48,430 nucleotides of DNA from an uncultured bacterium. GTDB taxonomy: Bacteria > Planctomycetota > Phycisphaerae > Phycisphaerales > SM1A02. The notes below the pieces were generated by a model that ran no database searches, was not told the origin of the DNA, and worked only from the letters and a program-made list of their open reading frames with translations. Location of the stretch: positions 1 through 48,430 of the forward strand of contig CAIKXA010000075.1 in assembly GCA_903831295.1 (NCBI GenBank), written 5' to 3'. A program made the translations under genes and the position numbers. Positions 1-48,430 of the stretch are shown here, piece after piece; position 1 is the first letter of the stretch; each line of letters begins with the position of its first letter.

Positions 1-1416
1 GGTTGGAGCCAGAACAATTTGGGCGGCATTTATTTTTACAACGACACCACGCGCGCCAAAACACCTTGGGGCGATACGCGTATGGATTATTCGCGCGCCG
101 AAGTGCGCCAATACATTCGCGACAATGCCATGATGTGGCTGGATGAATTCCGCATGGATGGCCTGCGCTGGGACGGCACCAAATACATGCGCCGCACCGA
201 CCAAAATGGCGTGGATATTCCAGAAGCTTGGAGTTTGTTGCAATGGTGCAATGATCAAATTGACGCGCAATTTCCAGGTAAAATCTCCATTGCCGAGGAT
301 TTTGACGACAACGATTGGGTCACCAAATCCACCGGCGCGGGTGGCGCCGGATTTGACAGTCAATGGGATTGGTTTGTGCACAATATTCGTAGCGCCATTG
401 AAACCAGCAGCGACTCCTCACGCAGCATGGCCAGCGTGAAAGAAGTCATTCTTCAAAATTACAACGGCTCGCACACGCAGCGCGTGATTTACACCGAAAG
501 CCATGATGAAGTGGCCAACGGCAAAAGCCGCGTGCCCGCCACCATCAGTCCCGCCGCTCCGGGCAATTGGTACGCGCGCAAGCGAAGCACGCTTGGCGCC
601 GCCGTGGCTATGTTCAGCCCCGGTATTCCAATGATGTTCATGGGCCAAGAATTTCTAGAGGACGGATTCTTTGACGCCAACGATCCACTTGATTGGACCA
701 AGGCCACAACCTACTCCGGCATTTTGAACTTGTACCGCGACATGATTTCGCTTCGACGAAACCTCAACGGCGAAACCAAGGGACTGACCGGCGCCAACAC
801 GAATGTATTTCATCTCAACGACTGGAATAAAGTGATTGGTTGGCATCGCTGGGAAAATGGCGGAGGCGGCGATGATGTTGTGATCGTCGCCAACTTTGGC
901 GCATGGCCGCTGCAAAATTATCGTGTGGGCATGCCCCGTGGAGGAATGTGGCGCTGCCGAATGAACAGCGATTGGAACGGTTACTCAAGCGATTATCTCA
1001 ACACACTATGCCTAGACGTGGACGCCAATGGAAGTGCGTATGACGGCTTGGGGCAAAGCGCCACGATTAACATTGGCGCCTACTCGTTTGTGGTGTTTAG
1101 CCAGGACGGCGCCTCCATTGGCAATCCCGCTGACCTTGACTCAAATTGCATCGTGGACTCCGCCGATCTTGGCATGTGCCTTGGAAACTTTGGAAACAGC
1201 GGCACTGGCGATGTGAACGCCGACGGCAGGGTTGATTCTTCGGATATTGGTTCTTTGCTAAGCGAAATGGGATGGACCTGCTCCTTAGTTGCACCCGAAG
1301 AAACCTGCTTTAAAAACCAAGATACAAACATGCAGGCACAAACCCCACAAACACTTAAAGATCAAAATTTAGGTGCCCCAGACTTCGGGATTGTTGAATT
1401 TGAACTGAATCAATAG
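1..1416 (+). CDS. GH13 alpha-glucan enzyme (branching-enzyme/amylase-like) with C-terminal dockerin-like repeats; 5' end cut by window
   Basis: The reading frame is open from base 1, so the true start lies outside the window; 471 residues are visible. It shows the conserved GH13 regions: DGLRWDGTKYM (nucleophile Asp), SIAEDFDDND (acid/base Glu) and YTESHDEVANGK (transition-state Asp). The SHDEV form is typical of GlgB-type branching enzymes, so it may act as a branching enzyme or an amylase. After the barrel comes an all-beta C-terminal domain (roughly residues 260-365). Then follow two dockerin-like calcium loops, LDSNCIVDSADLG and VNADGRVDSSDIG, and a tail of about 45 residues. Dockerin-like tails in planctomycetes usually mark exported or surface proteins, which fits poorly with cytoplasmic glycogen branching, so extracellular glucan processing is inferred. 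It converges on the phosphorylase gene, with a hairpin between them. Confidence 0.85.
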   Translation, partial: GWSQNNLGGIYFYNDTTRAKTPWGDTRMDYSRAEVRQYIRDNAMMWLDEFRMDGLRWDGTKYMRRTDQNGVDIPEAWSLLQWCNDQIDAQFPGKISIAEDFDDNDWVTKSTGAGGAGFDSQWDWFVHNIRSAIETSSDSSRSMASVKEVILQNYNGSHTQRVIYTESHDEVANGKSRVPATISPAAPGNWYARKRSTLGAAVAMFSPGIPMMFMGQEFLEDGFFDANDPLDWTKATTYSGILNLYRDMISLRRNLNGETKGLTGANTNVFHLNDWNKVIGWHRWENGGGGDDVVIVANFGAWPLQNYRVGMPRGGMWRCRMNSDWNGYSSDYLNTLCLDVDANGSAYDGLGQSATINIGAYSFVVFSQDGASIGNPADLDSNCIVDSADLGMCLGNFGNSGTGDVNADGRVDSSDIGSLLSEMGWTCSLVAPEETCFKNQDTNMQAQTPQTLKDQNLGAPDFGIVEFELNQ

Positions 1417-1423
1417 GGTTATT

Positions 1424-1450
1424 AACTGCAATAAATCGCAGTTTTTATTT
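1424..1450 (+). terminator. Probable Rho-independent terminator after the dockerin-tailed GH13 gene
   Basis: AACTGC (1424-1429) pairs with GCAGTT (1438-1443) across an 8-nt AT-rich loop and runs straight into TTTTTATTT. It starts 8 nt after the TAG stop. The T-run overlaps the stop codon of the convergent phosphorylase gene. The stem is short, so strength is uncertain. Confidence 0.55.
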
Positions 1451-3712
1451 CAACTTCAAACTTTCAAGCGCGGGCAAATATGACTTCTCCAAATATTCCG
1501 CCACCATGCGGTGCGTGTTGAAACGACCTGGCACTGTCGCCGCGCTGCGAATGCTGCGCTTCATCCAGCGCTGTGGAATATTGTCCGCGTCGCGGTCAAA
1601 GAAATCTGGAACAACTTCTTTTTCCAAGAGTTCGTACAAACTTTCCGAATCCAAATGATCTTGTGCCTCGCGGTCTGTGCCCTCTCTTCCATCGCCAATC
1701 GCCCAACCATTGGTGCCGTCGTAACTCTCCGGCCACCAACCATCCAGAATGCTTAAATTAATTCCGCCATGCATTGGCGGCTTCATGCCACTTGTTCCAC
1801 TTGCCTCATATGGGCGCATTGGATTGTTCAGCCACACATCGCAACCGCTCACCAACATGCGGCCGACATGCATGTCGTACTCCTCCAGCAGAACAACGCG
1901 GCCCTCAAAGCCAGACTCGCGCGCCCAGTGGTGCACTTCGGCGGCGTAAGCCTGCCCGTCCTTGTCGCGCGGATGCGCTTTGCCCGCGAACACAATTTGC
2001 ACGGGGCGCTTGCTGTCACCAAGAATTGCGCGCAGGCGATCGGCTTGGCGGAAAATAAGCGGAGCGCGTTTATATGTGGCAAAACGCCGCGCGAAGCCGA
2101 TCGTGAGGGCATCTGGATTGAAGGCATGAAACGCACGCAACGCTGGATCCGGCGCGTCGCCGCGGCGCATGGCTTGCAAGACAAGGCGCTCGCGAACAAA
2201 GTGAACCATGCGATTTCGCAAGGTATTTCGCAGGCTCCACAGGGCCGCGGGATTCACGGATTCCACTTTGGCCCATGGATCCTCGCCCGTTTCAACGCGA
2301 TCAAGATCCAAGCCAATGTTCTGCTTCCAAAATGCCTCGGCTTCGGGCGCCAGCCAAGTGCGCGCGTGCACGCCGTTGGTGACATGGCCAATTGGAACCA
2401 GCGCGGCGTCGTTGACGCCAAAAACATTTTGCCACATTTCGCGGCTCACTCGTCCATGCAACGCGGCAACACCATTGACATGTTGCGCGGTGCGCAAAGC
2501 CAGCACGGTCATGCAAAATGTCGCCTTGGGATCGTTGGGTTGTTCCAAACCCATTTCTAAAAATGCGCGGCGCGCCAGGCCCGCGCGCTTCCAACAGCTT
2601 GACAATAAGTCGGCCACTTCATCGGCGTTGTAGCGATCGTGACCTGCGGGCACTGGAGTGTGCGTGGTGAACACCGTGCTGGCGCGGACATGTTCAATAG
2701 CCTTGTCGATGGGCTTCCCATCCTCAACCAAGTTGGCCAAACGCGCCACTGAGGCAAACGCCGCATGACCTTCATTCAAGTGATAGACAGTTGGCTCAAG
2801 TCGCAGCGCTTGCAGCGCCATCACTCCACCAACGCCAAGCAACACTTGTTGCCGCAGGCGAAGTTCCGGCTCGCCCTTGTACAAACCCTCTGTCAATCGA
2901 CGGTCTCGTTTTTTATTGGCTTTCAAGTCGGTGTCAAGCAAAACAATCTTCACGCGCCCCACTTGCATGGACCAAATCTTTGCGCGGACTTTTCGTGCGC
3001 CAATCGGCACGCGAACGATGGTTTTCTCATCGGTTAAAGGCATGGTGGACGTGGCCCAATGTGGCTCAATCACTCGAGTGGAACCGTCGGCGCGAAATTG
3101 TTGCAAGTAATAACCACGCTGATACAGAAGCCCAACGCCGGTGATAGGCACGCCCAAATCACTGGCGCTTTTTATATGGTCACCAGCCAGCACGCCAAGT
3201 CCGCCCGAATACTGCTGCAAACTTTCGTGAATGGCGAACTCGCTGCAGAAGTACGCCACATGCAGCGCGGAACTTCCCGCGGGCGCGGAACGTTCAAACC
3301 AAGGCTCGGTTGCGTGATATGTTTTTTGCGCGTCGCGCGCGGCGCGGATTAAATTTACAAAGTCAGGTTCTTGGCAACGCGTGGCGAACATGGCGTGATC
3401 CATGCGCGCCAACACTGTCAGTGGATTGTGGCCGGAGGCTTCCCATGTAAATGGATCAATCGCGGCGAATGGGCGGCGCGCGATTTCATTCCAGGACCAC
3501 CACAGATCAGCGGCGATGTTGCGCAGGTCGCGCTCCAAGCTTTCTATCGCTTTCGCATCTTTGGGTTTGAACTCCAAATTCTTGGCGACAAATTTTTTCC
3601 TAGTGGGCGTGACGGTGGCTTTGGAAAGACTTGCCTTTGACTTGGTGAATGGAATATCGGAGTTGGCCATATCCGTTGACAATCGTCGAAATGTCTTCGC
3701 GGCGCAAGCCAT
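1445..3712 (-). CDS. glgP: Alpha-glucan phosphorylase (GT35), DUF3417-type
   Basis: It would release glucose 1-phosphate from glycogen or maltodextrin in the cytoplasm. The 755-residue protein has an N-terminal DUF3417-like region (about residues 50-140, with LRNIAADLWWSWNEIARRPF) typical of the shorter bacterial alpha-glucan phosphorylases. The pyridoxal-phosphate site near residue 640 reads EASGTSGMKPPMHGG, where the Lys should carry the cofactor. The ATG at 3712 gives the longest form; an ATG at 3670 (MANSDIPF) is an equally plausible start, and neither has a clear ribosome site. It lies about 100 bp downstream of malQ on the same strand, and phosphorylase plus glucanotransferase is the standard pair for consuming imported maltodextrin. 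Family assignment is firm; substrate size preference cannot be read from sequence. Confidence 0.93.
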   Translation of the reverse strand: MACAAKTFRRLSTDMANSDIPFTKSKASLSKATVTPTRKKFVAKNLEFKPKDAKAIESLERDLRNIAADLWWSWNEIARRPFAAIDPFTWEASGHNPLTVLARMDHAMFATRCQEPDFVNLIRAARDAQKTYHATEPWFERSAPAGSSALHVAYFCSEFAIHESLQQYSGGLGVLAGDHIKSASDLGVPITGVGLLYQRGYYLQQFRADGSTRVIEPHWATSTMPLTDEKTIVRVPIGARKVRAKIWSMQVGRVKIVLLDTDLKANKKRDRRLTEGLYKGEPELRLRQQVLLGVGGVMALQALRLEPTVYHLNEGHAAFASVARLANLVEDGKPIDKAIEHVRASTVFTTHTPVPAGHDRYNADEVADLLSSCWKRAGLARRAFLEMGLEQPNDPKATFCMTVLALRTAQHVNGVAALHGRVSREMWQNVFGVNDAALVPIGHVTNGVHARTWLAPEAEAFWKQNIGLDLDRVETGEDPWAKVESVNPAALWSLRNTLRNRMVHFVRERLVLQAMRRGDAPDPALRAFHAFNPDALTIGFARRFATYKRAPLIFRQADRLRAILGDSKRPVQIVFAGKAHPRDKDGQAYAAEVHHWARESGFEGRVVLLEEYDMHVGRMLVSGCDVWLNNPMRPYEASGTSGMKPPMHGGINLSILDGWWPESYDGTNGWAIGDGREGTDREAQDHLDSESLYELLEKEVVPDFFDRDADNIPQRWMKRSIRSAATVPGRFNTHRMVAEYLEKSYLPALESLKLK

Positions 3713-3769
3713 ATCAGCATGATTTTTTCTTGGCCTGTGCCAAAATGAAATAGCGATGATTGTTCGGGT

Positions 3770-3862
3770 TTCAAGCGCCGCAATCCACAGCCAAATGGCG
3801 CAGAATTTTTGTGCTTAGTCCTTTAAATTCAAGCGCCCGCAATCCACAGCCAAATGGCGCAA
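3770..3862. repeat. Partial duplication of the malQ 3' end (two ~33-bp copies)
   Basis: The copies at 3770-3802 and 3828-3862 are identical except for one extra base in the second. The 3828-3862 copy encodes the end of MalQ (LRHLAVDCGRLN). The other lies just past the stop; read in the original frame it would give LRHLAVDCGA followed by TGA. The period is about 58-59 bp. Confidence 0.85.
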
Positions 3863-5233
3863 CTGATTGGCGGTTTGAGCGGTCAAAGCGTTCGGTTCTA
3901 GCCGCCAAGACCAATTGCCATGGGCCACGCCAGGCACGTTCATTCTGTCGCGGCGCGCCAAACCTAAGACATCTTGCGCGGCGATGATCGCCGTGTTGGA
4001 GGGGCTGGCATACGCCAAACGAATCATGGCTTGCTCGGGACACTTTGGATTGGCGCCAGAAAGTTCAATACAGCGCTTGCGTGCCGCGGCGGATAATCCC
4101 TGCCACCATCCACGCGTAGTGTCATTGTCGTGAGTGCCTGGATACACCACGCAATGTTGTGGATGTCGATGCGGCAAGTCGCTGGAGTTTGCTCCATAGA
4201 ACGCATTGTGTAGAAGCTTCATGCCAGGCAAATTGAAATCATCGCGCAACTTTTCAACCGCTGGCGTGAGCGCGCCAAGATCCTCCGCGATCAATGGAAG
4301 TGTTCCTAATTTCTTTTGTATGGCCGTGAGCAATTCGCGACCAGGAGTTGGCCGCCATACACCGTGGCGAGCTGTTTTCGCAGCGCCAGGAATCTCATAT
4401 ACGTGCTTCAAACCAACAAAGTGATCTATGCGAAGCGCATCGAATCTTTCCAAGGCAATCTTCACGCGACTTATCCACCACGCAAAGTTGTCGCGCTTGT
4501 GCGTGGCCCATCGATAATGCGGGTGCTCCCATAGTTGTCCATTCTTGGAGAAACAATCTGGCGGAACCCCGGTGACCACGTCGGGTTTGCCTTTGGCGTT
4601 CAGCCGAAACAAGTCGGGCCGGTCGCGTACATCTGCGGAATCCAAACTGACAAAAATCGGAAGGTCGCCAATCAAACGCACGCCAAGTTTTTGACAATGC
4701 GCGCGCAGATTCCCCCACTGCTTGGCCAATTGAAACTGCAAAAATGCATGTAAAAGCGGGTCATTTCCATCATTTGCAGCAAAGTGGCACCATCCGTTGA
4801 GCCACGATGCGTTCAGGCGCAAAAATTTCTGAAAGTCGCCGCCGCGCATGCCGCCATCGGCCACAAAGTTGGCAAAGGCTTGGTGAAAGCGCGGCCACTT
4901 GAACGCGCGCGCCTTGGCGTAATTTGTTTTTCCATGAGCAAGATCTGGCGATGCGCGCAACGCGCTTGGAGCGATCAGTTTTTCACGCGCCAAAATTTCC
5001 AAGCTAAGAAAGAGTGGCTCAATAGCAAAACTACTGGTGGCGGAATATGGCGAGTCGCCTCTACCAACTGGTCCAATCGGCAACATCTGCCACAACGTGG
5101 AGCCAGAGGCCGCGATCCAGTTGGCCACTTCAAACGCGCTTGGCCCAAGATCGCCAATGCCATGCGGACCGGGCACGCTGCTTAAGTGAAGAAGCATTCC
5201 CGCGCGGCGCTGATTAAAAAGGCAAGTGTTCAC
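3815..5233 (-). CDS. malQ: 4-alpha-glucanotransferase (amylomaltase, GH77)
   Basis: It transfers maltosyl or longer units between alpha-1,4-glucans, making chains long enough for phosphorylase. At 472 residues it is slightly short for the family. The N-terminal AGMLLHLSSVPGPHGIGDLG signature is present. Catalytic regions are RIDHFVGL (nucleophile Asp), LIAEDLGAL (acid/base Glu) and GTHDNDTTRGWW (Asp). The start is GTG, with an AAAGGA ribosome site 7-8 nt upstream. It sits between the secreted GH13 gene and glgP, all on the minus strand. The C-terminus is odd: the last codons lie in one copy of a 33-bp duplication, and a one-base insertion replaces an apparent older TGA stop with five further residues (RLNLKD region). 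That should not touch the active site. Confidence 0.95.
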   Translation of the reverse strand: MNTCLFNQRRAGMLLHLSSVPGPHGIGDLGPSAFEVANWIAASGSTLWQMLPIGPVGRGDSPYSATSSFAIEPLFLSLEILAREKLIAPSALRASPDLAHGKTNYAKARAFKWPRFHQAFANFVADGGMRGGDFQKFLRLNASWLNGWCHFAANDGNDPLLHAFLQFQLAKQWGNLRAHCQKLGVRLIGDLPIFVSLDSADVRDRPDLFRLNAKGKPDVVTGVPPDCFSKNGQLWEHPHYRWATHKRDNFAWWISRVKIALERFDALRIDHFVGLKHVYEIPGAAKTARHGVWRPTPGRELLTAIQKKLGTLPLIAEDLGALTPAVEKLRDDFNLPGMKLLHNAFYGANSSDLPHRHPQHCVVYPGTHDNDTTRGWWQGLSAAARKRCIELSGANPKCPEQAMIRLAYASPSNTAIIAAQDVLGLARRDRMNVPGVAHGNWSWRLEPNALTAQTANQLRHLAVDCGRLNLKD

Positions 5234-5324
5234 AAGACGATCCTTTGCGCATTGATGACGCGCCGCACATGCGCCTGATGGAAATGGGGGACGCGTTGGA
5301 CATGACGGTGAATAAGTTGACGCA
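5234..5324. other. Spacer between malQ and the secreted GH13 gene
   Basis: The 91 bp carry the malQ ribosome site (AAAGGA, about 5240-5245). I see no hairpin terminator and no convincing promoter, so malQ may be co-transcribed with the upstream GH13 gene. Confidence 0.4.
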
Positions 5325-7844
5325 TTATTTTTTAGGAGTAGGTCGAACCCACACGCGCCCCGATGAGCCCGCTATGGAAATGTTTGGAAATGTCGCTTTC
5401 TCCGCTGAAGAACCAAAGACAAGTTTCCACCTGCCGCCAGTTTGTTCGTTCAATTGCTCGGGCAACACAATCTCAGCGGCTTGATCATTGGCATTCAACG
5501 CCACCAACACTTGCTCGCTCTTGTCGGCGCGCAGGAACACCCACACATCTTTGGCGTCATCAATCAGAACGGTTTGAAACGAACCAGTTCGCAGCGCCGC
5601 ATGGGAATTGCGCAGGGCTGTTGCGCCCTGGTAAAAGTCCAGTTGGTCCTGCATAACCTGGTTTTCTTCTGCCTTTTCATAAGGCTGTAAGTCTTTCCAC
5701 AGCATTGGCTTGCGATTATTTGGGTCGCCTGAACCCCACATGCCAACCTCGGTGCCATACCAAATCATGGGCGCACCGACATAGGTCATTTGCAACAGGG
5801 CCAAAAGTCGCACGCGGCGATAGTCCTCGGCGCGCGGCTTGGAAGCGTTGTACGTGGTCACTGATTGTTCACGATTGTTGTCGTTGTATGTGCGATCGGG
5901 ATTCAACGCCATGCTGACAATGCGATCGGTGTCGTGGCTGTCAACAAGATTTTGCATGACATACGTGGCCTCACTTGGATACGCCACACGCAATTTGCCA
6001 AGTTGAGCATCCAACTCGCTTGGCTTCATTTTGTTGGTGCGATTGAAGATCCATTGAATAGCTGGCTTGCAGAATTCGTAGTTCATCACTGCGTCAAAAG
6101 ATTTTCCATCAAGCCACGCGTCGGCGCGCGTCCAAATTTCGCCAGTGATGTAGGCGTTTGGATTGATCCGCTTCACCAAAGTGCGCCACTCATGCCAGAA
6201 CGCCATGGGCACTTCGTTGGGAACATCAAGCCGCCATCCGTCAATGCCGTCGCTTGGATCGCCGTCTCCGTTGGGATCCATCCAGCGCTTGGTGACTTCA
6301 AAAATATGTTTGCGCGCGCTTTCGCTGGCAATGCCGTGCTCGTCATTCTTGCGGAAAGTTGGAAGTTCGCTGTAGCCAAACCAACCCTCGTATTCAAAGG
6401 GCTCCCAACTTTTTATATTGAACCAATCCGCGTAAGGACTGGCCTTGCCATTCTTTTGAACATCCATAAATGCTGGATGCCGCGTCCCCACATGATTGAA
6501 CACGCCGTCAATTACCACATGAAATCCCTGCTTTTTAGCCTCTTTTACAAAGGCGAGAAATTGCTTGTCGGTGTCTGTCCAAGTCCAAGTACTTGAGTCA
6601 AGCAGGTCCTCCTTGGCAACAGCTTTTTCATAACCGCCCTTCTTGCCAAAGGCGTCGTCAATGTGGATGTAATTGGTGGCGTTGTATTTATGCGGAGTAC
6701 TGGCCTGAAACATGGGCAGCAAATACAGGGCGTTCACACCCAACTTTTTTAGATAAGGCAGTGACTGCTGCATGCCGGCAATGTCGCCGCCATACATGCG
6801 ACCAAAAACAAAATGGTTATAGAAAGTTTCGCCATCTTTTCCCTCCCACGGACTAGTGGAGTACCACTCGCTTTTCCAAGGCCGTGTGTTGTCGGGATCG
6901 TTTGATGTGTCACCGTTGCGGAAACGATCAACCATGATCTGGTACCAAATAGCGTTCTTGGCCCAATCTGGGGTTGAGAAGGTTGAAGCATTTTTAGGAT
7001 CAAGAAAATAGATTTCGTCGTCGCGCAATTGAGTTGGCCCATCTTGGATAAGAAATGTGTAATCCGTTGGCGAAGTAATTTTGGGAAGAACAACTTCCCA
7101 CCATTCAAACGGGTCGAGTTGTCCGACACGCCGCATGGGCAAAACCCCAAATTCGCTCGTGACCAAGTTTACAGAATCGACATCATTTGCGAGCGTGCGA
7201 TAGCGAATCACCCATAAATTGTCGGTAAATCGCTCACGGTCTTGCGCGCGCGTAGGATCATGGCCAAGCGCGATTGTGTTTATTTTTCCATCGCCACGCT
7301 TGGCTTGTGTGGGGTCAAGCGTGAGAAGTTCCCCGAGACGAAGCACGGAATTATTTCCGCCATTACCGTCTGGAAGCGTGCCTGTATTTTTTTGATCCGT
7401 AAGCCATGTCTCATTGTCAACAACAAATTTATAAAGGTGAATTCCTTCGGGCAGTTCAATAGTCGTGGACCAACTTCCATCTTTCGCGCGCCGCATTGGA
7501 GCGGCGAGTTTGTTCCAATTATTAAAATCACCCGCAAGCGAAACCTGCTTGGGTATTGCAAGAGATGGATTGAAAGTAAACGTAACGAGCCAGCGATTGT
7601 TCGCGCCAATGCGTGTGGTTTGACTGGCTGTCGCGGATGGGTCTGAGCTCGAATTCTTGCCCGCAGTTTGCACAAGAACTTTGGTTGCTGAAATGGATGA
7701 TGGAAGCTGCCCGGGACTTTGAGTGGCAGATCGTTGAACCAGTGGAATGCGTGGCGGAAATTCCTGCGGTGGCGCATTGGTTGCGGCAACCATAGCAATT
7801 GACATCACAAGGCCGACCCCTATTGCGCAACGAATTCGTGGCAT
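5325..7844 (-). CDS. Secreted GH13 glycosidase with CBM48-like module (neopullulanase/cyclomaltodextrinase-like)
   Basis: It probably hydrolyses branched or cyclic alpha-glucan outside the cytoplasm, feeding the adjacent ABC importer. With the ATG at 7844 the 839-residue protein begins with a classical signal peptide (MPRIRCAIGVGLVMSIAM, ending near ATNA). An upstream in-frame ATG at 7922 would add 26 residues and spoil the signal. A carbohydrate-binding module of the CBM48/AMPK type follows (QVSLAGDFNNWNKL). Next comes a second beta domain, then the GH13 barrel with GWRLDVPNE (nucleophile), ITGEIWTRA (acid/base) and LVDSHDTDRI. The C-terminal beta domain ends in VWVRPTPKK. There is no dockerin tail, unlike the GH13 at the window start. 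It is divergent from the importer operon. The GH13 subfamily is inferred from the domain order. Confidence 0.88.
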   Translation of the reverse strand: MPRIRCAIGVGLVMSIAMVAATNAPPQEFPPRIPLVQRSATQSPGQLPSSISATKVLVQTAGKNSSSDPSATASQTTRIGANNRWLVTFTFNPSLAIPKQVSLAGDFNNWNKLAAPMRRAKDGSWSTTIELPEGIHLYKFVVDNETWLTDQKNTGTLPDGNGGNNSVLRLGELLTLDPTQAKRGDGKINTIALGHDPTRAQDRERFTDNLWVIRYRTLANDVDSVNLVTSEFGVLPMRRVGQLDPFEWWEVVLPKITSPTDYTFLIQDGPTQLRDDEIYFLDPKNASTFSTPDWAKNAIWYQIMVDRFRNGDTSNDPDNTRPWKSEWYSTSPWEGKDGETFYNHFVFGRMYGGDIAGMQQSLPYLKKLGVNALYLLPMFQASTPHKYNATNYIHIDDAFGKKGGYEKAVAKEDLLDSSTWTWTDTDKQFLAFVKEAKKQGFHVVIDGVFNHVGTRHPAFMDVQKNGKASPYADWFNIKSWEPFEYEGWFGYSELPTFRKNDEHGIASESARKHIFEVTKRWMDPNGDGDPSDGIDGWRLDVPNEVPMAFWHEWRTLVKRINPNAYITGEIWTRADAWLDGKSFDAVMNYEFCKPAIQWIFNRTNKMKPSELDAQLGKLRVAYPSEATYVMQNLVDSHDTDRIVSMALNPDRTYNDNNREQSVTTYNASKPRAEDYRRVRLLALLQMTYVGAPMIWYGTEVGMWGSGDPNNRKPMLWKDLQPYEKAEENQVMQDQLDFYQGATALRNSHAALRTGSFQTVLIDDAKDVWVFLRADKSEQVLVALNANDQAAEIVLPEQLNEQTGGRWKLVFGSSAEKATFPNISIAGSSGRVWVRPTPKK

Positions 7845-7940
7845 TTTGCGAGCACGCTTTCCCGCAACACGTAATAGTGCAATGAGAGCACCAGCATGAT
7901 TGAAAGGCAAACTTTGACGCATGATGTTGTATGAGAACCA

Positions 7941-7946
7941 TATACT
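7941..7946 (+). promoter_or_regulatory. -10 box TATACT, 6 nt before the importer start codon
   Basis: TATACT is followed by TCTTTC and then the ATG at 7953, leaving no room for a leader or ribosome site. TTGACG at 7914-7919 could be a -35, but the 21-nt spacer is too long to be convincing. Leaderless transcription is inferred. Confidence 0.5.
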
Positions 7947-7952
7947 TCTTTC

Positions 7953-10358
7953 ATGCGCCGCGGTAGCGAAATCTGGAAAACTTTCACGTATCTCGCCCGT
8001 GGGGTTTTTGCATTCGCCGCCATTGCGCTAGTGCTGTGGAGTTTCGGGCGTGTGGGGTTGCGACAATGGAATCATTGGCGTGAATCCGCTGAAATTAAAC
8101 AGGAACTAGTCGTGCTGCATTGGTCAGGCGAGGGCGGTCCTGAAGAAGATGAAATTGTTGACAATAGTTTGCGAGCCTTCGAAGCCGCCAACCCCGGCGT
8201 GCGCGTGCGCCGCATCAATCCCGGCGATGCGGGAAGTTTTTATACCAAGCTGCAAACCATGCTTGCCTCTGGCGAGCCCCCAGACGTGTTCTATGTTGGC
8301 GCGGAACGCGTGGCAAGTTTTTCCGACATGGATCTGCTGGAGCCGCTTGATCGTTTTCTAGAAAGCGATCACGCTGGCAATGTGGCGGATCGAATCAAGC
8401 TTGAGGATTTCTACCCCACCACCGTGTCCGCATTTCGATTTGACGGAAAAAACGCTGGAAATGGCGCGCTTTATGGCATTCCCAAAGACTTCACAACGGT
8501 CGGCTTCTATTACAACAAAGATCTCTTTGCCAAGGCTGGCCTGAAATTTCCAAGCAATAATTGGACGTGGGATGAATACATCGCGGACGCCCGCGCCATT
8601 GCCAAGTTGAAAGACGCAAACGGCGAGCCTTACATTGGTAGCGAGTTTGTGACATGGCCAATGATGGTGCGCGCCTATTTGCGCAGCGAAGGCGTGGAAG
8701 TTCGCGGAAATAATTTTGATGATCTGCGTTTGGAAGATCCCAAAGTGCAAGCCGCTTTGGAGCGACTGCGTTCATGGCGCCAAGATGAAACCAACACTCT
8801 TACAAGTGGCCGCAGCAAATTGGCCACAGGCGCCGCCGTGTTCACCACGGGCCGTGTTGGCATGGCCGGACCATTTGGAAGATGGGTTGTTCCGGAGTAC
8901 CGCCGCATCCACGACTTTGATTGGGATTACGCGCCCCTTCCGCGTGGCGCCGCCGACGGAAATGTGATTGCCACTGTGTCTTGGTCCATGGCCAAGCAAA
9001 GCAAGAATAAGGACACCGCTTGGAAACTTATTCGATGGCTCACTGGCCCGGACGCGCAAGCTTCGGGCGCCAAGTTGGGGCTTGCCATTCCCACCAACCG
9101 CGCCGTTGCGCAAAGCACGGCATTTCTAGATTCCACTAAAAAGCCCCTGAATAATCAAGGTTTTTTAGACCCGGCCCCCAACGCCCTAGTGGTGGATTGG
9201 CCCGCGAATCCGCGCTTTGAACAACTCCTTGGCACCACGCTGGACCGGGCGTTAAAAGTTGGCGACCAAACCGTGAAACAATCAACGGATGATTTCAACC
9301 GCATGTGGCTTGCGGAGAACTCCAGCCCGTTAGCGCGCGGAAATTTTGAGGCATTTCCTTGGTCTCTATTTGGCTGGAGCATTTCCATGTGCGCCATCGT
9401 GGTCATTTCTTTGCTGGCCTTCTTGGCGCTTCGTTCTTATGGGGACAGCGCCATGACCCGCGAGGCGCGATGGGGTTGGCTACTTGTGTCGCCGTGGCTG
9501 TTGGGCTTCATGATCTTCATGGCGTTTCCAATTGTCATGAGTTTACTGCTTGGCTTTGCAAAGTGGCGTGGGGTCAGCACGCTAGATGAAGCCACGTGGG
9601 TTGGATGGGGAAATTACAAACAACTCTTATTTCACGACGAGCGATTTATCACAAGTTTGAAAGTGACTTTGTATTACACCATCATCGCCGTTCCAGGCGG
9701 ACAAATGTTGGCACTACTTGCAGCGCTCTTGATGAATCAAAAAGTTCGGGGGATTCATTTTTTCCGCGCAGCGTGGTATTTGCCAAGCGTGCTTGCCGGA
9801 GTTGGCGTGGCTGTATTGTGGCGCTGGGTGTTTGACACGGACGGCGGACTTATGAACGCCGCACTGCGTCCGTTGCTTCATGTGTTTGGCGCCACTCCAC
9901 CAGATTGGTTTGGAAAAGACGCCGCAACGTGGGGCGCGCCAGCTTTCGCCATCATGGGATTCTGGATGGTGGGTGGCGGAATGATGATTTATTTGGCGGG
10001 TTTACAGGGCGTTCCAGAGGAATTGCACGAGGCCGCGCAAATTGATGGCGTGGGCGCTTTCGGCAGATTTTTTCGCATCACCATTCCCATGCTGAGCCCT
10101 GTGATCTTGTTCAATGTGATCATGTCCATCATTGGATGCTTTCAAGTATTCACGCAAGCGTTCGTCATGACCGGCGGCGAGCCAGGCGACCTCACCCGCT
10201 TCTATGTGCTGTATCTATACAACCAAGCGTTCGAGTTTTATGAAATGGGATACGCCAGCGCCATGGCGTGGATTCTTCTTGTAATTATTTTAGCGTTCAC
10301 CATGCTCACGCTGCGTGGCAGCCGCAAGCTTGTGCACTACGAGGGACTGCGTCGATGA
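7953..10358 (+). CDS. Fused sugar-binding protein and MalF-type ABC permease
   Basis: This is the uptake component of a sugar importer. One 801-residue chain joins two normally separate proteins. Residues about 14-34 form an N-terminal membrane anchor. Residues about 50-465 are a family 1 solute-binding domain (LVVLHWSGEGG, then GEPPDVFYVGAERVASFSDM and ALYGIPKDFTTVGFYYNKDL). A further membrane segment lies near 470-493. The rest is a MalF-like permease with the EAA loop EELHEAAQIDGVGAFGRF near residue 688. The frame is open throughout, so it is not a frameshift artefact within this sequence. The stop overlaps the next permease start (ATGA), implying translational coupling. Neighbouring glucan enzymes suggest maltodextrin as substrate; this is inference, not a motif. 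Confidence 0.9.
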   Translation: MRRGSEIWKTFTYLARGVFAFAAIALVLWSFGRVGLRQWNHWRESAEIKQELVVLHWSGEGGPEEDEIVDNSLRAFEAANPGVRVRRINPGDAGSFYTKLQTMLASGEPPDVFYVGAERVASFSDMDLLEPLDRFLESDHAGNVADRIKLEDFYPTTVSAFRFDGKNAGNGALYGIPKDFTTVGFYYNKDLFAKAGLKFPSNNWTWDEYIADARAIAKLKDANGEPYIGSEFVTWPMMVRAYLRSEGVEVRGNNFDDLRLEDPKVQAALERLRSWRQDETNTLTSGRSKLATGAAVFTTGRVGMAGPFGRWVVPEYRRIHDFDWDYAPLPRGAADGNVIATVSWSMAKQSKNKDTAWKLIRWLTGPDAQASGAKLGLAIPTNRAVAQSTAFLDSTKKPLNNQGFLDPAPNALVVDWPANPRFEQLLGTTLDRALKVGDQTVKQSTDDFNRMWLAENSSPLARGNFEAFPWSLFGWSISMCAIVVISLLAFLALRSYGDSAMTREARWGWLLVSPWLLGFMIFMAFPIVMSLLLGFAKWRGVSTLDEATWVGWGNYKQLLFHDERFITSLKVTLYYTIIAVPGGQMLALLAALLMNQKVRGIHFFRAAWYLPSVLAGVGVAVLWRWVFDTDGGLMNAALRPLLHVFGATPPDWFGKDAATWGAPAFAIMGFWMVGGGMMIYLAGLQGVPEELHEAAQIDGVGAFGRFFRITIPMLSPVILFNVIMSIIGCFQVFTQAFVMTGGEPGDLTRFYVLYLYNQAFEFYEMGYASAMAWILLVIILAFTMLTLRGSRKLVHYEGLRR

Positions 10359-11275
10359 GCAATTCCAACGGCGCGACAAATATGAAATACGATTCCCTGC
10401 GCGCTGGCGCTGTCGGTGGCGGCGTGATGCGAACGCTTTCATTTATTAGTCTAGTGTGCGGAACTGCGATCATTGTGTTTCCACTTTTGTGGATGGTCTT
10501 GGTGAGTTTGCTCACTCCAGATCGCGCGCAGGCCGCAACCGTAAGCGGCGACTTGACAAAATTATTTCCCAATGACCCGCAGTGGAATAATTTCTCAGAC
10601 GCGCTTTCTCAAATGGGTTCAGTTCGCTGGAAAGGTTTCTTTGACGCATTGGCCAACAGCATTGTGGTAACCACATTGGTGGTCACGGGCACGGTTCTCT
10701 CATCAAGTTTGGTTGGATTCGCCTTGGCGCGCATACGATTTCGCGGCAATAATGCGCTGTTTTTGCTTATGTTGGGCACAATGATGCTGCCTGGGCAAGT
10801 CACCATGATTCCGCTCTTCCTACTGTTTCGAAATCTAGGATGGGTGGACACAATTCTGCCACTAGTGGTGCCGGCGTTCTTTGGTAGCGCATTCTTTATC
10901 TTCATGTACCGACAATTCATCGCGCAAGTTCCGGAGGCGCTGGTTGAAGCCGCCAAAGTGGATGGCTGGGGATGGTTTGGAATCTGGTGGCACGTCATGC
11001 TTCCACTGTGTCGCCCCGTAACCGCAATCTGCGCGGTGTTCACATTCATCTTCACATGGAATGACTTTCTGGCGCCACTGATCTATTTGCATTCCGATGA
11101 GCAAGCCACGCTTGCCGTGGCGCTGAACAGTTTCCGAAATCAATATGGTGGCGTGAACAAAGTCAATCTACTCATGGCCGCCAGTCTGGTGACCATGATC
11201 CCCTGCATCTTGCTGTTCCTTGTGGCGCAGCGGCAATTCATTGAAGGCCTGGGCAAAGGCGCGGTCAAAGGCTGA
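10355..11275 (+). CDS. MalG-type sugar ABC transporter permease
   Basis: This is the second membrane subunit of the sugar importer, 306 residues with about six membrane segments. The ATPase-contact EAA loop reads EALVEAAKVDGWGWFGIWW, with the expected EAA and G spacing, followed by the LP turn. The start chosen is the ATG at 10355, which overlaps the upstream stop as ATGA. An upstream TTG/ATG extension would run inside the previous gene and lacks family similarity. The gene ends 30 bp before the ATPase gene. The conserved C-terminus ends in QRQFIEGLGKGAVKG, the usual MalG-family ending that follows the last membrane segment. Confidence 0.92.
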   Translation: MSNSNGATNMKYDSLRAGAVGGGVMRTLSFISLVCGTAIIVFPLLWMVLVSLLTPDRAQAATVSGDLTKLFPNDPQWNNFSDALSQMGSVRWKGFFDALANSIVVTTLVVTGTVLSSSLVGFALARIRFRGNNALFLLMLGTMMLPGQVTMIPLFLLFRNLGWVDTILPLVVPAFFGSAFFIFMYRQFIAQVPEALVEAAKVDGWGWFGIWWHVMLPLCRPVTAICAVFTFIFTWNDFLAPLIYLHSDEQATLAVALNSFRNQYGGVNKVNLLMAASLVTMIPCILLFLVAQRQFIEGLGKGAVKG

Positions 11276-11305
11276 CGCGGTCGAAATTCCAACGGAGATT
11301 TTTTT

Positions 11306-12448
11306 ATGGCAACTATTTCACTTGATCGTGTTGGGAAAATTTATCCCGGGGGAGTTCGTGCTGTCGAGGGGGTTGACCTACGCATTGCGCACGGAGAATT
11401 CACCGTGCTCGTTGGTCCATCCGGCTGCGGAAAAAGCACGCTTTTGCGCATGATCGCCGGCTTGGAAACCATCACCGAGGGCGTGATGAAGATTGATGAT
11501 TTAGTGGTGAACCAACTTCCACCACAAGCGCGCGACATTGCCATGGTGTTCCAAAATTATGCGCTCTACCCGCACATGAATGTGCACGACAACATGGCGT
11601 TTGGTTTGTTGCGCCGACGAAAATTTCCAAGTCGCTTGAAATCAATTTTTTCTGGATCATATAACTCGGGTAGAAAAACAGAGCAGCAAGAGATCAATCG
11701 CAAAGTAACCGCCGCGGCCGCCACCTTGGGAATCACGCAACTTCTTGGCCGCCGCCCCGCCGCGCTTTCAGGTGGTCAACGACAACGCGTGGCGTTAGGC
11801 CGTGCTTTGGTTCGCCAACCGAAAGTTTTTCTGTTGGACGAGCCGCTCTCCAATCTCGACGCCAAACTGCGCGTGGAAATGCGCGCCGAACTACGGATGT
11901 TGCACAGACGCCTAGGCGTGACCATGGTGTATGTCACCCACGACCAAGAAGAAGCCATGAGTTTGGGCGACCGCGTAGTGGTGCTGAAGGACGGATTGGT
12001 GCAACAGATCGCCGCCCCACAAGAAATTTATTCCAAACCAGCCAATCGCTTTGTGGCCGAATTTGTTGGCACCCCCACCATGAACATGCTTGAAGGCTCG
12101 CTCACCATGAAAGACAATTGGGCCACATTTGCCTCAAAATCACTGCAATTTCAAGGCGTTGTCTCTGCATGGCAGCCACTGGCTCCACGCGGAGCACAAA
12201 GCGCTGTGCTCGGCATACGCCCAGAACATGTGTTGCTCAACGCCGCAGGAGGCATGAGCGCCACTGTTGATGCGGTTGAACATTACGGCGACCGCATGGA
12301 TGTTGTTGTGCAAGCTTCGGGTCAGCGACTTGTGGCCCGTTGCGGTCCGGACGCCTCCATCCACGAAGGCAGCACCATCTCCGTGGCGGTTGATCTTACG
12401 CGCGCCCATCTATTTGAGAACAACCAAGCCGGCATGCGTATTGGGTAA
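11306..12448 (+). CDS. MalK/MsmX/UgpC-type sugar ABC transporter ATPase
   Basis: This is the energising subunit for the fused importer. The 380-residue protein shows Walker A GPSGCGKST (37-45), Q-loop VFQNYALYPHMNV, signature LSGGQRQRVALGRAL, Walker B VFLLDEP and the switch His in VTHDQEEAM. A C-terminal TOBE/OB region follows from about residue 245. An insertion of roughly 16 residues (KSIFSGSYNSGRKTEQQ) lies between the Q-loop and signature, in the helical subdomain that contacts the permease. It may match this fused partner. The ATG has an AACGGAG ribosome site about 8 nt upstream. Proteins of this family often serve several sugar importers. It is followed by a strong hairpin terminator. 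Confidence 0.93.
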   Translation: MATISLDRVGKIYPGGVRAVEGVDLRIAHGEFTVLVGPSGCGKSTLLRMIAGLETITEGVMKIDDLVVNQLPPQARDIAMVFQNYALYPHMNVHDNMAFGLLRRRKFPSRLKSIFSGSYNSGRKTEQQEINRKVTAAAATLGITQLLGRRPAALSGGQRQRVALGRALVRQPKVFLLDEPLSNLDAKLRVEMRAELRMLHRRLGVTMVYVTHDQEEAMSLGDRVVVLKDGLVQQIAAPQEIYSKPANRFVAEFVGTPTMNMLEGSLTMKDNWATFASKSLQFQGVVSAWQPLAPRGAQSAVLGIRPEHVLLNAAGGMSATVDAVEHYGDRMDVVVQASGQRLVARCGPDASIHEGSTISVAVDLTRAHLFENNQAGMRIG

Positions 12449-12512
12449 TTTTTTGTGCGTGTGAATGTTGCTCACTCAAGCCACTACTGAAAATGCAAAT
12501 GCTTAGAAATAA

Positions 12513-12545
12513 AAATCCCTCGGCAGTTGCCGAGGGATTTCAATT
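12513..12545. terminator. Strong bidirectional Rho-independent terminator
   Basis: AAATCCCTCGGC (12513-12524) pairs perfectly with GCCGAGGGATTT (12529-12540) across an AGTT loop. It is followed by T-rich sequence and preceded by an A-run, so it can end both the importer operon and the convergent dockerin gene. Confidence 0.9.
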
Positions 12546-12567
12546 TTCAATCAACTATAAAGCAGTT

Positions 12568-13719
12568 TTATGGACACGCACCAAAGACACCCAACATGCT
12601 GCCTAAATCGGCGCTATCAATGACTTGATCTTCATTGAAATCTCCAGGAGTGCCTGGAGCGCATAAACCAAAGACTCCAAGCAAACTACCCATATCTGAA
12701 CTGTCGACAACCTTATCATCATTTAAATCACCAAGGCAAACGGAGCCACAGACATCTGGTCCTGTTGCGCTGAAGAATTGATCACCATCGATCGCGGCAA
12801 AATCTATACCGCGCAAAGCGCCTGTTAATCCTCCGAAACCACCACCAACGCCATCGCCACCTAAATTGCCACTGCCAAGCGGAAGTGATCCAAGAACCTG
12901 ATTACTTACATAGTCATGGCCTTGTCCATTGATAAATGCGCAAATTTTAATTTCCGAGGATCCATCCCAAGCCAACAATGCAAGTGGAATTCTAATTTCG
13001 ATTCCGGTTATAACTCCGCAGCCTGATCCTGGATTCGCGGAATCACCACTCACGCCACCAGTGTTGGCGTTGCTGATGGAAAGTTGGCAGCCGTACACCT
13101 GATCGTCAATCAGATTGACGCCAGTTGGACCACTAAATGCGCCGTTACCCAAGTATGCACCAATACCACCTCCATCAGTCAGCATTTGTGCGATGTTGGC
13201 GTATTGAACTACCTCTGGACTGCCACCGATAGTTGTCATTAGGCAGAAGTCCGCGGCGAAACCCGTGTCAAACTTCAAGCCCGCGTATACAACTGGATTT
13301 CCGTCGCCATCAAGAATTGGCGCACCATTCGCATCCAAAGCAGGTCCTCGACCCATTTTGTTCAGGCCGTTGTAGTCAATGTCAGCGTTATCGCTGCGAA
13401 TTTCATTTTGGCCACCGGTTGTATCGCTGTCAATAAAGAGATCGAGCTTGTTAAAATTACTTTCCAAATTGCCGGCCAAGAATAAATACAAAAATCCATT
13501 GTCCGCATCAATCTTGGCGTACCCCGCGTCAAGTTCAGAACCATTGGCGAAACTAGTCACTCCGTCGGTTGCGTTTCCGAATCCGGTGTGCACTGATTGT
13601 GCGGCTTTAGGATTTCCATACCCAGCGTCACATGTTCCATCAACTGTAATTTGCGCCATGGCTGAAGCGCCACAAATCATGACTGCAGTTGTCAACGAAG
13701 CGACATACGCTAATTTCAT
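12568..13719 (-). CDS. Secreted protein of unknown function with C-terminal dockerin-like repeats
   Basis: The 383-residue protein has a clear signal peptide (MKLAYVASLTTAVMICGASAMA, cleaved near AMA-Q). The start is ATG 13719, backed by GGAG 8 nt upstream; a TTG at 13734 is less likely. The central 300 residues are rich in Gly, Asp and Asn and read as a beta-rich extracellular domain I do not recognise. Single Cys pairs (SGCGV, DVCGSVC) suggest disulfides. The last 60 residues carry two dockerin-like loops, LNDDKVVDSSDMG and FNEDQVIDSADLG, closely matching the tail of the GH13 enzyme at the window start. Its place beside the glucan locus hints at a surface role in glucan capture, but this is not shown. 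It has its own transcription unit, with a palindrome just upstream. Confidence 0.8.
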   Translation of the reverse strand: MKLAYVASLTTAVMICGASAMAQITVDGTCDAGYGNPKAAQSVHTGFGNATDGVTSFANGSELDAGYAKIDADNGFLYLFLAGNLESNFNKLDLFIDSDTTGGQNEIRSDNADIDYNGLNKMGRGPALDANGAPILDGDGNPVVYAGLKFDTGFAADFCLMTTIGGSPEVVQYANIAQMLTDGGGIGAYLGNGAFSGPTGVNLIDDQVYGCQLSISNANTGGVSGDSANPGSGCGVITGIEIRIPLALLAWDGSSEIKICAFINGQGHDYVSNQVLGSLPLGSGNLGGDGVGGGFGGLTGALRGIDFAAIDGDQFFSATGPDVCGSVCLGDLNDDKVVDSSDMGSLLGVFGLCAPGTPGDFNEDQVIDSADLGSMLGVFGACP

Positions 13720-13744
13720 TTTCTCAATCTCCAAAGGATTTTCA

Positions 13745-13758
13745 AGTGATTGCTCACT
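13745..13758. promoter_or_regulatory. Perfect palindrome AGTGA-N4-TCACT upstream of the dockerin-tailed gene
   Basis: AGTGATTGCTCACT lies 26 bp before the ATG at 13719. Its half-sites resemble the GTGA/TCAC halves of CRP-family sites, but the spacing is 4 nt instead of 6. It could be an operator; the binding protein is unknown. Confidence 0.35.
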
Positions 13759-13821
13759 ACGGCCGTAACAAGTACAACCACTTGCATACTTAACGTACTC
13801 CTGATTTCATGAATTGAAAGT

Positions 13822-13846
13822 AAATTATTTAGAATTTGAATAATTT
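13822..13846. repeat. AT-rich inverted repeat (8-bp arms)
   Basis: AAATTATT (13822-13829) and AATAATTT (13839-13846) flank a 9-nt loop, between the divergent dockerin and truA genes. It could be an operator or promoter-region structure. Confidence 0.35.
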
Positions 13847-13946
13847 TTGCCGCCAGTAGCCAGTCATTATTTCTTGGCGCAGACAGGAATTGCTCTGTTA
13901 TAGGAATCCAGAATGAGATGCAGGCAAATCAGATTTGGAAATCGTC

Positions 13947-13952
13947 TATACA
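13947..13952 (+). promoter_or_regulatory. Possible -10 box TATACA, 6 nt before truA
   Basis: TATACA, then TCACAT, then ATG at 13959. This is the same 6-nt spacing seen at other starts here, although the final base of the box is A. No -35 is evident. Confidence 0.3.
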
Positions 13953-13958
13953 TCACAT

Positions 13959-14747
13959 ATGCCCAAAATTGCTATAAGAATTGCCTATGAGGGCACCCAA
14001 TTTCACGGCTGGCAGCGCCAGGAACCGCCTGATAAACCGCCGTATCGAACCATTCAAGGCGAACTTGAAAAAGCGTTGGCGGATTTATTCCAACAGCGCA
14101 TTGTGACTTCTGGAGCCAGTCGCACGGACTCGGGAGTGCATGCGGATGCGCAGGTTGCCGCGTTCACAGTTGAGACAAAGATTCCAATTACGCGAATTCC
14201 TGCGGCGCTGAACACGCGGCTGCCGGGCGATATGCGCGTGCTGAAAGCATGGTTGCCGATTGATGATTTTGATCCGGTGCGCGACGCGGTTGAAAAAGGA
14301 TATCGCTACGAAGTTTCACACGGCGACCATTTGCGGGTGAGACCAATTTTTGATCGACGCACGGTTTACTTTTCTCCGCATCACATGGATGTTGAACCCA
14401 TGAAACTTGCCGCGGCTATGTTTGTTGGCGAGCATGATTTCAAGGCGTTCGCACATTCCGCGCATGGCCGTGACAGCACGGTTCGCACCATCTTTTCATG
14501 CCAGGCATGTGCGGTGAGCACGGACCGAATTGTGATCGACATTTCAGGCAATGGCTTCCTGTACAACATGGTCAGAATTATTGCCGGCACAATCACGGAA
14601 ATTGGACGTGGCCGCATGCAATTGAGCGCGATTCAAGCCGCGCTTGAAAGTGGCGATAGACAACTTGCGGGACCAACTTTGCCGCCCGAGGGATTGCGCT
14701 TGCGATGGATTCGCTATTCCGATGAAAAATCACTGGAGCCAATGTGA
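13959..14747 (+). CDS. truA: tRNA pseudouridine synthase A
   Basis: It converts uridines 38-40 of the tRNA anticodon arm to pseudouridine. The 262-residue length is normal. The N-terminus IAIRIAYEGTQFHGWQRQ is typical, and the catalytic Asp57 lies in GASRTDSGVHA. The C-terminal FLYNMVRIIAGT motif is also present. The ATG at 13959 is chosen because the family starts immediately before this strand; an upstream TTG adds eight unrelated residues. No ribosome site is seen; a TATACA box 6 nt upstream suggests a leaderless message. The stop overlaps the GTG of the next gene (GTGA). Confidence 0.95.
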   Translation: MPKIAIRIAYEGTQFHGWQRQEPPDKPPYRTIQGELEKALADLFQQRIVTSGASRTDSGVHADAQVAAFTVETKIPITRIPAALNTRLPGDMRVLKAWLPIDDFDPVRDAVEKGYRYEVSHGDHLRVRPIFDRRTVYFSPHHMDVEPMKLAAAMFVGEHDFKAFAHSAHGRDSTVRTIFSCQACAVSTDRIVIDISGNGFLYNMVRIIAGTITEIGRGRMQLSAIQAALESGDRQLAGPTLPPEGLRLRWIRYSDEKSLEPM

Positions 14748-16708
14748 CACGCGCAATGATTGCGCGCGTGATGCGCCGATGCGAGCGCGTGAAAGGCGCG
14801 CGGTCATGTGTCGCGCGCTTGTCAAACACAGTGCCGAAAAATTGCCGTGCTCGTGCGGCGCTGATCACGTGCGTGTTGTGCATGAGCTACGCAAGCCCCT
14901 CAATGGCCGCCGCGCAAACTTTGAGTCTTGATCCGCCATCAACTCCCGCGTGGCCCACTCCTTCTTCGGTAAACATTTTGGCGGATGCGCTCATGATCGA
15001 GGCGGACAAACTTGACGCGTCCGCCCAGAATCCTTCGGCGCCCGCGGCGTGGAGACGACTGGCCGCGACTATTTTGCGCGCGCATGGAGCGGCGCCGCTT
15101 GCAAATTCCTCACCAGTTGCGATCGCCCTTGTCATGGCGGCAATTCGCCACGACATGGACGCAAATTTGAACACGGCCGCCGCGGAATTGTTCGCGGCCG
15201 AATGGAACGCGCGCGCCGATCCAAATGCGGATCCAATGCCAGAGTTCGCTCGGATTTTGGCTGCAATTGCTGAATTGCCCGCCACAGAATCACAATCACC
15301 TCCATGCGAAGAGGCGAAGGAATTGGTCAAACAAATTCTGCCCGTAGCCACGGCGGCAAATACCGCGCCCGACCTTTTGCAATCCACCGCGGAAATTGTT
15401 GAAGCGGCAAACCAAGCGGCTGTGGCCCTGTGCGCCATGAACAAAGCGGCGTTTGAAAATGCGGCCACGCGTAAAAAAATAGCCGCGCAAGTGCAAGGCG
15501 CGATCCAAGGATTGAACGATCCAACCACTCGCGCCCAATCTATTGCGCAGTGCTTGAAAATTGGCGCATTTGGTGAATGCATCCAATCCTTGAATCAATT
15601 TCGCTCAGTGGCTGGCTCAACCAACGCCGCCCGATCCGATCGAATTCCTGATGCGCTGCGCTCGCTCTTCGCTAAAAAGGACGCAGTTGATGCGACGCGA
15701 TCACTGAATCGCGTGGCTCAAATTATTTCATGGATGGCGCAGGCCAGGCAAATAAATGTTGACGCGATCGCTCCTCCGCTGCGCAACTTTGCTCGCTTAC
15801 TCACACGCCACGCCAAATCGCAGGAGAAACTGGGACTAGCGCGCATTGAATCGCTCTCCCAAAATGGCTTCGACGCGAACGACCCTTCACTCACAACTAT
15901 TTTTGTTGCGCAAGAACAACTTGTAAGCGACATCAACATGCTTGAGCGCTTAAGCTTGGCGCTTTCCAACATTCAAAAAACAAAAAGCATGCAGACAAAG
16001 CAATTGACCGCGGTGCTGCAAAGGCTTTGCGCGGGCCTGGATGATTCAGGTTTTTCAGATCTCTTTCGAGAACGATTGCGCTCCATGGATCGACAACTCT
16101 GCGTGCTGCTTGCGGCGGAAAATACGCCAAACTTGTCCGCGGGCGTGCAAACCAAAGTCCCAATGATTCATCAAGCGTGGCTGGACGCCTGGGCTCAAAA
16201 TAATCCCGTGGCTGCGCTGAAAAGTATTGAAGATTTTGTTCGTTGGACCGGGGCCAAACGGGCCATGGATGCGCTTGATGCCGCGCCAATTGACTGGCCA
16301 GATGCGCGTTTGGATTGGTCCGCTTCGCGCGACGCGTTACGACTGAGCGTCATTGATTGCGAGGGCTGCATTGCCAACGAAAACTTTGCCGCCATGAAGC
16401 AATTTCTTGTTCCGCTACGCAAAGAGGCGGCCATATCGCTGGCCATGGGTCTGCGCTTGTCTGCAAAATCGAAGCACTCCCTCGGCACTCCCGCAACCAT
16501 CCGCAATCTTTGCTCCATGCAAAATGACAAAAGCATTCAAGTCATCGCCGCGATGCTTCGCTTGGAGCAGGAACGACAGACACTGCAAAAAACCAATCCA
16601 TCCCTTGCCGCGGAGTTCTTGATCGCGCGCAATGAATGGGTGGCGGAACTTCCACCAGCGCTTCAAGACCGTTTGCCCGACGGCTTGCTTCCGCCGGCAA
16701 CTCCTTAA
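14744..16708 (+). CDS. Exported alpha-helical protein of unknown function
   Basis: I do not recognise a family. The 654-residue protein begins with a basic N-terminus and a hydrophobic stretch (ALITCVLCMSYASPSMAAA, about residues 39-57), read as a signal peptide or anchor. The rest is Ala-rich and predicted almost wholly helical, with helix-length blocks such as LADALMIEADKLDASA and AAELFAAEWNARADP, suggesting a repeat solenoid, though no clear TPR consensus is visible. There are several Cys (EGCIANEN, NLCSMQND). The GTG start overlaps the truA stop (GTGA). Internal ATGs at codons 5 and 10 are alternatives that would shorten the basic N-terminus. It ends 52 bp before the PIG-L gene, which has its own ribosome site. 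Confidence 0.65.
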   Translation: MTRAMIARVMRRCERVKGARSCVARLSNTVPKNCRARAALITCVLCMSYASPSMAAAQTLSLDPPSTPAWPTPSSVNILADALMIEADKLDASAQNPSAPAAWRRLAATILRAHGAAPLANSSPVAIALVMAAIRHDMDANLNTAAAELFAAEWNARADPNADPMPEFARILAAIAELPATESQSPPCEEAKELVKQILPVATAANTAPDLLQSTAEIVEAANQAAVALCAMNKAAFENAATRKKIAAQVQGAIQGLNDPTTRAQSIAQCLKIGAFGECIQSLNQFRSVAGSTNAARSDRIPDALRSLFAKKDAVDATRSLNRVAQIISWMAQARQINVDAIAPPLRNFARLLTRHAKSQEKLGLARIESLSQNGFDANDPSLTTIFVAQEQLVSDINMLERLSLALSNIQKTKSMQTKQLTAVLQRLCAGLDDSGFSDLFRERLRSMDRQLCVLLAAENTPNLSAGVQTKVPMIHQAWLDAWAQNNPVAALKSIEDFVRWTGAKRAMDALDAAPIDWPDARLDWSASRDALRLSVIDCEGCIANENFAAMKQFLVPLRKEAAISLAMGLRLSAKSKHSLGTPATIRNLCSMQNDKSIQVIAAMLRLEQERQTLQKTNPSLAAEFLIARNEWVAELPPALQDRLPDGLLPPATP

Positions 16709-16760
16709 CATGAAACAATCTGAATTTGAAATGACCTTTAGATACGCAGGAGAAAACACC

Positions 16761-17441
16761 ATGAATATTGCGGTTATCGCAGCGCATCCTGATGATGCCG
16801 AACTTGGCCTTGGCGCAACGATGGCGTTGCTCGTTTCTCAAGGGCATCGCGTTCTCATTATCGACGCCACCAACGGCGAGCCCACGCCATTTGGCGATAT
16901 CGCCACGCGCGCTCAAGAAGCCGCCGAAGCTGCCAACATTCTTGGCGTTACCCGCGTAAATCTTGAATGGACCAACCGCGCGATCACTCATGATCTTGCT
17001 TCGCGCCACGCGTTGGCGGGACAACTTCGATTGAACAAAATCGACATCATGTTCGTTCCGCATCCACTTGACACGCATCCCGACCACTTGGCATTGACTC
17101 AAATATGTATTGACGCGCGCTTTGACTCCAAGTTGACCAAGAGCAAAATTCCTGGCGAGCCGCACCACCCGCGTCGTCTGTTTCACTATTTTTGCACGCA
17201 CCTGAAGCATGTTCCGCAGCCAGATTTCATAGTGAATTGCGCAGGATTTGAGCAAAAAAAGATGCAGGCCATAGCCGCATACAAGAGCCAATTCCAAGCC
17301 AACCCAAAGAATCATTCAATTCCAAACTGGGTTGAATCCATGGGCCGCTTCTATGGCAGCCGAATCAACTCCGATTTTGGAGAGCCAATCACATCGCCAG
17401 AGTGCGTGGGCGTGCGCGACATCTCGGCGCTGTTGCCATAA
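16761..17441 (+). CDS. PIG-L/LmbE family deacetylase (BshB1-like)
   Basis: PIG-L enzymes are metal-dependent hydrolases that remove acetyl groups from N-acetylglucosaminyl conjugates. The 226-residue protein has the zinc motif AHPDDAELGLG near the N-terminus and the second motif HPLDTHPDHLAL in the middle. Length and N-terminus resemble the BshB1 deacetylase of bacillithiol synthesis. No bshA or bshC is visible here, so the exact substrate is open. The ATG at 16761 is fixed by a CAGGAG ribosome site 8-9 nt upstream and by the family starting at this Met. The gene is convergent with the DegT gene. Confidence 0.85.
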   Translation: MNIAVIAAHPDDAELGLGATMALLVSQGHRVLIIDATNGEPTPFGDIATRAQEAAEAANILGVTRVNLEWTNRAITHDLASRHALAGQLRLNKIDIMFVPHPLDTHPDHLALTQICIDARFDSKLTKSKIPGEPHHPRRLFHYFCTHLKHVPQPDFIVNCAGFEQKKMQAIAAYKSQFQANPKNHSIPNWVESMGRFYGSRINSDFGEPITSPECVGVRDISALLP

Positions 17442-17449
17442 TTTTGTTG

Positions 17450-17492
17450 CATGTTTTTCACGGCAGCAGACTAGCCGCGCCCTGCAAACATG
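17450..17492. terminator. Possible two-part hairpin between convergent genes
   Basis: CATGTTT (17450-17456) pairs with AAACATG (17486-17492), and an inner CGGC (17461-17464) pairs with GCCG (17474-17477). It lies between the PIG-L and DegT stops. The loops are large and there is no T-run, so this is tentative. Confidence 0.3.
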
Positions 17493-17564
17493 GATTCAAG
17501 CGACCGCGGGTGCGCAATGCTCTGAACAACTTTTTCCCAAACCCTGAGCGCGCGCAGTTATTGT

Positions 17565-18752
17565 TCAACTGAACTTGCGCACAATTTCAACCAGCGTTTG
17601 GGCAACATGCGTGCGTTGCGCCGCGGTGAGTTCGCCAAAAATTGGAAGCGCGATGGTTTCCTTTGCGGCGCGCTCTGCGTGCGGAAACACGCCAGCACGG
17701 TACCCCAAGTTGGCGTAGCACTCTTGCTGATGAAGCGACAGCGGATAATAAATCTCGGTTCCAATTTTTCGCTTGGTCATTTCATCGCGCACTTGATCGC
17801 GAATGGCGCCAGCAACGCGCACCACATATTGGTTATAAATATGGCGACCTTTGTTCAGCGCCGGATAGCGAAGCGCAAGACCGCCCGCGTCCACCGCGGT
17901 GCGGCTATCAGTGGCGCCAGCGTCCTTGAAGAATGTGTCATACCAAGCGGCGTTCTTCTGACGCGCCGCGCCCCAAGCGTCCAAATGCCGCAATTTCACG
18001 GATAAAACCGCTGCTTGCAGCGCGTCCAATCGGCTATTCATTCCAATTTCCTTGTGGAAATATTTGGGCTCCATGCCATGGTTGCGCAGTCGCTTCATGC
18101 ACGCGCCTAATTCGTCATTGTTGGTTGCGACGATTCCGCCGTCGCCAAAGCCGCCAAGATTTTTACTTGGAAAGAAACTGTACGTTCCAATGTCACCGCG
18201 CGAACCAACCCGCACGCCACGATGATCCTCTGTTCCAATTGCCTGAGCGCAATCCTCAATCACGGCAACTTTGTGGTTCTTGGCGATCGCCAAAACGGAA
18301 TCCAAGTCCGCGGCTTGGCCAAACAAGTGCACTGGAATAATCGCTTTCACTTTCTTGCAACAACCAAACGCCTCCTCCAAACTCTTGGGACAAATGTTGT
18401 ACGTGGCTGGATCAATATCAACCATGATCGGCCGCGCGCCCAAGCGCGAAACACTTCCAGCCGTGGCGAAGAATGTGTACGTGGGTAAAATCACCTCGTC
18501 GCCTGGGCCAACGCCCATCGCCTGCAATGCCAGCACAATGGCGTCGGATCCGTTTGCGCAACCAATCGCATGCTTGCAAGAGCAATACGCCGCGATTTCT
18601 TTTTCCAATTGGTCAATCTTTGGCCCGCCAATGAAATACTGGCTCTCAATCACCTCATGCACCACGGGCTCAATTTCATCGCGAATTGTGGCGTATTGCG
18701 CCTTTAAATCAAGAAGCGGAACATTGATGTCTGTGGCTTGGGCTGTGAGCAT
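17565..18752 (-). CDS. DegT/DnrJ/EryC1/StrS-family sugar aminotransferase
   Basis: It transfers an amino group to a keto-sugar nucleotide using pyridoxal phosphate, for a surface glycan or similar product. The 395-residue length is normal. The N-terminus VPLLDLKAQYATIRDEI is characteristic, as are GCANGSDAIVLALQAMG and EDCAQAIG. The cofactor Lys lies in FFPSKNLGGFGDGG. No sugar-nucleotide dehydrogenase or epimerase neighbours are present, so the sugar is unknown. A TTGTCA-N17-TACACT promoter lies directly upstream, leaving only 6 nt before the ATG. Confidence 0.92.
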   Translation of the reverse strand: MLTAQATDINVPLLDLKAQYATIRDEIEPVVHEVIESQYFIGGPKIDQLEKEIAAYCSCKHAIGCANGSDAIVLALQAMGVGPGDEVILPTYTFFATAGSVSRLGARPIMVDIDPATYNICPKSLEEAFGCCKKVKAIIPVHLFGQAADLDSVLAIAKNHKVAVIEDCAQAIGTEDHRGVRVGSRGDIGTYSFFPSKNLGGFGDGGIVATNNDELGACMKRLRNHGMEPKYFHKEIGMNSRLDALQAAVLSVKLRHLDAWGAARQKNAAWYDTFFKDAGATDSRTAVDAGGLALRYPALNKGRHIYNQYVVRVAGAIRDQVRDEMTKRKIGTEIYYPLSLHQQECYANLGYRAGVFPHAERAAKETIALPIFGELTAAQRTHVAQTLVEIVRKFS

Positions 18753-18758
18753 TGCGCA

Positions 18759-18787
18759 AGTGTAATGCGAGTGGACGCGGTTGACAA
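18759..18787 (-). promoter_or_regulatory. Sigma-70-type promoter for the DegT gene, leaderless geometry
   Basis: TTGTCA (18782-18787), a 17-nt spacer and TACACT (18759-18764) are followed by TGCGCA and the ATG ending at 18752. This is the best -35/-10 pair among the 6-nt-spaced starts in the window. Confidence 0.7.
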
Positions 18788-18830
18788 AGCGTTCACAAGC
18801 ATAAAGGCGGACAGTGACGTGGGTTCAATT

Positions 18831-19274
18831 TTAGTGACCCGTGCTGCCAAATCCACCCGTGCCGCGAGCAGTGTCCGACAATTCATCCACTTCCTGGCAA
18901 ACCGCGCGGGCAACTGGCGCAATCACGAGTTGCGCAATGCGCATTCCATGTGTCACGGTAAATGGAACGCGACTCAGATTGATCAGCGGCACTTGCACTT
19001 CGCCACGATAATCCGAATCAATTGTTCCTGGTGAATTTGGGATTCCAATTCCATGATTCGTGGCAAGCCCACTCCGCGGACGAACCTGGCCTTCCCAACC
19101 CACGGGCAGCGCCATGGCGAAGCCGCAAGAAATTCTAGCGATTTCTCCGGCGCCTATGAGCACATCTTTTTCAATGCAGGCGCAAAGGTCCATTCCCGCG
19201 GCGTGCTGGCTTTGGTAATTAGGCAGCGTGGCGGCTGCGTGAATGCGTTTGAGTTGCAGAACTATGTTTGACAC
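18831..19274 (-). CDS. dut: dUTP diphosphatase
   Basis: It hydrolyses dUTP to dUMP and pyrophosphate, keeping uracil out of DNA and supplying dTMP synthesis. The 147-residue protein is a standard trimeric dUTPase. Motifs visible are AGMDLCA (1), RPRSGLA (2), NSPGTIDSDYRGEV (3, with the catalytic Asp), HGMRIAQLV (4) and RGTGGFGSTGH (5). The start is GTG at 19274, with TACTCT 6 nt upstream and no ribosome site. It lies 35 bp downstream of the peroxiredoxin gene on the same strand. Confidence 0.96.
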   Translation of the reverse strand: MSNIVLQLKRIHAAATLPNYQSQHAAGMDLCACIEKDVLIGAGEIARISCGFAMALPVGWEGQVRPRSGLATNHGIGIPNSPGTIDSDYRGEVQVPLINLSRVPFTVTHGMRIAQLVIAPVARAVCQEVDELSDTARGTGGFGSTGH

Positions 19275-19280
19275 GTCAAC

Positions 19281-19286
19281 AGAGTA
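19281..19286 (-). promoter_or_regulatory. -10 box TACTCT, 6 nt before dut
   Basis: TACTCT is followed by GTTGAC and the GTG start ending at 19274. No clear -35 is visible. Confidence 0.45.
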
Positions 19287-19309
19287 GCGTCAGCACATTT
19301 TTTGCCGCA

Positions 19310-19870
19310 TTACTTTTTTACGACTTTAGATTTTTTTTCTTGCGCTACAACTTTGGTCACGGCGGGCTTTGCGGCCTTTACGCCCTTCTTCAAATCGGCA
19401 ATCAATTGCGCCACTTCCTTGGCGTGCCCCTCTGGTTTTACCTTGTCCCAACGTTGCGCCACAGTTCCGTTGGGCGCGATCAAAAATGTGGTTCGAACCA
19501 CGCCCATGTATGTTTTTCCATACATGGTCTTGCGCTGCCACACGCCCAACTTCATGGCGAAAGGCGAGCGCCCTAATTTGTCAGGCGTGTCGACAATCAA
19601 TCGAAAGTTCAAAGAAAATTTATCAGAGAACTTTTTGTGACTGTCAGCGGTGTCGCTGCTTACGCCAAAAATTTCCGCATCCAGTTTGTCAAATGTCTTG
19701 GAGAGATCTCGAAACTCGCAGGCTTCCATGGTGCAACCTGGCGTGTCATCTCGGGGATAGAAATAAATCACGCAGTAGCGACCTTTCAGATCACTTGACC
19801 CAAAGGCTTTGCCCGTGGAATCTTTCAACAGGAATGCCGGAATTTTGGCACCAACTTTTAACAGCGGCAT
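19310..19870 (-). CDS. bcp: Thioredoxin-dependent peroxiredoxin (BCP/PrxQ type)
   Basis: It reduces peroxides using thioredoxin. The 186-residue protein carries YPRDDTPGCTMEACEFRD with peroxidatic Cys46 and resolving Cys51, the two-Cys BCP arrangement. The conserved VRTTFLIAPNGTV strand follows. Family members are usually about 150-160 residues; here a Lys- and Ala-rich tail of about 25 residues (GVKAAKPAVTKVVAQEKKS) is added, perhaps to bind nucleic acid or membranes. The ATG at 19870 has an AAAGG ribosome site 7 nt upstream. It lies 33 bp after the peptide transporter ATPase gene. Confidence 0.95.
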   Translation of the reverse strand: MPLLKVGAKIPAFLLKDSTGKAFGSSDLKGRYCVIYFYPRDDTPGCTMEACEFRDLSKTFDKLDAEIFGVSSDTADSHKKFSDKFSLNFRLIVDTPDKLGRSPFAMKLGVWQRKTMYGKTYMGVVRTTFLIAPNGTVAQRWDKVKPEGHAKEVAQLIADLKKGVKAAKPAVTKVVAQEKKSKVVKK

Positions 19871-19903
19871 ATAAAAACCTTTCGGGACAGTCAGAGAAAA
19901 AAA

Positions 19904-21064
19904 TCAACTATCACGTCGATAGTCGAGTTCTGGTCGACGAGAACCCTTCGCAGCAAGCTCAGGTGTCCGCCAACATCCAATCCAACGCCCCGGTTCTATT
20001 TCGTGCAGGCAATACGGATCGCGCTCAGACTCGAGCGGTGGCCGCGCCTCTTTGGGAAGTCCTGGCCACCACGGAATCACGCCACGCTCAGCGCCTGGCA
20101 GCTTCCGAAATTCGGCAGGATTTCCAGTGACCTCCTCAACTGTAGTCAATCTGCGCAATCGATGTTGCAAGCCAGGAATGCTGGAAAATAGCCCACGCGT
20201 GTAGGGATGCATGGGCCGATCAAAAAGCTCAAAAACCTGCGCATATTCAACCACTCTCCCGCCGTACATCACGCAAACCACATCCGCATTCTCGGCCACA
20301 ACACCAAGATTGTGCGTGATCAACATAATCGCCATGCCGCGCGAACGCTGCAGGTCACGCAACAGCTCCAATATTTGCGCTTGAATGGTCACGTCAAGCG
20401 CGGTGGTTGGCTCATCCGCCAGCAACACCGTGGGTTGACACACCAGCGCCATGGCAATCATCACGCGCTGGCGCATGCCGCCAGAAAATCGGTGGGGATA
20501 TTCATCAAGCAACTCGCTCTTGCCGCGCTTGAGCGCCATCGCATCGCTTTTAAATCGCTCCTTGAGACGATTGTAAATTCCCACCGTTTCCAGCGAATCA
20601 ATCGCACGCTCAATGGCCTCTTCAACGGTGACTTTTTGGTGCAGCAAAATCGCTTCAAGAATTTGATCGCCGATGGTGTAGACCGGATTCAAACTTGTCA
20701 TGGGCTCTTGAAAAATCATTGCCACACGACCGCCACGCACGCTTAACATTTGCTGCTCTGTGAGAGAAAGTAAATCCGTTCCTTCTAATAAAATAGTTCC
20801 GCGATCAACGCGTCCAGGTGGAGATGGCACAAGTTGCATGGTGCTGAGCGCAGTCACGCTTTTACCACAACCTGATTCACCCACAACCGCCAGTGTTTGC
20901 TGCGGAAATACGCTCATACTTACGCCAGCTACGGCTTGAATACGCGGCGCGCCGGGATTGCTGGCGTTGTCAAAACTTACGGCCAAGTCGGCTACTTCTA
21001 GCACGGGCTTGGTCAATAATTTTCCATCGGCACGGGCTTGAACCGATGCGTGAATGTCTGCCAT
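19904..21064 (-). CDS. Peptide/nickel-type ABC transporter ATPase (DppD-like)
   Basis: This is the energising subunit of the oligopeptide-type importer encoded upstream. It is 386 residues from the ATG at 21064, which overlaps the permease stop by one base (TAATG). Walker A is GESGCGKS (62-69), the signature is FSGGMRQRVMIAMAL, and Walker B is VLLADEPTTALD. The C-terminal oligopeptide-family extension is present, with a Cys in DPYCLHEIEP and another in GCWRTPE, where many DppD/OppD proteins hold an iron-sulfur cluster; whether these Cys do so is unknown. The usual second ATPase (DppF type) is missing from the locus, so it may act as a homodimer or use a partner elsewhere. Confidence 0.92.
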   Translation of the reverse strand: MADIHASVQARADGKLLTKPVLEVADLAVSFDNASNPGAPRIQAVAGVSMSVFPQQTLAVVGESGCGKSVTALSTMQLVPSPPGRVDRGTILLEGTDLLSLTEQQMLSVRGGRVAMIFQEPMTSLNPVYTIGDQILEAILLHQKVTVEEAIERAIDSLETVGIYNRLKERFKSDAMALKRGKSELLDEYPHRFSGGMRQRVMIAMALVCQPTVLLADEPTTALDVTIQAQILELLRDLQRSRGMAIMLITHNLGVVAENADVVCVMYGGRVVEYAQVFELFDRPMHPYTRGLFSSIPGLQHRLRRLTTVEEVTGNPAEFRKLPGAERGVIPWWPGLPKEARPPLESERDPYCLHEIEPGRWIGCWRTPELAAKGSRRPELDYRRDS

Positions 21065-22566
21065 TAGTGGGCCGCCTTGCGAAGTTTGGGATCGATCGCG
21101 TCGCGCAACGCTTCGCCAAGCATATTGTAACTCAACACGCTCAAGAAAATAGCGAGTCCAGGAAACACCGCAAGCCACCACACAAATGTGCCGGTGCTGG
21201 CCGTGGCGCTTGAAAGCAATTTTCCCCAACTGGCTTGTCCGTCGGGGCCCAATCCCAAATAGCTCAGCGTGGCTTCAATGCTGATCGCTGCGGCAATTGA
21301 AAAACTTGCGTCAACCAACACGGGCGTGACGCCGTTGGGCAACATGTGACGGAATAAAATTGCGCGCAGCGGCAAGCCCACCGCTTGCGCGGCTTGTACA
21401 AATTCTTGCTTGCGAAGTTTCATAAACTCCGCGCGCGTGAAGCGCGCCGCGCCGGTCCAAGAGAACATTCCAATGATTGCCATCATCATGTAGGTGTTGC
21501 GCGGCAAAACACCGGCGGCAACGATAAGCAAAAATAACACCGGCACCGCCATGAAGATTTCCACAATACGGAACAGCAATAAGTCAATCCAGCCGCCGAA
21601 ATAACCCATGATTGCGCCAATGGTCACGCCAATCAACACCGAAAGTCCAGTGGAAACTAAGCCAATAGAAATAGACAATCGACACGCCCACATCATTTGC
21701 GCCAACACATCGCCACCCAGCGCGTCGGTGCCCATGATGGTGAATCTTTTTCCAAAGGGCGTGCCCTTCCAACTTTCCAGATTGGGCAACTCCTCAACCA
21801 TGGCTCCAGGCGGCGCCGCCACCATGTCGCTACGCGTGTACAGCGGCGACCAAGGAATTGGCGCCCACACGCAGCGGATTTTTCCAGCGGCTTCGTTGTC
21901 CATATAGCGCTCAAAGTTGATCAAGGTCGCGCCGCCCGCGCTCACGGAAATGCTTCCACTAATCGCGGCTACGGCCAACGCGCTTGCCACGCGTTTCCAC
22001 AGCGAATCAATAGCTGGAATCCACGCCGCAATACACGCCGCACCGAGTGAAATAACCGCCGCAATGGGCCAGCCGCCATTGTTGCCACGCGCCATCTCTT
22101 TCAACCACGGAGCGCGCGAAGATTCGCTGGCCCATTCAATCAGTGTTGGCGCCAACACCACGATCACACCCGCTTGAATGGCCGCAACCACGAACATGCC
22201 TGTTCGTTGGGAGCGCGTGAGGGAGCGTGGACCAAGTAAAATCCACGGCGCGCCCACAAACACGCCAAGCAATAAAAGCCAATCTGTGGCTGTTAAATTG
22301 GCTAATAGCGGCCACGATCGGCTGGTCACTTCACCACTTGCGCCAATCTGTTCAATCATCCACGGATGCGAATTCGCGATCAATGGCGCGAAGATGGCGA
22401 AGAAGGCGATCAAGCCAATCCAGAGCAAACCAAATCGCGCTCCGTTGCGCTTGAGCACGCGGCTCCACGCATCTGCCCAGAATCCCTTGGCGCGTGTTTG
22501 TCCAACGCCGCGCATGGCGTCGATGCCGGAAATCATGTTGGGAGCTTCTTGATTGATATCACTCAT
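21064..22566 (-). CDS. DppC-type ABC permease, enlarged
   Basis: This is a membrane subunit of the peptide-type importer. At 500 residues it is far longer than the usual 300. The canonical core starts near residue 277 with GTDALGGDVLAQMMW, followed by the EAA-type loop QEFVQAAQAVGLPLRAILFR. Between the first membrane segment (about 45-65) and this core lie about 210 extra residues. They contain three or so further hydrophobic segments (WLLLLGVFVGAPWILL, GMFVVAAIQAGVIVVL, PIAAVISLGAACIAAWIP). The ATG overlaps the DppB stop by 8 bp and its own stop overlaps the ATPase start, so the three are coupled. Confidence 0.9.
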   Translation of the reverse strand: MSDINQEAPNMISGIDAMRGVGQTRAKGFWADAWSRVLKRNGARFGLLWIGLIAFFAIFAPLIANSHPWMIEQIGASGEVTSRSWPLLANLTATDWLLLLGVFVGAPWILLGPRSLTRSQRTGMFVVAAIQAGVIVVLAPTLIEWASESSRAPWLKEMARGNNGGWPIAAVISLGAACIAAWIPAIDSLWKRVASALAVAAISGSISVSAGGATLINFERYMDNEAAGKIRCVWAPIPWSPLYTRSDMVAAPPGAMVEELPNLESWKGTPFGKRFTIMGTDALGGDVLAQMMWACRLSISIGLVSTGLSVLIGVTIGAIMGYFGGWIDLLLFRIVEIFMAVPVLFLLIVAAGVLPRNTYMMMAIIGMFSWTGAARFTRAEFMKLRKQEFVQAAQAVGLPLRAILFRHMLPNGVTPVLVDASFSIAAAISIEATLSYLGLGPDGQASWGKLLSSATASTGTFVWWLAVFPGLAIFLSVLSYNMLGEALRDAIDPKLRKAAH

Positions 22567-24190
22567 AGCTCACCCGTGGATCCGCGACGGCGTATAAAAT
22601 ATCAGCGAGCAACAACGCGAACACATTCACCGCGGCGATCATCAGCACATCGGCCAAAATAAGATCGCGGTCATTGTTGGAGATAGCGTCCAGCACCAAA
22701 CTTCCCATACCAGGCACGCTGAAGATGCGCTCCACCACAACACTGCCACCCAACATGGCCGGGAAAATTCCAACGAACATGGTGATCAATGGCAGCAAAC
22801 TATTTCGAAACACATGGCGCACCACCACATCATTGCGCGCCACGCCCTTGGCCTTGGCGGTGCGCACATAATCGGCGCTGAGATTGTCCAACATGCTGGC
22901 GCGTGTTTGCTTGGACAGAATGGCGAAAGACCCGTATGTCAGGCACAAAACCGGAAGCGCAATGTGCCAAACCAAATCAAGAAGCCAGCCACATTTCCAA
23001 ACGCCCGCGACATTGGTGCTGGGCAAAAATGCCATCGTATCCGCGGTGGTGTCATGCAAACCACTCACTGGAAATAATCCAAGATATTGATTGTTGGCAA
23101 GAAAACCAATCGCAAAGACTCCCGCAAGCACTGTGGGAATGGAATACAGCGACAAGTAAAGAACGCCAGTGAGAGTGTCAAACCAGCTTCCGCGGCGCAC
23201 GCTTGCAATGACGCCCGTGGGAACCGCGATCAAATATGAAATTGGAAACGCAATCAAATTAATCAGCAGCGTCACTGGCAACGCCTCAATGATCAAGTCC
23301 CACACTGGTCGATTCTTGGAGAACGCCACGCCAAAGTCGGAGGTGTCAAGCGAAACAAGATTTGGAATAATTGGTAATCCGCTTTTGGGATATGGCCCCG
23401 CCATGAAGGCGATCGTGGCTCGCTGGCGAGTCTCCTCGGCAAGCGCCCACTTGGTGTCCATGCTCTTGGCGGCGTCAAATAATTTCACGCGCACGCGCGC
23501 CAATTGCTCCACACGGATTGTGGCCGCGGAGGCGTCGGAATTATTTTTTGCATCGGCCACATTGGACGCGCCTGTTGCCGCGGCCGCATCTTTGGCAGCT
23601 TGCGCTTGCGCCGCGTCGAGCACCGTAAGCACGTCGCCAAATTCATTCGCCTTGGCGCCACCCTTGCCATCAAGGCGCCCGACAAGCGGTGCGCCAACCG
23701 CGCGCGCCACATCCGCCAACGCGTCGCGGAACAACCGCACCGAACCAACATATGTGCGCCGCGCGCCTTCGGCATCGCGCTGAAGCGCTTTAAACTCTGC
23801 AATTTGGCTCTGATCCGTACTTGGCGTGAACACCACATTGGGCATGGCTGGCGGCGCAAACACCTGTGGCAACGACGGCGCAGGAATGGGCCGCGGCACA
23901 CTCACGCGCTCGCCGCTCTGCATGCGCAAATCACGCGTGCCAAACTTGATCGGAGAAATACTGCTTAGCCATTTTGCATATTGCACAATCACCGGCTCGC
24001 TTAATCCATAGCGATCTTCTAGATACGCCTGCTGCTGCGCGATCCCCGTTGAGTTGCCTTGACCACCCGCGGCTTGCATGGACGCTCCAATTCCACCCGG
24101 CGCTAGCGCCAGCAACATGAACACCATCAATGTAATTCCCAACAGCGTGGGAATCATTAACAGCGATCTGCGAACAAGGTAGGTGACCAT
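22559..24190 (-). CDS. DppB-type ABC permease, enlarged
   Basis: This is the other membrane subunit of the peptide-type importer. The N-terminus YLVRRSLLMIPTLLGITLMV is the standard DppB start, and the EAA-type loop is ADYVRTAKAKGVARNDVVVR. The protein is 543 residues against about 310-340 normally. The extra 200 residues sit in the first periplasmic loop (about residues 60-290). They are rich in Ala, Asp and Gln, with helical stretches such as ALQRDAEGARRTYVGSVRL and VLDAAQAQAAKDAAAATG. That loop faces the binding protein, so the insert may form a docking or coiled-coil element. It is 15 bp downstream of the binding-protein gene. Confidence 0.9.
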   Translation of the reverse strand: MVTYLVRRSLLMIPTLLGITLMVFMLLALAPGGIGASMQAAGGQGNSTGIAQQQAYLEDRYGLSEPVIVQYAKWLSSISPIKFGTRDLRMQSGERVSVPRPIPAPSLPQVFAPPAMPNVVFTPSTDQSQIAEFKALQRDAEGARRTYVGSVRLFRDALADVARAVGAPLVGRLDGKGGAKANEFGDVLTVLDAAQAQAAKDAAAATGASNVADAKNNSDASAATIRVEQLARVRVKLFDAAKSMDTKWALAEETRQRATIAFMAGPYPKSGLPIIPNLVSLDTSDFGVAFSKNRPVWDLIIEALPVTLLINLIAFPISYLIAVPTGVIASVRRGSWFDTLTGVLYLSLYSIPTVLAGVFAIGFLANNQYLGLFPVSGLHDTTADTMAFLPSTNVAGVWKCGWLLDLVWHIALPVLCLTYGSFAILSKQTRASMLDNLSADYVRTAKAKGVARNDVVVRHVFRNSLLPLITMFVGIFPAMLGGSVVVERIFSVPGMGSLVLDAISNNDRDLILADVLMIAAVNVFALLLADILYAVADPRVSYE

Positions 24191-24205
24191 GCGTTGACTT
24201 TCGCG

Positions 24206-26122
24206 TCAGTTCTTCACGGGAACCGCGGACACCCTGAAGAATTCCTGCGGCTCAAGCCCGGTCTTGTAGGTGTTCACATTTCCAAAGTCACGCTTCACAA
24301 ATCTCAACCACGGAGCCACGCGAATAAATGTGTACGCCTGATCCTCCGCCACACACGCTTCAAACTCACGCCACACTTGCATGCGCTCGGCTTCATTCAT
24401 GGCGCGGCGACCCTTCTCAATCAACGCGTCGCACTGCGGACTATTCCACTGCGTGAAATTGTCGCCACCTTCTTTAATGCTTTCACTGTGCCAAATTTGG
24501 CGCGGATCGCTCTCGGGCGCATTGTTGCCCCACCCCATGGTTATAGCGTCAAAGTCGCGCAATTTAAGCAATTCTTGATAACGGCTCCAATCCACTGGAC
24601 GCGTTGTCATGATTATGCCGGCTTTGCCGAAACTGTCCTTCACAAAACGAGCGATTCGCTCGCTGATCTCGCCGCCCGTTGCGTAGGTGTATTCAAAAGT
24701 GAATTTGTCGCCTTTTTCATTTTCTAAAATGCCGTCTCCATCGCGATCTTTCCAACCCGCCTCCGCCAAAAGTGATTTTGCTTTTTCAAAATCAAATGGA
24801 AGCGGCGTCACAGATGGATCGCTACCTGGACTTTCTGGATTCACGGGACCCTTGGAAACAATTCCAATGCCATCCCAAATGTCGCGGATCATTTTTTCAC
24901 GGTCAAGCAACATGGTCATGGCGCGGCGCACACGCTTGTCGGCGAATGGGGTCAGTTCCTTGCCAGCGCGCGGACCACATTGCCACGCGATGAAACTGTA
25001 GCCACAGCGCATGTTGGTCCACTTCAAGGCGTAATTTGTTTTCTCAAAGTCCGGTTCCTCTTTCATGATCTTGTTGAACTGCGGACTTGTTGGAAGCATC
25101 ATGGACCCTTCGCCATTGCGATACGCCACCAAGCGTCCAAGATCGTCCTTGATTGTGCGAAAGCGCATGCTGGCAAGCGGCGCGGGCGCGGCCCAATATT
25201 GCTCGTTGCGAACCAGCACAACATCTTGGCCGGGCGTCCATTGATTCTTCAAATCGTCAGCGTTTTTAGGCAGTTTCTCCAAACGAAACTGTCCGGACCC
25301 CATCATCATTCCTGTGGATTGATTGATTTGCGACGGCTCAAATGTGCCGTAGTAATGCTTGGGCAAAATTGGATCTCCAAAAGCTATGAGAATATTGGTG
25401 AACAGCGGTTCCTTGAAGATGAACTCAACCGTTTGGTTGTCAATCACTTTCACATCCTTCAAATTATCCTGCGTGCTGCGCGTGCGCTCGGCCTCGATCA
25501 GAGGATTGTTGATGAAGTCGATGTATGTGTAACGAACATCCTCGCTGGTCACTGGGTGGCCATCGCTGAAGTGCGCCAGTGGATTGATGTGCGCGCGAAT
25601 CCACAAACCATCGGGATCAATTTGCCAACCATCGGCAAGTTGCCCGACCATTTTCAAAGTGCGCGGATCAAATGCTCCAAGACTTTCAAAGACGCGGTCG
25701 ATGACGCGCGTGGAATACACGTCGCTGGAAATATATGGCGTGAGCTTTGCGGGCTGAGCCTCGAACAATTCCGTGAACTCGCCGCCCATGGCGTAACCAG
25801 GAATCTTCGTGGGATCACTGGCGGCGGTTGGCGAATTCCATTGCTCCACTTTCACGCCAGGACGCGCCCACGCGTTGTCGCTTGGCGTTGCTGGTGTCGC
25901 TGCGGAATTGGAGGCACTGGAATTGGCCACGGCGCTAGCAACACCCGCTGGCGCCACGCGAATTTGCTGAATTCGTTTCTCAAGTTCAAGCAACCGATCA
26001 TCCACGCGCTGCAAGAGCACCCATTGTCTATCGCGCTGCACCATCAAAAGCCACATGGAAAGCGCGATGCCAAGAAGAAGCACAAAAAACACGAAATCTT
26101 TGAAGCCGAATCCGTTTTTCAT
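24206..26122 (-). CDS. Family 5 peptide-type solute-binding protein, membrane-anchored
   Basis: It captures peptide or another substrate for the adjacent permeases. The 638-residue protein has the family 5 signatures: HFSDGHPVTSEDVRYTY, ADKRVRRAMTMLLDREKMI and the C-terminal NSPQCDALIEKGRRA. The N-terminus is unusual. There is no lipobox; instead there is a membrane segment (about residues 10-28, VFFVLLLGIALSMWLLMV), then a short coiled-coil-like stretch (LLQRVDDRLLELEKRIQQI) and a Ser/Ala-rich linker to about residue 80. It would thus be tethered and perhaps dimerised. The internal DKDGDG-like loop (DRDGDGILENEKGD) resembles a calcium loop. Confidence 0.92.
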   Translation of the reverse strand: MKNGFGFKDFVFFVLLLGIALSMWLLMVQRDRQWVLLQRVDDRLLELEKRIQQIRVAPAGVASAVANSSASNSAATPATPSDNAWARPGVKVEQWNSPTAASDPTKIPGYAMGGEFTELFEAQPAKLTPYISSDVYSTRVIDRVFESLGAFDPRTLKMVGQLADGWQIDPDGLWIRAHINPLAHFSDGHPVTSEDVRYTYIDFINNPLIEAERTRSTQDNLKDVKVIDNQTVEFIFKEPLFTNILIAFGDPILPKHYYGTFEPSQINQSTGMMMGSGQFRLEKLPKNADDLKNQWTPGQDVVLVRNEQYWAAPAPLASMRFRTIKDDLGRLVAYRNGEGSMMLPTSPQFNKIMKEEPDFEKTNYALKWTNMRCGYSFIAWQCGPRAGKELTPFADKRVRRAMTMLLDREKMIRDIWDGIGIVSKGPVNPESPGSDPSVTPLPFDFEKAKSLLAEAGWKDRDGDGILENEKGDKFTFEYTYATGGEISERIARFVKDSFGKAGIIMTTRPVDWSRYQELLKLRDFDAITMGWGNNAPESDPRQIWHSESIKEGGDNFTQWNSPQCDALIEKGRRAMNEAERMQVWREFEACVAEDQAYTFIRVAPWLRFVKRDFGNVNTYKTGLEPQEFFRVSAVPVKN

Positions 26123-26169
26123 AAGGGTTGGCAGCGTATCACCACATCAAGAAATTGGGCAGAGTGGAA

Positions 26170-27198
26170 TCACCCCGCGGACGCCGGATCAAGTCGATCA
26201 CGCAGTCGATCGGCGGCGAAATTAAGCGTTAAAAGAGCGAACGCAACCACCGCGCACGGTGGAACCAACAACCACCAACGCCCCTTCACCAAATTCAATT
26301 CAGGCAAACCAGCGGCCGCTAAATTTCCAAGGCTTGGAAGTGGATCGCGAATTCCAATTCCAAGAAAGCTTAAAAAACTCTCGCTTAAAATTGCGCTTGG
26401 CACGGCCAAGGCCGCATACGCCGCCACCGGTCCCGCCAAGTTGGGCAACAAGTGCCACCAGAAAATTCGTCCTGTTCCAGCGCCCGCTGCGCGCGCCGCC
26501 TCCACATAAGGCCGCTCGCGCAGCGACAACACTTGCCCGCGCACCACCCGCGACATGGTCAACCAACCCACGCCCGAAATCGCCACGAGCATGGTGAAAA
26601 AATTCAACACTTGGCGCGAAGTCGGCGCAAAATCTCCCAACGCGCGCTCGGCGAATCCATCCACCGCAACACCCAGCAACGTGACCAACAACATGGATGG
26701 CAACGCGTACAACACATCCACCGAGCGCATAAGCACGCTGTCCACGCGTCCGCCAAACCACGCCGCCACAGATCCCCAAAATATCCCAACCGCCGTAGCA
26801 ACCAACGCCGCGCAAATACCCAGCGACAAACTAATCACGCTGCCGGCGCACAAACGCGCAAACACATCGCGGCCAAGTCGATCGGTTCCAAGCAACATGG
26901 CTGGAACATATTGATTCGCTTCACGGGCTTTTTGCGCGCGCTCTATCGCCGCTTGGTCGGCGATCCAAATTGGCGGCATCAAACTTAATTGCAAATTGCC
27001 AGCGGCCCAGCGCGGCGCGGAGACATTGCCACTGAGCGCGACTTCTCCAAATGCCCACGGCGTTGACAAGACCACCAACGCCAACAGTGTCAACAACAAC
27101 CACAAGCCAACGCCCAATCGATTTTTATTTGCGCGGCCGCCACGAGATGGCGCGGGTACTTGCATGGGTTCAATCAAATCTATTTGGCTCGCGGTCAC
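26170..27198 (-). CDS. Second DppC/OppC-type ABC permease
   Basis: This is a conventional 342-residue permease of the peptide importer family, first in the minus-strand transporter run. It has GTDRLGRDVFARLCAGS and the EAA-type loop RPYVEAARAAGAGTGRIFWW. The GTG at 27198 is chosen because TATTCT lies exactly 6 nt upstream; a TTG at 27204 is two codons earlier. The locus thus has two C-type permeases (this and 21064-22566) and a single B-type. Either two permease assemblies share DppB or one C-type has taken another role. It ends 47 bp before the binding-protein gene. Confidence 0.9.
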   Translation of the reverse strand: MTASQIDLIEPMQVPAPSRGGRANKNRLGVGLWLLLTLLALVVLSTPWAFGEVALSGNVSAPRWAAGNLQLSLMPPIWIADQAAIERAQKAREANQYVPAMLLGTDRLGRDVFARLCAGSVISLSLGICAALVATAVGIFWGSVAAWFGGRVDSVLMRSVDVLYALPSMLLVTLLGVAVDGFAERALGDFAPTSRQVLNFFTMLVAISGVGWLTMSRVVRGQVLSLRERPYVEAARAAGAGTGRIFWWHLLPNLAGPVAAYAALAVPSAILSESFLSFLGIGIRDPLPSLGNLAAAGLPELNLVKGRWWLLVPPCAVVAFALLTLNFAADRLRDRLDPASAG

Positions 27199-27204
27199 GT
27201 CCAA

Positions 27205-27210
27205 AGAATA
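27205..27210 (-). promoter_or_regulatory. -10 box TATTCT, 6 nt before the second DppC-type gene
   Basis: TATTCT, then TTGGAC, then the GTG ending at 27198. No clear -35 is seen. Confidence 0.5.
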
Positions 27211-27317
27211 CGCTTATTCAATTTTGCCATGCGGCATGCGCCAAGATTTGCACGCTCAATGCGGCGCGCCCACGGCAACACGCAATATGCAAACTTTATT
27301 TTCCCATGCCCCTCAAC

Positions 27318-28109
27318 TTAAGGATTTATCGAAGCTGGTTTGGAAGCAGGCTCATTGTCATTTCCGCGCGAGCGCCCACCAAAACCGCCCATCGCACCAC
27401 CCATGCCGCTGGGCCTTCGTCCAAACTTTGGATCCTCGCCTTTGCGGATGGACTCAAGCATCTCCGTGATCAACTTTTCACGATCACGAATGTCGTCCTG
27501 CAATCGCTTACTGGCGTCTTTCAAGGATCGATCAAGCGCCACAAGTTCAAACCCCCGCGCCTGAATATCCAGTTCGACCTGTTTGCGAACATTGATTTCG
27601 ATTTCCTTCATGGCTAATTCTTGCGCCACTGTATCTCCGGTCTTTTTGGCCGCATTTAAACTGTCGCTGGATTCGCGAATTTGATTTTGAACGCGCATGT
27701 CCTCAACACGAACCTTGTACAACTTTGGCTCGCGCTCTTTCATCATGGACAAACCCATAAGTTTGCGCGCCTCTCGCGAAATTTTTTCACGCAACGCGGC
27801 GGGATCGGTCTTGCGAAGTTTCTCAAGAGCATCGGCCCATTCTGGATTCACATCGCGTGCGGTGGCGATGACACGATCGATGTCCTCCTCCGCCAACTCG
27901 CGGCGCGCGCCCTCGCCAGCACGCCAACCGCCTCCACGCAAAGAAGTCGCTTGCGCGTCCTGCGCCCGAGGCGATTGCGTTTGATCAGTGGGCTCAACTT
28001 GATTGCCAGCCAGATTCGCCCCAGATCCAACGCGAAAAGTTGTGGCCGCAACCGCGGCGACAATTCCCATTCCAACCACCACTCCGGCTAAGAATTTTTT
28101 TGAACTCAT
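27318..28109 (-). CDS. Membrane-anchored helical protein of unknown function in the sigma factor module
   Basis: I recognise no named family. The 263-residue protein has an N-terminal membrane segment (about 6-25, LAGVVVGMGIVAAVAATT). A low-complexity linker rich in Gln and Gly follows. Then comes a long charged helical region (about 75-220: DALEKLRKTDPAALREKI, RKQVELDIQARGFELVAL). The C-terminal tail is rich in Gly and Arg (GMGGAMGGFGGRSRG). The layout recalls small periplasmic helical stress sensors of the Spy/CpxP kind, but I cannot confirm this. The ATG overlaps the stop of the upstream putative anti-sigma gene (ATGA), so the two are coupled. An envelope-stress role is inferred from the operon only. 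Confidence 0.7.
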   Translation of the reverse strand: MSSKKFLAGVVVGMGIVAAVAATTFRVGSGANLAGNQVEPTDQTQSPRAQDAQATSLRGGGWRAGEGARRELAEEDIDRVIATARDVNPEWADALEKLRKTDPAALREKISREARKLMGLSMMKEREPKLYKVRVEDMRVQNQIRESSDSLNAAKKTGDTVAQELAMKEIEINVRKQVELDIQARGFELVALDRSLKDASKRLQDDIRDREKLITEMLESIRKGEDPKFGRRPSGMGGAMGGFGGRSRGNDNEPASKPASINP

Positions 28110-28510
28110 CGACCCGCCCGCCCGGCTCGAAGGATGCTTCGCATTTCAAAATCCAAATCATCAAAGCCCGCGCCTTGCGCGGACGCCAGGCCTATGAAAT
28201 TTTCATCGCCCGACGAACTTGCGGATGCTTCGAGCACCAATGCGAGCGAACGATCATCACAAGTGAATCGATCACGCGCCGAGGAAGTTTGCCAAGCTAA
28301 AATTGAGCCACCGACCAAAATTAAAATCGCCGCGGCCGCCTTCCACTGAAAGGAAGTGCGAGATCCAATGCGACCCGCAATTTCCTGGTTGGGCAAGTGC
28401 ACAACGCTGGCTTGGAATACGCGCGCGGAAAGTCCGGGCGGCATAGAACTGGCGCTCGCATTGAGCACGCGAAGCGTGTTGGCAAATTGAATGTCCTCAG
28501 GCGTGTCCAT
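28106..28510 (-). CDS. Putative anti-sigma factor (single membrane segment)
   Basis: The 134-residue protein starts at ATG 28510, with a CAGGAG ribosome site 7-8 nt upstream. The first 55 residues would be cytoplasmic, a membrane segment lies at about 57-74 (AAAAILILVGGSILAW), and about 60 residues lie outside, including the acidic DDLDFEMRSILRAGR end. No zinc-finger His/Cys motif of classical anti-sigma factors is present. The call rests on size, topology and position directly after the ECF sigma gene. It overlaps the next gene by ATGA. Confidence 0.55.
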   Translation of the reverse strand: MDTPEDIQFANTLRVLNASASSMPPGLSARVFQASVVHLPNQEIAGRIGSRTSFQWKAAAAILILVGGSILAWQTSSARDRFTCDDRSLALVLEASASSSGDENFIGLASAQGAGFDDLDFEMRSILRAGRAGR

Positions 28511-28600
28511 TTTTATTCTCCTGCGATCCACTCAACGGAGCGGATGGTTTTTTGTTGCAACAATCACTTAAAAGAAAACATGTATCGGACTCATAATCAA

Positions 28601-29176
28601 TCATGCGCTATCCCCCATGTGTCGCCGCATCAAATCACGCAATTTACGGATGGCGCGATGATGACGCGCCAAAAGCGTGCCCATTGGTTCTGCAAGCAGC
28701 ACGGCGATTTGTTGAAAAGTCATGCCACCTTGATGGCGCAAGTCGATGATTTCTCGGTCCAAATCTGGAAGTTGATCCATGGCGTCGCGCAGAGCCCGCA
28801 ACTCCTCGGGCGCGGCGGTCTCTTCGGCAACTTTTTGCGGGGCGATGTCCGCCATGATGTCGCTGTCCATTGGGCGCGCGTGTAATTTGCGACGACGCAT
28901 TTCGTCACGCAAGCGATTGATGGCGATGCGAAAAATCCAAGATTCAAAGTGCCCCTGCTCAACATAGTCGGCGAGCTTGCGCGCGATGGTGCAGAAAACG
29001 CTTTGTGTGATTTCCTCGGCAAGTTCCTCATTGCGCGTGTTGGAGCGCAGATACCTAAAAATGCGCGGCGACCAATATTCAACCACCACGCGCCATGCCA
29101 CGGCGTCGCCCTTTGCGGCGCGCGTCAAGAAATCGCGGTCAAATTCATCTTCGTCGGAATCCTGCACAGCGTGCAA
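28601..29176 (-). CDS. ECF-type RNA polymerase sigma factor
   Basis: It would direct RNA polymerase to a specific promoter set. The 191-residue protein shows region 2 (RIFRYLRSNTRNEELAEEIT, then FESWIFRIAINRLRDEMRRR) and region 4 (LPDLDREIIDLRHQGGMTF, QQIAVLLAEPMGTLLARHHR). The C-terminus carries no extra domain. The start is uncertain: TTG at 29176 or GTG at 29167; no ATG fits. TAGACT at 29176-29181 lies 8 nt before the GTG and could be a -10. It leads a three-gene module with the putative anti-sigma protein and the helical membrane protein. Confidence 0.93.
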   Translation of the reverse strand: MHAVQDSDEDEFDRDFLTRAAKGDAVAWRVVVEYWSPRIFRYLRSNTRNEELAEEITQSVFCTIARKLADYVEQGHFESWIFRIAINRLRDEMRRRKLHARPMDSDIMADIAPQKVAEETAAPEELRALRDAMDQLPDLDREIIDLRHQGGMTFQQIAVLLAEPMGTLLARHHRAIRKLRDLMRRHMGDSA

Positions 29177-29245
29177 GTCTACAACTCATCACTCGTGAAA
29201 GTTCAAGCGCAAATTGTGAATTCAACGCGTGACTTGAGTGGGCAA

Positions 29246-30751
29246 TCACATTGGCATGCCGTCAAAATCATCGCGCGCATTCGCGCCACGATCATTTGGC
29301 CTGACCAATCGCGGCGGCGCGTCCCAAGAAGTAGCCGCGGGATTGTCGGAGAAATCGCGGAAGCGAGTCACGCGGCTGTCCCATGTCAAACGCACAACGC
29401 CCGTTGGTCCGTTGCGCTGCTTGGCGACGATCAACTCCGCAAGTCCACGCTTGTCGGGATTCGCCTCGCTCCAATCGTCATCGCCTTGGTGGTAGTACTC
29501 CTCGCGGTGCAACATCATCACCACGTCGGCGTCCTGCTCAATGCTTCCCGACTCGCGCAAATCGCTCATCTGCGGTCTATGACCGGGTCGATCCTCCGAC
29601 TTGCGGCTGAGCTGGCTGAGACAAATCACCGGCACCTCCAGTTCGCGCGCCATGGCTTTGATGCCACGACTGATATCGCTCACTTCAACTTGGCGATTTT
29701 CGCTGCGTGTTCCAGCGGACATCAATTGCAAGTAGTCAATAAAAATAGCCTCAATGCCGTGCTGTTCGCGCAAACGCCGCGCCTTGCTGCGCATGGAAAG
29801 CATGGTGAGTCCAGGGGTGTCATCGATCCACACCTTGCTGCTCTTCATGGCTTCGCACGCGGCAAGCAACGCACGATAATCCTCGTTGCGCAACATGTTG
29901 CGACGCAAGCGTTGCGAATCAATTCCGCTTTTGCTGCACAACAAACGCTGCACCAATTGTTGCTTACCCATTTCCAAACTGAACATGGCCACCGCATGTC
30001 CACCAGCCGCGGCATTTTCCATCATGTTCAAGGCGAACGCGGTCTTGCCCATGCTGGGCCGCGCCGCCAACACGATCATTTCACCCTTCTGCAAGCCGCT
30101 GGTGATCTCGTCAAATTCCGCAAAGCCGGTGGGCATTCCATTGAATGATTTCCCATCGCTTGTGTCGATCATCTTGATGGCGTGATCAAGCAATTCCTGC
30201 AACGTGGAGAATTGCGCCGACTCGCGCCGCTGCGCGATTGCGAAGATGCGTTGCTCGGCGGCTTCCAAAACTTGTTGAGGAAGATCCGTTGAACTCTGCG
30301 CATCGGCAAGAATTTCGCCGGCCGCGCGGATTAATTCACGCAAGGTTGCCTTGTCGCGCACTAGGCGCGCGTACTCGCTGGCATGCGCCGCGGTGGGAAC
30401 ACTCTCCGCAAGCTCCACCAAATATTCGGTGCCGCCAACATCGTCAAGAATGCCTCGATCAAGAAGTTGTTGATTCAGTTGCACCACGTCAAGCGAAGCA
30501 GTGCGATCCCAAATTCCAACCATGGCTTCGAAGATCGCGCCGTGCGCGGGACGAAAAAAATCGCCACTGGTTCGCACCAACTGCACAACATCGCCAACCA
30601 CTTTCGGATCGATCAAGATCGATCCCAGCAAACTCATTTCCGCTTCAATGGCGTGTGGTGGCGCCGCGTCCAAAAGACGCTGCGCATCCCGCATGTCCAT
30701 GCGAGGACGTCCGCGGTCGGACCCGCGATATGAAGGTTGCTTTGGTTCCAT
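29246..30751 (-). CDS. dnaB: Replicative DNA helicase
   Basis: This is the hexameric helicase that unwinds DNA at the replication fork. The 501-residue protein has the N-terminal domain (HAIEAEMSLLGSILIDP), the linker helix region and a RecA-type motor. Walker A is ARPSMGKTAF (about 230-239), and Walker B is IEAIFIDYLQLM. The C-terminal RGLAELIVAKQRNGPTG motif is typical of DnaB. The N-terminus has about 20 extra charged residues, so Met18 or Met20 are alternative starts. No ribosome site is clear. No primase or rplI neighbour is present; it is followed by the sigma gene on the same strand. Confidence 0.96.
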   Translation of the reverse strand: MEPKQPSYRGSDRGRPRMDMRDAQRLLDAAPPHAIEAEMSLLGSILIDPKVVGDVVQLVRTSGDFFRPAHGAIFEAMVGIWDRTASLDVVQLNQQLLDRGILDDVGGTEYLVELAESVPTAAHASEYARLVRDKATLRELIRAAGEILADAQSSTDLPQQVLEAAEQRIFAIAQRRESAQFSTLQELLDHAIKMIDTSDGKSFNGMPTGFAEFDEITSGLQKGEMIVLAARPSMGKTAFALNMMENAAAGGHAVAMFSLEMGKQQLVQRLLCSKSGIDSQRLRRNMLRNEDYRALLAACEAMKSSKVWIDDTPGLTMLSMRSKARRLREQHGIEAIFIDYLQLMSAGTRSENRQVEVSDISRGIKAMARELEVPVICLSQLSRKSEDRPGHRPQMSDLRESGSIEQDADVVMMLHREEYYHQGDDDWSEANPDKRGLAELIVAKQRNGPTGVVRLTWDSRVTRFRDFSDNPAATSWDAPPRLVRPNDRGANARDDFDGMPM

Positions 30752-30795
30752 CTAAATCTGCCCAAAAATTTTGAAAAGTGCCAGACCCGCTGAAA

Positions 30796-31104
30796 TTATC
30801 TGGCGGTCACAAGTTCTTGAGGCGCAACGCTTTGCTCACGCATTAAACGACCCGGCTTGAATCGCACGGAGCGCTTGGCTGGCACCTTCACTGGTTCGAG
30901 GGTCTTGGGATTTTGCGCCATGCGCGGCGCGCGTTGGCGCACTTCAAACACGCCGAAGTCACGGAACTCAAGTCGGTTGCCACGGTTCAATTCCTGAACA
31001 ACCGCGTCCAAAAATGCTTGCACAATTTTTCGCGTGTCGCCTCGATCAGCGCCAGTTTGTTGCGCAACTTGTTCAACCAATTCTTTTTTCGTGATTGTGT
31101 TCAT
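30796..31104 (-). CDS. HU/IHF-family DNA-binding protein
   Basis: This is a small DNA-bending nucleoid protein. It is 102 residues from the ATG at 31104. The fold is complete: helices (TKKELVEQVAQQTGADRGDT), then LEFRDFGVFEVRQRAPRMAQ, with the intercalating Pro of NPKT at the arm tip, and RSVRFKPGRLMRE at the end. A GGGAG ribosome site lies about 11 nt upstream, rather far. A promoter with TTGACA lies further upstream. HU and IHF subtypes cannot be separated with confidence. It is 44 bp before dnaB on the same strand. Confidence 0.93.
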   Translation of the reverse strand: MNTITKKELVEQVAQQTGADRGDTRKIVQAFLDAVVQELNRGNRLEFRDFGVFEVRQRAPRMAQNPKTLEPVKVPAKRSVRFKPGRLMREQSVAPQELVTAR

Positions 31105-31125
31105 TTTGAAAGTGTCTCCCACATT

Positions 31126-31157
31126 TTTATAAGCGACAAAAAACCTCGAACTGTCAA
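31126..31157 (-). promoter_or_regulatory. Probable promoter of the HU-family gene
   Basis: A perfect TTGACA (31152-31157) and TATAAA (31126-31131) are separated by 20 nt, or 19 nt to TTATAA. The spacing is long, but both boxes are strong and the leader would include the GGGAG ribosome site. Confidence 0.5.
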
Positions 31158-31208
31158 CAGTATGGTCAAAGAGGTGGGTCCGCGTCAAGAGCAAATCTCA
31201 TCCACGAT

Positions 31209-32732
31209 TTATGAGCGAGTTGTCCCCGATGGTTGTCCACGAATGCGGTGAATGGCATTTGTTGTGCTTAATCCCGCGCGCAAACCTAAAATATGAAAAG
31301 TTGCGTTTATTTTCTTGACAACTCCCATTTCAGGTATTTGTTCTGGTTGATAGTCGCCGCCCTTGGCATACACGTGTGGCCGCGCCGCCAATAACGTGGC
31401 GTCCGCGGTCGCCTCATCAAACCACGTGACAAAATCCACGCACTCAAGCGCCTCCAAAACTTCAAGCCGTTGCTCTAGCGGAAACACTGGACGATCGTCG
31501 CCTTTTAATTTGCGCACGCTCGCGTCGCCGTTGAGCGCGACCACCAAACAATCGCCCAAAGATTTTGCCTCGCGCAAACTAGCCACGTGGCCCGCATGCA
31601 AAACATCAAAGCAACCATTTGTGAAAATAATTTTCTGCCCCGCGCTGCGCCGCGCATCCATCTCAAGCGCAAGATCAGCGCGGTTGCGAATCTTGCCCGC
31701 TAAATGTCCGGCCTGAAACAAAACTTGCTTGCGAATTTGCGCCAGCGGAATTGGTCTGGCTCCAAACACCTCCACTTCCAGTCCAGCGGCCACATTGGCC
31801 AACTGAACTGATTCAAGCCAAGAGAATCCATTGCACAACGCGCCCGCGAGCGCCGCCAACACCATGTCGCCGGCGCCAGTCACGTCATACACCTTGCGCG
31901 CCAATGTCGGCACATGCACTGGGTGCGCAGCGGGCATTCCCAGCAGCGCACCGTGGCGATCAAGAGTTAACACAATCGCTTCAAGACCAAGTTGCGCGAT
32001 CAACTGATCGCTCATGGCGCGCAAAATCGGCTCGTCAAAACCAGATGCCGCCCGCAGGCCAGTGGCTTGCTCCGCCTCGCTGCGATTTGGAGTGATGGCG
32101 GTGGCGCCTTTGTACTTGGCGTAATCATTGATCGCGGCCGGATCCACCAAAAGTTTTTTATTCGCCGCTCGGCAACGCTGGATTAATTGCGCGCACAATT
32201 GCGGCGTGCACACGCCCTTGGCGTAATCCTCCAAGCAAACAATGTCGCAATTGGGCAACGCCTCATCAATCGCCGCCAACAACTGCGCGGCAATCGCGTC
32301 GGAAATTGGCTCGCGGCTTTCCATATCAAGGCGAAACATTTTTTGAGGATGGCGATGCTGCGCCAAACCGATCAAACTTTTTTTGACAGTTGTAGGCCGC
32401 GAAGAATCCTGCACAAGATGCTTTGATTCACAACCGCCGGACTTCAATAATTCCCGCAAAGAGCGTCCTTCCGCGTCCGCGCCAGTCACTCCAACGCACT
32501 GCACGGTTGCGCCCAAAGCCGCCGCGCACAGCGCAACATTGCTGGCGCCACCCGCGGTTTCCTCCAGGTCCTGCGCGCCGCGGCTTAACAACACCGGAAC
32601 CGGAGCGTCGGGGCTTAATCGCTCGGCGGCGCCGGAAAGCGCTTGATCAAGCATGAAATCCCCAATCACCAACACGCGGAATGATTTCCACGCCGCCATT
32701 TTCACGACCAAACCTTCGGTTGAGAAACTCAT
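31209..32732 (-). CDS. hldE: Bifunctional heptose-7-phosphate kinase / heptose-1-phosphate adenylyltransferase
   Basis: It makes ADP-heptose precursor for lipopolysaccharide core. The 507-residue protein has an N-terminal PfkB-type kinase domain (VLVIGDFMLDQ, later VTGAGDMVLAALAGAL). Its C-terminal nucleotidyltransferase domain begins with FTNGCFDVLHAGHVASL. The Met at 32732 (MSFSTEG) is preferred over the longer ORF, which overlaps lpxK. TAGACT lies 7 nt upstream and shares its TAG with the lpxK stop, so a leaderless start or coupling are both possible. Together with lpxK it shows that this organism makes a Gram-negative outer envelope. Confidence 0.94.
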   Translation of the reverse strand: MSFSTEGLVVKMAAWKSFRVLVIGDFMLDQALSGAAERLSPDAPVPVLLSRGAQDLEETAGGASNVALCAAALGATVQCVGVTGADAEGRSLRELLKSGGCESKHLVQDSSRPTTVKKSLIGLAQHRHPQKMFRLDMESREPISDAIAAQLLAAIDEALPNCDIVCLEDYAKGVCTPQLCAQLIQRCRAANKKLLVDPAAINDYAKYKGATAITPNRSEAEQATGLRAASGFDEPILRAMSDQLIAQLGLEAIVLTLDRHGALLGMPAAHPVHVPTLARKVYDVTGAGDMVLAALAGALCNGFSWLESVQLANVAAGLEVEVFGARPIPLAQIRKQVLFQAGHLAGKIRNRADLALEMDARRSAGQKIIFTNGCFDVLHAGHVASLREAKSLGDCLVVALNGDASVRKLKGDDRPVFPLEQRLEVLEALECVDFVTWFDEATADATLLAARPHVYAKGGDYQPEQIPEMGVVKKINATFHILGLRAGLSTTNAIHRIRGQPSGTTRS

Positions 32733-32742
32733 GCCGCGCAGT

Positions 32743-33759
32743 CTAGCGATGACAGCGACTTTGCCCCACACGAATGGCGCGCGTCAATTGCGCCAGCAAA
32801 ACGCTTTCGCCCTGCACAAATTCAATGGCAAGGCGCGGCCTCACCAACGGCAGCGCGGTCTTCACGCCCAGCGGCGCGATCTTCATCCAATCTTTTTGCG
32901 TGACAATGATCGCGTCCGCGCCCGCTTGCTCCGCACGTTGCACCAAGCGCGCCAACTTGGGCGCGTTCCACTTCGCGTGATCTACCAAGCGCGGAACATC
33001 CACCACGGCCGCCGCCACCGATTCAGTTTGCTCAACAATGGCGCGGGGATTTCCAGTGCCCGCCCAAACCGCCACGCGCTTGCGCCGCAACCAATTCACT
33101 TCATGCACGGCGCCTTCTTCAATTCCCTCAAGACCAGTCCACACGTGGCTACACCAAGCCAAAGGCGCTTGTCCATGCAATTTTATAATTTGATCCGTCA
33201 AGTCATCATCCACTTTGAAGGCGCGCGTGACAATCACTCCCGTGGCGCGCCGCAACGACAGCGCCGGTTCGCGCAACCAACCCAAAGGAAGAAGTTCTCC
33301 ATCAAGCGCTGGCCGCGTGGCGTCGATCAAAACCAAATCGCAGTCACGGCGCAATTGTTCATGTTGAAATCCATCATCTAGAACAACCACATCGCACGCT
33401 GGATTTTTCACACGCATCGCCGCGATTCTTTGCGCACGATCTGCGCCCACAGCCAACACAATTCCCGGCAGTCCCGTGCGATGCTCAAGAACTTCGTCGG
33501 CTTGCTCGGCGCCTTTGTGCCCGCGCAACGCGATCATTGGAGAATGTCCGCCTGCCTGAAGCGCGCGAACGATCCACTGCGTCAAAGGAGTTTTTCCAGT
33601 TCCACCCGCGGTGATATTGCCCACGCTAATCACTGGCAATCCGCAATCCATCGCAAGTCGATCCTGCAAACGCTTGGCGCGCACATGAATGGCCACGCCA
33701 TAGCCAACGCTTGCGGCGGCGGCGAATGGTCGCATCCAAGTTGGCAAAGGTCCACTCAT
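32743..33759 (-). CDS. lpxK: Tetraacyldisaccharide 4'-kinase
   Basis: It adds the 4'-phosphate to the lipid A precursor at the inner face of the cytoplasmic membrane. The 338-residue protein has the family P-loop SVGNITAGGTGKTPL and the conserved VVLDDGFQHEQLRRD. The N-terminal hydrophobic region (about 5-25) fits the membrane-associated helix of LpxK. The ATG at 33759 overlaps the maf stop (ATGA), so maf, lpxK and hldE appear co-transcribed. It ends 10 bp before hldE. Confidence 0.94.
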   Translation of the reverse strand: MSGPLPTWMRPFAAAASVGYGVAIHVRAKRLQDRLAMDCGLPVISVGNITAGGTGKTPLTQWIVRALQAGGHSPMIALRGHKGAEQADEVLEHRTGLPGIVLAVGADRAQRIAAMRVKNPACDVVVLDDGFQHEQLRRDCDLVLIDATRPALDGELLPLGWLREPALSLRRATGVIVTRAFKVDDDLTDQIIKLHGQAPLAWCSHVWTGLEGIEEGAVHEVNWLRRKRVAVWAGTGNPRAIVEQTESVAAAVVDVPRLVDHAKWNAPKLARLVQRAEQAGADAIIVTQKDWMKIAPLGVKTALPLVRPRLAIEFVQGESVLLAQLTRAIRVGQSRCHR

Positions 33760-34343
33760 TGAAACTCTTTCTCTACACGCAGAAGAAATTCTTGCACCCG
33801 CCGCCACGGAAGTCCAGCCACCGTGTCGGGATCACCTTCGCAATGTACCCGCCACCCATCTCGCAGCCGTTGCGAAATGTCATATCCCCCCGCTCGACCG
33901 CGCCACAATTCACTCGCTAAATATTTTTCCAATTGCTCATGCGACACCGCATCCATTGTCACGCGCGCCTGATCAAAAAATGTCCACTCATGCCCGCGAT
34001 GCAATATGCACACGCCAGTGACCACACTATGCGCGCCGCTCAACGCCAGCTCCAACATTGATCTGGCCTCGTCTAAACTTTGTGGCTTTCCCATAGCAAA
34101 CCCCGCCATTTCACATATTGTGTCGGCGGCCAAAATCACCTTTCCTTGGCAGCGTTGGGTAAACGCCTCGAGTACCGATTGCGCTTTCATTCGCGCGATC
34201 CGCATCGCATTCTCTTGAACAATCCCACTTGGAGCCTGCGCGGCGTCATCTATTGGGGCTTCAATCGCCTCGAATACCACGCCTTCCCTGCGCAAAATCT
34301 CTATTCGATTTTGGGACCGGCTTGCAAGAACAATTGGAATCAT
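33756..34343 (-). CDS. maf: Maf-family nucleotide pyrophosphatase, divergent
   Basis: Maf proteins hydrolyse non-canonical nucleoside triphosphates such as dTTP/UTP or modified forms. The 195-residue protein starts at ATG 34343 with GGGAG about 10 nt upstream. It has IVLASRSQNRIEIL, where the family normally has SxSPRR, so the Pro and one Arg of the active-site motif are changed. The remaining motifs are present: AADTICEMAG (catalytic Asp), MGKPQSLDEA and GYDISQRLRDG. Activity may be altered or reduced. It heads the maf-lpxK-hldE run and is divergent from the kinase gene. Confidence 0.88.
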   Translation of the reverse strand: MIPIVLASRSQNRIEILRREGVVFEAIEAPIDDAAQAPSGIVQENAMRIARMKAQSVLEAFTQRCQGKVILAADTICEMAGFAMGKPQSLDEARSMLELALSGAHSVVTGVCILHRGHEWTFFDQARVTMDAVSHEQLEKYLASELWRGRAGGYDISQRLRDGWRVHCEGDPDTVAGLPWRRVQEFLLRVEKEFQ

Positions 34344-34436
34344 GAAATCAAATCTCCCAAGCGGCCAAGTATTGGCGCGCGCGGCCACATTGGAAAGTAA
34401 TTCCTCACGAAACACTCCGCTGCGGAAACAATATTG

Positions 34437-35822
34437 ATGGACTCTCGAAGCACATTTGAATGGCGCAATGTATATAGTTGCGTGTTCAGCAACGAGCGCA
34501 CCGTGACAGATCCAAAACCTATCCCAAATAATCCTGACGCCTTGGGTCAACCTCGCGGAGCCAACGACACTCGCTCGCCTGGTGATAGCGCCGCGGGTAG
34601 ATCAAGTGGCGACACCATTGTGGGACGAGTTGTTGTGGAGCGCGGTCTGGCCACCAGCGACGAGGTGGAGAAATGCCGCGAACTTTTAAAGCGCCTTCCG
34701 CCTGGCAGCCGCTTGTGCGACATCCTGATTCAAAAAGAAGTCATTACGCGCAGGCAATACGCGCGCGTGCAGCGTGAGTTGGAAAGCGAGCGTCCCACTC
34801 AAGCTATTCCCGGCTATCAAATGATGAAAAAATTGGGAGCCGGCGCCATGGCTGCCGTCTTCCTTGCCAAGCAACTTTCGCTTGACCGCTTGGTCGCGAT
34901 TAAAATTCTTCCTCAGAAAGTTTCAAGCGATCCAAAGTTTATTGAACGCTTTTATAAGGAGGGTCGCGCTGCCGCTAAACTTAACGATCAAAATATCGTG
35001 GGCGCGCTTGACGTTGGTCAAGCCGGAGAAATCCACTACTTCGTTATGGAATACGTGGATGGCGAAAGTTTGCACGATCGAATTCTGCGCCAACGCCGCA
35101 TCAGCGAAAAAGAATCAATTCAAATTGTCATGCAAGTTGCGAAGGCGCTCAAGCACGCGCATCAGCAGGGATTTATCCACCGCGATATCAAACCCAAAAA
35201 TATAATGATCAACAAAGCGGAAGTTGTGAAGTTGGCGGATCTTGGTCTTGCCCGCGCGCTCAGCGATCGCGAGGCGGCGGAAACCGAAGCCGGAAAAGCC
35301 TTTGGAACTCCGTATTACATCAGTCCCGAACAGGCCAAAGGCAAGGCGGATATTGGTCCATCCGCGGATATTTACGGGCTTGGCGCGACGTTCTATCACA
35401 TGGTCACTGGCAAGGTTCCATTTGAGGGCAAGAACCCCACGGAGGTCATGCAGAAACAAATTCGCGAGCCGCTTGTGCCGCCGGATCATGTGGTTGCCGA
35501 ACTCTCCAATGGCGTCGCTTTGATTATTGAAATGATGATGGAAAAGAATCCAAAGGATCGCTATCAAAACGCATCGCAACTTCTGGAGGATCTAGAAGTT
35601 GTCCGAGATGGGCACGATCCAATCCACGCGCGTTCCACACATTCGCTTGCATCCTCGCTGGAGAAATCATCAGCCGAAAATGAAACCACTCCAACAGAAT
35701 TAAGACAACTTCAAGGTTCTTCTGGCGGAATCTCTTGGAAGTTTCTGCTCTTAGGCGGACTGCTTGTGGCCAGCGTCATTGTGAACCTGGCGCTTTTGCT
35801 GTTGCGCTCTCGCAACGGCTGA
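34437..35822 (+). CDS. Membrane Ser/Thr protein kinase with MshEN-like N-terminal region
   Basis: This is a Hanks-type kinase. The catalytic domain spans about residues 125-395: Gly-rich loop LGAGAMAAV, ATP Lys in VAIKIL, catalytic HRDIKPKN, DLG in place of DFG (KLADLGLAR), and GTPYYISPEQ. A membrane segment near the end (FLLLGGLLVASVIVNLALLLL) places the kinase in the cytoplasm with almost no external part. Before the kinase, residues about 60-122 contain two copies of a helix-turn pattern (VGRVVVERGLATSDEVEKC and LCDILIQKEVITRRQYARV). It resembles MshEN domains, which bind cyclic di-GMP in secretion ATPases. The start is uncertain: ATG 34437 or GTG 34503 (VTDPKP), the latter with TATAGT 25-30 nt upstream. 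Confidence 0.9.
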   Translation: MDSRSTFEWRNVYSCVFSNERTVTDPKPIPNNPDALGQPRGANDTRSPGDSAAGRSSGDTIVGRVVVERGLATSDEVEKCRELLKRLPPGSRLCDILIQKEVITRRQYARVQRELESERPTQAIPGYQMMKKLGAGAMAAVFLAKQLSLDRLVAIKILPQKVSSDPKFIERFYKEGRAAAKLNDQNIVGALDVGQAGEIHYFVMEYVDGESLHDRILRQRRISEKESIQIVMQVAKALKHAHQQGFIHRDIKPKNIMINKAEVVKLADLGLARALSDREAAETEAGKAFGTPYYISPEQAKGKADIGPSADIYGLGATFYHMVTGKVPFEGKNPTEVMQKQIREPLVPPDHVVAELSNGVALIIEMMMEKNPKDRYQNASQLLEDLEVVRDGHDPIHARSTHSLASSLEKSSAENETTPTELRQLQGSSGGISWKFLLLGGLLVASVIVNLALLLLRSRNG

Positions 35823-35849
35823 GCAACAGTCGCGCCGTTACGAGAGCGC
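35804..35849. terminator. Long hairpin at the kinase/ridA convergent junction
   Basis: GCGCTCTCGCAACGGC (35804-35819) and GCCGTTACGAGAGCGC (35834-35849) form 16 pairs with one C-A mismatch around a 14-nt loop. It covers the last kinase codons and the gap before the ridA stop, without a T-run. It may be a bidirectional terminator or mRNA-end stabiliser. Confidence 0.65.
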
Positions 35850-35855
35850 CACTAT

Positions 35856-36323
35856 TCAAGAAACAATTTCGGCAAGCAACTCCACTTCAACACTTGCGCC
35901 AAGTGGTAGCGCGATGTTTCCAACCGCGGCGCGCGCATGCCGCCCCGCTTCGCCAAAAATTTGCTGCAACAATTCACTCGCGCCGTTGGCCACTTTTGGT
36001 TGCTCGGTGAATCCCGCGTCGCTGCACACAAAAACGCCCACGCGCACAATTTTTCGAACTCGATCCAATCCGCCCGCCGCATCCGCCAATACCGCAAGCC
36101 CATTCAGAACCGCCTGCCGAGCCGCCGACGACGCGGCCTCGATGGATGTCGCCGATGGAACTGAACCAATTGCGATCAACTTTCCATCTTGAAACGGAAG
36201 CTGCCCGCTGACATAAACCAAGTTTCCAGTTCTTACAAACGGAATGTAAGCCGCGACGGGCTTGGGGGCCGGTGGCAAGGAAAGTCCAAGAACCTTCAAA
36301 CGATCTGTGGGAGTTTCATTCAT
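35856..36323 (-). CDS. RidA/YjgF-family protein
   Basis: RidA proteins hydrolyse reactive enamine/imine intermediates, but this longer subgroup (about 150 residues) is less well characterised. The 155-residue protein begins after a short lead with LGLSLPPAPKPVAAYIPFVR and GNLVYVSGQLP, the hallmark of the subgroup. It continues with GGLDRVRKIVRVGVFV, and ends with ALPLGASVEVELLAEI. The usual Arg that binds the substrate carboxylate (in xxxRxx near the C-terminus) is not obvious, as in this subgroup. The start is ATG 36323, with a promoter directly upstream. It is convergent with the kinase gene. Confidence 0.9.
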   Translation of the reverse strand: MNETPTDRLKVLGLSLPPAPKPVAAYIPFVRTGNLVYVSGQLPFQDGKLIAIGSVPSATSIEAASSAARQAVLNGLAVLADAAGGLDRVRKIVRVGVFVCSDAGFTEQPKVANGASELLQQIFGEAGRHARAAVGNIALPLGASVEVELLAEIVS

Positions 36324-36329
36324 TTTGAC

Positions 36330-36359
36330 ATATTGGCGCAACCCAGGTGGTTTCGTCAA
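36330..36359 (-). promoter_or_regulatory. Promoter of ridA, leaderless geometry
   Basis: TTGACG (36354-36359), an 18-nt spacer and CAATAT (36330-36335) are followed by GTCAAA and the ATG at 36323. The -10 is a weak match to consensus, but the 6-nt gap fits the other starts in the window. Confidence 0.45.
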
Positions 36360-36720
36360 CGAACAGAATCTTGACAAGATATTTTTTTCTTCTTGACCAT
36401 TCAGTTTCCTTTGGTACTTTACTTACTGACTGCCACGTGCACATACCCGCGTTCGGAAATCTCCGAAAGCAAATTGCACTCATTTGGTTGGGAAACCAAC
36501 CGTTCATCGGCCCGCGGCAGCCGACATCCCGAGTGGAAAAGCAATACCAAGATCAATTCTTGGCGTACTTGTTGGGATTCCCCGCAATACGTCAACAAAT
36601 TGATCACAGATCACCAAGAGCAATTTATTGCGCTTGGCTGAATCCAAGTCGGTATTGCCCCGTTCTTCGTAGTTCATTTCTATTGATGGATCGATTCATC
36701 GAACCCATGCAATAGTTTCC

Positions 36721-36742
36721 TTCTGTGACAGGCTTCACAGAA
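36721..36742. promoter_or_regulatory. Perfect CRP/FNR-type palindrome TTCTGTGA-N6-TCACAGAA
   Basis: The 8-bp arms are exact, and the core TGTGA-N6-TCACA is the CRP consensus. It lies about 100 bp before the ATG at 36841 and the ribosome site GGAG. A CRP-family regulator for the pseudopilin genes is inferred. Confidence 0.65.
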
Positions 36743-36840
36743 ATTGATTGCCGACGTTAGGCATTCATGATTGGTCGGAGCGAGTTTGCCAATCGCACTG
36801 TATTTGTTCGGATTTGAACACCCTCTTGGAGACTCTCAAC

Positions 36841-37839
36841 ATGCGCAAGAATCGTGGTTTCACCCTCATCGAGCTCTTGGTCGTTATTTCAATCATCGCT
36901 CTTCTCATTGGTCTACTTTTGCCGGCTTTGTCAAAAGCCCAGCAGAACGCCAGAGAAACGAAGGATCGAGCTCAAATTAAGCAAATCCACGCTGGAATGC
37001 TTATCGCCGCTCAGACCGACAAGAAGGGATCGCTCCCTATTCCTGGTTTGGTTGATCGCCTCCTAGGCGAGCAAGGTGTTGGCGATGAAAGCTGGGCCTA
37101 CAACAATACACGTTGCCTCTATTCGCTCATGGTTGCCAAGGAATATTTCAATCCAGATCTCATCTTTGGCCCAACGGAAATTAATCCAGTGGTGGTTGAA
37201 ATGGGAAAAGCTGGAACTCGTCCATACGATTTCACCAAGTACAACCCAGCTCAAGATGTGTATTGGGATTCTGGCCTGGGTGACAAGGTCGATGCGACCA
37301 CCATTCCAAGCAATGCCTCGTCCACAACCTATACCAAGGATGGAACTGCTCCAGGCTATTGCAACACCTCTTATGCCCACAATGCTCTTTGGGGTATTCG
37401 TCGTGACACGCAATGGAAAAATACTTCGGACTCCACCAAGCCCCTCATGGGAACTCGTGGTGTTAATCCCGCCAAGCGAACCGACAAGGATTACTACACC
37501 AAGAATTACGCCACGCAGTTGATTGGTCCAAAGCAGGAATGGAACGGAAACATTTGCTTCGCCGACAATCACATCGATGGCGTGGTGAGTTTCAAACCAG
37601 AAGGCGTGACGTACGAATGTGGCGGAGCCAGCGCCAAGCGTGATGATATTTTTGACGCTGACTTTCCAACAAGCGGCACTTCAGTGTCAGCCACCAAGTG
37701 CAATAAGCGCGGTGGAATTGATGGAACCACGCTTCTACCACAATCGGCTGGCGATACTTGGCTGGGAGTTTTCCCAAACAAGACCACCCAACTTTTGTAC
37801 GGTGCGCCAGCTTGGGATCCAAGAAACGACGGTCTTTGA
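36841..37839 (+). CDS. Type II pseudopilin-like protein (planctomycete prepilin family), copy 1
   Basis: The 332-residue protein has a type III signal/prepilin N-terminus ([20 protein letters not shown]), with the Gly-Phe cleavage site and Glu at +5 of the mature form. Prepilin peptidase would cleave and methylate it. The rest is a large globular domain with the family feature FADNHIDGVVSF (an H-x-DG-like motif) near residue 245. ATG 36841 has TTGGAGACTCTCAAC upstream, fixing the start. It is far bigger than a true pilin, as usual for such planctomycete proteins, whose function is mostly unknown. It is paralogous to the next gene. Confidence 0.88.
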   Translation: MRKNRGFTLIELLVVISIIALLIGLLLPALSKAQQNARETKDRAQIKQIHAGMLIAAQTDKKGSLPIPGLVDRLLGEQGVGDESWAYNNTRCLYSLMVAKEYFNPDLIFGPTEINPVVVEMGKAGTRPYDFTKYNPAQDVYWDSGLGDKVDATTIPSNASSTTYTKDGTAPGYCNTSYAHNALWGIRRDTQWKNTSDSTKPLMGTRGVNPAKRTDKDYYTKNYATQLIGPKQEWNGNICFADNHIDGVVSFKPEGVTYECGGASAKRDDIFDADFPTSGTSVSATKCNKRGGIDGTTLLPQSAGDTWLGVFPNKTTQLLYGAPAWDPRNDGL

Positions 37840-37915
37840 GTCACTGATTGATTTACAGCGTTCTTATTTATGTGATTTCTTCAAATCTTTCCTCACAACA
37901 TTTACGAGATAAATT

Positions 37916-38899
37916 ATGAAAAAGCAAAATGGATTTACTCTGATTGAATTGCTAGTCGTCATGGCAATTATCGCGCTCTTGCTCGGACTTCTCTTGCCTG
38001 CGTTGGCCAAAGCCCGCGCAACGGCTCGACAGGTCAAGTGCGGTACGCAAGTGCAACAAATCCACAAGGCATGGGTCACCAAGGGAACAGATAGTCCCCG
38101 CGGAACATTTCCATTGCCTGGTGAGGTGAATCGAATCGGCGCGCTGCCCGGTCGAGGCAACGAGGACGAGGCGAAGAACAGCCACGCAAACTTGCACTCG
38201 CTGTGCGTTGCGCAACAATTTATTTCACCGCAGATTTTGGTCAGCCCTTCCGAGTCATCTGGAAACGTGGGTGTCTGCTCCAATTATGATTACAACAAGT
38301 ACAAGCCAGCCGAGGATATTTATTGGGACGGCGACGCGAGGAATGACTCCTCCAACACCGGTGTTGATGGCAATTTAAAGGCCGATCTCACCACGTTGAG
38401 CAGCACAAGCTACGCGGCCATGCCGTTGCTGATGAAAAATTCCACATCTAAAATTGCGTGCCGACGGGATCTTCAATGGAAGGTTGGCGCGACAAGTGGA
38501 AGTAGATTTCCGATCATCGGAAATCGTGGCGTGAAGAATGGCGCAACCAATACCGATGATTACACCAATTCTAAGACTCTGGAAATCCACGGAGCCAAGA
38601 ACGAATGGGACGGCAATGTTTGCTACAACGATGACCACGTTGTCTTCACTCGAACCTTCACTCCAGAAGGAATGGTGTGCGTCAATGGCGGTACTATTCC
38701 TCCTCCAGGTGACACTTCTTGCGGAACTACTCCTGGCACAATGGGTCTTGACAATATTTTCAAGGCCGATGGCGTGATTACGGATGGCGAGACCGACTCC
38801 TATCTTGCCATTGTGAAGAAACTTACCCCCACGGGCAGTGGCACCACAACTTCGCCATTCACCCAGACAAAGATTATTGATGATACGAATTGGGATTGA
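37916..38899 (+). CDS. Type II pseudopilin-like protein, copy 2
   Basis: The 327-residue protein repeats the layout of its neighbour: [20 protein letters not shown] at the N-terminus, then [22 protein letters not shown]. The shared later block is [13 protein letters not shown] against the neighbour's SFKPEGVTYECGG. Other aligned blocks are the Lys-Tyr-Asn/Lys-Pro-Ala region before a WDGD/WDSG and a [16 protein letters not shown] region. So the two arose by duplication but have diverged widely. The ribosome site is weak (ACGAGA about 9 nt upstream). The 76-bp gap and the single terminator after it suggest one transcript with copy 1. Confidence 0.88.
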
Positions 38900-38929
38900 T
38901 TGGCATAGTTTCTTAAATTGATTCATTCC

Positions 38930-38967
38930 AGAAGGCCGATCGCAAGATCGGCTTTCTGCTTTTTACT
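38930..38967 (+). terminator. Rho-independent terminator after the pseudopilin pair
   Basis: AGAAGGCCGATC (38930-38941) pairs with GATCGGCTTTCT (38946-38957), with one G-T pair, around a GCAA tetraloop. GCTTTTTACTTTC follows. Confidence 0.88.
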
Positions 38968-39057
38968 TTCTGCTTCTTGCGGTTTGCGGCATGCGCCGCA
39001 ATTAGGCGCTCGGATGTGTGGCGTAAATTATTTCACACCGCTGATCCAAGCAACAAC

Positions 39058-39063
39058 TAGAAT
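39058..39063 (+). promoter_or_regulatory. -10 box TAGAAT, 6 nt before the nfeD-type gene
   Basis: TAGAAT, then CAAATT, then GTG at 39070. TTCACA at 39032-39037 is a poor -35 candidate with 20-nt spacing. Leaderless start inferred. Confidence 0.5.
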
Positions 39064-39069
39064 CAAATT

Positions 39070-40953
39070 GTGATCGCACTTTGGCTCTTGCCGCTCCTTC
39101 TATTTCAAATTCCCGCTCAGAACGCTGGTATTCCCCCCGCGCGAAAGGCGTCGGTTGTGTGCGTGCTTCCAATTCAAGGCGAAATGGATGCGCTCACAGT
39201 GTCGGGTCTCGCGCAGCGATTGGTGCAAGCAAAGAACGCTGGCGCAGACGCCATTGTGTTGCAACTGGACACGCCGGGCGGTGACTTGTTGGCCACGCTT
39301 GAGTTGTGCCGCCAAATTAAATCGGAGTATCCGGCCAATACTGTCGCATGGATTCGTCCGCGCGCGTACAGCGCCGGCGTGATCACCGCGTTGGCGTGCC
39401 GCGAAATTGTTGTCGCACCGCAATCGGTTCTTGGAGACGCGGCGCCCATTGCCGCCATACCGGTTGCCGGACTTATCTCGCTTCCCACGGCCGAGCGCGC
39501 CAAGTTGGAGGCCCCGCTTTTGTCGGAGGTCACTGATAGTTCGCGCCGCTCCGGTCATGATGAGCGCTTGGCGCGCGCGTTTGTTTGCGTGGGCGATGAA
39601 CTTTGGTTGGTGGAGGACGCCGCCCGCGGAGAACGCTATGTGGTTGATGTGAATGAATATAAAATTGTGTTTGGCAATGATCCAATTCGGCTGCGCGGCT
39701 CCACCCCCGCGCCTACGGAAGATGCGTCGATGACGCCGCCAAGTGACAGCGAAAGTGCAAGTGACAGCGAAAGGGAAAACGAAAGTGCAAGTGAAAGCGA
39801 TGCAATGACGCCGCAGCAGAGCATGCCAGATGGGCAATCAAAGAATGCCCCGGATGCTGAATACATTGGTAAAACTATTGAAAATTCTTCTTCAAGCGCG
39901 GGACAGGCCGAACAAAATAATTCTGCCGCGCCAACACCACCAGTGATTCCATTTCGAACAGACGCGCTGCGTCAACCAGCCAACACGGACAATGATTCCG
40001 CTTCCCTCATTGACCAATCACAAGCGTCAAGACAACCGCTGTTGAGCGGTGGCCAACGCAATCAATCGCTTTTGCCCAGCCGCGCTTTACTCAGCGCCGC
40101 CGATGCATCGCGCCTGAAAGTGATTTCTCAAATTGACACGGCGAATGAATTATTGACACTGCAAGCCGACGAAGCTTTGGCGCTTGGATTGGCGTGCGCC
40201 ACAATCGCCAATGAGAGCGAGCTGCAAGATTTCTTTGGCGCAAAAAAAATCTTCACCATCTCGGCGCCTTGGAGTGAGCAACTCGCGCGCACCCTCACCA
40301 GTTGGTGGGTGCGCACATTACTTGTGGCAATTCTTGTGCTGTGTTTCTTTGGCGAAATGTCCGCTCCGGGACTTGGCATGTTCGGCTTTGCGGGCGTGGC
40401 GTGCGTGGCACTATTGGCTGGCGGATCATATTTGGCGGGCTTGTCGCAGTGGTGGCCAGTCTTGTCAATCATGGCGGGATTGGTATTAATCGGCGCGGAA
40501 ATTTTATTTTTGCAGGGAACTTTTATCAGCGGCGCGCTGGGCGTGTTGGCGTTCACCGGCGGCGTCATTGGCCTATTTGTGGTGTCAGATCCAACTCCAG
40601 AATCAGGCACAAAACAAGCGTTTTTGGGCATGGCTTCGCTGGTCACCTCCGTGGGCGCGGCCGGAATTGTGGTGTGGTTGGTAGGTCCCCGATTGCACTT
40701 GATGCGACCGTGGCAGGCGGCCGTATTGCACGCGACTTTGGGCGAGACATCACATGCATCCAATGCCGCGCAACCTCTACCGTTGGCGGGAACGCTTGCA
40801 TGCGCGGCAACCGACCTGAGACCAGTTGGCAAAATTGAAATCGCCGGCGTTCGCTTTGACGCGCGCAGCGAAGGCGCGTGGATTACTTCGGGAACCAATG
40901 TTCGTATCCTTCGATCAGAAGGAAACGAACTAGTGGTGGAGCAAATCACATGA
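39070..40953 (+). CDS. NfeD1-type membrane serine protease (ClpP-class)
   Basis: The 627-residue protein belongs to the long NfeD family: a signal peptide, a ClpP/crotonase-type protease domain, membrane segments and a C-terminal OB-fold. LDTPGGDLLATLELC and RPRAYSAGVITALAC carry the expected oxyanion Gly and nucleophile Ser101. Lys145 is a plausible general base. Residues about 211-340 are a disordered insert: Ser/Glu/Asp repeat (222-244), then Gln/Asn/Ser-rich stretches. Membrane segments span about 405-540. The start is GTG at 39070 with a TAGAAT box 6 nt before it. It is coupled to the next gene by ATGA. Substrate is likely membrane-linked, by analogy with archaeal family members that cleave stomatin. 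Confidence 0.9.
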   Translation: MIALWLLPLLLFQIPAQNAGIPPARKASVVCVLPIQGEMDALTVSGLAQRLVQAKNAGADAIVLQLDTPGGDLLATLELCRQIKSEYPANTVAWIRPRAYSAGVITALACREIVVAPQSVLGDAAPIAAIPVAGLISLPTAERAKLEAPLLSEVTDSSRRSGHDERLARAFVCVGDELWLVEDAARGERYVVDVNEYKIVFGNDPIRLRGSTPAPTEDASMTPPSDSESASDSERENESASESDAMTPQQSMPDGQSKNAPDAEYIGKTIENSSSSAGQAEQNNSAAPTPPVIPFRTDALRQPANTDNDSASLIDQSQASRQPLLSGGQRNQSLLPSRALLSAADASRLKVISQIDTANELLTLQADEALALGLACATIANESELQDFFGAKKIFTISAPWSEQLARTLTSWWVRTLLVAILVLCFFGEMSAPGLGMFGFAGVACVALLAGGSYLAGLSQWWPVLSIMAGLVLIGAEILFLQGTFISGALGVLAFTGGVIGLFVVSDPTPESGTKQAFLGMASLVTSVGAAGIVVWLVGPRLHLMRPWQAAVLHATLGETSHASNAAQPLPLAGTLACAATDLRPVGKIEIAGVRFDARSEGAWITSGTNVRILRSEGNELVVEQIT

Positions 40954-41492
40954 ATTTTATTTTTATATTGGCGCAACAAGCGGCGTCTGCGCCAACGCCC
41001 GACGACTCGTGGCTCATCGCGGGGTTCGCGCTCTTTGGCGTGGCGCTGGTTTTCTTCGCGCTTGAATTTGTGGTTCCAAGCGGCGGACTCATCGCCACGC
41101 TTTGCGTGCTTGTTGTTGCCGCGGGCATATTTTGTTTCTTCATGCATTCGCCAACATGGGGACTGGCTTCGCTCACCGCCACGCTTGCGGGCGCTCCAAT
41201 TGCGATCGCTTACGGATTAAAAATTTGGTCCAACTCGCCACTGGCGCGTCGCGTTGTGTTGTCGCAAGCGATTGAAGATCCACAGAGTGCGAGCAAACAA
41301 GCCACATCACGCGTGGCCATTGGAACGCTGGGCGTGGCGGAAACAACCCTGCGCCCCATTGGTTGGATTCGCATCGCGGCCGATCGCCGTGAAGCGTTGG
41401 CCGAGGAAGGTTTCATTCAGGCTGGACAGCAAGTGCAAGTCACGGGCTTTGACGATGCGACACTGCGCGTACGTGCTGTTGAAACCGGGTGA
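40950..41492 (+). CDS. Short NfeD-family membrane protein
   Basis: The 180-residue protein lacks the protease domain and has three or so membrane segments (WLIAGFALFGVALVFFALEF, LIATLCVLVVAAGIFCFF, LTATLAGAPIAIAYGL). A C-terminal OB-fold follows, with RVAIGTLGVAETTLRPIG and the typical QVTGFDDATLRVRAVE. Short NfeD proteins partner stomatin/flotillin-type proteins. The ATG overlaps the upstream stop (ATGA), and floA follows after 100 bp. That order matches the known nfeD-floA gene pairing. Confidence 0.88.
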   Translation: MNFIFILAQQAASAPTPDDSWLIAGFALFGVALVFFALEFVVPSGGLIATLCVLVVAAGIFCFFMHSPTWGLASLTATLAGAPIAIAYGLKIWSNSPLARRVVLSQAIEDPQSASKQATSRVAIGTLGVAETTLRPIGWIRIAADRREALAEEGFIQAGQQVQVTGFDDATLRVRAVETG

Positions 41493-41580
41493 AGTTGCTC
41501 GAAGTTGCGGCGACTCTTGCGCTTGGATGTTCGTCTCTTTCAAGTCCAACGGATCAAGTCGCATGCGCATCTCACTGTGC

Positions 41581-41586
41581 TAGGAT
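41581..41586 (+). promoter_or_regulatory. -10 box TAGGAT (extended TGC-TAGGAT), 6 nt before floA
   Basis: TAGGAT is preceded by TGC, as in extended -10 promoters, and followed by TGATTC and ATG at 41593. No -35 is visible, which an extended -10 may not need. Confidence 0.5.
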
Positions 41587-41592
41587 TGATTC

Positions 41593-42612
41593 ATGCACAC
41601 CACATTGATCCTTGCGGCGGACACCTTGTATTTATTAGGCATGGTTGGATTGGGAATTCTGGCGCTGTTGGGTTTGATCATCCTGGTCATCATTAGCCAA
41701 TATCTGCAACTGTGGCTGCAAGCATTTTTGTCCGGGGCGCGCGTCAGCCTGCTTGACTTGATCATGATGCGCCTGAGAAAAGTTCCGCCAAGCGTGATTG
41801 TGTTAAACCGAATCATGGCCAAGAAGGCCGGCATTGAAGTGCCGACCAATATGCTTGAAGCGCATTACATGGCGGGTGGCCGCGTGGACCGCGTCATTCG
41901 CGCAATGATCGCGTCGGACAAGGCAAAGATTGATCTTGGTTGGGACCGTGCCACCGCGATTGATCTTGCGGGCCGCGATATTTTGGAGGCCGTGAAAACC
42001 AGCGTGGATCCAAAAGTGATCGATTGTCCGAGTCAAATCAGCGGAAAACTCACCGTGGACGCTGTGGCACAAGATGGAATTCAGTTGCGCTGCAAGGCGC
42101 GCGTGACCGTGCGCACCAATCTTGTGCGCTTGGTCGGCGGCGCAACCGAGGAAACAATTGTCGCTCGCGTTGGCGAAGGAATCATCGCAACCATTGGCGC
42201 TTCGCAAAGCCACAAGACAGTGCTTGAACAACCAGATCGAATTTCTAAAACGGTTTTGGCCAAGGGACTTGACTCTGGCACCGCGTTTGAAATTTTGTCA
42301 ATTGATATTGCGGAGATTGACGTGGGCGCGAACATTGGAGCCAATTTGCAAACCGCACAAGCCGAGGCTGACAGCAAACGCTTTCAAGCGGAGGCCGAGC
42401 AACGCCGCGCTTTGGCGGTGGCTCAAGAGGCCGAACATTTGGCGGAGGCGCAGAAAAATCGCGCGCTGGTTGTGTTGGCGGAAGCGGAAATTCCAAAGGC
42501 TATTTCAGAGGCGCTGCGCTCCGGAAATTTGGGCGTGATGGATTTGTACAAAATGAAAAATGTGCAAGCCGATACGGAAATGCGTTCTTCAATCGGCAAA
42601 TCCGGTAGTTGA
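41593..42612 (+). CDS. floA: Flotillin-like protein FloA
   Basis: It scaffolds functional membrane microdomains. The 339-residue protein matches bacterial FloA/YqfA: an N-terminal hydrophobic hairpin (about 12-36), then [20 protein letters not shown] and [20 protein letters not shown]. The SPFH-type domain continues with [20 protein letters not shown], and the C-terminal coiled coil is rich in Ala, Glu and Gln ([20 protein letters not shown]). Its place after two nfeD genes is the classic arrangement. The start is ATG 41593 without a ribosome site but with a TAGGAT box 6 nt upstream, so its own leaderless promoter is likely. Confidence 0.95.
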
Positions 42613-42613
42613 A

Positions 42614-42619
42614 TAACTT
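42614..42619 (+). promoter_or_regulatory. TANNNT hexamer TAACTT, 6 nt before the glycosyltransferase fusion
   Basis: TAACTT, then GATCTG, then ATG at 42626. It follows the floA stop by only one base. It may be chance, since the gene could be read from the floA transcript. Confidence 0.25.
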
Positions 42620-42625
42620 GATCTG

Positions 42626-44461
42626 ATGCCCGTTCTATTCGCGGTGATCCCTGTCTACGACGAACCACACACGCTCGCGTTGTGTGTGGCCAATGTCATG
42701 GCCGTGCAATTACCAGCGCAATGGTCGCTACAAGTGATCGTGGTGGACGACGCCAGTGGCGCGGCCACCGCCTCTGTGGCACGTGAAATCTCACAGTTGT
42801 ACAAAGGCGCCAATCCACAATTTGAATTGCTCACGCACGCGGTGAATCTTGGCAAAGGCGCGGCGCTTCGCACTGGGTTTGAAAGAGCTTTGCAAAAAGC
42901 TACCGACATGGACGCGGTGATCACCCAAGATGGCGATTTGGAATATGACCCAAATGACTACCCCGCTTTGCTCAACGCGTTGACAAACGAACCACTCGCG
43001 GCCGTATTTGGAAATCGATGGGGACACGCGCTCGGTGGCGGCGTGTGGCGAATCTTTCACACGGGCGTCAATCGCTTGTTGACATTTCTCAGCAACCAAA
43101 TCACAGGATTTGATATCAGCGACATGGAAACTGGATACAAACTTTTCCGCGCTCCTTTGCTGCGAAAAATTCTTCCCATGCTCACGGAGGATCGCTTTGG
43201 TATTGAGCCGCAAATGACCGCGGCACTGGCGCGTGCGGGCGCGCGCCTAAGCGAGGTGCCCATTCATTACGCGCCAAGGGATCGCGGAGGAGGGAAAAAA
43301 ATCGGTCCGCTCGATGGGCTTCGCGCTCTATGGGTGATCGCGCGCGAACGAGTGCAACGAGATTCGGAATCAATCCACGCTCAAAAAAACGGGGAAAACA
43401 AGCAAAATAACCTCTCGGTCAACGCCACCCAATTCACAACTCAACAATCAGACGCGCAAGCGGAGACAAATTCCCAGGCGAATATCTCCAATAACTCTTC
43501 TGGCAACTCGGTCAGCAACTCCGCAGGAAAATTAATTCTTCAAGGAGCAGGATTTGTGCTTGGTGTAGCGCTGATCGCTTGGTGTGTGTGGGGCGCGACA
43601 AAGGATCCCGTGGGTTGGCAACGACTGCGCGAGGCATCAAGCATGTCGCTGATTGGACTTCTGTTGTGCTCCCTCGGAAGCATCATTGTCAGCGGACTCA
43701 CATTTTGGATCGCCGCCCGACCAGTGCAAGCACTGCGCGTTCAAGATCAGCAATGGATCAACGCCCTAGCAAGCATGTTGAATTATGCGCCCGTGCGAAT
43801 TGGAATGTTCGTGCGCGCCGCGTACGCCATCAAGGTGGATCACTTTCGCGCCGTGGAACTTGTGGCTTGGTTCGCCTCGTTGGCGTTTACGTTTGTGGTG
43901 GCATTGGCGGCCATCACGGCGGGCACTGTGGCATGGATTCAATTTGGCGCGTGGTCATTTTTTCCAACCTTGATCCTCATCGCCTTGCTTGGTGGATTCA
44001 GCGCGCGTTGGTGCGCCACGCGCGCCATGGTGCAAAAACGCGCCAAAGGTCTAGAACGACTCATCACCAATCCCTTCGCCTTGTGGGGCTCCATTGTGCT
44101 TCACATTCTGGATTTATTTTTTGCGACGGGGCGCGTGCTGCTTGCCATACAAATCCTTGGATTACCGCTGAATTTGGCGCAAACTTTCCTGGTGTCCATG
44201 GCGTCCTTTGCGGCGTCTTTAAATCCGCTTGGTCGACTTGGCTTTCGAGAAGCCGCGGTGGCGTTCACCGCCGGGGCTCTTTCCATTGGCGGACTCGCTG
44301 GCATGGAAAATAAATTTCAAACTCTCGCAGTGATCGAAAGCGCGGGCGAAGCGTTGGTGGCAATTCCTGTTGGCATGTTGGCGCTCTATCCAATTTGGAA
44401 ACGCTTCAAACTTTCTAAACAAGCGCGCGCGCAAGCAGCCGCAGTGAATCGCTATGGCTAA
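42626..44461 (+). CDS. GT2 glycosyltransferase fused to an LPG-synthase-like membrane domain
   Basis: The 611-residue protein has two parts. Residues 1-245 are a GT2 enzyme of the polyprenyl-phosphate sugar transferase type: FAVIPVYDEP, VIVVDDASG, and the DxD-like TQDGDLEYDPNDY. Residues about 250-300 are a Gln/Asn/Ser-rich linker. Residues about 300-590 carry roughly seven membrane segments resembling the lysyl-PG synthase/UPF0104 membrane domain (WINALASMLNYAPVRIG, then a FxASLNPLGRLGFREAA signature). It could load a sugar on a lipid and flip it; that coupling is inference. The final 47 bp overlap the convergent gene at 44415. Confidence 0.85.
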   Translation: MPVLFAVIPVYDEPHTLALCVANVMAVQLPAQWSLQVIVVDDASGAATASVAREISQLYKGANPQFELLTHAVNLGKGAALRTGFERALQKATDMDAVITQDGDLEYDPNDYPALLNALTNEPLAAVFGNRWGHALGGGVWRIFHTGVNRLLTFLSNQITGFDISDMETGYKLFRAPLLRKILPMLTEDRFGIEPQMTAALARAGARLSEVPIHYAPRDRGGGKKIGPLDGLRALWVIARERVQRDSESIHAQKNGENKQNNLSVNATQFTTQQSDAQAETNSQANISNNSSGNSVSNSAGKLILQGAGFVLGVALIAWCVWGATKDPVGWQRLREASSMSLIGLLLCSLGSIIVSGLTFWIAARPVQALRVQDQQWINALASMLNYAPVRIGMFVRAAYAIKVDHFRAVELVAWFASLAFTFVVALAAITAGTVAWIQFGAWSFFPTLILIALLGGFSARWCATRAMVQKRAKGLERLITNPFALWGSIVLHILDLFFATGRVLLAIQILGLPLNLAQTFLVSMASFAASLNPLGRLGFREAAVAFTAGALSIGGLAGMENKFQTLAVIESAGEALVAIPVGMLALYPIWKRFKLSKQARAQAAAVNRYG

Positions 44462-45755
44462 GCCACTTCACTCGCAAGCGTTCCCCTGCGGTGGCAAGCC
44501 ACACGGCGCGACCACTTGTGCGATCCACCCTGCCCACTGCGACTTGTAAATCCATAAGCGACGCTTGTTGCGCGCCTCGGCCCGCGGCGTGAAAGCGCGC
44601 AAGCCATAAGGCCGTGAGCAGATTCACCAAAATCAATCCAAGGCCTTGGTCAATGGATAATCCGTACAAGCCTGAACCCCACGCACGACCGCCAAGAATG
44701 GTGGCCCGAATCCAGCGCTGCAATAAATTGTCCATTGCAGCGGAGTCTTGTTGGTGCAACATTGCGGTGGAAGATTCAGCGTCAAGCGAATGCGTTGATG
44801 CATTATGCATCGGCGTCTTTTGTATTTGGAGATCGCCTTCAATGTGATTTGCAAAAACTCCGGTGGTGCTTTGAAACCTGTCGAAATCAATCGAGCAAAA
44901 ACCCAGTGTTTGCGGGGTAATTCCCTTGCCAGCGGCCCACTTGCGACTGCGCGACCACTGCCCAAACACCGACGCCACTTTGCCGCGCTTGAGCAAATCA
45001 CCAATCTTGGGGTCTTCTATCCGAGTGAACACCGCTTGACGCAATAATTTCCAAGCGCGCGGAGTTGGCTCTGGCCAATCCAATAACGGCAACTCGTGCT
45101 CAACCGCGTTGGTCAGTGTGCTTAATAATTGCCGCAATTTCTCGCCGCGCACATTTTTTAAATTTGCTTGCAGAAGCGAAGTGATCAACCACGCCAAACC
45201 TTGGTAGCGCATAGATGGCGAAATAGTTTTTTTACTTAGCCACGCATCAAGCGCGGTTTCAATCATGTCCACCTCGGCTTCGCTCGCGATCAGGTTGTCT
45301 TGCAACTTCACCGGCATGGGCGCCGATGCCGGCAGCAATTCACTCATGCGCCGCACATCGCCGCGATGCGACTCCAACGCCGCGCCCTTTGAAGCCATAA
45401 CACTGCCGCAAGCAAAACTAATTCCAATATGCGTGTCGCGCACATTAGGCGAAAGCATGAATGGAAAAAACTGGCACGCGAGTGGCTTGGCCTCCAGGCC
45501 AAACTCCGCATGGACCTTGCACAATCCGTTGTCGCCCAAAAACACGCAAGCTCCGTCGTCTTTTTGTTTCAGCCATGAATGACCGCGAAACTTCACCACA
45601 TACTCTTGGCCAAGTCGCTCTTTCCAGCCCTGTTCTTGCAACTTTTGTAAATCGGCGTGGGTCAGTTGCACCGTGAAATCTCGGCAACAAGAACCACATC
45701 CATGGCAAGAATATTTTTGCCCAGGCAACTGGGGAATATAAATAGGAAGCCTCAC
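44415..45755 (-). CDS. YkgJ-type cysteine-cluster protein
   Basis: The 446-residue protein has an N-terminal cluster with Cys17, 20, 23 and 24 (SCHGCGSCCRDF) and more Cys about 50-80 residues later (GLCKVHAEF, LACQFFPF). This matches the YkgJ zinc/iron-sulfur family of unknown function. After about residue 150 there is a long, mainly helical C-terminal part, including a hydrophobic stretch (GLGLILVNLLTALWLARF), that I do not recognise. The GTG start overlaps the rdgB stop (GTGA). Its last 47 bp are antisense to the end of the glycosyltransferase gene. Confidence 0.8.
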   Translation of the reverse strand: MRLPIYIPQLPGQKYSCHGCGSCCRDFTVQLTHADLQKLQEQGWKERLGQEYVVKFRGHSWLKQKDDGACVFLGDNGLCKVHAEFGLEAKPLACQFFPFMLSPNVRDTHIGISFACGSVMASKGAALESHRGDVRRMSELLPASAPMPVKLQDNLIASEAEVDMIETALDAWLSKKTISPSMRYQGLAWLITSLLQANLKNVRGEKLRQLLSTLTNAVEHELPLLDWPEPTPRAWKLLRQAVFTRIEDPKIGDLLKRGKVASVFGQWSRSRKWAAGKGITPQTLGFCSIDFDRFQSTTGVFANHIEGDLQIQKTPMHNASTHSLDAESSTAMLHQQDSAAMDNLLQRWIRATILGGRAWGSGLYGLSIDQGLGLILVNLLTALWLARFHAAGRGAQQASLMDLQVAVGRVDRTSGRAVWLATAGERLRVKWLSHSDSLRLLARALV

Positions 45756-46402
45756 CGCTCTGGCGCTCCAACAACTACGCGCAACTCCTTCGCCAACAAT
45801 CGGGTTGCGTGACCACGGTGGCTGACCTTATTTTTTTCTTCGCTCGACAACTGCGCGCTGGTGACATTCATTCCACCCACAAGAAAATACGCGTCGTACC
45901 CAAACCCTCCGACACCTTGGGGAGACTCCGCAATTTCGCCTTCGCATGCGCCACGCGTCTGAGCGATCATTTTTCCATCAGCATCCGCCAAACACATGAA
46001 GCACACAAAGCGTGCGGCGCGATCGCCCCGCTTCACATCTCGCATGGCCACCATCAATTTTTCGTTATTACGCGCGTCGCGCTGCTCACGCGTTCCATGC
46101 TCGCCCGCCCAAATAGCGCTGTCCACTCCGGGCTCTCCAGCAAGGGCGTCAACTTGCAATCCGGAGTCATCGGCAAGCACCATGCGATTGGTCAAAGCCG
46201 CGTACGCCACGGCCTTGATGCGCGCGTTCTCTTGAAATGTCCGCGCCGTTTCCGCAGGCTCCTTGAATGGTCCGCCTACATCCGACAATGAAAGAAATCG
46301 CACCCATTCACCCAGGCCTTCTTGGGCAAAAATAGCTGATATTTCCTGTACTTTATGTGGGTTTCCACTGGCCACCACAATTTCAATCAGCGCGCTTTTC
46401 AC
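45752..46402 (-). CDS. rdgB: XTP/dITP diphosphatase (RdgB/HAM1)
   Basis: It removes non-canonical purine triphosphates (ITP, dITP, XTP) from the pool. The 216-residue protein has SGNPHKVQEI near the start, LADDSGLQVDAL, GFGYDAYF and SSEEKNKVSHRGHA, all family motifs in order. The GTG at 46402 is chosen because it overlaps the upstream stop (GTGA) and the family starts here; the longer ORF runs back into the carboxylase gene. The window also has maf and dut, so three pool-cleaning enzymes are encoded within 30 kb. Confidence 0.94.
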   Translation of the reverse strand: MKSALIEIVVASGNPHKVQEISAIFAQEGLGEWVRFLSLSDVGGPFKEPAETARTFQENARIKAVAYAALTNRMVLADDSGLQVDALAGEPGVDSAIWAGEHGTREQRDARNNEKLMVAMRDVKRGDRAARFVCFMCLADADGKMIAQTRGACEGEIAESPQGVGGFGYDAYFLVGGMNVTSAQLSSEEKNKVSHRGHATRLLAKELRVVVGAPER

Positions 46403-48051
46403 GTTTGCAACACGCCGGTGCGCAACTCGCCAGTCACAGGCACATTGGCCGCAAGCGCCAATGCGAAAGCAAGTTCTTGCCTGGTGTCCTGCGGTTGAAT
46501 AATGCGATCCACCCAACCGCGGCTCGCCGCGTAGCGAATATCTTGCTGCTGTGAATAACTGTCCGTGATTGCTTTTAATAATTGCTCGCGCATGGTGGCG
46601 TCAATTTGTTCGCCCTTGCGCTCGCGCGCCGCCAAATCAATTTGTAACAACGTGCTTGCTGCTTGGCCCGCGCCCATCACGCTACAGCGCGAACTTGGCC
46701 ACGCCAATGTTAAGAATGGATCAAACGCGCGGCCGCACATGGCGTAATTGCCGGCGCCAAAAGATCCGCCAACCAAAAGTGAAATCTTGGGCACGATGCA
46801 ATTCGCCATGGCGTTGACCATCTTTGCGCCCGAGCGAATAATTCCGCTCTGCTCGCTGTCGCGACCAACCATGAAACCAGTGGTGTCGTTCACGAAAATA
46901 ATTGGAACCCGCCGCTGATTGCATTCCAAAATAAATCGCGCGGCCTTGTCGGCGCTGTCATCGTAAATCACAGCGGGCATGTTCACGGACTTGCTTGGAC
47001 CAGCCTTGCCCCCGGGCAAAACACGCTCGGTCATTTTGCGCTGATTGGCCACAATTCCGCAGGGAAATCCGCCAATATTGGCGTAACCGCACATCAGGCT
47101 TCGTCCAAACTCCGCGCGATATTCATCAAATGAAGCGCCGTCCACGAAACACTCAAGCAACTCTTTCATGTCGTAACTTTTGGCCAAGTCGCCGCGAAAA
47201 ATGTCATACACCTCCGCGCCAGCGCGCGTGGGCTCCACAATCGCGTTAGGCGCAACCGCCAATGCTTTAGCTACTTGGTGCTTAGCCATCAAACTTCGCA
47301 TGCGTTTCAAACACGCCTCGTCATTCGGCTCGCGAAAATCAATCGTGCCGGAAATTTCCGCGTGCATCTTGGCGCCGCCAAGTTCCTCGCTACTTACTTC
47401 TTGACCAATCGCCGCCTTGACCAACGCAGGCCCGGCCAAATATAAGCCACTGCCTTCGGTCATAAGCAGCACATCACACAACACCGGCAAATATCCGCCG
47501 CCCGCCACGCAGTTGCCCATGATTGCGCTGATCTGCGGAATGCCTTTGCCGCTAAACACCGCGTTGTTGCGGAAAATTCGCCCAAAGTCGTCCGTATCTG
47601 GAAAGACATCTTCTTGCAGCGGAAGAAATACGCCGGCGCTGTCCACCAAATATAAAAGCGGCAAGCCCACGCGCTCCGCCACCATCTGCGCGCGAATTAT
47701 TTTCTTGCATGTCATTGGAAAGAACGCGCCAGCTTTCACGGTGGCGTCGTTGGCAATCACCATGCACGCACGACCTTGCACCACGCCCAGCACCGTCACC
47801 ACGCCAGCCGCCGGCGCGCCGCCGTATTCCTTGTACATGCCCCACGCGCTCAACAATCCCAATTCCATCTGAGGCGCACCCGCGTCAAGCAATAATTCCA
47901 AACGCTCGCGCGCAGTCAATCGTTTATTTTTATGTTGCCTCTCCACGCCCGAAGGCCCGCCGCCTTGCTCCGCCCGCGCCGCGTCGGCCAAATACACGTT
48001 CACCACTTCCTTCAAAGACGCGTTCTCTACTTTATGTACGGTGCCTGACAT
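46399..48051 (-). CDS. Acyl-CoA carboxylase beta subunit (methylcrotonyl/propionyl-CoA type)
   Basis: This is the carboxyltransferase subunit of a biotin-dependent acyl-CoA carboxylase. The 550-residue protein has the N-terminal KNKRLTARERLELLLDAG, the first oxyanion region VDSAGVFLPLQEDVFPDTDD, GNCVAGGGYLPVLCD and the second domain GGSFGAGNYAMCGRAFDP. It most resembles methylcrotonyl-CoA carboxylase beta. No biotin-carrying alpha subunit is in the window, so the partner must be elsewhere. The ATG at 48051 has TATTCT 6 nt before it, supporting this start over the ORF extension of 18 residues. It leads the overlapping run to rdgB and the YkgJ protein. Confidence 0.93.
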   Translation of the reverse strand: MSGTVHKVENASLKEVVNVYLADAARAEQGGGPSGVERQHKNKRLTARERLELLLDAGAPQMELGLLSAWGMYKEYGGAPAAGVVTVLGVVQGRACMVIANDATVKAGAFFPMTCKKIIRAQMVAERVGLPLLYLVDSAGVFLPLQEDVFPDTDDFGRIFRNNAVFSGKGIPQISAIMGNCVAGGGYLPVLCDVLLMTEGSGLYLAGPALVKAAIGQEVSSEELGGAKMHAEISGTIDFREPNDEACLKRMRSLMAKHQVAKALAVAPNAIVEPTRAGAEVYDIFRGDLAKSYDMKELLECFVDGASFDEYRAEFGRSLMCGYANIGGFPCGIVANQRKMTERVLPGGKAGPSKSVNMPAVIYDDSADKAARFILECNQRRVPIIFVNDTTGFMVGRDSEQSGIIRSGAKMVNAMANCIVPKISLLVGGSFGAGNYAMCGRAFDPFLTLAWPSSRCSVMGAGQAASTLLQIDLAARERKGEQIDATMREQLLKAITDSYSQQQDIRYAASRGWVDRIIQPQDTRQELAFALALAANVPVTGELRTGVLQT

Positions 48052-48057
48052 GCCCGC

Positions 48058-48063
48058 AGAATA
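48058..48063 (-). promoter_or_regulatory. -10 box TATTCT, 6 nt before the carboxylase gene
   Basis: TATTCT, then GCGGGC, then ATG ending at 48051. No -35 match is seen. Confidence 0.5.
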
Positions 48064-48147
48064 GGCGAAGATGTGGTTTTTTCGCTTTCCAACCCTTTCC
48101 CCCACTCATGAAATCACGGAAATCCCGCATTTGACAAGCGCAACCAC

Positions 48148-48177
48148 TTGCCGAGGCATTCCACTTTCCACTACAAT
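48148..48177 (+). promoter_or_regulatory. Promoter of rpsO
   Basis: TTGCCG (48148-48153) and TACAAT (48172-48177), 18 nt apart. The start would be near 48184, giving a leader of about 60 nt, unlike the leaderless genes. Confidence 0.6.
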
Positions 48178-48206
48178 GCCCGACTACAAATTCGTAGCAA
48201 CACCTC

Positions 48207-48222
48207 GAAGACATCGGTCTTC
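48207..48222 (+). promoter_or_regulatory. Leader hairpin upstream of rpsO
   Basis: GAAGAC (48207-48212) pairs with GTCTTC (48217-48222) around an ATCG loop, 21 nt before the ATG. In other bacteria S15 binds its own leader; this hairpin is a candidate, not evidence. Confidence 0.35.
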
Positions 48223-48243
48223 AAACAAGTATTAGGAAACAGA

Positions 48244-48430
48244 ATGATCTCGATTGCAGCAAAAAAGAAAGTCATCACAGATAATCGTCGACACGCCAAA
48301 GATTCTGGAAGTCCAGAAGTGCAAGTGGCCATGTTGACCGAGCGGATCGTGTCCCTTCAGGACCACTTCCGCGCCAACAAAAAGGATCACAGCTCCCGAC
48401 GGGGTTTGGTTCTTATGGTTGGGCAGCGCA
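48244..48430 (+). CDS. rpsO: 30S ribosomal protein S15 (3' end cut by window)
   Basis: 62 residues are visible. SISIAAKKK-type start followed by [19 protein letters not shown] and [18 protein letters not shown] is the diagnostic S15 signature, including the 16S rRNA-binding residues [13 protein letters not shown]. The ATG at 48244 has an AGGA ribosome site about 7 nt upstream. The frame stays open to the last base, so the remaining 27 or so residues lie beyond the window. In many bacteria rpsO precedes pnp; that cannot be seen here. Confidence 0.97.

Follow-up and report, generated by a model that had tools for sequence, protein, structure and literature searches.

Candidate -10 elements abutting start codons in a planctomycete genome

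Eight genes in the window, the 48,430-nucleotide stretch of planctomycete DNA analyzed here, have the hexamer TANNNT exactly six nucleotides before their start codons, and the question that this locus raises is what so constant a distance signifies. We consider it highly probable that these boxes would act as sigma-70-type -10 elements abutting the start codons and giving rise to leaderless or nearly leaderless mRNAs, beside genes led by Shine-Dalgarno (SD) sequences. The housekeeping sigma factor would read the boxes as -10 elements, mostly without a -35, and the first nucleotide of the start codon would be where RNA polymerase begins. The resulting mRNA would open directly with AUG or GUG, or with one to three additional nucleotides at genes whose distance between box and start (the spacer) is 7-9 nt, and the ribosome would start on the 5'-terminal start codon without SD contact. 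We infer the transcription start, the sigma factor, and the translation route at boxed genes alike.

Signals of this kind are known elsewhere in bacteria. In the accessible parts of Zheng 2011, TA-like signals of leaderless genes take the form TAtaaT in medium-GC genomes and TAnnnT above 60% GC, and the leaderless groups listed there exclude Planctomycetes, a word absent from the accessible main text (PMC3160421). A study of Deinococcus-Thermus (2025) tested a -10 motif adjoining open reading frames by experiment and, in the portion available, gives an average frequency of about 30% (PMC12340547). The nearest literature match that joins leaderless expression with Phycisphaerae or Planctomycetota concerns anti-SD types, as far as its available text goes (PMC10783764). 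No report of leaderless expression in this planctomycete order was found in the open-licence literature among the matches listed, and subscription papers may hold one.

Boxes and near variants in the window

The window is contig C75 of a Phycisphaerae-like metagenome-assembled genome (MAG) of 2.48 Mb in 120 contigs, 84% complete, with a GC content of 53%. Direct reading returned all eight boxes listed by the initial annotation, together with its three variants (Table 1). Two of the variants are weaker, namely TATACA before 13959 (spacer 6) and CAATAT before 36323 (spacer 6, with TTGACG 18 nt upstream); neither start shows a TANNNT at the aligned start of its orthologue in G001, a genome of the same genus. 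The accompanying chance argument stood as to the excess (8/39, P ~2e-9), while its quoted expectation of one in 60-80 starts gives way to a measured rate of about 0.9% per position.

Table 1. Boxes upstream of start codons in the window
Box	Position	Strand	Spacer (nt)	Start codon	Gene or remark
-10-like box TATACT	7941..7946	+	6	ATG 7953	solute-binding protein/permease fusion gene 7953-10358
-10-like box TACACT	18759..18764	-	6	ATG 18752	DegT aminotransferase gene
-10-like box TACTCT	19281..19286	-	6	GTG 19274	dUTPase gene
-10-like box TATTCT	27205..27210	-	6	GTG 27198	ABC permease gene
-10-like box TAGAAT	39058..39063	+	6	GTG 39070	NfeD family gene
-10-like box TAGGAT	41581..41586	+	6	ATG 41593	floA
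box TAACTT	42614..42619	+	6	ATG 42626	glycosyltransferase gene; directly past floA stop; weakest of eight
-10-like box TATTCT	48058..48063	-	6	ATG 48051	carboxyltransferase gene 46399-48051
box TAGACT	32740..32745	-	7	ATG 32732	near-leaderless variant

A codon-pair gene caller blind to upstream sequence picked the same start at six of the eight boxed genes of the window. At 19274 and 27198 it set the start further inside the open reading frame than the boxed GTG. The longer start at 19274 is supported by the orthologues and by the dUTPase domain, whose first residue is residue 15 when translation is taken from 19274, and the longer start at 27198 is likewise supported by its orthologues. The caller omitted the open reading frame 44415-45755, probably for overlap.

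Several further features of the window deserve mention in their own right. The gene at 7953-10358 encodes an 801-aa protein in which a solute-binding domain is fused to an ABC permease domain, with full-length matches in several same-genus genomes; to our knowledge, such a fusion in one protein is unusual. The protein starting at 36841 has the N-terminus MRKNRGFTLIE, prepilin-type by eye, with a normal SD sequence in front of its gene. On the minus strand, a TANNNT lies 10 nt before the start at 26122 and 9 nt before that of the G001 orthologue, a distance that suggests a leader of a few bases.

Box frequency across the genome and its relatives

The census beyond the window covered 40 further stretches of the MAG (about 670 kb of the 2.48 Mb, 505 called genes); genes running off a stretch, starts less than 75 nt from a stretch end, and open reading frames shorter than 60 aa were dropped, and background was defined as the mean TANNNT count at spacers 15-64. 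With starts set by the upstream-blind caller, TANNNT stands at spacer 6 before 53/505 genes outside the window against a background of 4.6 (P 3e-37), and before 6/36 called genes of the window itself. Spacers 7 and 9 hold 17/505 and 16/505, respectively; a one-codon start miscall was rejected as the source of the spacer-9 shoulder, a start codon occurring at -3 in 0/16 cases. When all in-frame ATG or GTG candidates near the 5' end are counted instead, spacer 6 is occupied in 77/1233 against 10.8, and out-of-frame candidate starts in both other frames give no TANNNT peak. The peak requires T, A, and T jointly (TA without the T, 17 vs 13.6; T without the A, 20 vs 31.6), with similar contributions from TA[CT]NNT (31) and TA[AG]NNT (28). 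Expressed as excess over background, window included, spacer 6 accounts for 10.0% of 541 genes and spacers 6-9 for 15.1%; we infer that some 10% (strict) to 15% of genes are leaderless.

In 100 kb of Escherichia coli K-12, spacer 6 was occupied at 1/81 called and 0/87 annotated starts, with no peak, and the caller hit the annotated start in 59/81 genes. In 50 kb of Thermus thermophilus pTT27, annotated starts gave 6/47 at spacer 6 against 0.22, a peak at the same spacer as in this genome. The second positive control, 50 kb of the Deinococcus radiodurans plasmid MP1, gave 2/42 annotated starts at spacer 6 and two at spacer 7 against 0.18, a signal weaker than expected.

Samples from relatives comprised 134-200 kb of one genome each, a size at which weak box use would escape detection. 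Spacer 6 is occupied in 12/144 genes of G001 (vs 0.50) and in 4/102 of G108, of the same family but another genus (vs 0.24). Elsewhere in the order, genomes of other families gave 7/76 (G103, vs 0.46) and 5/140 (G028, vs 0.70), and in G022 the peak falls at spacer 7 (6/98), with only 2/98 at spacer 6 (vs 0.78). Within the class, one genome shows a weak signal (G032: 3/141 vs 0.68, P 0.03; spacers 6 and 7 together, P 0.003), and two show no significant peak at spacer 6 (G044, 2/119 vs 3.46; G056, 1/126 vs 1.90), as is also the case for two genomes of the same phylum (G071, 2/118 vs 1.28; G082, 4/119 vs 3.36). Use of the adjacent box is thus pronounced within the genus and still found in the order, whereas samples from further away show it weakly or not at all. 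The genome-wide peak at -12 to -7 that the initial annotation had named beforehand as its test is therefore found, sharply, in the genome sample, and again in the same genus and in related families.

The same annotation had held that the genome mixes leaderless-type and SD modes, and this is borne out by the boxes together with SD-like motifs at 20% of starts (6% at control positions) and an intact anti-SD in relatives. Among 19 genomes giving a 16S match, the 16S loci of 12 relatives were read, and all retain the anti-SD CACCTCC, which argues against a loss of the SD mechanism through a degenerate anti-SD; the source MAG itself has no 16S match. In four relatives (G006, G007, G018, and G027) the 16S matches come in pieces, with breaks near model positions 873-902 that are probably contig ends. 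SD-like matches are rarer in boxed genes (2/53 vs 99/407), but a box written in silico into other genes alone lowers their SD rate to 31/435, compared with 3/59 in boxed genes (p = 0.78). The avoidance is mechanical, the box sitting on the SD site, and is for this reason not counted as support. In a pool of 685 genes from this genome and G001, 407 (about 60%) lack both an SD-like motif and a box at any spacer from 5 to 9.

Conservation of the boxes among orthologues

Orthologue counts refer to loci read that cover the start, with spacers 6-8 accepted. Six window boxes (7953, 18752, 19274, 39070, 41593, and 48051) are kept in every same-genus orthologue read while their flanks vary. The 7953 box lies at spacer 6 in 9/9 of these, with matching genomes G003, G007, G010, and G012 outside the count, and the 48051 box recurs in all 11 other loci covering the start (eight at spacer 6, three at spacers 7-8; two more loci stop short of it). 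In the DegT gene, the box is present in 14/14 other same-genus loci, 13 at spacer 6 and one at spacer 7; across the 15 sequences T-12, A-11, and T-7 are conserved at 93%, 93%, and 100%, as against 33-60% at many flanking positions. Upstream in the same set, the TTG at positions -35 to -33 is mostly kept (73%, 80%, and 100%), so that DegT seems to be one boxed gene keeping a -35, its putative hexamer lying 17 nt before the box.

The dUTPase box recurs in 15/15 other loci covering the start (one more falls short of it), 12 at spacer 6 and three at spacer 7. Upstream of the dUTPase gene in five loci (L234, L235, L236, L237, and L238), the box reads TAGNNT right after coding-like sequence, and its TAG may double as a stop for the gene before it. 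The 27198 permease box is found at spacer 6 in 7/10 same-genus orthologues read, with five further matching genomes outside the count; in the remaining three, a box stands at spacer 7 before a GTG 11 codons in (two loci) or at spacer 10 before a GTG eight codons in (one locus).

For the three genes around floA, the 26 best matches of each (out of 74 for nfeD, 80 for floA, and 60 for 42626) were graded by closeness, and the next-closest group of loci extends into the same genus. The floA relatives are the best 80 of 481 matches, eight of them at 97-100% FloA identity; a box census over these 80 loci is not independent because the same genes recur. The nfeD box occurs in 7/7 closest and 5/5 next-closest loci covering the start (L055 does not reach it), and in 7/13 more distant loci some in-frame start in the vicinity is preceded by a box at spacer 5-7. 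The floA box occurs at spacer 6 in 8/8 closest loci and at spacers 6-8 in 6/6 next-closest, and in 3/12 more distant loci, most of which have none. The 42626 box is found in 7/8 closest loci, 0/4 next-closest covering the start (L030 and L035 do not reach it), and 0/12 more distant ones; it appears to be conserved only in close relatives, having failed the wider test.

Box form, competing readings, and place among known systems

The form and setting of the boxes were drawn from a pool of 71 spacer-6 genes of this genome sample, the window, and G001, which begin with ATG (58) or GTG (13) and never with TTG. The pooled box has the form TA[G/C]n[A/C]T and is preferentially preceded by C-15 and G-14; neither a TG nor a -35 is part of it. 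A TTGACA-like -35 at 16-19 nt is no more frequent in boxed than in other genes (12/71 vs 87/555, p 0.73), which rules out a general -35 element; since it is not enriched in the pool, the sigma-70 promoter reading draws solely on the -10. The RpoD protein looks ordinary by eye, the stretches that we take to be regions 2.4, 3.0, and 4.2 having their usual form, and a special factor is unnecessary for explaining the boxes.

Compared with TANNNT elsewhere in the same upstream regions of this genome, an extended -10 (TG at -15/-14) is not enriched at the boxes (3/77 vs 13/198), and CG at these positions is (19/77 vs 15/198, p 0.0003). The CG is not significant in G001 or in other families, and a CG-extended -10 was therefore dismissed as a clade feature. 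A preference for G/C at -10 likewise exceeds TANNNT elsewhere in the upstream regions of this genome, and also in other families (22/30 vs 46/95, p 0.02); in G001 neither preference rises above that comparison. Boxed genes are somewhat more often divergent from their neighbour, a modest effect (22/53 vs 106/390, p 0.036), and 10/53 overlap or adjoin (within 30 nt) a same-strand gene. Boxes close behind or inside same-strand genes suggest internal promoters.

Could the boxes be promoters whose transcripts are translated from a later start codon, the called starts being wrong? The caller's success at just 59/81 E. coli genes and the mild enrichment of spacers 7 and 9 lend this some colour, but an earlier possible start codon is absent in 38/59 boxed genes, the dUTPase and DegT genes have a single candidate start within 60 nt, and many orthologue alignments extend to residue 1. 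Moreover, start and box move together in four dUTPase loci, where the start codon is displaced 12 nt upstream with respect to the protein and the box keeps its distance of 6 nt. We judge this reading very improbable.

Very improbable, too, is a TANNNT at -12 that is no promoter and serves leadered mRNAs as a translational element, for instance an S1 or AT-rich site. It finds a footing in the AT-rich bias before non-SD genes of SD-poor phyla, Planctomycetes included, for which a 2017 survey with one planctomycete suggests, in its accessible text, leaderless mRNA and/or S1 (PMC5397173). Yet the signal here is not AT-rich overall, with G/C at -10 in 56/77 boxes, G at -14 in 37/77, and A scarce from -16 to -13; the exact T-A-T pattern is required; and overlap with the gene before them is rare among boxed genes (2/53 vs 68/390, p 0.008). 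Hardly credible, finally, is an artefact of in-frame TAA and TAG stops piling up before called starts and mimicking TANNNT at the in-frame -12: the in-frame background does exceed the out-of-frame one (6.2 vs 4.2) and an in-frame stop lies within 12 nt in 29/59 boxed genes, but TAC and TAT boxes, which cannot be stops, peak equally (31 vs 3.4), TA[AG]NN[ACG] has no peak (9 vs 6.1), and spacers 3 and 12 are flat; these counts refute it.

Such an arrangement has counterparts in other phyla. The leaderless transcriptome of Mycobacterium tuberculosis reportedly features a -10 element beside the start codon, with both ATG and GTG starts; those leaderless starts were mapped by experiment in an unrelated phylum, whereas ours are read from the sequence. 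As in Deinococcus-Thermus, to go by the available parts of that study, a TANNNT lies a few base pairs before the start, the mRNA would be leaderless, a -35 is optional, and genes with ribosome-binding sites coexist; the phylum, by contrast, is another, the strict share is about 10% rather than about 30%, the box favours G/C at -10 as well as C-15 and G-14, unlike the -10 motif there, and the case here is built on sequence alone (PMC12340547). The boxes also resemble the signals described in the accessible text of Zheng 2011 in placing a TANNNT some 12 bp ahead of the start and in occurring alongside SD genes, and differ in that the TAnnnT form occurs here in a genome of 53% GC (PMC3160421).

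The mechanism is thus a known one, and what seems new is the clade and its form of the box, in a phylum where this mode seems little described. A tentative and, taken as a whole, rather doubtful extension holds that initiation is mixed throughout this Phycisphaerae order, with a few to more than 10% of genes leaderless and the share highest in this genus; that the lineage's -10 has the form CGnTA[GC]n[AC]T here, with no -35; that this form dates from a high-GC ancestor and outlasted the drift of the genus to about 53% GC; and that genes switch between boxed and unboxed states between species.

On the preferred reading, a planctomycete order would join the bacteria with leaderless expression. 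Gene calling in these MAGs would profit: the box would fix true starts, GTG included, and promoter positions would become obtainable from it without RNA data. With boxed and unboxed orthologues side by side in one genus, the gain and loss of leaderless initiation would be traceable gene by gene.
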